Shown piece by piece: positions 1 through 64,000 of a DNA stretch of 64,000 bases (positions within the stretch are counted from its first letter, which is position 1; the number at the start of each line of letters is the position of its first letter). The notes under the pieces were generated by a model. That model saw only the letters and a program-made list of their open reading frames with translations, did not search any database and was not told the DNA's origin. The stretch covers positions 4,455,501 to 4,519,500 of the forward strand of contig CP126204.1 in NCBI GenBank assembly GCA_030272155.1, given 5' to 3'. The DNA comes from Tetradesmus obliquus (Eukaryota > Chlorophyta > Chlorophyceae > Sphaeropleales > Scenedesmaceae). The position numbers and the translations under genes are program-made.

Positions 1-3000
1 CTGCCGTGCCGCACCTGCAGCGCGTTGCTGAAGCTGGGCGCCTTGCCACGGTTGCGCATGTCCTCGGTGATCATGCGCAGCACCACCTGCTTCAGATGCG
101 TGTAGGTGGCAAAGCGCTGCAGGCGCTGCACCACGCTGCCCTGCAAGGGTGGGGTGATGAAGCGGCGGCGCAGCATCGGGCAAACAGCATACGCAACAGG
201 TTGACGGTTAGGAACAAAACTGCTTCATAGCTCATGCCTGCAAGCAGTACAAGAGGTTGAACACAGGGCACTGCACAAGCTGGCCAACACAGCTTGGCAT
301 GCAATCAGAAGCAAGCCAGAGCCATGTGCTGCCCACACACGCATCTACACAGCGCCACATGATGTCAACCAGTTAATGCTGATGTTGCTCAACACCGCAC
401 CTTGAGCGGCATGTCGTTGGCCGCGCCCTCCACCGCCAGCCAGGGGTGCTCCAGCGCCTCAGCAGCGCTGGGCCGCAGCACGGGGTTGCGCTGCAGCAGC
501 CGCTCCAGGAAGTCGCGCGCGGCGGCGCTCAGCGGCTGCAGCTCCGGCGCGTCCCAGTCGATCTCGTTGGACAGGATGGCCTGCAAGTGGTGAGAAATGT
601 GACGAGATGTCATGTTACATGACAGATAGCGTAGGCCCGCGGAAGGGCTCAGCCAGCCAGGGGGAGCAGGGGAGTGAGTTGGGTGGCACCCAAGTGGAAA
701 CAGATAGCACAAGACAGTAAGCAGTGGTTGAGGCATGACAATGGAATGGGCCTAGGGCAGCACACCAGCCGTTCTTGCAGCAGAGAGCCTCTGTGTTGCA
801 AGCAGTGCACTGCAGGGAGTGCTGAAGCCCATCAAGCCACTAGCCCTCCCCGTCCCTTGCTAATCCCTCCTCTCAGTCTCTCTCCGTCACACTCCCTCTC
901 CCTCTCTCTCTCACTCTCTCGCTCTCACTCTCTCGCGCTCTCTCCAGCCGTCACCAACCCCACCTGCGTGCGTAGCACCAAGCTTGGAGTGTGCACCAGC
1001 TTTACCATCCGCGGGCCATGCTGACGAGGCCCCCTGCGCGAAAACCAGCGGTCAACCCGCAGCGCCACCCGCACCACACCCAGCACCAGCCAGCGCAGCG
1101 CATTCTGCAGCGCCACGCTGGCAGCACACCGCAGCAGCCAGCGCGCAGCACGCAGCGCGTGCGCTGACAGGCTGAGCCGCGGCGGCGGCGGCAGCTGCAC
1201 CGCAATCACCACGGCCGGCAGCGAGGTGCTGCCTGAGCCCTGCTGCTGCTTGACCACACTCTCCCCTCCTGCTCCTCTTACACTCCCGCCACTCTTGTCA
1301 CCCTCGTCACTCTTGTCATAGCTGCACACCTTCCACACGTCGCTCAGCGTCTCGTTGCGCACGTCCTCCCAGAAGGGGAAGCGCCCCGTCAGCAACTGGT
1401 AGCCCAGCATGCCCACGCTCCACAGGTCGGCCTTCTCGTCGTAGCACTGCATCACCAGCTCGGGCGCCATGTACGCCGGCGTGCCTACACATGCACGGCG
1501 TACAGCAGCAGCAGCAGTTACAGAGGCAGCAGGTGCAACCATACACAACCACACCGGCCAGTTTTTTTGTCGCAGCACTGCATCACCAGCTCGGGCGCCA
1601 TGTACGCCGGCGCGCCTGCACATGCACAGCGTACAGCAGGAGCAGTCACAGCAGCAGTAGCAGTCATACACAACCACACAGGCACGCTTTCTCATCGTAG
1701 CACTGCATCACCAGCTCGGGCGCCAAGTACGCCGGCGTGCCTGCGGCAGCACAGCATACAGCAGCAGCAGCAGCAGTCACAGCAGCAGCGATCAGATACA
1801 GTCACAGGCAGCCTTGCGTTGTAGCACTGCATCACCAGCTTGGGCGCCAAGTATGCCGGCGTGCCTGCGGCAGCACAGCATACAGCAGCAGCAGCAGCAG
1901 CAGTCACAGCAGCAGCAATCAGATACAGTCACAGGCAGCCTTGCGTTGTAGCACTGCATCACCAGCTCGGGCGCCATGTATGCCGGCGTGCCTACAGCAG
2001 CATTTGTAGCAGACCGCAGCAGTAGCAAGCACAGCACTGAAACACAGCCAGAAAATGATGCCAATGCATGCACGTGGCACAGCATCACCGCCTCAGGCGC
2101 CATGTACGCCGGCGTGCCTGCGGCAGCACAGCATACAGCAGCAGCAGCAGCAGCAGTCACAGCAGCAGCAATCAGATACAGTCACAGGCAGCCTTGCGTC
2201 GTAGCACTGCATCACCAGCTTGGGCGCCATGTATGCCGGCGTGCCTACAGCAGCATTTACAGCAGACCGCAGCAGTAGCAAGCACAGCACTGAAACACAG
2301 CCAGAAAATGATGCCAATGCATGCACGTGGCACAGCATCACCGCCTCAGGCGCCATGTACGCCGGCGTGCCTGCGGCAGCACAGCATACAGCAGCAGCAG
2401 CAGCAGCAGTCACAGCAGCAGCAATCAGATACAGTCACAGGCAGCCTTGCGTCGTAGCACTGCATCACCAGCTTGGGCGCCATGTATGCCGGCGTGCCTA
2501 CAGCAGCATTTACAGCAGACCGTAGCAGTAGCAAGCACAGCACTGAAACACAGCGAGAAAATGATGCCAATGCATGCACGTGGCACAGCATCACCGCCTC
2601 AGGCGCCATGTAAGCCGGCGTGCCTGCAGCCCCGCCAGCAGCAGGGGTGGCGACATAAGCTAGCGCAGCAGCAGCAGCCGCAGCAGCAATCATGCACAGC
2701 TCACGATGCCTGGGGGCAGCAGCATAAAGTCTGATGATCATCCAGGACTGCTGCAACTGCTACAACACTGCCAATGCAGACACGTGTCCAGCCGGCTACA
2801 GCTGGCTACACACTGCCTGATGTTTGTCAACCCTGCCGCCCGCACCTGATCTGCTGGTGAGCTTGGGCTCGTGCGAGTAGTGCCGGATGGACAGCCCAAA
2901 GTCGGTGGCCTTGAGCGGCGAGTCCTCCTCCGGCGTCAGGAACAGGAAGTTGTCCGGCTTCACGTCACGGTAGATGATGCCCTGCGGGTACATGATTGGC

Positions 3001-4937
3001 AGTCGACAAGCACAGGGCAAGCGCAACAGGGTCAACGAGTGTGGTGCACACAGCTGGGACAGATGGCAACTCGTCTGGCTGCCATGTGCTGCCCACAGGC
3101 CCCCAAAACTGCACTGCCCCCAGCTTCAGCCACACTCCGCGCCCGCCCACCTTGGCGTGGCACTGCGCGATGAAGCGCAGGATGCTGCGCACAAGGGAGC
3201 TGATGTAGCATTTTCTGAACACCCACTGCACAACCCTGTCATGTCCAGCTGCTTCTGGCCCCCACCTTGGCGTGGCACTGAGTCTTGAAGTGCAAGATGC
3301 TGCGCACAAGGAAGCTGATGTAGCACTTCTGAACACTTACCGCTGCCAACCCTGTCATGCCCAGCTACTGTGTGTCCCTCACCTTGGCGTGGCACTGCGC
3401 AATGAAGCGCAGTATGCTGAGCACGAGGAAGCTGATGCAGCATTCCGAAACAATCACCACTGCACAACCCTGTCATGGCCAGCTACTGTGTGTCCCTCAC
3501 CTTGGCGTGGCACTGCGCGATGAAGCGCAGGATGCTGCGCACGAGGAAGCTGATGTAGCGCTCGCTGTAGCGGCCGCTCTCCACGCGCTCCAGCAGCGCG
3601 CCGCCTTCGCACAGCTCCATGACCATGTGCACGTTCACGTCGTCCTCAAACACGTCGTGCAGGTGTACCGCGTTGAGCGACACGCCCAGCTGCTGCATCA
3701 CCTCCACCTCAGCGCGCAGCTTGAGCAGGTACCTGTGCGGCGCAGATGTAGTGCAGCAGGTGATAATCCAATTTGCCAGGTCTAGGTGACATGGCCAACC
3801 ATGGCTTACAGTGAAAAACCCAGGGGTGGCCGATACATGTATGGCAACAAGCTGCGCCAGGCGGTCCCCTGCAACCGCTGCTGCACAACCGGCCAACTTC
3901 ACACCATCATTCCTGTGCCACTGCAACCGCCTGCAGCTGCACAGCTGCACACGCGTCTCACCTAGGTGTTGGTGCACCGCGTTTGGGCACTTTGCTGACA
4001 GTCTTGACAGCAAACCGGCGCCCCGTTGACACCTCAATGCCCTCCCGCACCACGCCAAAGCTGCCTGCACCGATCACTCGGCCCAGGTAGTACGAGTCCA
4101 GCAGGTTCCTGCAAGCAGCAGGCGCAGCAAGCAACAACCAGTTGCAGGGAGCAGGTCCAGGCAATCATCGCATAACATGGCAGGCAGCACACAGTGTGAT
4201 ACCAATGACAAAAGAGTAGTGGATCTGGTGACGAGTCGGGACAACGCAAGTATAGCAGTCTTGCAGTTTCCTGCAGGCAGAAAACAGCTGCAGACAAGTT
4301 TCCTGCAAGCAGAAACCGCTGCAGGCTTACACTCCTGCAAGCAGGCTGCGCACACCAAATGCTTGCCAAAAGGCAGCAAACTGGCAGAGAACAAGCTTAC
4401 GCTACCACTGTTGGTTTCCACGTGCGGCTATGCCTGCACAACCACAGTGAAGTTCACTGTAGTCACTGCTGCGTGCCCACAGGCGAGCGGCTGTCTTCAA
4501 AACATCGAAATTGCTGTGTTGGTCAACGCAGGTCCAGCTGTTGCTTGCACTGCTTGCAGGAAAGCCTGCTGACGACGCTCCAGATCTCAGCCACATACAT
4601 CGGCTCGCACTTTATGCCTAGCATCAAAAACAAACTTTGCAGGGCTCTGCCAGGCTCACCTGGGGTAGCCATAAACACTCTTGATTTCTTCTGGGTCCAG
4701 TTCTGTGCGAGCTGGAAGTTTCAATACTCCCTCATCGCTGGCTGTTGCAATGTAGTCTAGCGATGCCGCTACACGCACTGCTGCTGTCCTGCCACTGCTG
4801 CGCCTGCTGACCGCGCGCCTGGCAACTGCTGCTGCAGGGCAGGGCCGCGGCGAGACAAGCCTGCCGCTGCAGGCCCTGCGCCTAGTGCTACTGCCCTGCA
4901 GTGCTTGCTGCTGGCCTAATAAGGGGAGGCCGCGCAT
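1..4937 (-). CDS. CDPK-type Ser/Thr protein kinase, 5' part (C-terminus beyond window)
   Basis: Seven exons on the minus strand join in phase: 4937-4660, 4108-3962, 3732-3501, 2981-2846, 1484-1330, 580-401 and 140 to beyond base 1. All kinase motifs are visible: glycine loop GAGSFG, FAVKTV lysine, C-helix Glu in [11 protein letters not shown], catalytic loop YRDVKPDN (Tyr replaces the usual His), TDFGLS, and GTPAYMAPE. The last exon reads [18 protein letters not shown], which resembles the autoinhibitory junction before the EF-hands of calcium-dependent kinases; the EF-hands would lie outside the window. The first exon (ATG at 4937) is Arg/Ser/Ala-rich and looks like a plastid transit peptide, so plastid targeting is possible but inferred. 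A different calcium/calmodulin kinase is the alternative. Introns 3 and 4 carry arrays of partial exon copies, listed separately. Confidence 0.85.
1570..2640 (-). repeat. Array of activation-loop exon copies in kinase intron 4
   Basis: Nine degraded copies of the 5' edge of the kinase exon at 1484-1330 lie upstream of it on the minus strand, near 1605, 1730, 1853, 1978, 2104, 2228, 2354, 2484 and 2607. Each encodes a version of [15 protein letters not shown] preceded by a TAG or CAG acceptor. Two subtypes alternate, one ending in the sense of PELVMQCY and the other PEAVMLCH, giving a higher-order unit of about 253 bp between about 1930 and 2600. Only the copy at 1484 continues into the rest of the kinase domain. 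Confidence 0.92.
3149..3440 (-). repeat. Copies of kinase exon 3 donor edge in intron 3
   Basis: Three further copies of the exon 3 end (sense of [13 protein letters not shown] followed by a GT donor) lie downstream of the real exon end at 3501, near 3381-3440, 3263-3315 and 3149-3210. The spacing is about 115 bp. Here the donor side of an exon was multiplied, the mirror image of the array in intron 4. Confidence 0.9.
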
Positions 4938-5524
4938 GGTTGCTGTGCGCTGCTGCTGCCCTCCTGGGTGGGTGTGCCACTGCTGCTGTGCTGTCCGCCG
5001 CACTAGGTGGCAGCAGCTGCTGCAGGGAGGAAAGTCTGCTTGGCTTTCAATGCCTACGTGAAATGTCCATGTGCAGGTGATAGTAAACAGCAAAAAGCAA
5101 CGTCAGGACAGCTAACTTTCCCACAGGTGAGGCAGGCACAAGTGGGGTGCTGCTGCTCGACTGGTCAAGCCCGCACGTAGCCGGGGCATTGTGACATGCG
5201 CTCAAATAACAGTAGTAAGCAGCTGATAGCGCTTGCGGAACGCTGCTAACGCTTTAGGTCCAAAACAACCCTGACGAACGCACGCTGCAAGACGTCACCT
5301 GCCTGGTTGCTAAGAAAATTTAGGGTTCCTGATGTTCTACTTCACCAGTGCATGCCAGAACGCCGTCGCTGCAGTCGCGAGCATACAGATGCCCCGGGAC
5401 TCCGCGGTGTAGCAGATCAAGTGGCGGCACGGTTTAGACGAATATAAAAACTTCAAGAATCTTCGGTGGAAAGCTTGGGCCTCGTGATGGATGATATCAG
5501 AGTGTGCACAACCCCAGCAGGACA
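4938..5524. other. Divergent intergenic region
   Basis: This 587-bp spacer separates the minus-strand kinase start at 4937 from the plus-strand YrdC gene. It should hold both promoters. I see no convincing TATA box or coding segment in it. Confidence 0.4.
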
Positions 5525-8500
5525 ATGTCACAGTTTGCTTACCTGCACCAAAAACAAGCAACAGTTGTAGGTTATCACTTTGTTAATGCATTTCTTCTTA
5601 TCTTAGCCCGCATCGCTCGTTCCCTGCCTCACCTAGAGTCCCTGCCATCTCCGAGACGAACGCCCGTGCAGCTCAGACGCAGCATGCAAGCAAACTGCCA
5701 ACAAATTAGGCATACATTAAGTAGCAGACCTGAGGCCTTCACTCAGAAGTTACGCCAGCAGGTGCGAGCAGCGTCTTGTGTCCTGCTGCTGCTGCTGCTG
5801 CCGTTGCCACCACAGCAGCTGGGCCTCGCACTCTCCATGTCTGCTTACACTCTCGTGCATAATTGAAATCTATGATTGTCGTGACTCATATTCGTTGTTC
5901 TGTCAGCACAGCCCAATGTGTGCCCAGCACTGCACAGAAGAGTGCCGATCGTCACCTATTGCATCTGATCAGAAACAACTGCGACTGCTGTGTTGCACAT
6001 GCAGCCATTTGGGCCCCACTACTCGCAGGCCCGGCAGCGCAGATCTTGTGTGCAGGTTTCAGCAGTCAAGAGCGCCAAGCGGCTCAAGTATGCAGGCATA
6101 GGCCAGCGGGCAGTGCATGATCCGCTTTTTGTCAGTGTGCAAGCTGATGGCAGCGACGCCTGGAGGCTGGAGCCGGTGATACAGCTGCTGAAAGATGGAG
6201 GGGTGCGTGCGGCATCGTCTTCTTCACCCCGTCCAACAGCAGCAGGAGCAACAGCAGCAGCAGCAGCTTCAACAACGGTCATGCCCATGCCATGTTCATA
6301 GCAGCAGAGCTGGGCAGCAGAGGAGTGCAGGTGTGGGACCCGGGGCTGGGGTTCTGCTGAGGATTTCCCTCCCTCCTGTTTGCAGGTCGGCATCATCCCT
6401 ACAGACTCGCTGCCAGCTGTGGTGTGTGACCTTGAGAACCGCACTGCAGCGCTCAAGATGTATAACGCGATGGACCTGGCCCCCAAGAAGCAGCTCAGCA
6501 TACTAGTGGGCAGCTTCAACGACATTAGCAAGTGAGCGAGATTGGAACACTTTCTCATAGGTGCCATGCTGACAGGCAGCTGTGCAACAGCAGCGGCGTG
6601 TGCTTCGTGATTCAGTCTATGCTATCGCTGGCGCAGCAGCTGGAGCAGAGGTGGTGCGTATGTGTTGCGTGCCGTGGGCTGTTTTCTGGGCAGGGCTGTA
6701 TGCTATGGTGAATCTTACTCCTCTATAGCTGCTCAGTTACCGGGTGGAGCCCAATGACTCCAAGATTCGTTGCAGCCAAGCAGTAGCTGTTGTCACAGTA
6801 GTGACAGTGGTGGCAGCTGTATGTAGGCCTGCTGGCCGCATCCACCAGCATGCATCTTATGTGTGTTGGGGCCGCAGTGCAGCGCACTATAACACCGATG
6901 CCTTTTCGCCTGTACTTTGCCCATACTGCTGCTGCTGCTGTTTCTGTGCTGTGGCGCTGCTCAGGTATACGGCTGGCTTCCCGCTGCCAACGCAGGCTGG
7001 GCAGGCAGACCTGTTCAGGATGGCACAGCGGCTGCTGCCAGGCCCCGTGAGTCGCCACATGCAGCAGCAACCTGTGGCTCCTGCATGTGCTGCCCTGTCA
7101 CTGGCAAACAATCGTCTGACACATAGCAAGTCATGCGCGTGCAGTATGTGTACTCTGCTCATGCTCTTGCATGATGACTCATCCACCACCGCCAAACACC
7201 ACAGCTATGCTGAGCTATACACACACTCGGTGTGTAAGGCTTAGTGCTAGCCTGCTTGCATACATCAAACTGCAAAACGCTCCGTCAACACCTGCTTGAC
7301 AGCTGTAGCAACAAGCCTGCGTTGTGTTTGCTTGCTTGCGCCTGTGCATGCAGTACACGTTTATCCTGGGCGCCAGCAAGAACCTGCCCAGCCAAGTGGT
7401 GGACTTCCGCAAAGGCAAGACGCGCCAGCGCAAAAGCGTGGGTGTGCGCATGCCGGACGACCCAGTCTGTAGGGTGCGTGCTGTGCGGCTGCGCTGTTTG
7501 CACTGCGTGGGCTTGGCATGTCCAGTGCAGGTGCAGTATCAGCACCTGTGAAGTGTCTGCTTCACAGTCACAGCCAGCCGAAGGTGCACTCAGCTTGTGG
7601 CTTTACGTGTGACGGTGACTCTCGTGACGCAAGCATTTGCCCCAGCATGCTGCAGCGAGGTCTGGGAGGTGCTCACTAAAACTAACGCAGTCCACACAGC
7701 AGACGTTCCCCGCAAGGGTGCAGAGATGTCTGTTAGGAACGCATAATATAGGGGCCGCCTGCAGCATGCGGCTGGCTGCTCCATACATATGCCGTGAGAG
7801 CACCTCACCTGTCACCTCCCTTCTCTGCCACTGACCCCTCGTTGCTCACTCCTGCTTGTGTGCGATCGCTGTGCTTGGATTTGTTTCAACATTTGTTGCC
7901 AAAGTGTGTGTGATAGCATTCACACATCAGCCATAACCTGCATGGCTGCTCGAAGCAGGCTATCACATACATCCCGCTGCAGCTCGCGTTGCTTCTGCAG
8001 CACTGGCTGCCTGCTGAGCCACAGCACGCCGTGGATGAGGCGCTGGCGCCACATAAATAGTCACACATCCAATTCGATGCCCATTACACTGCCATTGCAG
8101 GCAGTGCTGCAAGGGCTCGGTGGTTGCCTGCTGAGCCACAGCACGCCGTAGACGAGACGCTGACGCAAAATGAGACTTCCCCCATCTGAACTGACGCTTC
8201 TCACAATGCCGTTGCAGGCAGTGCTGCAAGGGCTCGGTGGTTGCCTGCTGAGCCACAGCGTGCACGTGGATGAGACGCTGGCGCGACATAAGACTTCTGT
8301 ACACTTCACCCATCTGAACTGACGCTTCTCGCAATGCCGTTGCAGGCAGTGCTGCAAGGGCTCGGTGGTTGCCTGCTGAGCCACAGCGTGCACGTGGATG
8401 AGACGCTCGGGGCAGAGACTGAGGTGCCAGACCCCGGGATGCTCATGGACATGTACGGGCAGAAAGGGCTTGACTTCATAGTAGACACGGGCCGGCGGAC

Positions 8501-8827
8501 AGTGACTGCAACATCCGTGAGCATTGATAGGCTTAGCACGTGTTTGTCCTCAGGGCCGGGCACAGTTGAGACCGGCGGCTTACCTTGACTGCTGGACCAG
8601 TGGGTTTTGGTGCAGCGGTGCAGCGCTTGCCGAGTCACGTTTGGCAGCCAGTTTGGCCGCGATGCTGCAGAGTGCCGCAGCCATGGTCTGACATTGTTGT
8701 TGTAGGAAAGAGACCGCTGTTTCAGCAGTTGCGGTGGTTGTCAGGACATGCAGGAAACCCTGATGCATTTGTTTAGTTGCAGTGGGATTTGACAGGTTTC
8801 AGCACTGGCAGATTAGCTGCGTGCTAG
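5525..8827 (+). CDS. Plastid-type YrdC/SUA5-domain protein
   Basis: Exons 5525-5761, 6056-6202, 6386-6531, 6965-7046, 7354-7473 and 8346-8516 join in phase. The product resembles the plant YrdC-like protein with a DHBP-synthase-like fold (the Arabidopsis At3g01920 type). Landmarks in order are VKSAKRLKYA, WRLEPVIQLLKDGG, GIIPTDSLPAVVCDLENR, KKQLSILVGSFNDIS, LPGPYTFILGASKNLP, RKSVGVRMPDDPVCR and MYGQKGLDFIVDTGRR. The GIIPTD and KPLSIL-like motifs are the nucleotide/RNA-binding hallmarks of the TsaC/Sua5 fold, which makes threonylcarbamoyl-AMP for tRNA t6A; activity of this subgroup is unproven. The start is uncertain: ATG at 5525 or 5684. The last exon is tentative, 8783-8827, reading WDLTG where relatives have VDMTG. 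The intron before 8346 holds exon copies. Confidence 0.82.
7988..8345 (+). repeat. Copies of YrdC exon 6 acceptor edge
   Basis: Three partial copies of the start of exon 6 (sense of AVLQGLGGCLLSHS) lie directly upstream of it: a truncated one near 7990-8050, then copies starting at about 8100 and 8214. The latter two are each preceded by a TTGCAG acceptor like that of the true exon at 8346. Units are about 115-130 bp. Only the last copy reads on into the conserved MYGQKGLDF segment. Confidence 0.9.
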
Positions 8828-8878
8828 CGCATGTACAGCCTGCTGCATAGCAGATGATGTGGTCTTGCTACTGCTGAC

Positions 8879-8922
<44 letters not shown>

Positions 8923-9775
8923 GCTGCCAGGTGGTTGACATGACAACGTCAGAGCCGGAAGTAATACGTGAAGGCAGGGGAGACGTTTCAATGTTCATCT
9001 GATCGAATCTCCTGGTAACCAAACGAATGTTTATCGGAGTGTGCTTCACAAGCAGTCAGCAGAATCCTGCGAGCAGCAGTAGTACTAACCAGGTGCTAGC
9101 AGCAGGGGTAATGCCGGCTGGCAGCAGTGGTGGTGTCATGGTACGATACCCACAGCATGACGGGGGTGTTCAGCGTTGGCTGGTGCCAGGTTTGACGTGC
9201 CTGGCACCGCCACATCCATGCTGCAATGTTGATGTGGACTCTCAGCAGGCTTCCTGTGGCACATGTGTCACCCAAGCTTGCCCAAACGGAACTGCAGGGA
9301 GACAAACAGTTGATCAACCGTTCAGACTGAGCATATTATCGTTTCAGCAGAGAGAATGGCGCAACAAACTCTTTCGTGGGCCCTTAAAACGCTGTGTTGT
9401 CATGTCACTCTCCAGTTCAAATGCCCGGTGCCCAGCGTGTTCTTGACCGGTCCATTGCTTATTGTCGCAGCCATCGTTTCTGACCATATCATTTGACAAG
9501 GGTTTAAAAAGTCAGACTTGCACACGGTCATAGAAACAGAAGACCACGCTGACCTGCACTAGCGCAACCAGCTTGTGGTCTCGTGATAGACTATTACAAG
9601 ACATCGTTGTGACAATAAGCTGATGCGAAGCATTGCAGCTGGTGAGAGGTCACAGCACGTTTTCATCTTTCGTTGGTCCGTCCTCGGACACAACTGGGCT
9701 GGCACTGGTTGTCTTATCACTATTTCTGGCAAATGACACATTGTGCTCCTGCTTGCAGGCAGCAAGGAAAACACA
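8828..9775. other. Intergenic region
   Basis: No conserved coding segment is visible in this stretch of about 950 bp between the YrdC gene and the next plus-strand gene. It contains a (CTG)n run at 8880-8930. Confidence 0.35.
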
Positions 9776-11626
9776 ATGACCGTGACCTTGCCAGTCGAGC
9801 GCAAGCGGTGTGCTGAAGAGGAGTTGAGTACCTCGGTGCAGACCAACAAGAAGACAAGGGTGTTAGAGTCGCTGCTAGGCTCTCCTAGGCTGCTGTTCGC
9901 CAACAGTCCTGCAGGGTCAGCCTGCAACCAGGGCAACAACGGCACAAAGGTGCGTTGAACTGCACCGTACAGCGGCTCGGTCAGCCTTCTTTGTTGTTAC
10001 GTCCATCTAAACTCGCGTTTAAATGCCACCGCAGACCCAGAAGAAGCGCTGCCGGCCAGGCGACGCAGGAGGAGCAGCAGGAGCACAGCAGCAGGAGCCC
10101 TCCCCTCCAGCCAGCAGCAAGAGGGTGAGTCCCAAGCCTGCCAGGTTACCGTGATTGCTGATAATGCATATCACGTTATGTGTGAAAACTCAGCAGGTCT
10201 GACGCCGTCCTGCATGTTGGATGACACAGCAATGCCCCTACCATAGCAGCAGGGGCAGCAGCAGGTGTGCCTGCAAGCATACTGCAGCTCATTTACTTGC
10301 ACATGGTATCCTACTATCCTCTGTTTTGTTGCTGAACATCCCATTCAAACCATGACTTACAGGGCAAGCGTGCAGATGGCAGCAACACAGCAGCGCAGTC
10401 TCCACGCGCCACAACAGCAGCCTTGCAGGAGCTGCTGACCTGTGAAGGCCTGGAGAAAGACCCAGACCTAGAGGTGCAGCAGGCCTACGTCAGCAGGCAG
10501 CTGCAGCAGCGCCAGGCAGCACAGCAGCAGCCGGGCGCCGCTGCTGCTTCAGGTGCTGCTGGTGACAGCGGCGCAAGCAGGGTGAGTCATGAGGCGCCAG
10601 GGTCAGCAGCACCAGCAGCCAGGAGAAGGCGCTCAGCAGCAGCTGTTGCTGCTTGTGACGATGCAGAGCCGCAGCAGGAGCGGGATGCAGCTAAGAGCAG
10701 CCGAGGCAGGGACCAGGCACCGCAGCATGGCAGGAGCAGAGACCAGGTCAGCAGGAGGCCAGCAGCAGAGGTGAGAGGCCGCAGCTGCGCCCGCCCTGCT
10801 GCCCCTCTTGCTTCACTCGCTTTGCAGCAGCTGTGGTGTGACAGTTTATTGAGGTGTCGGTGTCACAAGCCATGATAGTGGAGACCTGCGTATTTCTGCT
10901 GTGCACATCCTCAAACCTGCACACTTGCAGGACAGCTTGCAGGACAGCTTGCAGGAACTTGCAGGAACCTGCAGGAGCTTGCAGCCCGTGCAACTTTAGC
11001 TTGCTGGTGCTGCCCCTGGGCTAGCAGTGCTCGTTTACACCGTCGCAGTGTCAGTGCACAGTGCTGATACACCTTCTTGCTCTTGACACCTGCGCTGCCT
11101 CTGACTGCGACTCCTGCAGGCACCTGAGCGGGCGCACACCCCACCTCCTGCAGACGAGGACGAGGAGGATGGCGAGCGTGTGACGCTGGACCTCGTGCCT
11201 GACAAGGAGTGGCAGCGCCTGTTTGCAGTGCTGACGCTGAGCAGCCAGCCGCGCTCAGGCCCTAGCTCAGCGCAGCAGCAGCAGCAGCAAGCACCAGCTG
11301 CGGCTCAGCAGCAGCCTGCTGCCGTGCGGCCTAACTACATCGCAGGTGCAAGCACCAGTGCAGCAGCAGCGGCAGCTGCGCCGCCAGCAGCAGCAGCAGC
11401 TGTGGCCGCTGACGCACCTTCCACGCCGACGCGGCGCGAGGGCGAGACCCAGGCTGCTGCTGCTGCAGTGCACAGCGGGTGTGTGACGCCCTCTGCTGCG
11501 CGCCGGGGCTCTTTCCTGCTTGGGGAGTTCTCGCGGGTGCAGGCGAGGCTCACACCTGAGAAGGATCGCACACAGCTGGGCACGCCAGGCAGCAGGCAGC
11601 AGAGTGCAATGGAGGTCACATGCTAG
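9776..11626 (+). CDS. Gln/Ala-rich protein of unknown function
   Basis: Four exons join in phase: 9776-9949, 10035-10124, 10363-10770 and 11120-11626, giving about 392 residues. A second in-phase donor at 10581/10582 offers a shorter third exon. I do not recognise a family. The N-terminus holds basic clusters (VERKRC, TNKKTR, QKKRCR) that could be nuclear localisation signals. Several Ser-Pro/Thr-Pro sites (GSPRLLF, HTPPPAD, STPTRREG, VTPSAARRGS, RLTPEKD, LGTPGSR) suggest a proline-directed kinase substrate. A short structured block, VTLDLVPDKEWQRLFAVLTL, lies near residue 240. The rest is poly-Gln/poly-Ala. A nuclear regulatory role is only a guess. The start ATG at 9776 is the first one in frame; an upstream 5' exon is possible. 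Confidence 0.55.
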
Positions 11627-13720
11627 GTGGCTGCTGCAGCTGCTGCTGCAATGGCAGGAACAGCATCCGCATGTATGCTGAGGGTGCAATGCATTGTTGC
11701 TTGACACGTTGGCTGTTGCTGACAGTGTGTCTGCTGGATTAAGCCAGCCTGGCAAGCCTTGCGATGATGGACCTGCTGAGGGCTGATGTGATGTGCATGC
11801 TGGCACTCAAATGTTGTGCCTTGTTGCACCAGCGTCCGCACTCGGCTTTGACGATGACAGCTGCAGACAGCAAGCAAGCCCATGTCAGCTGTGTGCAAAC
11901 GCTGGCTGGTGTTGTATAATACAGAGTGCTGCAGTCACATCAGCATACCGTATAACAAGGGTAAATGATGCATTTTGTAGGCATAATTTTCAGCTTATCC
12001 TGTGTGGTAAGCCTAGGCCTTCACCAAACAAATACTATTGGCTATGCATGCTTGCGCACCAAGCTTGTTGTATTGATTCAGCCACAACATACCCATACAT
12101 TCAAACTGTTGCATCGTACAGCAACGATTGGCTGCTGAATGTATCGCAGTACATTTCATGCATGATTTAGGGAGTAGTACCACTCAATGTGTCTGCCACA
12201 AAGACGGCACGTGGCATGGTTGATGTTTGCGGGGCGAAGAAGATTCATCAGAGAGTATGTCATGCGGGTAGCTGACAATTTTGCAGATGTGGTCTTTCAA
12301 AACGGGGCTGTCGTGTTGCAATGCACCGTAGCTTGCTACAACAGCTTGCAATGCATCACCTTTTGGCGTGTGTTGCCGGACCATACTCGCATTGCTGGTG
12401 CTGTGCATGCATGTGTGACGTACGCTTGCAGTGCCGCTGCAGCAGCCGCTGCTGGTGCAGGTTTTCCTGCTCAGCTCAGCAACGCCTTGGCAGCGTCTGC
12501 CATTGCTGTTGTGTCAGTCAGCTTTCAGCCATGCTGGTGCAGTGCAGAGTGCTGTCAACACCAGGCCACGCGTGCTGCAGGTATGCAGCTGTGCGCTGGG
12601 AAGCGGTGCATAGCTGGTGTTTCACTTGTGCGTGTGCTGCCGCGTGCGGTTCTGCTTCTGCCCGTTTGTTGTATGTGGTTGCTGACTGGACCCCCACCAG
12701 GCCATTGGCTGCCAGCAGTAGCCAGGGTCGCTGTGGAGCTGCTGCACTGTGGCGCCTCAGATCGGTGCTGCCAACCACAACCGTTGTGACAGTTGCTGTG
12801 GCATGTGACTAACACACAGCAGGGACTTGCAGGCATCAGTGTGCTGCTGTGTGGACAGGACACATACATGGACTGACAGAGAGAGGAAGTGGGTGCGGTC
12901 CAGTGTGAGCCTACTTCACACGTCATGCAGTGCACTCACTGCTGCAGTGCAGCGGCTGCAGTCCATGCTGTGTGCCGTTGTTTGCATGCTGCCAACTTGA
13001 GCTGAAAAAACAACAGCAACAGCATGTTGCCACCTCTTGTGCTGCTATTTGGGGCCATGATATGCTGCTGCGTAAGCGTGCGGTTGTGCATGCTGTAGCA
13101 TGTGCTTGTTGGCAGGACCACAGCATCCCGTGAAGCAGCAGAATGTTTTGGCGCCTCTTTTGTGGCGCGCGGTTAATGACTGGTACAACCTAATATTTCA
13201 CAGCCAGCAGGAGCTTTACTGCTGTGTCTGCCATGATTGTGCATCATGCCTAGAACACTCAGTGCCGTGCCATGCCAAGTACCAACATCCAAAGTGTACC
13301 GTACACGGTTGGCAGCAGCAACGATGTTAACAGCATCCGTCCTGGTCAGCCACAAGCCAGTGGTTGTTCAAGATCACTTTTGCAGTGTTTCAATTAATGG
13401 TGCGGCACCGGGCCAGTGCCACTCGGGTGACACGGAGATCTCTGTAAAGACACGGACGTCTTGTAACACCAACTGACGCGCATTAAGCGAGCTTATCTGA
13501 GATCGAAATGTATACTTATAATTTACTTCCAGTGCATGCTTAGTACGCGTTACAGCACACTTCCGCTGCTCCACGGTGACAACAAGCCTTCAAAACTGCT
13601 GCTGAGCTCGACCTTTGACCTGCAAGTGCCGGCAACCGCCGCGTGTGCTCTATAAGTTCATAATCAGCGCTTGTGGCGGCCACGGACTATGCCAACGTGC
13701 GCGTGGGGCCCCCTGCAGGC
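11627..13720. other. Intergenic region without recognisable genes
   Basis: About 2.1 kb between the unknown protein and the LRR gene. Short open frames occur on both strands but none shows family resemblance or clean splice-compatible phasing. No RNA gene was recognised. Confidence 0.35.
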
Positions 13721-14084
13721 ATGCATCCTGCCATCCCCCTGCTGCTGCAGCATGCATCTGAGTGCATCTGCAGTGACCAAGCCACAGTGTGTACGCTGCT
13801 CCAAAGCTCTAAGGAGCTTCAGGAGGCTGTTGGTAGCTACTTCAGTGGCAGGCTTGCAGTGACATGGAGCTTGCCAAAGCAGCAGTGGAAAGAGTATCGG
13901 GACAGGGGCTCGATCTGCCGAAGTGAGCTGCCCGGGGACGAGACAACTCCACTTGCCAAGTACTTTGCAGGATGGCTGGGCAAGCATGCAGGGCTTGCTA
14001 ATGCACTGACGCTGCCGCAAGAGTGGCAGCTCTTCAGCAGCAGCTGGCAGCACGCAGCGGCAGCCGACCTGGCAGCTGGCTTGC

Positions 14085-14160
<76 letters not shown>

Positions 14161-15099
14161 GCCATCAGGCCTTGTCCTGCAAGCCTTCACAGCCCACAAC
14201 ATAGATGCTCCCATCATTTCAGAGCTTCCACCACAGCACCTGACACCACTCACCCTCTCACACAAAGGAGAGCTGCGCGGAGTTGCAGCGGTCAACGCTG
14301 CCCTGTTACGTTTGACCAACCTGCGGAGCCTGAGCCTGTCCCACGCATCCCAACCTCATGACGCATTAAGCGATGGCTTTTTGGACAACCTTTTTGGTGC
14401 GCCAGCTTGGACGCTGAGGCGCTCCTCGTGGGAGGCGCAGGATGACGCCTGCTTGAGCTGTGACGCGCTGCTGCCTGGCCTGGCAGCAATGCAGCAGCTG
14501 ACACGGTGAGGCAGCAGCAGCAGCAGCAGCACGTTTCCGGATGCAACGTGGCATGCTTGCTTGCTGTGCAGCCGGCAAGGAACAGGTGCAACATGTTGGC
14601 GTGAATATGTGACTTGTTAGGCGCAGCTGCGTAGACGTTGCAGTCAGGGTGGGATGCACATGATGTGCTGATGTGCTGCTGCCTGGCCTGGCAGCGATGC
14701 AGCAGCTGACACGGTGAGGCAGCCTTCATGTCACGTGCCGTTGGCTCCTTGCTCAGGGTTCCTTCCTTCTTTTGCTGAGTGGAGTATGTACGAAGAATGC
14801 AGGCGATATCATGGCCTACTATACAGCTTGCTTTGTGGTATTGCACTGTGTTGCACTGACTGCACTGCAACCCCTTAGGACCGGTTGGTGCCAATGTCAA
14901 CATTCGTCAGTCACCTGTTACTAAGCAGTGTGTGGCTGCTCCTCTTTTCAACATGTTGCGGCAATACCCACAGGCTGCAATGCAGCCTGGCTGATGTGCA
15001 AGCCACAATTGCCTGCTTGCCGCTTCTTGCTGGCCCTCCAGCCACGTAACATGCTGCTGCCGACAGTCTATTCCTGCCTTTGCTGCGCCTTCCTATCAA

Positions 15100-15136
<37 letters not shown>

Positions 15137-15641
15137 AGGCTTAACCTAGAAGGGATTTATGGTGCAGCTTGCCTGGCACAGCTGCCAGTTGCGCAGCTGC
15201 TGCAGCTGGAGCTGTTTGTGGGCGGAGGCGGCGACGATACAGGCCACGGCAGCAACCCATTTGATGGCCAGCAGCTGCCGCTGGGGCACTTAACGGCAGT
15301 TACTCTGCTGGATTGCCGCTGGTGAGTAGTGGGCTGTTGATGTTGTTCAGTGACTGCGGCCGCAGTAGCATAACGCGTGCTGAATGGACAGTTGCTTGCT
15401 GGTGATTTGGAGCTGCACTTCTTTGCCACATAGCGCGTGCCATGAGAGAATGCCTGTTCACCATGCATCAATTTTGCGCTGCTGCTGGCATTTCATGCAT
15501 GGAGTTCACATGTCCCCACCTGTTGCGGTGCATGTGCGCCTGTGTGCTCTGAGTTTTGACCTCCGCCTGACAGTGTTATTACATTTGGCACAGAGTAAGA
15601 TCTGTGTGCGAGCATAACTTGATTTGCTGCTGCTGTTGCTG

Positions 15642-15702
<61 letters not shown>

Positions 15703-16168
15703 ATCTGCGACTACAGCAACTCCATCCATCCCGACACAGTGCTGCCGCCGCAGCTGCGTGTGCTGCGTGCGCACAGCTGTCGAAGCGCAAGGCCGCTGCT
15801 GCCGCTGCAGCAGCTGCGCCAGCTGCGCATACGGGACGCTCAGATGCCAGCAGATGAACTTCTGCAGTTGCGCAGCCTCACCAACCTTCACAACATGGCA
15901 CTGTGCTACAGCTGGGATAGCTGTCTTGCGGCAGCAGCAGAGGCTTTTGGGCAGCTGCCGGCACTCAAGGCGTTGGATATCAGTGACTGGCGCTTTGAAG
16001 AAGGGTTGCCTGCTGAGCAAATGCTGCAGCAGCTGGCTCAGGCCACTCAGCTGACGCGGCTGGTGATAAGATTTCCCGAGTTTGACGAGGGGACTCCGCA
16101 GCGGCTTGCTGACGTCATCAAGCAGCTGACAGGGCTGCAGGAGCTGATGCTGCAGAACGTGAAATTTA

Positions 16169-16205
<37 letters not shown>

Positions 16206-16422
16206 AGTGGACGATGAACAGGAGCCAGCAGCAGCAGCAGCAGCAGCAGCCGTGGGCGACCGGCAGCTGGTAGCGGCCATCTCTGGGCTGCCGCAGCTGC
16301 GGCGCGTCATTCTTGAGCAGTGCAGCATCAGTGAGGCGGAGCTCAGCGGCACGGGTTACGCTGCAGCGGCAGCAGCAGCAGATGAGCGCTGGAGCGAGTT
16401 TGTGTTTTGGCAGGACGAATAA
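13721..16422 (+). CDS. Leucine-rich-repeat protein, copy A of an inverted pair
   Basis: Exons 13721-14505, 15139-15321 and 15717-16422 join in phase (about 557 aa). The N-terminal block (HPAIPLLLQHASECICSDQ, later LAKYFAGWLGKHAGL) is F-box-like in position but not a clear F-box. It is followed by irregular leucine-rich repeats such as LTNLRSLSLSHAS, LPPQLRVLRAHSC, LRQLRIRDAQMP, LPALKALDISDW, TQLTRLVIRFPEF and LPQLRRVILEQCSIS. A role as a protein-interaction or ubiquitin-ligase adaptor is inferred. Poly-Ala (GCA)n at 14089-14158 and poly-Gln near 16170-16203 interrupt the protein. The start is odd: the paralog at 17220-19769 begins with ATG at a codon that here is ACG (13682-13684), so translation may begin at the next in-frame ATG, 13721, or at the non-ATG codon. 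One shadow copy of the exon 1 end lies at 14672-14716. Confidence 0.72.
14089..14158 (+). repeat. (GCA)n polyalanine run inside LRR exon
   Basis: About 23 consecutive CAG-type triplets read in the alanine frame within exon 1 of LRR copy A. The paralog has only about five alanines at the same place, so the run has expanded since the duplication. Confidence 0.9.
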
Positions 16423-17219
16423 CAGGGCGTTATCAGCAACTGAAGCAACCTAGCATTTAAGTTGAAAGGTCAAGTCACCCCAAAAGATCGTGACGTGGCC
16501 TGCTGACATGTGACACTGCTTCAAGCCAGTGTGCTTGTACTGTGAGCTGGCAAGGGTCAATGGCAGTGCAGGTGCATTTCCCATGTGACAGGTGGCATGG
16601 ACTGCTGCCTGTGACAAGCCCGGCACAAAGGGCACCCTTCCGCATGGCTGCTCAGTGCTTGAGTTTATTCCTAGAGGCAGGGCTCGCCTGCTACCACTTG
16701 CTGCATGGGCATGTCTGCCTCAGCGAAACATAGTCTAGTGCTTGAGAGCCTGAATACTCAGAGCTCGTTGAGGTTTCAGGCCACTAAAATTTGTGGTGTT
16801 TGCTGTGATCTTTGTGATGGTTATTTCTGGGCCCCATGAGCCTTGTCTACTAGTAGCTCCTTAGTGGGTGGGACTGTGGCGCTACTGTGGTACAATGGTA
16901 ACCTGATATCTGTGTTACCGTGTTTTGGGGACACATCGCGAGGGGCGATAAAGTTACAGGTGGAAGTTGAGGCGGCTCGCTTACTGTAACTTGTACGGTG
17001 CGGCCTTCATGTAACTCGAGCTGGTTGCGGTTCAGGGTTGGGACTGGAGCTGCCGCCTCAACAACAATCTCACATCTTTGAGCGCTGCACAGCAGCAAAT
17101 GGACATGCAACAGCGGCAGCGTCAGTGAATTGACAATGGCTACGTGCTAGGCCAGCCATCCCGCAAAGTACTCTGGTCACACACTGGCTTTTGATCGCAC
17201 ATTCAAGCAGCGTGCAGCT
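16423..17219. terminator. Convergent 3' ends of the LRR pair
   Basis: The two LRR genes meet tail to tail here. Algal TGTAA poly(A) signals are present for both: on the plus strand at 16985-16989 and on the minus strand at 16958-16954. If both are used, the two 3' untranslated regions overlap by a short stretch. No coding segment is visible. Confidence 0.5.
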
Positions 17220-18287
17220 TCACTTCTTCCGCCAGGCGTCAAACTCGTGCCAGCCCTCAGCTGCTGCAGCAGCAGCTGCTGCAGCAGCAGCTGCCGCAGC
17301 TTCACCTGTTCCATCAAGATCTGCTTCACTGATGCTGCAACGATCCAGAATGACGCGCTGCAGCTGCGGCAGCCCAGAGACAGCTGCTGCTAGCATCCGG
17401 TTGCCCTCTGCTGCTGCTGCTGCTGCTGCTGGCTCCTCCTCAGCTCCCAGCTCCAAGATTCCCTGCTGCATGAGCCGCACATCCCGCAGCACCAGCACCT
17501 GCAGCCTGGTCAACTGCTTGATGACATCAGCCAGCTGCTCAGCTGTCACATCAACAAAATCAGGGTTTTTGATCACCAGCCGCGTCAGCTGTGCTGCTTG
17601 TGCCAAGTGGTGCAGAACATACTCTGCAGGTAGCCCTCCGTCGCCGCCTTCATCGCCGATCTCTAAGCTCTTAAGTGCGGGCAGCTGCCCAAACGCCTCT
17701 GCTGCATCAAACATGTTGACATCCCAGGCGTAGCGCAACGCAATGCTGCTCAAGTTGGTGAGTCTGCGCAGCTGCGTGAGCTCATAATATGGCGTAGTAG
17801 TTTCCCACAGGCGCAGCTCTGTCAGGTGCTGCAGCGGCAGCAGCGGCTCTGTGCTTGTGCAGTTGCCCGCGTGCAGTACCCGCAGCTGCGGAGGCAGCTC
17901 TGTGCCAGACACAATGTTGTTCCTGCATCGGATGACAGCCAGCAACAGCAGCAGCATTAAGTAGCGTGGACCTTTGTGAAGTGCTAGCTGTGCACGGGAT
18001 GCTGGATGGTTGCAGCAACATGGCAGCAAGCCACAGAACCAGAGCACAGCGGGCAGCATTGACAACTGCACATGTGCTGCAGCACGTAGAGTACATGCTG
18101 ACGGCGTGCGTGAGGTAGCAGTAGTGCAGCATTGCTGCAAGCTGCACAGAATAACCAAGGCCCGACAGCACAGCTAGCACACCCCTCAAGCTGTCACACA
18201 GCGCAGTCACTGGGCTTCCCGTGATAGCAGAGCTACTCGGCCGCCGGTAACAGCACACACTACCCACCCGCAGTCCAAGAGTGTGAC

Positions 18288-18295
<8 letters not shown>

Positions 18296-18353
<58 letters not shown>

Positions 18354-18356
18354 GGT
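18296..18356 (+). repeat. (CTG)n run in LRR copy B intron 2
   Basis: About 20 CTG triplets (with one TTG) lie between a shadow copy of the exon 2 donor edge and the real exon 2 end. Confidence 0.9.
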
Positions 18357-18554
18357 AACAGCACACACGACTCACCCGCAGTCCAACAGTGTGACACTTG
18401 TCAGGTGGCCCAGTGGCAGCTGCTGGCCGTCATGTGGGTTGAACTCTGTCATCGGGTCATAGCCTCCGCCCACAAACAGCTTCAACTGCAGCAGCTGTGC
18501 AGCCTGCAGCTGTGTCAGTCTTGCTGCATCGTATACGCCTGACAGGTCAAGCCT

Positions 18555-18598
<44 letters not shown>

Positions 18599-18916
18599 GC
18601 AGCGACAGCAGCATGTTTTGTGTCAGTGGTATGGGACTGATACAGCAGCATGTGAAAACAATATAACACACTCCACTTCAGCAGCGCAGTGTTGCACAAG
18701 AATTTGATGGCGATTCTCTATATAGCTCTGGGCGCAGCACATCAGAGCTCGGCGCACACAAGCCCCCACATACTCTTGCACACAGCTGCTGCCAGCAGCG
18801 CTGCGTATGTGTATGCACCCCATGCCTCATCCGCCCTTGCTCAGCTGCTGCCAGCACCAGCCACCTCACCGTGTCAGCTGCTGCATGGCTGTCAAGCCAG
18901 GCGGCAGCCGATCAAG

Positions 18917-19011
<95 letters not shown>
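18917..19011 (+). repeat. Long (CTG)n run in LRR copy B intron 1
   Basis: About 31 uninterrupted CTG triplets on the plus strand, the longest pure run in the window. It lies immediately inside the intron next to the exon 1 donor at 19015. Such runs form hairpins and change length easily. Confidence 0.95.
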
Positions 19012-19769
19012 CACCTTGTCAGCTGCTGCATGGCGGTCAAGCCAGGCAGCAGCTTGTCAGCACTGCTGCAGGCGTCCGGCCAGGACTGCGGCGCCAGCTC
19101 AGGCACACTCCAGGGTCGGTCACTGTCGTAGCACACGGCTCCGTCCTTCCAGGATGCGTGGTCCAGGTCTAGGGCTCGCAGGTTGGTCAAACGTAACAGG
19201 GCAGCGTTGACCGCTGCCACGCCGCACAGTTTCCCGTGGTGTGACAGGTTGAGCGATGTCAGCTGGTTGGCTGGCAGGTGCTCAAGGATGGGAGCTTCTA
19301 TGCTGCAAGCAGAAAGGGCCTGCAGGCCAAGGCCAGCTGGCCCTGCTGCTGCTGCTGCTTGCAAGCCAGCTGCCAGGTCTGCTGCCGCTGCACGCTGCCA
19401 GCTGCTGCTGTAGTGCGTCCACTCCCAAGGCAGTGTAAGTGACCTGGCAAGCGCTGCGTGCTTGGCTAGCCATCCTGCAAAGTACTTGGCGTGCGGGGTC
19501 TTCTCGTCCATGGGCAGAAGTGAGTAGCATACGCAGGGTGTGCTGTTATGCAGTAGCTCTTTCTGCTGCCCTGGCAAGCTTCATGTCACTGCAAGCCTGC
19601 CATTGCAGTAAGCGACACACTCTTCCTGTAGTGTTTTGGAGCTACGCAGCAGAGCAAATACTATGGCCTGGTCACTGCAGAAGCAATCGTGCTGCAGCAG
19701 CAGCGGAATGGCGGGGTGCAGGCCTTGAGTGGGCGCCCCGCGCACGGAGGCATGTTTCATGGCCAGCAT

Positions 19770-20778
19770 CCGAGCATGAGTTGAATAATATGGGCTTTGA
19801 TGTGAAACGACGTCCTGAAGTTACGGATCTGAACGCAGCAAGCTAAACAGCAGCAGCTATTGTGAGGCACCGAGGACAGTGGGAACAGAACCACGGTTTG
19901 AAAGCGTGCCAAGCACGTATTTGAAATGACTAAAAATAAAGAATACAACTCACTGAGCTTGGTTCACACGGGTTTATACACGGTTTTGGGCACGGAACAA
20001 CAATAAACGGATCACCAGATGTCACCAGGTGTCAAGAAGTTGCGCCAGCAAGCCAATCAAACTTCACCGACAGGTTGCTGCGTGACACACTCTTAAACTA
20101 TCACACACAAAAATGCTTACAAGCAGGATACCAGCATGTGGCTGTTCACGATCAGCAGCAGCTGCTGGAGAGTCAGACTCCTGCCATGCCGCATGCCAAC
20201 GGTTGGCATGGCAGCACTGGGTAGACAAAGAGCAGCAAGCGTGCAAAATTGTGCCGTATGGAGCCATTCGTTGATACAAGTGTCAACATTCTGGCAATTC
20301 AGTACTGTGAACGCGCCAAGCAAAACACCACTGTATTGCAATGCAGATGCGCTGAGCCGTGTGTTGACATCAGATGCAGGTACAGCATTGGCGCACCAGC
20401 ACGGTGGTGGCACAGAAGCATGCATTCCTATCATGTCACATGCCAGTCTCAGTCAAACATAGGGCGTGAGAGCCAGCTCTCGACACAGTTAATGCTTGCA
20501 GGACGCAGGTGCCAGGTCAGCATTGTCAGTCAGAATTGCTTTGCAAAGGACAACCTGCACTCAGCAAATTTGGCTTCAACTACAATCGATATCATCACAG
20601 TCAAGTACTGACGGTGTTTCGTGCTCATCGAGCTCATACTACGCTTGCTCTGGTTGATCCCGGCAAAACTTCTCCCAGCTCTCTTCTTCAACGCTCGATA
20701 GCTGTGCTTCTCACAGATTAAACCATAGTAACATCGAGTGTGATTCAACGGGATTGAAGCAGCTTCGTTCTGGTAGAG
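19770..20778. promoter_or_regulatory. Divergent intergenic region
   Basis: About 1 kb between the start of LRR copy B (minus) and the start of the diphosphoglycerate synthetase-like gene (plus). It is relatively AT-rich for the window and should contain both promoters. No defined element was recognised. Confidence 0.35.
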
Positions 20779-21159
20779 ATGGAGAACGGCAGTCACGTAA
20801 ACGGGGCAGCGCACAGAAAGGAGAGGATCTTGATCTTGGGTGCAGCTGGTATGTAAATAAAGCAGCAAAGCAAGATTGTGGTGCCTCATCTGATGCCTAA
20901 TTCCGCTGGACGCGCTCGTAGTGTCACCCTGCCAACTGCTGTGGTGCCGCTGTTGCTGTTGTGCTGTTCTTGAACCGCTGTTGCTGTTGTGCTGTTCTTG
21001 ACACTGCATATATGCATGGGCCTGCCACAGGCAAACCAAACCACATGCAGGGTATCATCAGGACCAGTAAACCTTGCACGTTGCCATGTACAGCTGATTT
21101 GTCAGTACTGTGAGTACAAGCGACACACGCTCTTGGTCAGGCGGTGTACGATGTCCTCC

Positions 21160-21198
<39 letters not shown>

Positions 21199-23343
21199 GC
21201 CCCTGCTGCTGCTGCTGCTGCCGCTACCCCTGACCCAGGGCGCGACTACCACCTGTTCAACACCAAGTACAGGGATGAGCCCTCCGTGGAGGTGGTGGGC
21301 TTCACGCATGCACAGGTGCGGCAAACAGACGAGATGGCAGCTATTGCCATGTTTCATTACATGTAGTATGGTAGTGCTGGGATGCTGATGAAGCACCCTT
21401 GAGCAGAGGTGCTGGGCTTGACACGTGCACAGATCCGAGGAGCGGCACTGCACAAACAGGTCAGAAAGGACATGCAACTAGGCACAGCGTAGCAGCATCA
21501 AGCTGCAGATGCGGTGTTTGGTCGCAGCAATGATAGCTGCTGTGGAGGTGGTGGGATTCGTGCATGCACATGTGCGGCAAACACACAACATGGTATGTCA
21601 GCTTTGCAGCTTATGATGTGGCTTTTGTAGGTCGATGGATTAGTTGCATGGGCATGTTGATGCAGTTGGTGCACAAGTGCACAGTTGCGGCTGACGCGGT
21701 GGCGCTGCGCAGCTCAATGGAACATGTTAACGCCGCAGGGTGGCAGCTGTCTATCTCCATGTCTATCGCGAGGTTGCTGCGCTACTGCTTGCTGTTGGTC
21801 AGCACCTTCAACTGCAGGCAGTAGGTTGCGTGCACACGCGTTGCGCTGCCACAAACCTATCCTGGCTCACCCTGCAGGGTGAGGGCAGCTGCCCTGCATG
21901 CAACACAACAATACAATACTTTGAGGATGGGACGAATTCTCCCTTGGGCACATCCTCAGGCACATCCGCTGTCAGCACCTTACTGCGGCGAAATGCATGC
22001 TTGACATACAGCCGCGGCCACATTGCCATTCTGCTGCCCTGCATGCATCCGCTGTGTGTGTGCCGATCCCGCACATCGGAGGCAGCAGCTACCCCGCTGC
22101 GCTGGCCGGCCCCCTGTACCCAGAAGGCCTGCCAATCTGGCCCCAGAGCCAGCTGGAGGCTGTTACAATGTTCAAGCAAACCAAAACATGTCTTGCTGCT
22201 TCACCTGTGTTGTATGCCCTCTCACCGCAACATCCACACACGCTCGCCTCATGTGGTTGTACACGTTGCTCGATGTGCATCCGCTGCCCTGTGCAGATCC
22301 CTCACATCGCGAGCAGCCGCTACCCAGCTGCACTGGCAGGCCCACTGTACCCTGAAGGCCTCCCAATCTGGCCCCAGAGCCAGCTAGAGGCTGTTATAAC
22401 AGAGCAGCACATTGATGCTGCCGTGCTGGCGTATAGTGACCTGGCGAATGCTGACGTGGTGGAGCTTGGAGCTCGCGTGAGGGCGGCAGGTGCCAACTTT
22501 GTGCTGCTTGGCAGGTGAGTTGTTTTGTTGGGATTACAGACAGCGCTGTGTAAAGATTGCAGACTGCAGCATTCGGTGTGTTACGCTGGGTGGCTGATCG
22601 CTGCCATCAACTGCTTGAGATGCTATCTAGTTTATACACAGCAGTTGCCGGCACTGCTGACACTGCTATGCTGGCATACAGCGAATGCTGACGTGGCAGA
22701 GCTGGGGGCTCGCGTGAGGGCAGTAGGCGCCAACTTTGTGCTGCTGGGCAGGTGCGTGACGTGGCAGGAAACAGGAGCATTACTGCTGTAGGCGTGAGCA
22801 AATACATCCAGCAGTTCAGTTGTTCAGTTGTTCAGTTGTTGGGATGGGCAATGCAGCAAGCAGGTGCTGAAGTGCAGGTCTGTGGTGAATGCACATGAAG
22901 CTTGCTGCTGCTGCTGCTGCAGGCGTGAGGGCATGCTGCCCAGCACCAAGCCTGTGGTGGCTGTGACGGCAGTACATGTCTGCTGCAGTATATACTTTGA
23001 CACCATGCTGCTGCCGTTGCTGCTGCTGCTGCAGGCGCGAGGGCATGCTGCCCAGCACCAAGCCCGTGGTGGCTGTGACGGCTGTGCGCACAGGGTGCGG
23101 CAAGTCGCAGGTGGGGCTCATCACGGCAGCACTTGGTTGAGTTGCTGCTATGTCAGGCTCCCCATGTTGAGCCGCGTATAAGCAGGAGCAGCATAGCTCG
23201 CTGGTGGCTCAGCAGCCGTCATGCTGCTGCTGGGGGAAAAGCTCTCCCTACCAAGACCAGTCTCAGCAGCAAGCCTGCGTAAGGTTGGCGATACAAGGTC
23301 AATGTCGGCAACAACAACGTCGCACTGCTGGGGATGTGCTGCT

Positions 23344-23376
<33 letters not shown>

Positions 23377-24774
23377 TGCTTGCTGCTGCTGCTGCTCTCA
23401 GGTGTGCCGCCTGGTGATCGATGCAGCCAGGCAGGCAGGCAAGCGTGTAGTGCTGGTGCGGCACCCCATGGTGAGCCGGCCCATCGTGGTTGAATGCAAA
23501 TGCATGTGCAGCTCATTGGGTGTGCTTGCTGTGGCTCTGGCTGGCCACGCCGTTTTAAAGGACAGTACTGATGTAGTGCTGGTGGGGCACCCCATGGTGA
23601 GGCGAGGCGGCGGCGTAAAAGCCACATGTGTATCGTTGAAGGACAGGGCGCGAGAGCAGTGTGTCTGCTGTGCTTGCAGATGCATCATGTGGTGCTGTTT
23701 TCCTGCAAGATGGCGGGCAGCATTGCTGTAGGGCTGCAGATGCAGTGTGCATTGCAACGCATGCAACATGACCCCCCCATGGGGTGGCAGACCCCCACCA
23801 CTGCCTAGTAAGACTGGCTCTGCTGCGCAGCAGTGCCAGTTTTTCTAACCAGTAGTGCTGGTGTGCGACCCCATGGGGTGGTCATGTTGAGCTGAGGCGG
23901 GCGGGTGATATGCATATGCACGTGAACGGACTGGGGGCAGGGGTGATGTATGCAACGCTGTCATGCTTGCTGCAAGTGGTGCTGGTGTGCCACCCCATCA
24001 TGATGAGCTGGGGCAGCGGGCGGCAGTCCTGCAGTGCTGCACGTGGTGTGGTAATGCGATGTAGCAATACATGAGCGCACAGACTGATGTCGAGCTGTGC
24101 AGTTGTGAGTGCGCCTGACACTCCTGACTTAAGATGACCATCTGCAATGCAGCTGCGTTCTGCTCAACTGGCCGTGCTGGACACAGAAACAAGTCAACCG
24201 CCATACAAGTGATAGACTGTCTTTGCTGCTGCTGCCGCCGCTGCTGCAGCCGTATGGCGACCTGGCAGCGCAGGCGGTGCAGCGCTTTGAGTCTGTTGCT
24301 GACCTGGACAAGCACCACACTACGATTGAGGAGAGGGAGGAGTACGAACAGCACATCACAAATGGGGTGGTGGTGTACGCGGGCGTGGTGAGCCGCTGCG
24401 AGCAATGTGTTGCAGGTTTGTTTGCTCGTCAGCTGTTGTTATCATGCACCAAGGTGCCACTATAAATCGTACCTCTTGACATGGATCCCCGCAGTACTAA
24501 CGCTGCTTTTGCTTTTGATGTTGTGGCATGCATGACTATGCTGCCATCCTGAGGCAGGCTGAGGCTGAGGCTGAGGCTGACCTGGTGCTGTAGGATGGTG
24601 AACGAGTGCTTGAGGTGTATGCAAAGGTGCTGCGGCTGCTGCTACCGCTGCTGCTTCTGCTGCTGCTACTGCTGCTGCTGCTCTGCATGCCTATGCTGCC
24701 ATCCTGAGGCAGGCTGAGGCTGAAGCCGACCCGGTGCTGTGGGATGGCAAATGAGTGCCTGAGGGGTCTCCGAC

Positions 24775-24827
<53 letters not shown>

Positions 24828-25161
24828 CGCCGCTGCAGGACTATGATGCCATTCCGAAACGCGGGAGACGCTGAGGGTGGCCTGGTGCTGCGGGGCGGCG
24901 TACCAATGCCGGAGTGCATGCAAAGATGTTGCTGCTGCCGTTGCTGCTGCTGCTGCCGCCGCAGGACTATGCTGCCATTCTGGCTGCTGCAGAGGCTGAG
25001 GCCGACCTGGTGCTGTGGGGATGCAAATGAGTGCTTGAGTTAATCCAACACTGCTGCTGCTGCTGGTGTGCTGCAGGACTGCACTGCCATCCTGAAGCAG
25101 GCTGAGGCTTAGGTGGACCTGGTGCTGTGGACCGGTGAATCAGTGCCTGAGTTCATCCAAC

Positions 25162-25196
<35 letters not shown>

Positions 25197-25523
25197 GCTG
25201 CAGGACTATGCTGCCATCCTGAAGCAGGCAGAGGCTGAGGCCGACCTGGTGCTGTGGGATGGCGGCAACAATGACTTGCCCTTCTACAAGCCTGACCTGT
25301 GGCTGTGCATTGCCGACCCGCTGCGGCCAGGGCACGAGGTAAAGAGGGCCGTGTTATTGTATGTGGATGCGCAGCCATCAGCAGTGCCAGCAGCACACCT
25401 GCCCTTCTACAAGCCATATCTGTAGCTGTGCATCGACGACTGACTGCGGCAGAATTCAACCAGCAGAGTAGCGCCAGGCACAACCCTGTGTTTGCTGGTA
25501 ATGCTGCCTGACTCGCACCGCCG

Positions 25524-25563
<40 letters not shown>

Positions 25564-25942
25564 CCCAGGTGTCGTACTACCCCGGTGACGTCAACTTCCG
25601 CTGCGCTGACATGATCGTGGTCAACAAGGCCAACACAGCGCCAGCGGTGCGTGCAATGCATGTGAAATACAATAAGCACGTGGCTGCAGCGCTTGCAGCG
25701 TAATGGTTATGGCCAATGTAATATTGTCATGCGCACGGTGGTCTGCAAGGCGAACACAGCACCAGCCATGCGTGCCGTGCAAGCAGCAGTACACAGAAGT
25801 TGATACACTTGACAGCAGTCAATTTGAGTGAAGTTGATGTCGACAGATGTGCATTGCAACGGTGCTGTGTTCATAGAAAGCAACAACGTCACACATAGCA
25901 TGTGCACAATGAGTACCATCATCAAACAGTCGGTTGCTGCTG

Positions 25943-25982
<40 letters not shown>

Positions 25983-27296
25983 ACACCTTCCTGCACGTAG
26001 GCTGGCATCCAGGCAGTGCTGGCCTCCGCCAAAGCGCTCAACCCCCGCGCCGAGGTTTTTGTCACCGCGTCCGAGGTTTCCGTAGATTGCCCAGATCTGA
26101 TCGCCGGCAAGCGCGTGCTGTGTGTGGAGGACGGGCCCACCACCACGCATGGAGGCAGGCCCAGCGGCGCTGCTGCTGTTGCTGCTGCAAAGTATGCCGC
26201 GGCTGAGGTGGTTGACCCTCGGCCATATTTTGTAGGGGAGCTGAAGAAGACACTTGACAAGTACCCGCACATTGGCCCAGTGGTGCCTGCAATGGGCTAC
26301 TCCGAGCAGCAGGTGGGCCATACTACACACGGCATGCGTGTACAGCTTGTCATATCAACACAAGTATATCTTCAGCCGTAGGTTGTGTCGGCAATATGGG
26401 CAAGGTGCTACACAAAGTGGTGCCTGCCATGGGCTACTTGGTGCAGCAGGTGGGTGTTGAAACCACATGATGTGGGCAGCGTGTGTGAAAACCTCTTGTA
26501 TGTTGCGGATCTTCTTTGTGGGGGAGCTGAAGAAGACGCTTGAGAAGTACCCACACATTGGCCCAGTTGTGCTGCAATGGGCTACTCAGAGCAGCAGGTG
26601 GGTTGTATCAGCACACCGCTTGCCAGCATAGCTTGTCTTACGAACACGGATATGTCTTTTTTGGCTTTTTTGGGGATGAGTTTTGTGGGTTGATGTTGGC
26701 AAGGTTACGCCTGCCATGGGCTACTCAGAGCAGCAGGTGGGTTGTACCAGCACACCACTTGCCTGTGAAGATGGGTGAGTCTTAGCTGTTGATTGTTCTG
26801 GACAAAACTGGCGGCATGGTGCCTGTGATGGGCTCCTGCTGCTTCTTGCTGCCACACAGCTGCTGCTTCTGCTGCCGCCATCTATCTCATTGCGGCTGCA
26901 GAATGCTGACCTGCAGGCCAGCATTGCTGCCGTGTCCTGCGATGCATTGCTGGTGGGCATTGTGGGCATTTCAATTGACACTGCCCGCGTGACTCCCGCT
27001 GCTGCTGCTGCTGCTGCTGTTGCTGCTGCTGTCTTTCCTATTTCATGCCTCTGCAGATTCTCGACCTGCAGGCCAGCATTGCTGCCGTGCCCTGCGACGC
27101 AGTGCTGGTGGGCACCCCCCATGACATCACCCAGCTGATCAGCGTGCCGCAGCCCCTGGCGGTTGTCACCTATGCTGTTGCTGACCTGGACGAGGAACAG
27201 CAGCAGGGCTTAGGGCTCAAGGGTTTAGGTGCAAGCCCAGGGCTGGGCAAAGCCCTGGAGGGGCGGCTGGCTGGGATGTGGACGACAAAGTCGTAA
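20779..27296 (+). CDS. Cyclic 2,3-diphosphoglycerate synthetase-like GTPase
   Basis: Ten exons join with perfect phase into 466 residues: 20779-20848, 21239-21315, 22297-22514, 23035-23110, 23402-23470, 24250-24387, 25204-25338, 25569-25646, 26013-26312 and 27057-27296. The length and motif order match archaeal/bacterial cyclic 2,3-diphosphoglycerate synthetase homologs: ILILGAAGRDYHLFN at the N-terminus, YPAALAGPLYPEGLPIWP, P-loop RTGCGKSQ (140-147), VVLVRHPMPYGDLAAQ, TIEEREEYE, DGGNND (235-240), NKAN (280-283, a G4-like motif), VEDGPTTTHGG (325-335), YPHIGPVVPAMGY and VGTPHDI. In methanogens the enzyme cyclises 2,3-bisphosphoglycerate using ATP; the role in an alga is unknown. There is no transit peptide, so a cytosolic location is likely. 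A prokaryotic origin by transfer is plausible. Seven of the nine introns and the 3' flank carry shadow copies of exon edges. Confidence 0.93.
21404..21590 (+). repeat. Copies of cPGS exon 2 donor edge
   Basis: Two decayed copies of the exon 2 end (sense of VEVVGFTHAQ plus following intron bases) lie in intron 2, at about 21404-21438 and 21538-21590. Confidence 0.8.
22050..22168 (+). repeat. Copy of cPGS exon 3 acceptor edge
   Basis: A close copy of the first part of exon 3 (sense of IPHIGGSSYPAALAGPLYP), about 235 bp upstream of the true exon at 22297. Its natural acceptor has decayed to CCGATC where the true exon has a GCAG. Confidence 0.9.
22668..22975 (+). repeat. Exon 3 donor copy and exon 4 acceptor copy in cPGS intron 3
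   Basis: At 22668-22752 the end of exon 3 is repeated (sense of ADVAELGARVRAVGANFVLL, with a GT donor). At about 22919-22975 the start of exon 4 is repeated, preceded by a CTG run and CAG. So both edges of one intron were multiplied independently. Confidence 0.9.
23574..24004 (+). repeat. Copies of cPGS exon 5 donor edge
   Basis: At least three copies of the exon 5 end (sense of VVLVRHPM) follow the real end at 23470, near 23574-23600, 23846-23880 and 23976-24004. The donor decays with distance: GTGAGG, then GGGTGG, then none. Confidence 0.85.
24535..25135 (+). repeat. Five copies of cPGS exon 7 acceptor edge
   Basis: Copies of the exon 7 start (sense of DYAAILKQAEAEADLVLWD) begin near 24535, 24687, 24838, 24965 and 25077. 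Most are preceded by a CTG run and CAG, before the true exon at 25204. Unit length is about 110-150 bp. Each unit therefore contains a complete CTG-run acceptor plus exon start. Confidence 0.93.
25398..25773 (+). repeat. Copies of cPGS exon 7 and exon 8 donor-side sequence
   Basis: 25398-25432 repeats the LPFYKPDLWLCI part of exon 7 with an in-frame stop. 25736-25773 repeats the end of exon 8 (VVNKANTAPA). Both lie in the intron following the copied exon. Confidence 0.8.
26395..26738 (+). repeat. Copies of cPGS exon 9 donor edge
   Basis: Three copies of the exon 9 end (sense of VPAMGYSEQQ followed by GTGGGT) end near 26451, 26598 and 26738. The middle copy is the longest and extends back to FVGELKKTL. 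All keep a usable GT donor. Confidence 0.92.
26889..26965 (+). repeat. Copy of cPGS exon 10 acceptor edge
   Basis: Repeats the start of exon 10 (sense of DLQASIAAVPCDAVLVG) about 160 bp upstream of the true acceptor. Confidence 0.9.
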
Positions 27297-27357
27297 TAAG
27301 GAGAGTGAGGTTGTGTGAAGGGCTTGGGTGAAGCAGGGGGTGTGCAGGGGCAGGGGA

Positions 27358-27540
27358 TGAAGGCGCTTGATGCAGTGCTAGTGGGCACACCCTACGACAT
27401 CACCCGGCTGGCTGGGATGTGGGTGGCAAAGCTGTGAAGGGGTGTGAGGTTGTGTGAAGGGGTTCAGGGAAGCAGAGGGTGTACAGGGGTTTGGTGCTTG
27501 ATGCAGTGCTGGTGGGAACCCCTCACACAGGCCCCATCAG
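27358..27540 (+). repeat. Copies of cPGS last exon in the 3' flank
   Basis: Two copies of internal last-exon sequence (sense of DAVLVGTPHDIT and LAGMW) follow the stop codon, near 27358-27438 and 27490-27540. Multiplication of exon edges therefore continues past the end of the reading frame. Confidence 0.85.
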
Positions 27541-29418
27541 ACAGCCACAGGGGATGTTGGGGTGCTGAATGAATGAATGAATGAATTAGCTACGCGCGGT
27601 GCGTTGATACTCGCCACCCGCGTAGGTTAAGGGAGGGTGTGTGTGATGATGAGGATACCCCAGTCGCCTTCACACCTCCTGCAGTGGTTGTGGGTGCGTG
27701 CTGACTGGATTGTCTGTGTGTGTCAAAGTTCTTTCTGCACCTTGTGAGGTTGAGAACGGCACGAGTGGTTGAATGATGCAGAGGCCTTGTGAATTTTGAG
27801 AAGGGGCCTGGCCAAGGTGACATTGAGATTAGAGCGTTGATGAGATGAATTTTGATTGTGTGCTTGACATGCATGAACAAACATGCACAGTACCAGGAAC
27901 GTGCGGACCTTCACCTAAACAATGGATGCAACCATTGCAATGCGTCTCCTCGGCAGCCTTCTGCTGCATGGATATGCCTTGAGCACACCATACTTTGCAT
28001 ACATGCTCATGTTGTGATCGTGGTTGTGACGTAACTGACAATGCATCATCTGGCGCAAAGGAACAGCTTGCATGCCTCTGCCTTCGGATGCATTGTTCTG
28101 CATCGTTGACTGTAGTGGCCACTAACCATGGCGCTCACTGTTTCAATGGACCGTGCTCTGCTGCATGCAGCGCTGTGCTGTTCCACACACTATGGGCTTG
28201 GGCACCAATATGCACTGCTCCTTGTCCTGCACCAGACCGCAGCGCTTCATGTGAGCCATTTTGTTGTCGTTGATACGCACGACTTGAACACTGTGTGACC
28301 GCCAGCTGAAGTGCAGCACTGTTGATTGATCTGGAGCCTCCAAAGCTGAGAATCCTTCGGGCTGTAGCAGCGCTGACTCACTGCTGTGCGTCGCCGTGTG
28401 TGCTGCAAACAACGCCACTTTGTCTGACCGTTCATATGCTGTGCACGTTATGTGTGCCAGTCGCATTGTTTTGCTTTGGGTCTCTGCCGAGAGCTGTGTG
28501 CAATGGTGATTGAGCTGAGCCATGTGGGTCTTCAGTTGTTGGGTATCGCAGAAATTGGCTGCAAAGCACATGTGACGTGACAGGGTTCAGTGCTAGAGGG
28601 TCATGTGTACACATAGTGACATGTCACTATGAAGTTCCTGCGATGATGCTGACAGTGATGTTGTGGCGTGCTGCGGGCATGCTGCTGCCAATTGTGTTGC
28701 GGATGTTGGCCCAGCAGCACAGCAGCAGCCCGCCGTGCTGCAGCTTGAAGCTTCAGTACAGGTTCTGAAGCTGTGAGTAACATGACTGTCACGTGCTTGG
28801 CTGCCTCCGAGTTGAGCATCACCCAAGGCTTCAAGCCTTGCACCTTGAAGGTACACATGCAGGCAGTGACTCCAAATGGTTGCAGCATGCATGCTGTACC
28901 AGATGAGATGTTAAAACATCGATGGGCCTGAGGGCTTGCGGTGCAGCAGCAAGCACCCTTGTGCTGTTTGATCTACGTAACCGCATGCGATTACGTAATT
29001 GCAGTATACTCTGCCTCACATCCGGCACGCTCGTTCCGAAGGAATTCAACGGCAGTCGAACTTACAAGCATGTGATGTACATTAAGTTGGTTGTAACATA
29101 CCTCAGGCAGTCCCAGTGGCCGTGGCACCTGTGTGATGCAGCAGTGTTTTCGACAGGGCGCGAGCGCGAGATGAAGGTGACAAGTGGCATGTTGCGTCTG
29201 AGCGTACGAAAACTACTATCTAACACTCCTAAGGTTCTATTCGAGTTGTTCGGACTCCATTTGTCAACATCAACACCAACTGTCCTGCATCTTGCTGAAG
29301 CACCAGCCAAGTGGAACATGCAATTTTCTAGCAGAGATGACCGAGTGTCATACCAACCAGCGGTTTACGCCGTTAACGTGTTATCTAACATGCCTATCGG
29401 TTCTGTGCTGCCTTGCAG
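27541..29418. other. Intergenic region
   Basis: About 1.9 kb with no recognised gene; a short (GAAT)4 run lies near 27567-27590. It should include the 5' end and any early exons of the MYND gene, which I could not place. Confidence 0.35.
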
Positions 29419-30022
29419 GAGCTTGTGCAGCAGCACAGCATCTTCAAGCTGCTGGCACAGGCATGCAGCAAGGCACTGCACCTGCTGCAAAATGCCACCA
29501 GCAGCGAGAAGCACAAGCCGCAGCTGCTCAAAGCTTTTGTGCAGCTGCAGCAGCTGCTGCCGTCTTTCTTCATAACCTGGAACTGCTGCAGGGCTGAGCT
29601 GGAGCCAGAAGTAGCAGCAGCAGCAGAGAAGCAGCTGGCACTGCAGCAGCTGCAAGAAACATGTGAGCAGCAAACCCATCTGCAGCAACGTTTGCTACAG
29701 CGGTGGCTTTGCAGCCTGAAACTCTTATGCATGCGGTGGAACGCTGCCGTAGCTGAGGCAGCGTTGTCTTGATCGAGGCAGCAGTGGAGGAGCTGCTAGC
29801 ATCTGTAGCCGTATTCAGCACATGATTGTGGTGAAAATGGTGTGCTTGTTTGTCTTCTTCCGCCTCTTCTGCTTCTTCTTCGCTTCTGCCCTTGACTCTC
29901 CTGCGCCCTGCCTTCGGCTGCGTTGTGCATTAAAACCTGCAGGCCTGCTGCAAACAGCCTTTGCAGCATGTGAGCATGACACAGCCTGGCTGGAGCAGCA
30001 CCTGCTGCTGCAGCACACCAAT

Positions 30023-30062
<40 letters not shown>

Positions 30063-32504
30063 GCCAGCAGCAGCAGCAGCAGCCGCCGGGGAGCAAGAAG
30101 CAGCCAGCCAAGAAGCAGCGGCAGAGCCCAAGCAGCCTCACCCCACCCCAGGCAGACGCCGCGGCATGTGTGCGCATCAGCACATACATCCAGATGTTCA
30201 CTGCGCTGGCTTCTGCCTGTGGGGATGCACTGCTGACCGGCCCTCTTGGCCCCCACATGGAGCTGTCTGTGCGGCTGGCCTGGGCAGTGCTGCGCTGCAA
30301 AGACGGCAGCAGGAAGACTCGGGGCAGCAGCATGATATGCAGCACCGCAGAGGAGTACGCACGGGGCGCATTCACAGGAGCCACTATGGCAGCTATCGGG
30401 CTGACCGGAAGTCTGGCAAAGGAGCTCTCAGAAGACTACCAGCATGATCTGCAGCTCCCTCGGCTGGTGGATGCTGCAGCTGGCGGTGCTCTGTACTACC
30501 TGCTGCTAGCAAACCTTGGACTACATGCCATGGCAGTGCAGGAGGCTGTAGGAGAGCAGGGCAGCAAGCAGCAAATGATGCCGCAGCATCACCACACGCT
30601 GCTGCTGAGAGAGCTAGGCATTGAGTGGGTCGAGGCCTGTCTGCTACGCAAGCGTACCTCCATTGCACTATCAAACGCCGCTGCAGCAATGGTGGCACTG
30701 AGGCACCGCATGAACCTGGCAGCAGCAGTGCATAATGACGATGGCAGAGGCAGCAGCAGCAGCAGCAGCAGCACCAGCAGCAGCACCACCAGCAGCAGTA
30801 GCAGCAGCGCAAGTGTGCTCACACCCTCAGCAGCTGCCGACGGCAGCAGCCGCAGTAGCAGCAGCACATGTGGCGCTTTGGAGGCAGCAGCAATGCTGAC
30901 GATACTGCAAGAGGCAGTGCTAGTGTCAGCTGGCTGCGGCGATCCATGTTTCCAACACTATCAAGACCTGGCAGGCATTCTAGATGCTTTGGAAGGATTC
31001 CTGGTGAACTTGAAGGGCTCAGGGCGTGAGGCGGCGGCAGCTGTGCTGCTGCAGCCAGTACTCACACAGCTGCTGCCAGCAAGGCTTGAAGCATTGAAGG
31101 CAGCTGTACAGGCAGCAGCGGGCAGCAGCAATGCAGTGACGCAGGGGGTGCCAGCTGAGCACGACATGTGCCTTTTGTATATCGCTGGAGCTCTGCATGT
31201 GTTGCTTGGCACAGGTGGGTGCCAATGGCGCTGCGAGTGCTGTAGAGACACGATCGCGATCATGGTCCCTGTCGCTATCACAACACCGCAATCTGCCCCT
31301 CCCCCCTCTCCCTCTACTCTGGGAAAGGGACAGTCTTGTTGCCACCATCAGAACTCGACTGTGCCGTGCTTGCAACGGCATTGGCATGGGCAGCCCACCG
31401 CTGCACAGGCTGCAATGTGCAGCTCCTACAATGCCTGCAGCGCCTGCCGCGTTAGCATGTGTCGTGCTTGTGTTATGGCACAGGTGATGCACAGTGCCTG
31501 CACTGCACACCTTACAGCCACACATCCAGCACAGTACTGTGCACTGCGATTGTGGGCCTTGCACTGCAGTGACAGGTAGAGGGTGTGGAGCCAGGGGTGC
31601 CGCCCCTGGCCACACACACCCTCTTAGCCCTAACTTACCCAGAAGGTGCAGAGCTGCCTGGGTAGTCACTCACTCACTCACTGCACTGCAGCAATGCTTG
31701 CATTGGCTCCAGGTCTCACATCTCTGGACTGGCTGTTGTATATGCTTGCAGGTGCTGCTGCAGCCCAGCTGCAAGAAGCCTACCTCAGCCACCCGCAGCA
31801 GGCGTCCCGCAGCTTGGAGGCAGCGCTGCGATTCACACTGCAGGCACAGCATGTTTTGCCGTGCAGCGCTGACAGGCTCTGTACGCTGGTCAGAGCGGCA
31901 TGCACAATTGCAAGCAGCAAGCCTGAGAGCATCAGCAGCAGCAGCAGCAGCAGTGTGGGGTCAGCTGTTGGCAGCTGTTCTCACTGCTGGTGACGTGCCT
32001 GAAAGCTGCTGGCCAGGACGCGAACAACAGCAGCGTTGGCAGCAGCAGTGCTTCCAGGTTGATGTCGCCATCTTTCTGACCTTGGCTGGCGCTGGCACCC
32101 GCCAGCAGCTGTGCATCCAAGTGCTGCAGGCCTGCAAGCACATGGAAGGCTCTCTGCAGCTGCTGCTACAGGGCCGCTGCCTCTTACAGCTTGCAGGACT
32201 AGCAATGCTGATGCAGCGCGAGAGGGCCACAGCAGCTGAGCTGCAGGGCTGCAGCAGTGAGAAAGCATCAGCAGTGGCAGTTAAAGGATGCATGACGATC
32301 GCCAGCCAGCAGTTGAAGGACGTGGTAGCAGCCCTGAAGGTGGCGCTTGGTGTGTGCAGTGCAAGCTTGGCTGCTGCAGAGTTGCAGCTGCCTGGTGATG
32401 CAGCAGCTGCTGCTAAGGCATTAGCGCATCTGCAGCAGCAGGGCGTGGCATTTCAGGAGCAGCTGCAGCCGTACCTGAGTCCGGCGAAGCAAAATGCACA
32501 GCCT

Positions 32505-32541
<37 letters not shown>

Positions 32542-32825
32542 CTTTCCAAGGGCAGCAGGCTGAGCAGCTGGCCCAGGCGCTGCTGCAGCTTGGGCATGCC
32601 ATCTGCCTGCAGCTGCCTGTGCCCTACTGGTGCTGCAACCCGGCCTGCAGCGACGTGCAGGAGTGCAGCGAGCTTGCGCTGGTGTCTCGCAAGGGCAGTA
32701 GGTGCTCCGGCTGCGCCACTGCGCGCTTCTGCAGCAAGTCCTGCCAGCAGCAGAGCTGGAAGGGGCAGCACGCCCCGGTGTGCAAGCGCATTGCAACAAC
32801 ACGCAAGGGGCAGCAGCAGAGATAG
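29419..32825 (+). CDS. MYND-type zinc-finger protein
   Basis: Supported exons are 29419-29662, 29943-31214 and 31752-32825 (stop TAG at 32823). The C-terminus is a MYND finger: CCNPACSDVQEC, then CSGC, then RFCSKSCQQQSWKGQHAPVC, with the expected Cys/His ligands. MYND domains bind proline-containing partner peptides. The long N-terminal part is helical and Leu/Ala/Gln-rich, of the kind seen in large MYND families of chlorophycean algae. The upstream exon with the start codon was not found. The reading frame changes once: the frame entering at 31752 and the frame carrying the finger meet at an AGC run at 31931-31955. Protein-like sequence lies on both sides (RAACTIASSKPE before, VWGQLLAAVLTAGDVPESC after). 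A sequencing slip in the triplet run, a short intron, or a real frameshift would each explain it. Confidence 0.75.
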
Positions 32826-33199
32826 CTGCAGCACATTGCACTGGTGCTACAAGCCGCTCCTTGTACGCAGCTCCGTAGTCACCGGTGAAGACGGATGCGA
32901 GGAGTGGTGACATAAAGGGGCCCTCTAGCATGTTGTAGCTGCAATGATGACCAGGGGTGCTTGCAAGGGTGCCGTGCGGCCATACAGTGACTAGATGGCT
33001 GTGCAGAGTCTTGATGCTTTTTGGTATGCTTGCTCAGGCATGCTGCGATGGCATGCTGCGATGGCAGCCTTGAACCATGAGTGCATGCCGCTGTGATCAT
33101 TGACTGCTGTGGCAGCTGAAATGCTTGGCGGGCCCACTGTGCAGCACATAACTATTAATGCAATAGTTTGCCAATGGGAGAAATGGTACGTGCCATTGC
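32826..33199. other. Spacer between MYND gene and satellite
   Basis: No gene recognised. It contains a short duplicated segment at 33039-33066 (the GGCATGCTGCGATGGCA type). Confidence 0.4.
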
Positions 33200-35106
33200 A
33201 CCTTGGGGTTGCACCACAATGTTTTTTGAATTCGACGAAAGCCGTGGCCACAACACAAAAGTTGATCAAGCTCAACTTTCCAACTTGTTACAGGAATGGC
33301 CCGCTACCCCTACCTTAGACCAGCAGTGAGTTCAACTAGAAAGCAGGCCATGGTGCATAATACTTGAACATGAAAGCGCCCTGGTGTTGCACCAGTGCGT
33401 CTTTTATGTTGCAATTTGATTGGCAACAAATCATGGTGATAAGTTAAAAGTGGAGCAAGCTCAACTTTTCAGCTCATCGCCCCAATTGCTTTAAATCTTG
33501 CAACATCAACAACATCATGAGAAAAGCAGGCAATGGTGCAATGAATCCGGACAGTAAACCACAACGGGATTGCACCATTGATTGCGACCGGCGGTACCAA
33601 AAACCGTGGCCACAACACAAAAGTTGATCAAGCTCAACTTTCCTGCGTATTGCGCAAATGGCGCTCTACGTTGGAACACTAACAAGTTCAACTAGAAAGC
33701 ACCATGCTGCATTATATGTGAACATGAAAGCGCCCTGGTGTTGCACCTGTGTATCTGGTTTGTTGCGTTTTGATTGGCAGCAAATCATGGTCATAGGGAA
33801 AAAGTGGAGCAAGCTCATCTTTTCAGCTCACTGCCCCAATTGCTCTAAACCTTGCAACATCAACAACATCATCATGAGAAAAGCAGGCAATGGTGCAATG
33901 AATCCGGACATTAAATCACAACGAGATTGCACCATTGAATGCGACCGGCGGTACCAGAAACCGTGGCCACAGCGCAAAAGTTGAGCAAGCTCAACTTTCC
34001 TGCGTATTGCGCAAACGGCCCTCTACGTTGAAACACTAACAAGTTCAACTAGAAAGCACGCCATGCTGCATTATATGCGAACAGGAAAGCGCCCTGGTGT
34101 TGCACCCGTGTATCTGGTTTGTTGCAATTTGATTGGCAGCAAATCATGGTCATAAGGAAAAAGTGGAGCAAGCTCAACTTTTCAGCTCACTGCACCAATT
34201 GCTCTGAATCTTGCAACATCAACAACATCATGAGAAAAGCAGGCAATGGTGCAATGAATCCGGACAGTAAACCACAACGGGATTGCACCATTGATTGCGA
34301 CCGGCGGTACCAAAAACCGTGGCCACAACACAAAAGTTGATCAAGCTCAACTTTCCTGCTTATTCCGCAAATGGCGCTCTACGTTGGAACACTAACAAGT
34401 TCAACTAGAAAGCACCATGCTGCATTATATGCGAACAGGAAAGCGCCCTGGTGTTGCACCCGTGTATCTGGTTTGTTGCAATTTGATTGGCAGCAAATCA
34501 TGGTCATAGGGAAAAAGTGGAGCAAGCTCAACTTTCAGCTCACTGCCCCAATTGCTCTGAATCTTACAACATCAACAACATCATGAGAAAAGCAGGCAAT
34601 GGTGCAATGAATCTGGACAGTGAAGCACAGCGGGATTGCACCATTGATTGCGACCGGCGGTACCAAAAACCGTGGCCACAACACAAAAGTTGATCAAGCT
34701 CAACTTTCCTGCTTATTCCGCAAATGGCGCTCTACGTTGGAACACTAACAAGTTCAACTAGAAAGCACCATGCTGCATTATATGCGAACAGGAAAGCGCC
34801 CTGGTGTTGCACCCGTGTATCTGGTTTGTTGCAATTTGATTGGCAGCAAATCATGGTCATAGGGAAAAAGTGGAGCAAGCTCAACTTTTCAGCTCACTGC
34901 CCCAATTGCTCTGAATCTTACAACATCAACAACATCATGAGAAAAGCAGGCAATGGTGCAATGAATCTGGACAGTAAACCACAACGGGACTGCACCATTG
35001 AATGCAACCGGCGGTACCAAAAACCGTGGCCACAGCGCAAAAATTGATCAAGCTCAACTTTCCTGCTTATTGCGCAAATGGCGCTCTACGTTGGAACACT
35101 AACAAG
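33200..35106. repeat. 353-357 bp tandem satellite, about 5.3 units
   Basis: Marker GCGCTCTACGTTGG recurs near 33661, 34018 (diverged), 34374, 34727 and 35081, giving a period of 353-357 bp; a more diverged unit starts before 33310. The array is clearly richer in A+T than its surroundings. Each unit contains a near-perfect palindrome with arms AAAGTTGAGC and GCTCAACTTT around a 2-base AA centre (perfect at 33977-33998, one mismatch in other units). Short open frames recur (sense of KKWSKLNFSAHCPNCSE) but are broken in other units, so coding is unlikely. The array ends abruptly near 35106. Confidence 0.95.
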
Positions 35107-35317
35107 AGACGGCGACCCACTTGCATGAGCACTAGCGTGTCATCATAGGCGAGCGTGGTCTGTGCTGATTCAAAGAATTCCTTCAGACTGTCAATTGCGG
35201 CTGCATTTTCTCTTAGGTAAGCCAGGTCTGGCGCCATGATGAAAATTTGCAGAACCTGTTTCGCATTGTCGCCATTTTGTTGGTTCGTTTGCATGGTGGT
35301 CATACCACTGTTGCTGC

Positions 35318-35363
<46 letters not shown>

Positions 35364-35438
35364 AGCAACGCTGCTGCTGCTTTGCTGCTGTGCCCGCTTC
35401 TGCTGCTGCTTCTGCTGATGTGCTTGCGCCTGTCGCTG
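35106..35438 (-). CDS. Possible fragment of an unknown protein beside the satellite
   Basis: An open frame on the minus strand from about 35438 runs through a Gln/Lys-rich stretch and a poly-Ser run into a protein-like segment (QVLQIFIMAPDLAYLRENAA, SLKEFFESAQTTLAYDDTLV). It then meets the satellite near 35106. ATGs lie at 35303 and 35294. I recognise no family. The abrupt junction suggests that the satellite replaced or invaded the 3' part of a gene. It could equally be chance. Confidence 0.3.
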
Positions 35439-36650
35439 CTACTGCTGATTTTACTCTGCTATGCGTGCTCCTGCTGCTGTTGCTGCCATTGGTGCTGCTG
35501 CTTCCGTCTTTGGTGTGGCGCTGTGCCTCATTGAGCGATGCATTGCTCGGCTGCAGTGCGCATAGCGTACGAGTCAAACAAAACCAATTGAACAACTTTC
35601 CTTTCAGAGTGCAGCAAACGGCAAGGGATGCACTGGCTGCACGTGACGGCGGTCACGTTGTTCACACGGACAACTGCGACAGTGCGACGATGTTGCGATA
35701 TAAAGCAGCACACTTGGCCCTTGCAAAGGAAGTCAAACTACATGATGTACGTCTACCAGGATAATATGCGGCATACCCAGGCGCAACACCCTGTCACCTT
35801 GTCGTCGCAACCACGCCCCTTCGGAACACCGGTGGAAGCTCCGTAGCATCAACAATATGTCTTTCAGGCAGACATGGCCTCTGCGAATGCTCAAACATGC
35901 GATTGATAAGACTTGCTGACTTTTATGATGCGTCAGCAAAGACAAACGCAGAGCTCAGAGATGCCTGCACCTCCGGGCCAGCAGCAGCTGTGCATCCTGT
36001 CAGCAGCATGCTGCACAGTCACAGCAGCAGCAGCGAAGGCCTGCTTGCCACATCAGGTGCACAGGCATAGGTATCATCGTCATCATCAGCACACCACACG
36101 CGCAGGGGCAGAGCACCGTCGGTGGTTGGCACATCACCTGCTGGCACATTGTCACTGAGGCTTGCTGGACACAACCTGGTCACTGATAACAGAAGCAGGG
36201 TATTTCATCATCAACATATCACTCATAACGGCACAGCACTAACAGGGTATGTGCTCTTATAGCACATGCCTGTGCTGCACAGACCATACTGCAGAAATGG
36301 TAACACCATGCTGATGCAAAAGTATATCGCGGCTTGATGAACCATCAACAGCCCCCACGCAAGCCGAAAATCAATATGGCTTGGTGTGCTAGCATAAACC
36401 TGCAGAGATCAGCGCCGCAGCAATGCTGCAGACTAGAAGCAGTGGAGCCTGGGCAGCTTGGTAGCGCAGGGCCTTCTACCTATCTGATGCGCTGCAGTGT
36501 CAGCTAGCATGCCGTCCCACAAACACACTGCCACCGCCGCCGCCGCAGCGGCCGTGAAGCTGTGCAGCTGCCAGCGTATCAGTGATGCATCTGCTCATAA
36601 CACTCCTTAGCGACCTCCACTGCTGCAGCTGTAGCTGCTGCTTTTGAAGC
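35439..36650. other. Region without recognised genes
   Basis: About 1.2 kb between the satellite-side fragment and the 3' flank of TOP6B. No conserved reading frame, RNA gene or mobile element is visible. Confidence 0.35.
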
Positions 36651-36654
36651 AGCG

Positions 36655-36967
36655 CCCGCATCACGAAAGCGCGTGCGTGCAGCTCTGGGCCGCGATGTGC
36701 ATTTGCACACAGCAGCGCCAGACATAACTACTGCTGCTGCTGCTGCTGTCTGCTAGTGCATCAGCCGCACCACGCATGCGTTTGTGTGCATATTGAGCCC
36801 GTGGTGCGTCTCGTCACATGGCCGGCGCCAGCCACAGCTGCTGTTGCTGCTGCCGCTGCTAGTGCAGCAGCAGCACCACGCATGGGTTTGCGTGCAGATT
36901 GAGCCCGTGGTGCGTCTCGTCACATGGCGGGCGCCAGCCACAGCTGCTGGTGTTGCTGCTGCCGCGG
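36655..36967 (-). repeat. Copies of the last TOP6B exon in the 3' flank
   Basis: Two clear copies of about 122 bp (near 36846-36960 and 36740-36840) and a vestige near 36660-36720 repeat the terminal exon, sense of THHGLNLHTNACVVRLMH, downstream of the stop at 36968. Each keeps a version of the C-terminal sequence. Confidence 0.88.
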
Positions 36968-39900
36968 CTAGTGCAGCAGCCGCACCACGCATGCGTTTGC
37001 GTGCAGCTCAGGCCCATAGTGCGTCTTGTCACACAGCGGCGCCAGCCATAGCTGCTGCTTGGCTGCGCCGCCCGCCAGCCCCTGCGCCACCTGCAGGGCA
37101 GCAAGCACGAGAGACGTACACACAATGAGTTGCTTTGAACGCGCTGTGAGCACGGCAAGTTGTGAGAAGCCAGGGTTGTCCCTTGCTTCCCTATGCGCCC
37201 TTGCGTTGGCAGCTGGCTGGGGTCATGCTGCTTTGCTGAGCGAAGTGTTGTTAGCAGGTATCAATGAGAATGCCATAGCGTATCTAGAGCGGCACCTCAT
37301 CTATATTGAAAAACGGCTGGATCGGCGTGCTATCTGTTGGTTGCTGCCCCAGCCCACCTGGAACTCCAGCGTTATGTTTGGTACGGGTTCCGATCAGTTG
37401 CATGACACTATCACGTGCCATGTAACATGTCATAACCAAACAGCCAAGAAGCGCGGTGTGCTGCCCCAGCCCACCTGGAACTCCAGCGCCACGTTTGATA
37501 CGGGTTCCAATAAATTGCATGACACTATCATGCGACATGTGACATGTCATAACCAAACAGTCAAGAAGCGCTGTGTGGTGCCCCAGCCCACCTGGAACTC
37601 CAGCGCCATGTCAGTGTCGATGCGCTCCACATGCTCCGCCAGCTTCTTCTCAAGCGTGGCCTGCACCACCTGCAGCCAACAAACAACAGCAGCAGCAGCA
37701 GCAACAGCAGCAGTAGCACAATTGTTGGTGCTAAATATCAGCTTTACATGCTCCGCCAGCTTCTTCTCAAGCGTGGCCTGAACCACCTGCAGTTGAAAAC
37801 AGCAGCAGCAACAGCAGCAGCAGCAGCAGCACAATTGTTGGCGCTGAAAATCAGCTCTGCATGCTCCGCCAGCTTCTTCTCCAGCGTGGCCTGCACCACC
37901 TGCAGTTGAAAACAGCAGCAGCAACAGCAGCAGCCGCAGCAGCACAACTTCCGGTGCTAGAAATGAGCTCTGCATGCTCCGCCAGCTTCTTCTCCAGCGT
38001 GGCCTGAACCACCTGCAGCCAACAAACAATAACAGCGCAGGTGGCTGGTGCTAAACATCTGCTTCACATGCCCTGCCAGCTCAAGCGATTGCAGTCGAAT
38101 CCCACACCCCAACAAACCTGGGTCAGTGTTTCACACGCCATCTGTGCGTTGTATCTGGTCCATATGCGCCACTGCCTGCACCAATCAATAGCGGCAGCTC
38201 AAGCAGCCCCAATTGCACCCACAAGAGCTGCCACGCCAGCAGTTTTACAACTTGCGGTCATAACTCGCAAACACCACCAACACGACTCACCTCCTTCCGC
38301 GCTACTTGCTGCAGCAGGTTGCTGCTGTCCTGCAGCCGCCACCGCTTGGGGCCCCGTGGGTCACTGCCAGCCATGGCCGCCAGCACCATGCAGCAATGGC
38401 CACCACAGCTGACGCGCATATCAAAGTAAAAAAAAAAAACACACACAGCAGCGCTGCAGCTTGCCGGAGGATCTCAAATGCTGCACACCAGCAATGAAAT
38501 GGCCAATCCACAACGACTCACCTCCTTGCGCGCCACCTGCTGCAGCAGGTTGCTGCTGTCCTGCAGCCGCCGCCGCTTGGGCCCCCGCGGGTCACTGCCC
38601 GCCATGGCCGCCAGCACAGTGAAGATGGCCCCCGCTGCATCAGGGATGTACTTGGTGAGGTTGCGCCGCCGCTGCTGCTGCTCACGCAGCGCAAGCGCTT
38701 TTGCGATCTTCACCTGTACCCAAAACCAGAGACGGTTCAACAAGATGTTGCAGAGTGTGGGTTGTTAGCAGCATGGCAGCGCGAGGGTCTTGGCAATCAT
38801 CACCTGCAGCAGTTTCCATGCAACAGCTGAACAGTCAGCATATGAGTGAGACGTACGCACCACAGCATGGTGGCAAGCTGGGCGAGCCGAGCTGCATCCC
38901 GACAATGTTGCATGCACTACCTTGCCCACAAGCGGGTGCCGCCTCTCACCCGCAGCTGCGCGCAGCACTGCCGGATACCTGCCTTGACCGCTGACACCAT
39001 CTCCACACATTCCCACGCACTCCTAGCATTCCTGCAGCAGTTCCACCAAGACCCGCTTACCCTCAGCTGTGCGCAGCACTGCTATGGTCGCCTTGACCGC
39101 CACAACCATCTCGTCCACGCCATCTCCACAAACCAGGCCACCAGGCGGCAATCAGGCTCACTCAAGTTCAGAAACGAGCACTCACTATCAGCGCGCAGCA
39201 CTGCTGGATGGCTGCCTTGACCGCTGACACCAACCACATCTCCACACATCCCCACAAACTCCCAGCATTCGGGCAGTGGTGCCGTAGAGATCTGCTTACC
39301 CGCAGCTGCGCGCAGCACTGCTGTCTATGGCTGCCTTTACTGCGCCCACCATCTCCTCCACGTCGTCGCCAATGCTGCACCCCATCAAGGCATGCAGACA
39401 TGCACCCCAGCTGACACGACTTCAATTAGAAGCCAGCAGCTAATGCAGCTGCAGTGTGACACCTGCCAGAACACCAACACCCCGACAGCTTGTGGCACAC
39501 AAGCAGCAGAGCGCAAAAAGGGTCTCATCCGCAGCTGCGCACAGCACTGCTTGATGGCTGCCTTCACTGCTGACAGCAGATCCTCCAGACATCTCCACAA
39601 ACTCCTACAATGCAGGCGGTGGTTTCGCCGAGATCTGCTTACCCGCAGCTGCGCGCAGCACTGCTGGATGGCTGCCTTCACTGCTGACACCATCTCCACA
39701 CATCCCCACACACTCCTAGCATTCAGGCAGTGGTGCCGTAGAGATCTGCTTACCCTCAGCTGCGCGCAGCACTGCTGGATGGCCGCCTTGACTGCGACCA
39801 CCATCTCCTCCACACATCCCCACAAACTCCCAGCATTCAGGCAGTGGTTCGGCCAAGACCCGCTTACAATGAGCTGCGCGCAGCACTGCTGGATGGCTGC

Positions 39901-42900
39901 CTTGACCGCCCCAACCATCTCCTTCACGTCGTCGCCCATGCTCCAGCACATGAAGGCATGCAGAATACGCGGCCCAGCTGGCAAGACGTCGATCAAAAGA
40001 CTGCGGCTGACGCAGCTGCATTGTGCCACCTGCCAGAGCACCAACACCCCGTGCAGTTGAAACAGGCAAGAAGTAAACCAAAAATGGTCTAACCCTCAGC
40101 TGCGCGCAGCACTGCTGGATGGTCGCCTTCACCGCGCCCACCATCTCCTCTACATTTCCCCACGAAATCCCAGTAATCAGGCAGCTGTTCCACCGCGACC
40201 CCCTTACCCGCAGCTGCGCGCAGCACTGCTGGATGGCTGCCTTCACCGCTGACACCATCTCCTCCACATCGTCCCCAATGTACTCCTTGCCCGCGCCCTT
40301 GAAGGGGATCTTGGTGGACACGATGGACACAAACACGCCCACCTGCGGTTGCATGGACAAATTGCATTGACAGAATCTGCTTTCAATGCAGCAAGAGAGA
40401 GGCAGGTGTACTCCTTGCCGGTGCCCTTGATGGGGATCTTGGTGGACACAATTGAGACGAACACGCCCACCTGTGGTTGCATTGCAGAAGTGCATTGAAA
40501 CGTATAGATTTGAAATGATGGATGAAGTTTCGCTCATAAAACGCCCAGTGTCGCTGCCATGGAGAGGACAGCGTCTGCACTTGTTGTGTCTTATGCCATG
40601 CAAAGTGAGATACAGTCAACATCACCCCAATCGCACGCACCCTGTCGCTGGACTGGTTGATCTTGTAGCTGCCCCAGTTGATGCGCTTGGTGGCGGTGCG
40701 TGTGATGACGTCGCTGCCGCCCTCAAACAGCAGCGGGATGCGGTTCGCAAAGCGGTAAACATTGATGCCTGGCCGCAGCTCGCGGCCGCCCAGCGACACC
40801 GCAGCTTCTACAATGAACGCGTGGCCCTCAAACACGCGCACGTCGCCTGCAGCAGCACCAACAGACGTGATGAACTTGAGATCAAAGCCCTGCGCAGCGG
40901 AGAGGAGTGGCAGCAGGCCAAAAACTCGCATGCCGCCTGCAGTACAGCACATAACCAGGTTAGCAGCAAAGTGGCTCAGATGCGAGGTGGTACATGTTGA
41001 TGCCAGGCCGCAGCTCGCGGCCGCCCAGCGACACCGCCGCCTCCACGACGAACGCATGGCCCTCAAACACGCGCACATCGTCTGCAGCAGCACGCACAGC
41101 GATGAGGACCATGAGTGGCAGCAGGCGCTCAGAAAAGGACAGCAGCGCAGAAGCAGGTGCAGCAAGTTGGCTTGTTTGGGACGTGGTACACGTTGATGTT
41201 GGGCCGCAGCTCGCGGCCCCCAAGGGATACTGCGGCCTCCACAATGAACGCGTGGCCCTCAAACACGCGCACGTCGCCTGGGGAAGCACGCACAGTGATC
41301 AGGAACATGAGGGGAAAGCCATGTGCAACAGAGATGGCAGCAGGCCATTAGAACCACGCACGTCGCCTGCACCGCAGCACAGACGAAGGTCCACAACTTG
41401 ACATAGATGCAAAGCGGTACACGTTGATGCCGGGCCGCAGCTCACGGCCCCCGAGGGATACTGCAGCCTTAACAATGAACGCGTGGCCCTCAAACACGCG
41501 CACGTCGCCTGCAGCAGCACGCACAGCCACAAGGAACATGAGAAAGCGCGCGCAGCAGAGAAAGGTGCCAGCAGGCCATCAAAAATGTGCGCGTCGCCTG
41601 CTCCGCAGCCCAGAATCAGGTCAACAGCAAGGTGGCTTAGATGCAAAGCGGTCCCGTTGATGCCGGGTGCAGCTCACGGCCGCTGAGGGACACAGCGAAT
41701 TCCACGAACGCGTGGCCCTCAAAAACGCGCACGTCGCCTGCGGTTTGCGGCGCAGCAACAACAACGTGAGTTTTTGAACATTGCACAATGACGGCGTGCC
41801 CCTGAGCCAGAAACGTCACCAGCGAGCCCAAGCAGTTCAGCAGCTTGATTGCTTCCACAGCAGCCGAGTTGGCTTGCACCTGCACTAGCAGTGTGCGCCA
41901 CTTACAGCAGTCAACATGTCCCGCAGAACATGACGAAGCAATGTAAACTGGCAGCGCGCCCGCGTGTGTGGCGATGAGCTCTGGCTGCAGCTCCTTCATC
42001 ACGCCCAGCCGCAGGTTGTACTCGGCCGCAAGATCACAGCAGTACCATCAGGTAAGGCTGTCCAACAAGACTGAGCAAGGAAGCAAACAGTCACACGTGT
42101 TGTGTAAACCAACGTTGTAACAGGGACTTCCCTTACCTGCATGTGTTGCGATGAGCTCAGGCTGCAGCTCCTTCATCACGCCCAGCCGCAGGTTGTACTC
42201 GCCAGCGGGCGACAGGTGGCTGCCTGAGGGGTCTGCGAAGCGCACCTGGTGGGGCAGCAGCAGCAGCATATGTTAGCGTAAGCAGGTGGATGGGAGCGGG
42301 TCATGGTGGCATGAATAGCAGCAACAGGAAGCAAGCCTCAAACGCGCAGTTTTTAGCCTGTTAGCTTATTGCAGACCGCTGCATGGCGCTCATACGGTAA
42401 CTCCTGCAAAAGCACAATCAACGGCAGCCAGGCCACCCTGTCTATATTGATGCATGATGATGTGCAATGGTGATACACCAGGCACGCACCTCATGCAGCA
42501 GCTGGTGCAGGCGCACCACTTGCTGGCTGCTGAGCTGCTTTGGGTCGGTGGAGGCATTCACGCCGCCAGAGCGCAGCTCGCCGATCAGCCGGCCTGCAAG
42601 GGACAAACTAACACGTGTTAGCGTCAGCCTGAACGTAGATAATACCAAGACCATGCCTTCTTCAGGACCATGCCTGTGACAGTACACTGCGTCAAGCCTT
42701 GCGCGCCTGGGCCCAACTGACAGTGCCTTGCTGACTTAGGTCAAATTTGCGCGTGAGGACAGCCCAGCACGTAAAACACCATGCAGACCATCATTGTTCA
42801 GGACCCTATCCACGGCCGATCCACTGCAGCTGCGCACCTGACAGCGCCTTGCTGACTTGGTCAAACTCGCGCGTGAGGAAGGCGGAGAGGCTGGTGGCCT

Positions 42901-45900
42901 TGGTCTCTGTGATCAGCCGCTTGACCAGCTCCAGGTCCACACTGCTGGGGTGGTGCTTGGTGATCTGCGGCCGCAAGCAGTACAAGAGCAGGTGTTATGT
43001 TTGTGTAAATGTGATGATGTGATGGTTTAAAGGTTGCAAGATGTGATCAGCTGCTTGACCAGCTCCAGGTCTACACTGCTGGGGTGGTGCTTGGTGATCT
43101 GCACGAACAAACAAACAAGAAACAGCTGCAAACATCGAGCCCGCTGGCTTTTTCTGATGCAGCGATGATGTGATGGGACAAATGCAGCACAGCTGGCAGC
43201 AGAAAGCCTGTCGAGACGTTGGCTTGCGCCTGTTTGCTGGCTCAGGTATCCGACAGGCGGCACCCATCCCTGTGCTGCTACATTTGCAGACAAGACACTG
43301 TGATGATTCATCTCTGCAGCATTCAGGCCATCACAGCCACACTGGCATGCCAACAGGTCAGCGCACGTATGGAAACCAAACAACTGCACCTTTGGCGGGG
43401 GCGGCATCACGTCGGTGCGCCGCCGGAAGGTCAGCTTGAGGCTGCTCTTGGGGTCCTCCGCAATGTACTGGAAGCTGAACTGCAGCACATACAGACACCA
43501 CACGACATGTTGGCGTTTACACAAAAGGCAGCAGCGCGCAGCACATGCTTTTGCTTGCAGGTCAGCTTGAGGCTGCGCTCGGGGTCCTCCAAGATGTACT
43601 GCACGCTGAACTGCAGCGCACAGAAACAACAATAGAAACAAATGTAAGCTCGGAGCGCAGCACATCCATCAGCTTGAGGCTGCTCTTGGGGTCCTCTGCA
43701 CGGTACTGGAAGCTGAACGGCAGCGTATACCAATATAACACAAATGGTGCAGGTCGGCTGCAGAGTGCAGCACATGCATGGGTTTCAAGCTGCTCCTCAA
43801 GTCATGACGCATAAAACTCCAAGGTGATAACACCCTCGGCGCCTGACCTGCGCGTAAGGCGTAATGACCATGATCTGGCGCAGGTACTTTAGCAGCTGCG
43901 GGACACCCCAGGGGCAACATATATTTGAGAACTCCACAACTGAGCATTGCCACACCTGCGCATAGGGCGTGATGACCGCGATCTGCCGCAGGTACTTGAG
44001 CAGCTTGGCACGGTAGCTGCTCCAGTTGCCCTCAATGGTCAGTGACAGGCACGCGCCGTGCCAGCCGTCAGCGTTGGGCTGCTTGGCCGCGCTGTGCACG
44101 TTGGGCGCGTTCCTGCAAGCATGGAATGTAGAACACAGTACAATTCAAGCAGCACAATTGACAGCACAGTACAGCACTCCGCTGCCGCAACTGCAGTCAG
44201 TCATGCTGCAGCCGTCAGCGTTGGACAGCTTGGCGGTGCTGTACATGTTGGGTGCGTTCCTTCAAGGCAAATATATAGAGCATGCAAGCAAGGCAGCGAG
44301 CAAGCTGTGTCGCACGCGCAGCATGAATGCATGTGCCTGAGGGCGATGCGCAACAGACCTGCAGCTGTGTAGCGAGCGCGATGCAGCACTGCAGCAGTCG
44401 CCTGAGCAGTGCATGTCCAGTTACTCCGCGCGTGGCCGCTCACGTGTGTAGGTCAATGTCCAGCCGTTGTGGCTACTTCAATCTGTGCATCTACCTGTGC
44501 AAGTGCATCACTATAAGAACAGCAATGTACATGCAGCATCAGGTTCACTTGTGCATGTCAACATAAACACAGGATAAGGCTTACTTGTGTATGTCAACAT
44601 AAACACAGGATAAGGCTCACTTGTGTATGTCGATGTCCAGCTCGTACTGGCTGCGAAAGTCCTGCTTGCGCAGCGCGCTGCTGATGCTGAAGGGCAGCCC
44701 CGTGGTCATTTTGCTCCAGATGAGCGCCATCTTGGCGCCCAGCCCAAATTTGCCGCGCGTCTGCAGGACAGTCAAACAAACAGGGGTCAAGTTGCTGCAG
44801 ATGTCACATAACAAGCAGGGGTCATTTTGCTCCAGATCAACGCCATCTTGGCGCCCAGCCCAAACTTGCCGCGCGTCTGCAGCAGTTGTTTGGAATAACA
44901 GGTTGAATACAACAACAACAAAGCAAGGTAAGAGGTGCAGCTTTCAAACGCATAACATGCAGCACCATCTCAGCGCCTGGCGCGCATCTGCAGAGCAACC
45001 AAACAAACAATTGTCGTCGTGCTGCAACCTTTGCAAGCAGTGGTCATCTTGCTCCAGATGAGCGCCACCTTGCCGCCCAGCCCAAACTTGCTGCGCGTCT
45101 GCAGCAGTTGTTTGCGCGTCACAGTTGTAAGTCAGCAGTGAGGAGGTTCGGCAGTGATGTGCAGCATGAAGGGTGCAGCAAAGTGGTAATGGCCCAATCC
45201 ACAGCTGCTGTGCACAGGTCCAAACCGCACAGCAGACACCTCCTGCAGCCGCAGCCACGCATCTGCTGCAAACCGTACCTGGCGCCGCAGCCACACACCA
45301 CACGCTAATCAGGGCGCACAGATACACAGACATCGAGAATCACACCTGCTTCACGCCGTACTTAGTGCCGCTCAGCACGCGGCCCAGCATGTTGGGGATG
45401 TCGGCGTGCGACATGCCGCAGCCGTTGTCCTGCAAGCAGCGTGGCATTTTCAGTGCTGTCAGCTTCATCAGCTAAGAGTGATGACCATTGTCATATCAAT
45501 AACCATAATTATCAGCAGCAGCAGATGCTGGAAATGAAGCTGGCGAGACATTCTCTGCGTGTCGCCTGCCAAGTAGAAGATCATGAAATGCTATCATGGG
45601 CTGCTGGCACTGTTAGTGACAAAAGAATGACGACCTCAACACTGTGACACACCTTGACTGTGACCTTGTAGAACAGCGTGCCGCGCGCAGGCCCCGCCTT
45701 CTTGCCATCTGCCGCCTTGCGTGCTGCGTCTGCCGCCGCTGCTGCTGCCGCCGCCTCTCCTTTGGTTGCAGCCAGCTTCTCCAGCCGCTGCTTCTCCTTG
45801 GCCTCCTTGGCCAGGCGCTTCTGCAGGCGTTACACCATGTTACACCGTTTTTCAGTAAGACATGTTATATGACACATGCCTTGGTTGCCGCAAGCTGCTG

Positions 45901-47019
45901 CAGGCTTTGCTTCTCCTTGACGTCCTTGGCTAGGCGCTCCTGCAGGCAAGACATGTCATGGCCTGTCACTGCCAGCAGCAATTGGCTTGCAACCGACATG
46001 GTACTGCTGGAGGTTGACGCCGCTGTGCCTCACCTTGCGCGCGTCTTCACTTTCATAATCGTGGTACAGCTGCTCGTCTACGCGTGCGTGGTCCCCCAGC
46101 CCTCTTAGCGTGTTCAGCCGCGCCCGGCTGACCTCCTCGCTGCAGCAGACGGGTTTGAAAAGGGAGACAGCATGACACAGCAGGGCCGCAAGGCAAGCTG
46201 GGAGTGAGACTCTGAAGGCCAGGGTGCTGTAGGGTGACATGAAGATGATATGCAGCAGACAGCCTTGCAAAGTGTTGTGCAGATGTGTTGCAGCATGTGC
46301 TGGCCGTGGGCGTGCATGTCTTGCAGGACAGCGGGTGACCGCAGGCAGTGATGATCCTGCCAGCACTGCTGCTGCTGTTGCCTGCGCCCAAGATAAAGTA
46401 GACCGTGCCTGGTGGTAGCGACCAATCACATGCAACCACGCACACATCTGCTGTAAGCAAGCAGCTGCCGTCAACGCTGCACACATGTTATGCATGCCAA
46501 GCTGAGCATGCTGTCGCCATGTGCAGCCACTGCTGCCACACCCATGCCTTGATATGCACGCAGCGTGGCAGCATCCATGTCTATTATAGCAGTGGGCATG
46601 AGCATGCCGCACTGCTGCTGCCGCACCAGACAGTAAGCTGCTGCTACTGCCACGAAGCAGCAGTACTGCTGCTGCAGCACAGTGCTCTTGCAAATTGCTC
46701 AGCTGGCTGTCGCACCAGCTGCTTCTGCTGCTTACATGGTGATCTCCACCAGCGGCAGCACGCTGATGCTCTCTGCACTGTCCAGGGCATTCTCCACCAG
46801 CTCCCTCACTGTTGTGTACAGGCACTTGCCAGGCTGCAGGAACACCAGCAGGGCAAGGACAACGAGTGAGCAGCGTAGGAGGAGCTACATACTTATGTAT
46901 TATGCCAGTTTCTGATGTCTTACGTTGTCAAAGCCAGCGATGTTCTTGTTCTCGGCAAAGAACTCCGCAGGGCTCTTCTGCTGTAGCTTGTCGCTGCCTC
47001 CCTTGCCTGCTTTCGACAT
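36968..47019 (-). CDS. TOP6B: DNA topoisomerase VI subunit B
   Basis: Sixteen exons join in perfect phase to 670 residues, the same length as the Arabidopsis protein: 47019-46924, 46833-46736, 46139-46034, 45820-45653, 45429-45346, 44760-44621, 44112-43956, 43479-43390, 42964-42838, 42593-42490, 42245-42137, 40846-40641, 40342-40208, 38713-38522, 37669-37592 and 37090-36968. GHKL ATPase motifs are present: RELVENALDSAES (N box, about 42-54), DNGCGM (157-162) and GKFGLGAK (187-194). Further on come RRTDVMPP, HHPSSVDLELV, LSPAGEYNLRLG, RVFEGHAFIVEAAVSLGGRE, NRIPLLFEGG, KRINWGSYKINQ, FVSIVSTKIPFKG and REQQQRRRNLTKYIPDA. With TOP6A it forms the type IIB topoisomerase needed for plant endoreduplication. 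The region around residues 120-145 is Ala-rich, replacing a linker. At least eleven of fifteen introns contain shadow exon copies. Confidence 0.97.
37350..37490 (-). repeat. Copies of TOP6B exon 15 donor edge
   Basis: Two copies of the exon 15 end (sense of ALEFQVGWG, donor GTGGGC) lie in intron 15 at 37463-37490 and 37350-37375, about 112 bp apart. Confidence 0.88.
37747..38015 (-). repeat. Copies of TOP6B exon 15 acceptor edge
   Basis: Three copies of the exon 15 start (sense of VVQATLEKKLAEHV), near 37747-37785, 37858-37902 and 37973-38014, lie upstream of the true exon at 37669. A vestige is near 38045. Spacing is about 112 bp and each has a CTGCAG acceptor. Confidence 0.92.
38278..38400 (-). 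repeat. Copy of TOP6B exon 14 donor half
   Basis: Repeats the second half of exon 14 (sense of AAMAGSDPRGPKRW through LLQQVARKEV with a GTGAGT donor) about 240 bp downstream of the real exon end at 38522. A shorter copy of the exon 14 start lies at 38769-38810. Confidence 0.9.
38950..40160 (-). repeat. Nine copies of TOP6B exon 13 donor edge
   Basis: The end of exon 13 (sense of VSAVKAAIQQCCAQLR with GT donor; the real one ends at 40208) is repeated nine times downstream, beginning near 40092, 39870, 39755, 39645, 39530, 39300, 39185, 39055 and 38950. Units are about 110-230 bp. Most copies retain an open frame and a plausible donor (GTAAGC, GTGAGT type). Confidence 0.93.
40402..40472 (-). 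repeat. Copy of TOP6B exon 13 acceptor edge
   Basis: Repeats the start of exon 13 (sense of VGVFVSIVSTKIPIKGTGKE) about 130 bp upstream of the true acceptor. Confidence 0.9.
40985..41745 (-). repeat. Four copies of TOP6B exon 12 acceptor edge
   Basis: The start of exon 12 (sense of DVRVFEGHAFIVEAAVSLGG) recurs near 41045-41090, 41240-41285, 41470-41515 and 41700-41745, upstream of the true exon at 40846. Period is about 230 bp, each preceded by a CTGC-type acceptor. Copies 1-3 also keep LRPGINVY. Confidence 0.93.
41955..42035 (-). repeat. Copy of TOP6B exon 11 donor half
   Basis: Repeats GEYNLRLGVMKELQPELIAT from exon 11, about 180 bp downstream of the real exon end at 42137. Confidence 0.9.
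42715..43098 (-). repeat. Copies of TOP6B exon 9 edges on both sides
   Basis: 42715-42760 repeats the exon 9 donor side (with decay). 43042-43098 repeats its acceptor side (sense of ITKHHPSSVDLELVKQLI) upstream of the true exon 42964-42838. Confidence 0.9.
43560..43723 (-). repeat. Copies of TOP6B exon 8 acceptor edge
   Basis: Two copies of the exon 8 start (sense of FSVQYILEDPERSLKLT), about 100-110 bp apart, lie upstream of the true exon at 43479. Only the true copy continues into RRTDVMPP. Confidence 0.92.
43843..43895 (-). repeat. Copy of TOP6B exon 7 donor edge
   Basis: Repeats the end of exon 7 (sense of LLKYLRQIMVITPYAQV with a GT donor). A copy of the exon 7 start lies on the other side at 44205-44262. 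Confidence 0.88.
44813..45105 (-). repeat. Copies of TOP6B exon 6 acceptor edge
   Basis: Two good copies of the exon 6 start (sense of TRGKFGLGAKMALIWSKM), near 44815-44885 and 45041-45105, plus a vestige near 44970, lie upstream of the true exon at 44760. They repeat the ATP-lid glycine motif. Confidence 0.9.
45880..45945 (-). repeat. Copy of TOP6B exon 4 acceptor edge
   Basis: Repeats the Lys/Glu-rich start of exon 4 (sense of ERLAKDVKEKQSLQQLAA) about 120 bp upstream of the true acceptor at 45820. Confidence 0.85.
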
Positions 47020-47394
47020 CCCGGATGCTAACTATGGATACTACACATGTGTGAAAGGATCAAGCCATTTGACCTGGCGTGGCAACGATTACTGCTGCTG
47101 TACTTCACGGCAGAAGCGGGTGCGTCAGCGCGTTCGGTCTTGCTCACAATCACAGGAGCTGTATGAAAGCTTGCAGTACAAGTGTGAAACGTAGCATCAA
47201 TGTTTCCTTTGGCACAAGACTGCGGCTTCATCTTGCACCTTGGCTGGCTGAACAAGCCATGACAGGTGGGAGTCACTTGTCACAATTCAAATCGTGTCCC
47301 ATGATGTGTCAGTTCAACTTCAAATCACAGCAGACATTCTCAGCCGAAACGGACGATACACGACCATTACAACCTGCTGCATGCGCAACCGCAA
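47020..47394. promoter_or_regulatory. Spacer between PRPF39 3' end and TOP6B start
   Basis: This 375-bp gap contains a TGTAA poly(A) signal for PRPF39 on the minus strand (47371-47367, 24 bases after its stop). It must also hold the TOP6B promoter, because both genes run on the minus strand. Confidence 0.55.
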
Positions 47395-50300
47395 TCAATA
47401 GCCATAGCCACCGTAGCCGTATGGCGGATACTGATGGTGGCCGTAGCCGTAGGGTGGCGGGTGCACGCCGTAACCGCCATCCCCATAACCACCAGCAGGG
47501 GGAGGCGGGAAGCCATAACCGCCGCCATGCTCATGATGGTGATGATGGTATCCGCCACCCATCGCTGCTGCTGCTGCTGCTTCATCCCCGCGTGGCATCT
47601 TTTGCATAGGGCCATTCGCATAGCCCTGCCACGGGTCCGCAGGCGCGCCACGCTTGCGCGCCGCATCAGCAGCTGCTGCTGCTGCCGCTGCTGCTGTCTG
47701 CTTGCTGCTGCCGGGCGCTGCTGCCAGCGCGCTTGCAGGAAGCATGAAGAGCTTGTTGTGCCGCTGCTGCACTGCCCGCAGTGTTGCCACGTCAGCGTAC
47801 ATGTCAGCAAACTCCACGCTGCGCTTGCTGAGCTCTTCTAGTGCCTCATCACTCAGCACCTGCGCTGCCGGTGCTGGTGCTGCTGCTGCTGCTTCTTGTG
47901 TTGCTGGTGCTGCCGTACCGTCGGCAGCTGCTGCTGCTGCTGTGGCATCCTGCTCAACCCCATCTGCAACTGCTGCATCTGCAGCCGCTGCTGCTGCATC
48001 GCCGCTGCCGCCCTCCTTGCCGCTGCAATTATCCTCACCGCTGCTCTTGCTATCACTGCTGCTGCTGCTGCTGCTGCTGCTCTTCTTCTGCGCCAGTGCC
48101 TGCTCATACAGAGCCAGCACTCGGGCTACCCTGTCATCCCCAGGCAACGTCTCCTCAAAGAATAGTGCACCCTCCCAAAGTGCTTGGCAGGCTGGGCTGG
48201 CTGCCAGGCCTTCCTGCAGCACCTGCCTGGCGCGCTCCACATCACCATACACCTGGGGACGAGCAGCAGCAGGGGCAGCAGGGGCAGCAGCAAGAGGGGC
48301 GCCACATGACATTGCAGTGGGTTGCAAGCGTGCATGTCCGGCACCTACAGTATCGATCCACCCCCACAGGCAATTGCTTAATACTTCCAACATGGAGTTG
48401 TGTCTTATATATCTGACGCTTTGCGCATAACGCCGGCAGCTCACGCGCATCCTAATGCCTGGTGAGAGCCTGCACTTCACAGTTGAACTCAAATCTGCAC
48501 CCTTACGCTGCCAGCCCCGAATCCACATACATATCACTGCCACAAGCAAGCATACCAGCACACCATCAACCTCACCTGCCGCAGGAAGTTGGCATACAGC
48601 AGGCTAAGGAAGCCCGCCACACTGCTGCTGCTGCTGCTGCTGCCCTTCTCCCGCTCCTGCTGCAGCAGCTCCTCAAAGAGTGCTGCTGCTGCTGCCGGCT
48701 GACCCATGCGCCGCTCAAAGTTGGCTGCAGCCAGCACCACCTGCACCAAGCGACGCAACAGCAGCAGCAGCAGCAGCAGCAGGTCCGTAAGACGGTAAGA
48801 GACAGCAGCAGCGGCCTCTTCATACTGCGATTACATGTGCTGCTGTTGCGACTGCACACCTTCAGCGGGAATGCTGCTGGTGCTGGTGCTGATACTGCTG
48901 CTGGTGCTGGTGCTTCTTCTTCTAGCTCTTGCAGCACCCATAACACACAGACGACACACGCACGACATGTACAGCTGCTGCAGCTGCTGCTGCTGCTGCT
49001 GCCTTTGCCAGCCCTTCCTGCTCACCTCCAACAGCCCTGGCGCAAGCTCGCTGAGCACCCGCCTGTATGCTGCCCGTGCAGCATCAGCATCACCGGCCGC
49101 CTCATGGAAGCGCGCAGCAAAGACAGCCAGGTCTGGCCGCCGCTTGCAGTGCACGGCTGTTGCACGCGCCAGCACTGCTGCTGCTGCCTCCGGCTGGTTG
49201 GCTTCACACCACAGCACGTAGCGCTGCCAGAACTCTGCAGTCACACATGATTTGTATCGCAGTGCAGTGCAGAACAGCAGTATCAGCAACAGCGTCCGGC
49301 TGGTTGGCTTCGCACCACAGCACGTAGCGCTGCCAGAACTCTGCACACACATGATTTGTATCGCAGTGCAGTGCAGAACAGCAGTATCAGCAACAGCGCC
49401 CGGCTGGTTCGGTTCGCACCACAGCACGTAGCACTGCCAGAACCCTGCAGGCACACATGTTTTGTATGGCAGTGCAGTGCAGAACAGCAGTATCAGCAAC
49501 AGCATCCGGCTGGTTGGCTTCGCACCACAGCACGTACTGCTGCCAGAACTCTGCAGGCGCACTGAATGGAGCACAATTAATCACCGTGCATTGCATTGCA
49601 GTGCAGCATCAAATCCAGCATCTGGCGGCTGCGCCCTGCACCACAGCACGCATCGTTCAGTCGTGCTGCAAACTGGTACAACATGAAAACGGCTAGGGAC
49701 GGACAACAAGGAAAGAGAGACGGCCATTCGATGCAAGCAGACACAGGAAAAGGCCGCACCTGGGTAGCTTGCGCAGGCCACGCAGCAGCGCTCATACAGC
49801 CGCACACAAGTACAACAAATATGCTGCACACAGGTATGCTGCGCACAGGTACGACATGGGAAAGGAGGATAAACCCGATGCAAACAAAAAATGACACGGC
49901 CGCACCTGGGTAGCTCGCGCAAGGCACGCAGCAGCGCTCGTACAGCCGCACAGTCAGTCCCAGCTCGCCCTGAGCCTCCTGCCAATCCAAATACGCAGCC
50001 CAGTTGCGCAGCTGCGCAGCATCCAGCGGCTTCACATGCCAGTAGGGCCGCCGGATGGCTGCCTCGTACTGCTGCCGCGCCTGCTGCTGCTGCTTCGTTG
50101 CTGTGTAGACAGCCTCCTGCTGCTGCAGCCAGAGCGCCTTGACTGCGTCGTCGCTGGCTGCTGCTGCTACTGCAGCAGCCGCCTCTGCGGCTGCTTTGGC
50201 GGCAGCTGCTGCTGCCTCTGCTGCTGCTGCACTGGCTGCTGCTGCCGCAGGTGCTGCTGCAGATGCTGCTGCTGCTTCTGCATGAGCTGCCTCAGCTGCT

Positions 50301-52281
50301 TCGCCTGCTGCTGCTGGTGCATCAGCTGCTGCTGGTTGCTCTGCTGCCGGTTGCTCTGCTGCAGCGGCATCTGTCATCTCAGCATCACCGCCTGCCTGCC
50401 CTACCTCAGCAGCAGCAGCATCACCTTCACCAGCTGCTGCTGCTGCTGCTGCTGCTGCATCGCCAGCTTCAACAGCAGCTGCGGCACCATCAACTGCTGC
50501 TGCTGCCTCATCACCACCAGCAGCTGCAGAAGGCTCTGCAGCAGCCGCTGCCGCAGCTGCCTCGGCTGCTGCTGCTGCTGCTGCAGCTGCTTCCTGCTGC
50601 TTTGCTGCTGCCTGCTGCTCCAGTGTGCTTCGCAGCGCTGCTGCTACATCTTCCGGCAGCAGCTCGTGTGCTGTCCTGCTGGCTGCGTAGCTCACCAGCC
50701 TGCAGCACACAATGCAGGGATCAGTGATGCAGCCTGTGACAGATCATGAAGCAGATTCAGCAGGTTGAGGCAGCTTGGTTGCTATGACACTGTCATGAGC
50801 ACATGTGCGCGGGGCGCCTTTCACCTGCACGCCTGATGCAGGATCAACTGAGCCCAAGCAAATGCTTCTGCTGCTGCTGTTGCTGTCGCCTGCCTGTTAT
50901 GACTGAAACATGCAACAGTAGCATCCCGTGCACAGGCATCTGCCCTGCCATTCCTCACCCTGTGTGGTACTTGTCCAGCTCCTTGATGGGGCAGCCCAGC
51001 ACCCTGGCATACAGCGCAGCCACGCTGGCAGGTGAACCTGCGCTGCCCTCCAGCTCAAGTGCCTTGTCCCACAGGCTGCTGGAGAGCCAGTCGGGGCCCA
51101 CATACGCTAGCCCGCGCTCCAGCACGCTGCACATACATTAGCAGGACATTGACAGGCGTGCAGGTGTTACATCGCATCTGGAGGTTGGTTGAAAGCTGAC
51201 ATGTACCCCGCCTCAGCACGCTGCAGAAGCACCGGTTAGGCACTTAACTCACCAGACAAGCAGGTGCAGGTCATGAGCATGACAGAATTGTTGCAGGAAA
51301 GAACGCTCGGCTCTTGCTTGAGGCTTGGCATGTGATTGACAGCAAGCCACATGCGCGGCTGTACAGTGACATGCGCGGCTTGTTTTGGTTGCTGGTCATG
51401 CCCGCCAAAGCCCACCTGCGCACAGCGTCAGTCTCAGCATCAGCCGCCAGCAGCAGGTTGGCATATGCCACCCACAGCTCAGTGCTGTACGGTGTTGCTG
51501 CCACGCCTCGCTCCAGCACTGCTGCAGCTGCCTCGCTGCTGCCGTGGCGCCGTTCTGCCTCTGCGTAGCGCTTCCAGTATCCGTAGCACAGCGGGAACTC
51601 TGCTAAAAACGCATCATATGCGCTGCGGATTTGTTGCACATCATCCTGCAAGCAGAAAGTGGAGCGTAGCAGCGTGAGTGGAGGTGTTGTGAAGCTATGA
51701 GGAGGCATGCAGGCAGAGTGCTGGAAGTTGCTGGGGTGGTTACCCTGTTGTCCTGCAAGTGTTTGCTTGTCACAAGACAGGAAGGGGCTCCAGCTGCTGT
51801 TGGGGCGCCAGTGCCATGATTGGCAGCTGCTGGCCTGCTGGCAAGCAACAGCAGCGCAGCGTCAGCAGCAGCGCGCCCACGCCCATGCCATTCTGCAACT
51901 TGAAGCTGTTCCAAGCGTCTGATACGTTCATAAAGTCAAACAGCGCACCAGCTTCTCGGCTGTGCTGATCAGGCTCGTCCAGGTGTTGAAATCATCTGGC
52001 TTCTCAGTGACAGCCTTGAGCAGCTCCTGGCACCTTTCCAGCAGCGGGTTGGCCGGCTCTGCAGCATACAAACAATGCAATGAGTACACGTGAAGGCGTC
52101 AAACAGCCCTAAACACTGATCGGGTGCCTCAGTTTTTGTAGCCTAGCCAAAGTTCTAGACAGACACAGCTGCGCTTACCTGGGGCCGGTGCTGCTGCCTC
52201 TGTAGCATTAGCCTCTGCCTCCATCGCAACTGGTTCATTGCCTGCAGCTTGATCAGCCGCTGGCTGCTGCTCTGCCTCCAT
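47395..52281 (-). CDS. PRPF39: Pre-mRNA processing factor 39 (U1 snRNP)
   Basis: Eight exons join in phase to 878 residues: 52281-52179, 52058-51949, 51645-51416, 51126-50959, 50699-49906, 49234-49026, 48740-48576 and 48252-47395. HAT (half-TPR) repeats recur, for example FPLCYGYWKRYAEAERRHGS, LWVAYANLLLAADAETDA, LWDKALELEGSAGSPASV, RPYWHVKPLDAAQLRNWAAY, FWQRYVLWCEANQPEAA and FAARFHEAAGDADAARAAYR. RPYWHVKPLDAAQLRNW corresponds to the family signature RPYFHVKPL. PRPF39 is a U1 snRNP-associated factor that helps 5' splice-site recognition. A long Ala/Gln/Glu-rich insert (about 50090-50630) enlarges it beyond animal homologs. The C-terminus is a Gly/Tyr/Pro/His-rich tail (GYGHHQYPPYGYGGYGY), also seen in relatives. 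Intron 5 carries exon-edge copies. Confidence 0.95.
49282..49802 (-). repeat. Copies of PRPF39 exon 5 and exon 6 edges in intron 5
   Basis: Copies of the exon 6 start (sense of EFWQRYVLWCEANQP) lie near 49282-49345, 49395-49455, 49503-49560 and, decayed, 49620-49680, with about 112-bp spacing. A copy of the exon 5 end (sense of LYERCCVACASYPG) lies at 49757-49802. Exon 6 proper starts at 49234. Confidence 0.93.
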
Positions 52282-52640
52282 GGCGAGCCTGCCACCAGCA
52301 CTAGCAAGCCCACGAAAAATGCTTATTCACAATCAGCGTCCTACCAAAACATCCATCGGGCGAAGGATTAGATTGTTGATAACCTTATCGTTCACTTTGC
52401 GGAGAGCGTCGTATGTCACTGTCAGTCATGAGCCCGTTGCCAGTACACACAGTAGTAGTGTACTCCCCTAGTGCTGGCCAGCAAGAGGGCTTCGCTGGCT
52501 TTTTTGACCAACCTGCGGTGTCAACGTAGTCTGAGCAGGATCAGGCACACGATAGCACTCTATGCCTGCAACAGTGTACATCTTCTGAAACCCCACAACA
52601 TTGTTTTTGTTGCTGTAGCTTGCTGTGCTCTGTACCATCC
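52282..52640. promoter_or_regulatory. Bidirectional promoter region, PRPF39 and rhomboid-like gene
   Basis: The two start codons diverge with 359 bp between them (52281 minus, 52641 plus). Both promoters must share this stretch. No core element is recognised with confidence. Confidence 0.5.
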
Positions 52641-54366
52641 ATGAAAATGAGCACATATCGTTGCAAACATGCTGCCCAAGGTTTGCAAACGCCTGTCCAG
52701 GCCACACACAGGTTGCAACTGCGCGCGCCTGTGCGCCAACAGCAGCAACATGGCAGAAGCGAGCGTTGCGCTAGGCTCAGCACGGTTGCAGCAGCTGCCA
52801 AGAGTGGAAGCAACTCTGATGGAGATGTGTGGCAGCAGCTGAGCAGCATGGCAGACAAGTACATAACCAACACAGCTGTGCAGCGGCAGCGCCAAGGTGC
52901 GGTTGCTGGCAGTTGATCCTGCTGCAGCTGAGCGATGAGTGCACAAATGTGCATGCATGTACATGCTATGCACCAGCACACACGCATGCGAAAAAATTTG
53001 AAAGGCAATCCTTGTGCAGCTCGGCAGGCAGTACACTTGCTGTTGATTGCATTGCTCATACTGGTCTGACCAGTGCCGAGGAAGACTCCTTGATGCTAAT
53101 CTCGTACTCCACACTCATTGCGCTTGCCTGCAGCCCAGCAAGGCCGGCTGCCAGTGCAAGCCATCCACATCTTGCTCTCCACGCTAGTTCTCGTCTGGCT
53201 GGCTGCCAGCAGCAGCAGCCTGCCCTTCGTCTCCCCCAAACTGCTGCTGCTGGACCAGGGCCTCAACAACAAGTGGTGGGCCCCACTCACAGATGCCTTC
53301 TGCAGCGCCAGCGGGCAGCTGCTGGCCCAGAACCTGTTTTTCGGCTACATGTTTGGCCGTGTGGTGGAGAACACAGAAAGTGGCGGCGCGCTGTGGCTGA
53401 CTTACCTGCTGGGCGCGGCAGGTGGGTGTACAGTGGGGCGTACGTTAACAGAGAGGCTGCATTCGGATGCATGCAAGCACGTTGCAACTGTATGTAAGTG
53501 GCAGGCCAAAGGGTGGCGGCGCGCTGTGACTGACGTACCTGCTGTGCGGCAGGTGGGTGTACAGTGGAGCATGTGTGCTTGGCAGGCAACAGGCGAATGT
53601 ACAGCTGCCTCACATTAGCAGCAATGGCCATGTCTGGTTCAGCTGTAAGGTGTGCACACGTGCAGCTGATGGCTTCTCACACAGTCAGGCCCCTGTTCGA
53701 GTTCACAGGCCCAGCCTTGGTAGCAATGGGACATTTCGTAGGGTGGGGCACAAATGGATGCACACACGGTTGTGCAGCTGGCATGCAGCTGTTCTGCTGG
53801 CTGTCTTCTGCGCCAAAGCATGCGAAGCTGCACCCTCACAGTTCTTGCTGTCACCGCAGGCTCTGACACTGCAAACACCTGTCATGTACCGCTGCCGTGC
53901 AGGTGGAAGCGCGGCCGCACTGCTGCTGCTGCCGCGCCGCGCGCCCATCGCTGGCTGCGGCAGCACCGGCGCTGCCTTTGCGCTTTTTGCCATGGCCACA
54001 CTATTCAACAGGCGCAAGACCTGGCACTGGCAGCGGCTGTTTGAGCTGGCAGTGCTGCTGCCGTTTGTGTGCCAGCAGCTGCTGGCTGGGCATGCAGGCA
54101 TGGCCCAATGGTGCCTGTTATATGGACAGAGGCTAGGAGCCTGGGTGCCGTTGCTAGGTGGCCTGGCTGGTGCTGCCGCTGCTGCTGCTGTTTTGGCGCT
54201 GGTGCGGATGCTGGTAGGCAGTGTGGAGCGGCGGCAGCAGCAGCAGCGGCAGCAGCAAGCGGCGGCTGAACTGGCGGGTGGGCAGCAGGGGCCGCCTGGC
54301 GGGGAGGAGAGTATGGCGCTGCTGCTGACAAAGGCGTTGGCGACGATGCTGCGGCGCGTGCTGTAG
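52641..54366 (+). CDS. Rhomboid-like membrane protein, probably plastid and non-proteolytic
   Basis: Exons 52641-52896, 53134-53421 and 53903-54366 join in phase to 335 residues. The first about 60 residues (STYRCKHAAQGLQTPVQATH, then Arg/Gln-rich) look like a transit peptide. Hydrophobic segments follow: VQAIHILLSTLVLVWLAA, LLAQNLFFGYMFG, LWLTYLLGAAGGSAAALLLL, TGAAFALFAMATLF, LFELAVLLPFVCQQLLAG and VPLLGGLAGAAAAAAVLALV. The pattern WWAPLTDAF, then LLAQNLFFGYMFG, then GCGSTGAAFALF matches the rhomboid core, but the catalytic Ser of GxSG is Thr and the HxxxN box lacks the His. It therefore resembles inactive plant plastid rhomboid-like proteins. Activity loss is inferred from sequence only. 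A TGTAA signal lies at 54523-54527. Intron 2 holds one exon 2 end copy (53512-53565). Confidence 0.72.
53512..53565 (+). repeat. Copy of rhomboid-like exon 2 donor edge
   Basis: Repeats the end of exon 2 (sense of GGALWLTYLLGAAG with GTGGGTGTACAGTGG) about 135 bp after the real donor at 53421. Confidence 0.88.
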
Positions 54367-55345
54367 GTCCACAGGCAGAGATGATGGGTGTGTGACTGCT
54401 GAGTGTGCCACGGCACGACTGCACAGCGCCAACTGGACAGGAGTACTACTTTATGCTACCACTGCAATTGCACCATTGCAACGCATGGTCATTATCATCA
54501 CACAAACCACCACTGGTGGCCGTGTAACTTACCTTTGTTCTTGGGGTCATGGAGCCGCACGTACTCGTCCTTTGACATTGGCTGAAACTAATTCTTGATG
54601 TGGCATACGCTAACTGGCTGCTGGCAATGGAGTACACCACCACCAGATTTGTGCGCATCAATTACCTGTGGACTAGTGTACATGGGCTGCTGGCTGCAAC
54701 CGCATTCGATTAACACGCACGTGGCGCTGCTACCACTGGCAGCACTTTCAATGTGGTGCTGTGAACAGCGGTGCTGAGCTCCACTGGCACCAGATCACCA
54801 CCACGCATATGCGTCACGCAAAGTTTGTAGGATGCATGTTTTCGTTCATGTGCCGCCGTGCACACAATAGACCCGGATTGGTAGTGCCTGCTGCCATCAA
54901 GGCATGGTGCTTCAGGGTACCCAGGGTGAAAGCAACAGCTGGCCCGCTTCATTTCACCTTAATTGATGCTTGCATGACGTTTTCAACCAACCGCCAAACC
55001 CCTCTCTCCTCTCCATGTACTCCTGGATGGAGACAATCACACGCAGCACGCCACCGCCAGCCCAGCCGCTTTTATCTATCGTGTAGTATTGACAGTATAC
55101 TACATGCTAGCAGCAAGTACGGGTATGATAGTGCTGCTGGGTCATATAAGGTCAGCGTGCCCGGCCCCACCATTGAAACACAACAACTCTCCCTTCACGA
55201 CAACATGTGAAGCATGGCCCAGGCGTTCGCACTACCTTGCAATTGGCACCACGGCACCGAAAGGACGTCGGCATATGACCTGGAAAGGCTGAAAAACACT
55301 GCTGCGCCCTGGTCCCACTGGCAGGCTCAGCGGCCGTCAATCTCG
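54367..55345. other. Convergent intergenic region
   Basis: About 1 kb between the 3' ends of the rhomboid-like gene and the ankyrin gene. Nothing beyond the TGTAA signal at 54523-54527 was recognised. Confidence 0.35.
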
Positions 55346-56984
55346 CTAGACCACACAATGCAGTTTGCGCAGCAGCGGGAGACATACTATAACCCCAACA
55401 AGGAACTTCAGCTTGAGCTTTTGCTTCACCCTGCCCGCAACTCTACGCTTGGCGGCCTGCGCACTCCTCATCCCCAGGCATGCAGCAACCAGCAGCTCCT
55501 GAGCTGCTGCACGCTCCGCTGCAAGCTGCTGCCTGTCCCTATCCAGCTGCTCCTGCTGCTGCTGCGCCTGCGCCTGCACGCTGTCAGCCAGCTCCACACA
55601 TGCCATGCCCACACTTGCCAGCTGCTGCGGGAACTGGTCCAGCACTTTCCTAGCCACATCTGCATGCGTTGGCTTCATGGCCCTCACGAGCCTGGCAGCA
55701 GTGTCAAAGTGGCGCTCCTGCAGGGCCCAGGACAGAGGTGACCTGCCGGCCACATCTGCTGCTGTCATGACAGTGCTCACGAAGCGCCCGCATTGAGCAG
55801 CAGCTGCACCACACTGGCGAAGCCGAGCTTGGCTGCTAGGTGCAGCGGTGTCCGTCCTTCATCATCTGCTGCTGCCACTGCTGATGCGTCATGGTCCACC
55901 AGCAGCCGTACCACGTCAGCATCGCCTCTCGATGCCGCATGGTGCAATGCTGTCCACGCCCATGCTGTGGCTGCTGCCGCTGCTGCGCCACTCTGCAGCA
56001 GCAGCGCCACCACCCTGGCATGTCCTCTAGAGGCTGCAAAATGCAGCGCTGTCTAGCCCTGAGCTGTGGCTGCTGCCACTGCTGCGCCACTCTTTAGCAG
56101 CAGTTTCGCCACGTTAGCGTGGCCCTCTAAAGCTGCAAAGTGCAGCGCTGTCCAGCCTCCTGACGTGGTTGCTGCCACTGATGCGGACCTGCGCAGCAGC
56201 AGCCCCACTACACTGGCATGACCTTGCTCGGCTGTATAGTGCAGCGGCGTGCTGCTGTATGCTGTGGCTGTGGCTGCTACTGCTGATGCGTCATGGTGCA
56301 GCAGCACCCGCGCCACGTTCGCGTGTCCCCTTGCCGCTGCACAGTGCAGCGCTGTGTCACCTCGTGCTGTGGCTGCTGCCGCTGCTGCGCCGCGCTCCAG
56401 CAGCAGGTGCACTACACTGTCGTGGCCAAACATGGCTGCCACATGCAGTGCTGTCTCACGTTGTGATGTGGCTGCTTCTATTGAAGCTGCGCTGTCCAGC
56501 AGCAGCACCACCACACTGGCATGACCACGTGAGGCTGCCACATGCAGTGGCGTCCAGCCCACTGCTGTGGCTGCTTCTATAAATGAGCCCTTCTCCAGCA
56601 GCAACTGCGCCATAGCGGCATTGCCTGTACTAGCTGCAAAGTGCAGTGGTGTGGCGCCTACCGTGTATGATACTGCAGCTGCTGCTGGCACCACTGCTGC
56701 CACTGCTGATGCGTGATGCTCTAGCAGCAGCCTTGCGACATCAACAGATGCTCCACTGGCTGCTGCATGTAGTGGTGTTAAGCCTGCTTCAGTCACTGCT
56801 GAAGTTGACACGCTCCAGCCTAGCAGCAGCTTGACAACCGCCAACCGGCCACCTTTGACAGCATGATGGAGCGGTGTGGCGCCTTGTTCATCTGCTGCAT
56901 CTACTGAACTGTCACTGTTCCGCACAGCAGCTGCTGCACAACATCTACACGACCCTCATAGGCTGCCGCGTGCATTGAAGCCAT
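55346..56984 (-). pseudogene. Intronless ankyrin-repeat gene, disrupted
   Basis: A minus-strand reading frame from ATG 56984 encodes about eleven ankyrin repeats of 33 residues, for example GWTPLHVAASRGHASVVVLL, RGDTALHCAAARGHANVARV and GWTALHFAALEGHANVAKLL. A basic coiled-coil tail with a hydrophobic end (FLVGVIVCLPLL) follows. The frame is broken three times. A shift lies near 56925, between VDVVQQLL and RNSDSSVDAADEQG. A TAG at about 56056 stands where repeats have Trp (G-stop-TALHFAA). Another shift lies near 55780, between LLLNAG and STVMTAADVAG. Unlike every other gene here it has no introns and no shadow exons, which suits a retrocopy, although no poly(A) tract or flanking duplication was verified. 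Sequencing errors in this repetitive GC-rich stretch are an alternative. Confidence 0.75.
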
Positions 56985-58511
56985 CCTGAGAATGCTAAAG
57001 CTGGGCACTCGGCTGCCGTGACAGAGAGGGTTCGATGCCCTTCAGGCGTTGGTGCACAAGTCCAAGGTGGCAAAACTCAAATGTCTTGTGCGTGCAGCGT
57101 GCCATGCTCTAGGCAAATCAAGGAAATGCATGTTCATCGTAAATAAGCAGTCAGGTACTTCATGGCAAGGCTCTGTCCGGGGTGCGTGCGCAGCACTTCA
57201 GATTGCACTCTGGTGAACGACACTGTGGCTTCCTCTGAATTCCAACTTGGTTGATTGTGAGGCCGATGAGGTTATTTATATGGCCTTTTAGATTGCCTGG
57301 GCATCGGCTCAAGCAGCACAGCCTGTGCTGATCGCGCACTCAGCATGCTGAACAGCGCCCTGCCACTCAAGGGTGTGTTCAAAAGTAATCAAGCCATGAT
57401 ATCAGTTTGGTTAGATGCTTTGAGCTCTGTTCAGGCATGGGTAGGCTTCGAGCAGCAGCATGCTACAGCTGTCGGGTTTGCAGGAACTGCTCTGCCACTC
57501 AAGGGTGTGTGTGTCTGCCTTACACCCATGTCACCGTTGATGTAGACGAGTGGACTGATAGCATGAAGCGAAGCACTCATTCTGTGCAGCTGTACATGCA
57601 CTGTGCTTTGCTGTAGCTAGGTCAGTGCCCATACAGCCTGGCTGGCAGCTGAGTGATATTTTACGACTACTTAGACAGTAAGTGTCTTAAGAATCTTGCC
57701 AAACATCGTTTGATGCTTGCTGGCTGGTCATCATCTTTGAATCAAGCACAATGGGATTGCTGTTGTAGTATCTCTGCAGTCTTTACTGACACCAAGCGCC
57801 GTAGTGCACCACCACATGCACACTGCACCACGAGGAACCACCAGTTCCCCGCGAAATCGCATTGAGGCGGTTGCAGGAGTTGCGTTGCCGTTGTCACAGC
57901 AGCTCAGCAGTGCTTAAGAACAACAACGTCAAAACCTGAATGACAAAGTGCGTTCAAATGCCAGCAATGAAACCAATTGAACACAGCTCTGGTGTTGGAA
58001 AGTAGCTTGTTTTCGTTGTCTCAAAAAATTGGTTGTGACAGCGATACGCACAGCTCGCTGCTGTCTACGAACCAAGTCCGACCGATCAACCAGTACGCAC
58101 CAAACCGTATGGGGCCTTATGACTGGTATTTGAGAACTTTGTTACTGCTTGCATGACAATAGTCAGTGAGCGGCAAGCGCATGCGCCCGGAAGACTGCCC
58201 TTAGTCCAACATAATCAGCAGCAACAGCAGCAGCTAAAGCAGGAGCACAGGCGAGGCCAGCATTCCTCCAAAAAGGCAGGCGCAGTTGCCCTGGTTTTAG
58301 GTGCGAATGTTTTTAGTGAGGCAGTGTTGTCAGGTGGAAGTTGAGCAGCAAGCACAGACACAAGGTGCAGCAGGTTGCCCCTGCACGCGACATGCACGTC
58401 TCGGGAACAATCACCAGGCTATGCAACCCAAACATCACGCTGTTCAGCACAGCTGCAATGTTCATAACAACCGCTTGATGCTGTTTGTCATTGTTGTTTT
58501 GCAGTGGTGGT
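56985..58511. other. Intergenic region
   Basis: About 1.5 kb separating divergently oriented genes. It includes a direct repeat of the TGCCACTCAAGGGTGTGT type (57360-57375 and 57493-57508). No gene recognised. Confidence 0.35.
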
Positions 58512-58705
58512 ATGGCTTCTGCTGCGCTATGTGGTGGAGGTCAAGGTCTCAGTGCGCTGGCGCACACTTGGGAGCCTGCAGCAGCAGCAGCAGCAGCAGC
58601 CCGGCCTACGCAAGCACTGCAGCAACAGCTGCTTCAAGGTGAACCCGTAGTACCTGGAACAGCAGGTGCAGCATTTATGTAACGTAGGCAGGCCCCTTGC
58701 CAGCC

Positions 58706-58745
<40 letters not shown>

Positions 58746-58997
58746 CGCTTACCCACCCACCCACCCACCTGCTGTCTACTGACCCGCAGGCGCGCAATGG
58801 CATTTGTGACGAAGGCAGGCCGCATGCCAACCCCGCCAAGCAACAGCAGCAGGAGGCGGCACAGCGCCAGCAGGGCATGCCGCCAGGCGTGTCTGCTGTG
58901 CACTGCGACCTGGGCACAGACTGCAGGGACTGCGGGCCATGGTTTGGTGCCCAGGCGGACAGCAACTGGTGAGCACAGCAACAGCAGCAGGAGCAGC

Positions 58998-59031
<34 letters not shown>

Positions 59032-59492
59032 GTGGCAATGCGGGGCTGCTACGCAATACACTGCAGGAGTGTGGGCCCTGGATTGGAGCACATGCGGAAA
59101 GCGACGGATGAGTAGTGATGTGATGCAGGGTGTGCAGAGTTTGCAGGGTTTGCAGGGCAACAATGCAGCAGACAGGCCATTGCCGACTTTGGGCCAGGGT
59201 TCGGCCGAACGTGGTGCCGCGGCATGCAAGAGACAGCAGTTGCTGAGCACAGCAGCAGCAGGTGCATCAATGCTGGGCGGCTTTTAAACAGCCAAGGGAC
59301 TGCAGGCCCTGGTATGATGCACAGGCTGACAGCAACTGACTTTACTATATGGTGCAGCAGCAGATGCACGCATGCAGGGCAATTGTAAAACATTTAGGCC
59401 CTTTAGAATGAATGTTGTGCAGCTGGCCGTTCATGCACAGCGGCTGCGACTTGAGATCCTGCAAGTGCCTATGTCTGCTGAGCGCAATAGCA

Positions 59493-59544
<52 letters not shown>

Positions 59545-62500
59545 CAGGTCAGAGCCATTGCTGCCAGTGGCGTTCCTTCGCTCGCATAATGTGAGCGTGC
59601 GGGCGCGGCCCACCTCCGCCAATGCCCTTCCAGCCAACTTCAGCTTTGCCTTCACTGACCCCGCACTGGACTGGGACGTGAGCAAGCACGTGCAGCAGGA
59701 TGGGCTGCTGGAGATTGGCATCAGCCAGGTGAAGGTTTACCCTGCAAGTCGAGTGCTGAACCCCAATCGACTTTTGTGCTGTTTAGCCCTGGACAGGAAT
59801 GTGAGCAAGAATGTGCAGCAGGATGGCCTGCTGGAGGTTGGCATCAGCCGGGTGCAGCAGGTTTTACCCTACCAGCTGTACTCTAAACCCTAGGTATTTG
59901 AGCTGGAAGGCCTCAAGTTGACCCTGCCCTGGACTGGGATGTGAGCAAGCATGTGCATCAGGATGGCTTGCTGGAGGTCGGCATCAGCCAGGTGCGGTTT
60001 TGCCTGGTCAAACCTAAACAACAGCTTCCAGCGCCTGAAGCTGACGATTCGCACCTTGCGGCTGGACTCAGTCCTGGACTCAGTATCCCAGTGGGATGTG
60101 AGCAAGCATGTGCAGCAGGATGGCTTGCTGGAGGTCGGCATCAACCAGGTGCGGCTTGAGCCTGAAGAATCAATCCTCAGCCCAATCCTCAGCCCAAACC
60201 TGAAACGGGAACACACGCGTTGGAGCTGGTTTGAGCAAGCGCGTGCAGCTTGGCGGCCTGCTGGAGGTTGCATGTGACTGAACATCTGCTGCTGCAGCCA
60301 CCGTCACCTCCGTTGCTGCTGCTGCTGCTGCTGCTGCTGTTGCTGCTGGCGCCAGGTGTTCTACAAGCTGCTGGCAGGCCGGTGCAGGGCTGGTGGCCCA
60401 GGCGGCCTGGTGGCTGATGTGGGAGCAAACTTTGGCTGGCATGCGCTGCTGGCGGCAAGCTTCGGCTGCAGGTGAGGCTGAAATTGAGTGTTGCCATTTG
60501 CCTGCTTTGCTGCGTGTGTGGGTTGAGCCACCCATCACTGTGGCTGGCATGCGCTGCTAGCGGCAAGCTTCGGCTGCAGGTGCAACTGATGTTGATGTGT
60601 TGACAAGTCAAAGAGAGATGCCTGTTTTGCTGCATGGGTGGGTTGAGCTACACAAATCTGTGGCTGGCCTGCGCTGCTGGCGACGAGCTTCAGCTGCAGG
60701 TGTGTGAGCTAGACAACTAAGGTGCCTGGGTGACGTGTGCGGGCGCTGCGTTCATGAATATTCATGAATGTGGCTGGGTGAGGTGTGCGGGCGCTGCGTT
60801 CATGTATATTCATGAATGCGGCTGGGTGAGGTGTGTGGGCGCTGTGTTCATGAATATTCATGAATGTGGCTGGGTGAGGTGTGTGGGCGCTGCGTTCATG
60901 AATATTCATGAATGTGGCGGGGTGAGGTGTGCGGGCGCGGCGTTCATGAATATTCGTGAATGTGGCGGGTTAGGTGTGCGGGCGCTGCGTTCATGAATAT
61001 TCTTGAATGCGGCTGGGTGAGGTGTGTGGGCGCTGCGTTCACGAACATTCATGAATGTGGCTGGGTGAGGTGTGTGGGCGCTGCGTTCATGAATATTCGT
61101 GAATGTGGCGGGGTGAGGTGTGTGGGCGCTGCGTTCATGAATATTCGTGACTGTGGCTGGGTGAGGTGTGCGGGCGCTGTGTTCATGAGTATTCATGAAC
61201 ATTCATGAATGTGGCTGTTTGAGGTGTGCGGGCGCTGCGTTCATGAATATTGATGAATGTGGCTGCGGGAGGTGTGCGGGCGCTGCGTTCATGAATATTC
61301 GTGAATGCGGCTGGGTGAGGTGTGTGGGCGCTGCGTTCATGAATATTCGTGAATGTGGCGGGGTGAGGTGTGTGGGCGCTGCGTTCATGAATATTCGTGA
61401 ATGTGGCTGGGTGAGGTGTGCGGGCGCTGCGTTCATGAATATTCATGTTGTGGCTGCGGGAGGTGTGCGGGCGCTGCGTTCATGAATATTCATGAATGTG
61501 GCTGGGTGAGGTGTGTGGGCGCTGCGTTCATGAATATTCGTGAATGTGGCGGGGTGAGGTGTGTGGGCGCTGCGTTCATGAATATTCGTGACTGTGGCTG
61601 GGTGAGGTGTGCGGGCGCTGTGTTCATGAGTATTCATGAACATTCATGAATGTGGCTGTTTGAGGTGTGCGGGCGCTGCGTTCATGAATATTGATGAATG
61701 TGGCTGCGGGAGGTGTGCGGGCGCTGCGTTCATGAATATTCGTGAATGCGGCTGGGTGAGGTGTGTGGGCGCTGCGTTCATGAATATTCGTGAATGTGGC
61801 GGGGTGAGGTGTGTGGGCGCTGCGTTCATGAATATTCGTGAATGTGGCTGGGTGAGGTGTGCGGGCGCTGCGTTCATGAATATTCATGTTGTGGCTGCGG
61901 GAGGTGTGCGGGCGCTGCGTTCATGAATATTCATGAATGTGGCTGGGTGAGGTGTGTGGGCGCTGCGTTCATGAATATTCATGAATGTGGCTGCGGGAGG
62001 TGTGCGGGCGCTGCGTTCATGAATATTCATGAATGTGGCTGGGTGAGGTGTGTGCGCGCTGCGTTCATGAATATTCGTGAATGTGGCTGGGTGAGGTGTG
62101 TGGGCGCTGTGTTCATAACTATTCATGAATGTGGCTGGGTGAGGTGTGTGGGCGCTGCGTTCATAAATATTCGTGAATGTGGCTGTTTGAGGTGTGTGGG
62201 CGCTGCGTTCATGAATATTCGTGAATGTGGCTGGGTGAGGTGTGCGGGCGCTGCGTTCATGAATATTCATGAATGTGGCTGCGGGAGGTGTGCGGGCGCT
62301 GCGTTCATGAATATTCATGAATGTGGCTGGGTGAGGTGTGTGGGCGCTGCGTTCATGAATATTCATGAATGTGGCTGCGGGAGGTGTGCGGGCGCTGCGT
62401 TCATGAATATTCATGAATGTGGCTGGGTGAGGTGTGTGCGCGCTGCGTTCATGAATATTGATGAATGTGGCTGCGGGAGGTGTGCGGGCGCTGCGTTCAT

Positions 62501-64000
62501 GAATATTCGTGAATGCGGCTGGGTGAGGTGTGTGGGCGCTGCGTTCACGAACATTTATGAATGTGGCTGGGTGAGGTGTGTGGGCGCTGCGTTCATGAAT
62601 ATTCGTGAACGTGGCTGGGTGAGGTGTGCGGGCGCTGCGTTCATGAATATTCATGAACGTGCCTGCGGGAGGTGTGCGGGCGCTGCGTTCATGAATATTC
62701 ATGAATGTGGCTGGGGGAGGTGTGCGGGCGCTTCATGAATATTCATGAACGTGGCTGGGTGAGGTGTGCATGCGCTGTATTTGGAAAATTTATGAATTTG
62801 TCTGGGAGAGGTGTGCGGGCGCTGCGTTCATGAATAAACATGAATGTGTCTGGGTGAGGTGTGCGGGCGCTACGTTCATGAATATTCCTGAATGTGGCTG
62901 GGTGAGGTGTGCGCGCGCTGACTTCATAAATGTGGCTAGGTGAGGTGTGCACGCTTTGTTAGGATGCGATGCACCCGTATGTGTGCCAATTACGGTCATT
63001 GTCCGGGAATCTTTACTGCAGTATAGCTTTAATATTCATTGAAGCACTTCCCCACACTGCGCACGTGTATGCAACTATCTGACACAGCAGGGCGGGTGCT
63101 TGCAATCCCGTGCCACAGCTGCATGCACTGCTGTCGCATCACCCTGGCACGCAACACATAAAGCATAGCTCTGTGTAACATACTGCCTGGCAAAATACAA
63201 CGGTGCTGCATGCGCATATGCTTTGCAGGTTCATCGCATGGGAGCCAGTGCCGCAGTTCCGGGCGCTGCTGGCTCTCAACCTGGCCCGCAACACACAGCA
63301 CTCTGTTCTTCATACCGCCTGGCAAAATGCAACTGTGCTGCATGTGCATATGCTGTGCAGGGTGATTGCCTGGGAGCCAGTGCCGCAGTTCCGGGCGCTG
63401 CTGGCTCTCAACTTGGCACGCAATGGGCTGAGCCAGCTTGTGAGCGTGCGGCCGGCTGTTGTGGCGCACCCGCCCGGCATCAAGCAGGTGCGGCCCGGTG
63501 TGTTGTAAGGGGGAGGGGAGGGGTGTGGGAGTGGATGGCAGTGCAGGTGCAGTTTGCAGTGGCAGCCGGCTGTTGTGGCCCACCCGCCCGGCAGCAAGCA
63601 GGTGCGAGGATGGGAGGGGCGGGCAGGGGAGCCAGGGGGGTCGTGTTGCATGTATGTAGATGCACCCACCCACAGGGCTGCTACAAGTGCCCTGCAAGCA
63701 GCAACCCGTAGCTGCCAGCAACAACAACACACATCAGCCATCACCTGCTGCGGCTCCACCTTGTGAAATACTGGCTTGCTCACTGCATCAGCGGGTAGGC
63801 AGCTGTTGTGGCGCACCCGCCCGGCAGCAAGCAGGTGCGGCCATGTGCAGTGCAGAGGAGAAGCGAGGGAGGACAGGGCAGGGCAGGGGAGTCAAAGGGA
63901 TGCTGCTGCTACAGGTCTACTTGGCGCAGGCAAGGCAAGGTGTGCGTATCATCACATATGCTGGTGTTGCCAAGGGTCCTGCGCAGGCTGTGGTGGTAAC
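58512..64000 (+). CDS. FkbM-family methyltransferase, 5' part (continues beyond window)
   Basis: Certain exons are 58790-58968, 59548-59728, 60356-60471, 63361-63487 and 63915 to the window end; they join in phase. A candidate first exon has ATG at 58512, but its junction to 58790 could not be phased. The N-terminal part has a Cys-rich motif (RNGICDEGRP, then HCDLGTDCRDCGPW). The catalytic part begins LVADVGANFGWHALLAASFG, the SAM-binding glycine motif, followed by RVIAWEPVPQFRALLALNLA (the acidic residue of motif II in WEPV) and VRPAVVAHPPG. This is the FkbM methyltransferase pattern; such enzymes methylate sugars or lipids, and the substrate here is unknown. Four introns contain shadow exons, and the 2.9-kb intron also holds the 48-bp satellite. 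Confidence 0.85.
59062..59342 (+). repeat. Copies of FkbM Cys-rich exon donor edge
   Basis: Two copies of the exon end (sense of DCGPWFGAQADSN), at 59062-59115 and 59295-59342, follow the real donor at 58968. Confidence 0.85.
59785..60270 (+). repeat. Four copies of FkbM exon donor edge
   Basis: The end of exon 59548-59728 (sense of DWDVSKHVQQDGLLEVGISQ) recurs near 59785-59855, 59920-59993, 60085-60150 and 60220-60270. Most keep a GTGCGG-type donor after CAG or CGG. Confidence 0.93.
60536..60700 (+). repeat. Copies of FkbM SAM-motif exon donor edge
   Basis: Two copies of the exon end (sense of WHALLAASFGC followed by GCAG and GT), at 60536-60581 and 60654-60700, lie just before the 48-bp satellite starts. 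A 5' copy of the next exon (sense of FIAWEPVPQFRALLALNLAR) lies at 63230-63294, upstream of the true exon at 63361. Confidence 0.9.
60735..62900. repeat. 48-bp satellite with heat-shock-element-like palindromes
   Basis: About 45 head-to-tail units of 48 bp, each a multiple of three, so long frames stay open on both strands (plus sense of FMNIHECGWVRCVGAA). Every unit has the palindrome TTCATGAATATTCATGAA or a close variant, first at 60751 and last near 62875. Units come in two main forms, with GGCTGGGTGAGG or GGCTGCGGGAGG next to the palindrome. A block is duplicated at a distance of 441 bp (about 61183-61485 equals 61624-61926). It lies inside the intron 60472-63360 of the FkbM gene. Confidence 0.95.
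63560..63838 (+). repeat. Copies of FkbM exon donor edge after 63487
   Basis: Two copies of the end of exon 63361-63487 (sense of PAVVAHPPGSKQ with GTGCG donor), at 63560-63603 and 63795-63838. Confidence 0.92.

Follow-up and report, generated by a model that had tools for sequence, protein, structure and literature searches.

Exon edges and their copies in the window

The window, that is the whole 64,000-nucleotide stretch of Tetradesmus obliquus DNA analysed here, contains a protein kinase gene, inverted LRR paralogs, a + strand gene at 20.8-27.3 kb for which a cyclic-diphosphoglycerate synthetase was tentatively considered (the one exon tried had no Pfam or PDB match), a topoisomerase VI subunit B (TOP6B-like) gene identified with Pfam, and a PRP39-like gene. 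Forty-one pairs or arrays of repeats, some overlapping, were placed at an exon edge by the classifier, and 17 of these 41 lie within 36.6-46 kb, in and beside the TOP6B-like gene. Acceptor-type copies carry an acceptor and an exon start, and donor-type copies an exon end and a donor.

1438..2630, - strand: protein kinase gene (real exon GTPAYMAPE...), acceptor-type array with a unit of ~127-131 bp, 10 copies if the real edge is counted
3146..3559, - strand: donor-type array, 4 copies, same kinase gene
8004..8407, + strand: acceptor-type array, 4 copies (shadow R 0.92 vs U 0.75)
14461..14723, + strand: donor-type pair, LRR-like gene
18240..18398, - strand: donor-type pair, CTG run between the copies, LRR paralog
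18866..19053, - strand: donor-type pair, corresponding exon end in the inverted LRR paralog
21286..21593, + strand: donor-type pair
22044..22757, + strand: two pairs, called acceptor-type in one case and donor-type in the other
22906..23085, + strand: acceptor-type pair, 96% identical; by eye its frame looks misassigned
24529..25257, + strand: acceptor-type array, 6 copies
25274..25450, + strand: donor-type pair
26279..26763, + strand: two donor-type pairs
29606..30078, + strand: weak pair called acceptor-type, period 423
36619..37071, - strand: donor-type array, 5 copies
37342..37611, - strand: donor-type array, 3 copies
37629..38018, - strand: acceptor-type array, 4 copies
38282..38633, - strand: donor-type pair
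38942..40290, - strand: overlapping donor-type arrays of a single exon end (VEEMVSAVKAAIQQCCAQLR), TOP6B-like gene
40279..40498, - strand: acceptor-type pair, TOP6B-like
40754..41741, - strand: acceptor-type array, 5 copies (GDVRVFEGHAF...), TOP6B-like
41959..42201, - strand: donor-type pair, 94%, differing codons synonymous in 4/4
42711..42879, - strand: donor-type pair
42908..43102, - strand: acceptor-type pair, 97%, spanning GCAG and 57 bp of exon, among the few with some flank homology
43428..43795, - strand: acceptor-type array, 4 copies
43846..44005, - strand: donor-type pair comprising 50 bp of exon end and GT, differing codons synonymous in 5/6
44062..44266, - strand: decayed acceptor-type pair, differing codons nonsynonymous in 5/6
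44702..45104, - strand: acceptor-type copies of KFGLGAKMALIWSKM
45762..45947, - strand: acceptor-type pair
49186..49562, - strand: acceptor-type array, 4 copies, PRP39-like gene, exon EFWQRYVLWCEANQPE
49729..49952, - strand: donor-type pair, PRP39-like gene
50058..50502, - strand: weak array called acceptor-type, 3 copies, Ala-rich sequence
53380..53570, + strand: donor-type pair
58925..59338, + strand: donor-type pair
59663..60702, + strand: two donor-type arrays (4 and 3 copies)
63107..63606, + strand: acceptor-type array (3 copies) and donor-type pair

Gene models were predicted ab initio and taken from the first iteration, with a coding model from long ORFs and consensus splice sites, and edges were scored with the coding table of the second gene-finding iteration; self-training drifted into chains of tiny exons. 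A permissive repeat scan returned spurious alignments of 57-65%, and stricter settings were used instead. Pairs starting at 60.7-62.95 kb (satellite) were left out of the counts, and pairs below 78% identity or above 140 bp were dropped before exon-edge assignment, which kept 110 of 138. The classifier placed 78 of these 110 real pairs at an exon edge (pairs only) as compared to 378 of 1100 trials with randomly placed pairs, and some exon-edge calls are therefore chance. Codon, GT/AG and flank counts refer to the 78 assigned pairs, or to the subset that had the required site or flank (71 for GT/AG, 72 for flanks, 75 for inner flanks). One large array, L022, was left out of the array codon and rank counts and included in the comparisons of R with spacers.

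Reach and decay of the copies

Exon-edge copies in introns of T. obliquus are real. The genome comprises 104.66 Mb in 17 contigs. A copy was found in the own intron for 25/198 exon ends and 24/192 exon starts, whereas three controls gave 0; exon-internal probes also matched their own intron in 3/73 and 6/59 cases, which counts against the observation. Of the 25 loci of 10 kb that were sampled, 21 had such copies, and these lie on 16 of the 17 contigs. Self-BLAST of the window returned 128 near direct pairs (<3 kb, including pairs within the satellite) and 2 far pairs, and the repeats are therefore private to each place. Donor and copy were proximal, within 5 kb (the scan reached 700 bp only). 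The similar part ends inside the exon (r 18-112 bp in the 78 assigned pairs), so these are not duplications of a whole exon with both splice sites, as in mutually exclusive exons, and 46 of 59 abutting pairs or arrays, which are head-to-tail homologous units, were assigned to an exon edge.

The sequence-only reading had described introns carrying one to nine copies (shadows) of the adjoining exon edge with its splice site, in an acceptor and a donor type, decaying with distance and usually keeping AG or GT, and our results agree on each point. Identity to the real edge was 0.895/0.843/0.799/0.786/0.792 for shadows 1-5, and the nearest shadow beat the farthest in 32 of 42 arrays, with 4 ties (Wilcoxon p=8e-6). 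The ankyrin gene had been said to have no such copies; at its ORF only ~100-bp units inside the coding ankyrin repeats were seen, none of them edge-assigned. The same reading had invoked a genome-wide process, which the spread over loci and contigs upholds, and had named replication slippage and CTG runs as possible causes, neither of which is supported. Slippage is unsupported because pair periods peak at 100-159 bp (99/197) and are below 90 bp in only 11/197, periods down to 15 being permitted, and simple-repeat runs occurred in 16/76 spacers (0.211) vs 0.174 of random intronic segments. An assembly artefact or collapsed haplotypes is barely credible in view of the graded decay by rank, the old copies at 78-88% identity and the assigned cases of both types across the contigs.

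Among 71 pairs, 67 retained GT or AG, where 56.3 would be expected, and in arrays it was kept in 43/45, 32/38, 16/19, 8/10 and 4/5 of shadows 1-5. This would favour copies that function as alternative or decoy splice sites under selection. We consider that highly improbable: splice scores averaged 6.2 in shadows vs 8.4, with the shadow higher in 15/71, the copies are partial edges which could not replace the exon, they are very numerous, and the increments between ranks are nearly even over codon positions. The frames and splice sites behind all codon counts are ab initio predictions; on these, the real-to-shadow difference rates at codon positions 1/2/3 were 0.076/0.075/0.165 for shadow 1, 0.118/0.136/0.217 for shadow 2 and 0.158/0.174/0.271 for shadow 3 (fewer arrays at deeper ranks), which therefore makes the later increments nearly even.

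Proposed duplication, renewal and copying of exon edges

Ordinary tandem duplication across the splice junction, followed by neutral decay, would leave edges over-represented if the constrained copy kept them detectable for longer. It accounts for real-shadow differences of 70/69/151 at positions 1/2/3 in arrays, in which changes at the third position are about double those at the first or second, and for the synonymous share of 108/242 below 88% identity (108:134), near the roughly 40% that we derived ourselves for differing codons; random change would be 25% synonymous. It also fits L020 (3522-3837), in which outer flank and spacer are homologous (56/66 plus indels, a score that none of 500 shuffles reached). 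The young class strains it: synonymous to nonsynonymous codons were 38:17 at >=93% identity and 39:28 at 88-93%, and differences in two-copy pairs were 10/9/39 at positions 1/2/3 at 93-100% identity and 36/16/43 at 78-82%. Furthermore, 15 of 18 young pairs (>=93%) had no similarity of the intron flanks and 3 had some, with a power of 97% at 95% identity and 52% at 90% by simulation under an assumed indel rate, and with at least one of the 18 flanked by a CTG run and so without power. Because of these flanks and the 38 of 55 synonymous codons, simple tandem duplication plus decay does not suffice, and R also outlasts the spacers between shadows: identity was 0.887 in R vs 0.835 in spacers (0.858 vs 0.805 without the large L022 array), with R more alike in 30 of 42 arrays. 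We regard plain duplication as improbable. In the PRP39-like array at 49186..49562 the spacers were 0.98 alike vs 0.87 for the shadow edges.

A rather doubtful alternative is copying limited to the exon edge: by repair or an RNA-linked route, the edge with its splice-site footprint would be inserted into the nearby intron, and the spacer would be the former intron end, divided by that insertion. Equally doubtful is a bolder version, in which the edge is copied from a different working form of the exon, either another allele or a transcript, and the copy reaches hardly beyond that footprint; introns would then grow outward from their exons as a conveyor belt of retired splice sites. The blocks tend to end a few nt into the intron, with 46 donors at 4-11 nt from the block end (11.6 expected) and 19 acceptors at 4-7 nt (8.6 expected). 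The young pairs lacking flank homology favour edge-limited copying as well, as does the flat identity of edge blocks from outer to inner (0.901/0.883/0.892), in which the gradient that crossovers would leave is absent. All 7 spacers tested matched only themselves and one local partner, and no dispersed family or mobile element was found among them. Over 75 pairs, spacers did not resemble the continuation of the exon (z -0.1 for the exon-inner flank). On the other hand, free capture predicts both orientations, and 228 local pairs were direct and 17 inverted; further excesses lie deeper in the blocks (donors 17 vs 5.8 expected at 20-23 nt, acceptors 17 at 24-27 nt and 16 at 28-31 nt vs 8.6 each); homologous flanks (p<=0.01) in 6 of 72 pairs, as in L020, indicate that some duplicates included intron; and copying alone leaves the synonymous bias of young copies unexplained. 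Template switching, which comes close to one of the rival readings, is a possible cause.

The reading to which we give an even chance, from sequence comparison, is that junction-spanning duplicates are repeatedly renewed from a functional exon version and then displaced and left to decay. Each array comprises additional copies of a single exon edge, which lie in the adjoining intron in direct orientation. A short duplication, proximal or tandem, may capture the edge and splice site, sometimes with more intron. It would be tolerated because the copy adjoining the remainder of the exon continues to be spliced and leaves the mRNA the same, as seen for one known protein and presumably elsewhere. 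In L024 three identical edge copies precede a Snu114-like exon and only the last runs on into homologous protein, and the likeness of outer flank and spacer is not above shuffles. The D1-protease exons of this genome match PDB 1fc6 exactly, with residues 203-248, 247-300 and 301-361 encoded without the extra copy. Arrays with homologous spacers show growth by duplication of the unit of edge copy plus spacer. The youngest copies may be renewed or copied from some other working version of the edge in question, probably between alleles by gene conversion or unequal exchange, since they differ mainly synonymously and usually have no detectable intron homology beyond the splice site. Copies displaced outward decay, as is shown by later changes nearly even over codon positions, and would fall out of use.

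Several observations speak against renewal. Block identity is flat and not graded as expected from crossing-over inside the block, in 12 of 42 arrays the spacer was at least as alike as R, and differences between shadows were still weighted towards third positions (0.120/0.133/0.178), more so than fully neutral shadows should be. The inverted LRR paralogs have no clear concerted evolution (52/55 and 40/43 within copies, 38-39/43 between them).

The tendency of young copies to end near the splice site, their mostly synonymous differences and the mostly direct orientation of copies in general go beyond the sequence-only reading.

Possible intron growth and known systems

Overall, a steady duplication process seems to fill introns with spare splice sites genome-wide. 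If the reading is true, it would provide a concrete and datable source of intron growth, with the retired exon edges of an array preserved in order. Table 1 of PMC5966456 compares five green algae, and T. obliquus has the longest mean intron among them (462 bp vs 230-302 bp). The arrays offer very many natural tests of how the spliceosome chooses between near-identical competing sites, and gene finders are prone to false exons in such introns, as occurred in our own gene models.

Genome-wide exon-edge arrays in introns were described in none of the titles and abstract openings among the matches listed, a scope outside which most subscription journals lie. Minisatellites evolve in concert, with head-to-tail units that expand and become homogenised. 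The units here are also head-to-tail, but it is the exon edge that stays alike, with greater divergence in spacer and outer flank, and one of the copies serves as a functioning exon. Introners form dispersed families that reshape introns genome-wide; introns are likewise reshaped genome-wide here, but the seven tested spacers are unique and the window has only 2 far pairs. The potato RdRp case (PMC4974935) is a local duplication including the splice junction, which gave a new intron in one gene and left alternative splice sites. That duplication is like ours in spanning the junction and leaving such sites, whereas in T. obliquus it is introns already present that apparently become longer, in most of the loci sampled, by graded multi-copy arrays whose spacers are not copies of the exon continuation. 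Repair-mediated short duplications nearby in human (2009, PMC2671141) have a proximal median of 147 bp and microhomology or filler at breakpoints, with 4 partial exon/intron donors among 824 cases, which were found via interrupted transposable elements with tandem copies excluded. They are similarly short, nearby and able to include exon/intron junctions, but in T. obliquus the exon edge is the main target, the orientation is direct and the copies are apparently renewed.

Copies of exon edges in introns

The window is C14:4455501-4519500 in a genome that amounts to 104.66 Mb in 17 contigs with a GC content of about 57%, which agrees with the 107.7 Mb and 57% GC published for T. obliquus (PMC5966456). 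Gene models were built ab initio, with splice sites and frames inferred; the window genes with Pfam names encode a protein kinase, a topoisomerase VI subunit B and a PRP39-like protein, and peptides repeated in the models, such as GDVRVFEGHAF and VEEMVSAVKAAIQQCC, are copied edges. The sequence-only reading had claimed that introns hold degraded copies of the adjoining exon edge with its splice site (shadows), and such copies are present. With 50-bp probes and a score of at least 20, 25 of 198 exon ends and 24 of 192 exon starts matched their own intron, versus none against other introns of matched length, against reverse-complemented sequence or against shuffled sequence; one exon start scored 18 against other introns. 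Exon-internal probes also matched their own intron (3/73 and 6/59). Near direct repeat pairs (less than 3 kb apart, satellite counted) numbered 128 in the window versus 2 far ones.

The copies extend beyond the window, as had been supposed: at least one case was assigned to an exon edge in 21 of 25 sampled 10-kb loci (20 at fixed places, namely 1 Mb on every contig and 3 Mb on three, plus 5 random), giving 83 cases with overlapping ones counted separately. These lay on 16 of the 17 contigs; contig 17, sampled at one locus, had none. Because 34% of randomly placed pairs were also assigned, versus 71% of real pairs (a control on pairs), we give the genome-wide number as an order of magnitude only, ten thousand.

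Other features were also noted:
Window 60722-62931: 48-bp satellite of about 46 copies, ATTCATGAATATTCATGAAT-like; read in frame, it yields a recurring peptide that leads gene finders astray
Window 33238-35106: tandem array, 354-362 bp units, about 5 copies, 92% alike, not clearly linked with any exon edge; in a genome search, a 401-bp query taken from the array hit its own place alone
Window 13.6-19.8 kb: two LRR-like genes in inverted orientation, with about 70-76% identity over their longer matches; each carries a donor-type shadow where the corresponding exon ends, and a second pair, at 18240, is in one of the two only
Window 16732-16912: a repeat found dispersed at more than 30 places in the genome, many of these copies incomplete; it measures up to about 180 bp, with 71-83% identity
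Sampled locus L022, 1-3959: long array, 274-bp units, about 14 copies, 95%
L022, 4086-6039: long array of 351-bp units
Several window introns and spacers: ACATGT/ATGTCAT palindrome-like motifs, noted by eye

Build and decay of the repeat units

Fundamental pairs numbered 197 in 314 kb. Whole units were alike in 59, and in the other 138 the alike part did not fill the period and left a spacer between the copies, the alike part being 30-79 bp in 100 of them. Orientation was direct in 228 cases versus inverted in 17. The period peaked at 100-159 bp (99/197), a unit length that rules against the slippage once proposed, and spacer composition rules against the proposed link to CTG runs. None of the seven spacers tested matched elsewhere in the genome, except that one has a partner locally. 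The alike part tends to stop soon after entering the intron; among the 78 assigned pairs its intronic portion was 0-9 nt in 38, with a tail to 40. Counted from the block end, strong donors numbered 46 at 4-11 nt, versus 11.6 expected, and acceptors 19 at 4-7 nt, versus 8.6; smaller excesses lay deeper, for donors at 20-23 nt (17 versus 5.8) and for acceptors at 24-27 nt (17) and 28-31 nt (16), each versus 8.6.

Decay with distance and retention of AG or GT, both claimed earlier, held up. Identity to the real edge fell from 0.895 at the nearest shadow through 0.843 and 0.799 to 0.786 at the fourth, followed by 0.792 on few data; in 32 of 42 arrays the nearest shadow was more identical than the farthest, and 4 arrays were tied. 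GT/AG was intact in 67 of 71 pairs versus 56.3 expected. Differences added between ranks were distributed almost uniformly across the codon positions, as in sequence that is not used, and neighbouring shadows still differed somewhat more at third positions (0.120/0.133/0.178).

Origin of the nearest copy

After simple duplication of a unit of intron and exon edge, a pair that is 95% identical should still show likeness between its intron parts. Of the 18 pairs with at least 93% identity, 3 showed intron-flank likeness in a gap-tolerant test (p<=0.01), at least one of the 18 having a CTG-run flank unable to show it; of all 72 tested pairs, 6 did; simulated power was 97% at 95% identity and 52% at 90% under assumed indel rates. 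In shuffle tests, flanks were slightly more similar than expected towards the intron, and no such excess appeared towards the inside of the exon. These few positive pairs and the slight excess show that some copies started with an intron flank, as is clear at sampled locus L020; most young copies show none. Differences in young pairs were concentrated at third positions (10/9/39 by codon position) and were synonymous in 38 of 55 differing codons, the expectation for an unused copy opposite a constrained exon being about 40% (our own derivation from a 25% random-change figure); pairs below 88% identity were near it (108/242). Edges were more alike between shadows (0.887) than spacers (0.835), or 0.858 and 0.805 by our own sum without the L022 array, and the alike part exceeded the spacer in identity in 30 of 42 arrays.

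Since most young pairs are without flank likeness, synonymous changes are in excess and edges outlast spacers, plain duplication and decay would not be enough. The same three observations suggest that the exon's nearest copy often came recently from a working edge, rather than from the neighbouring edge in its present form. Renewal through conversion or unequal exchange, with another allele as the probable partner, may have produced it, or new copying may be restricted to the exon edge. The identity, which is flat across the edge block, argues against simple crossing-over inside the block; the LRR paralogs point in neither direction, with 40/43 and 52/55 within versus 38-39/43 between.

Cases with a known or homologous protein

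In the Snu114-like gene of sampled locus L024, an exon is preceded by three identical edges, and the last edge alone continues into the homologous protein; likeness between outer flank and spacer there was no better than in shuffles (score 6.0, shuffled mean 5.6). A protease gene outside the window encodes residues 203-248, 247-300 and 301-361 of 1fc6, with no mismatch over the aligned residues; by the molecule name in its database entry, 1fc6 is the D1 protease, and its source organism is Scenedesmus (now Tetradesmus) obliquus. In this gene (sampled locus L037), the stretch 1773-1866 recurs at 1867-1957, the two being 80% identical. Residues 247-300 come from the real exon, which begins at about 1909; the exon before it runs to about residue 246-248, and the next part begins at 301. 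The repeated segment is present once in the protein, and so the upstream copy is absent from it.
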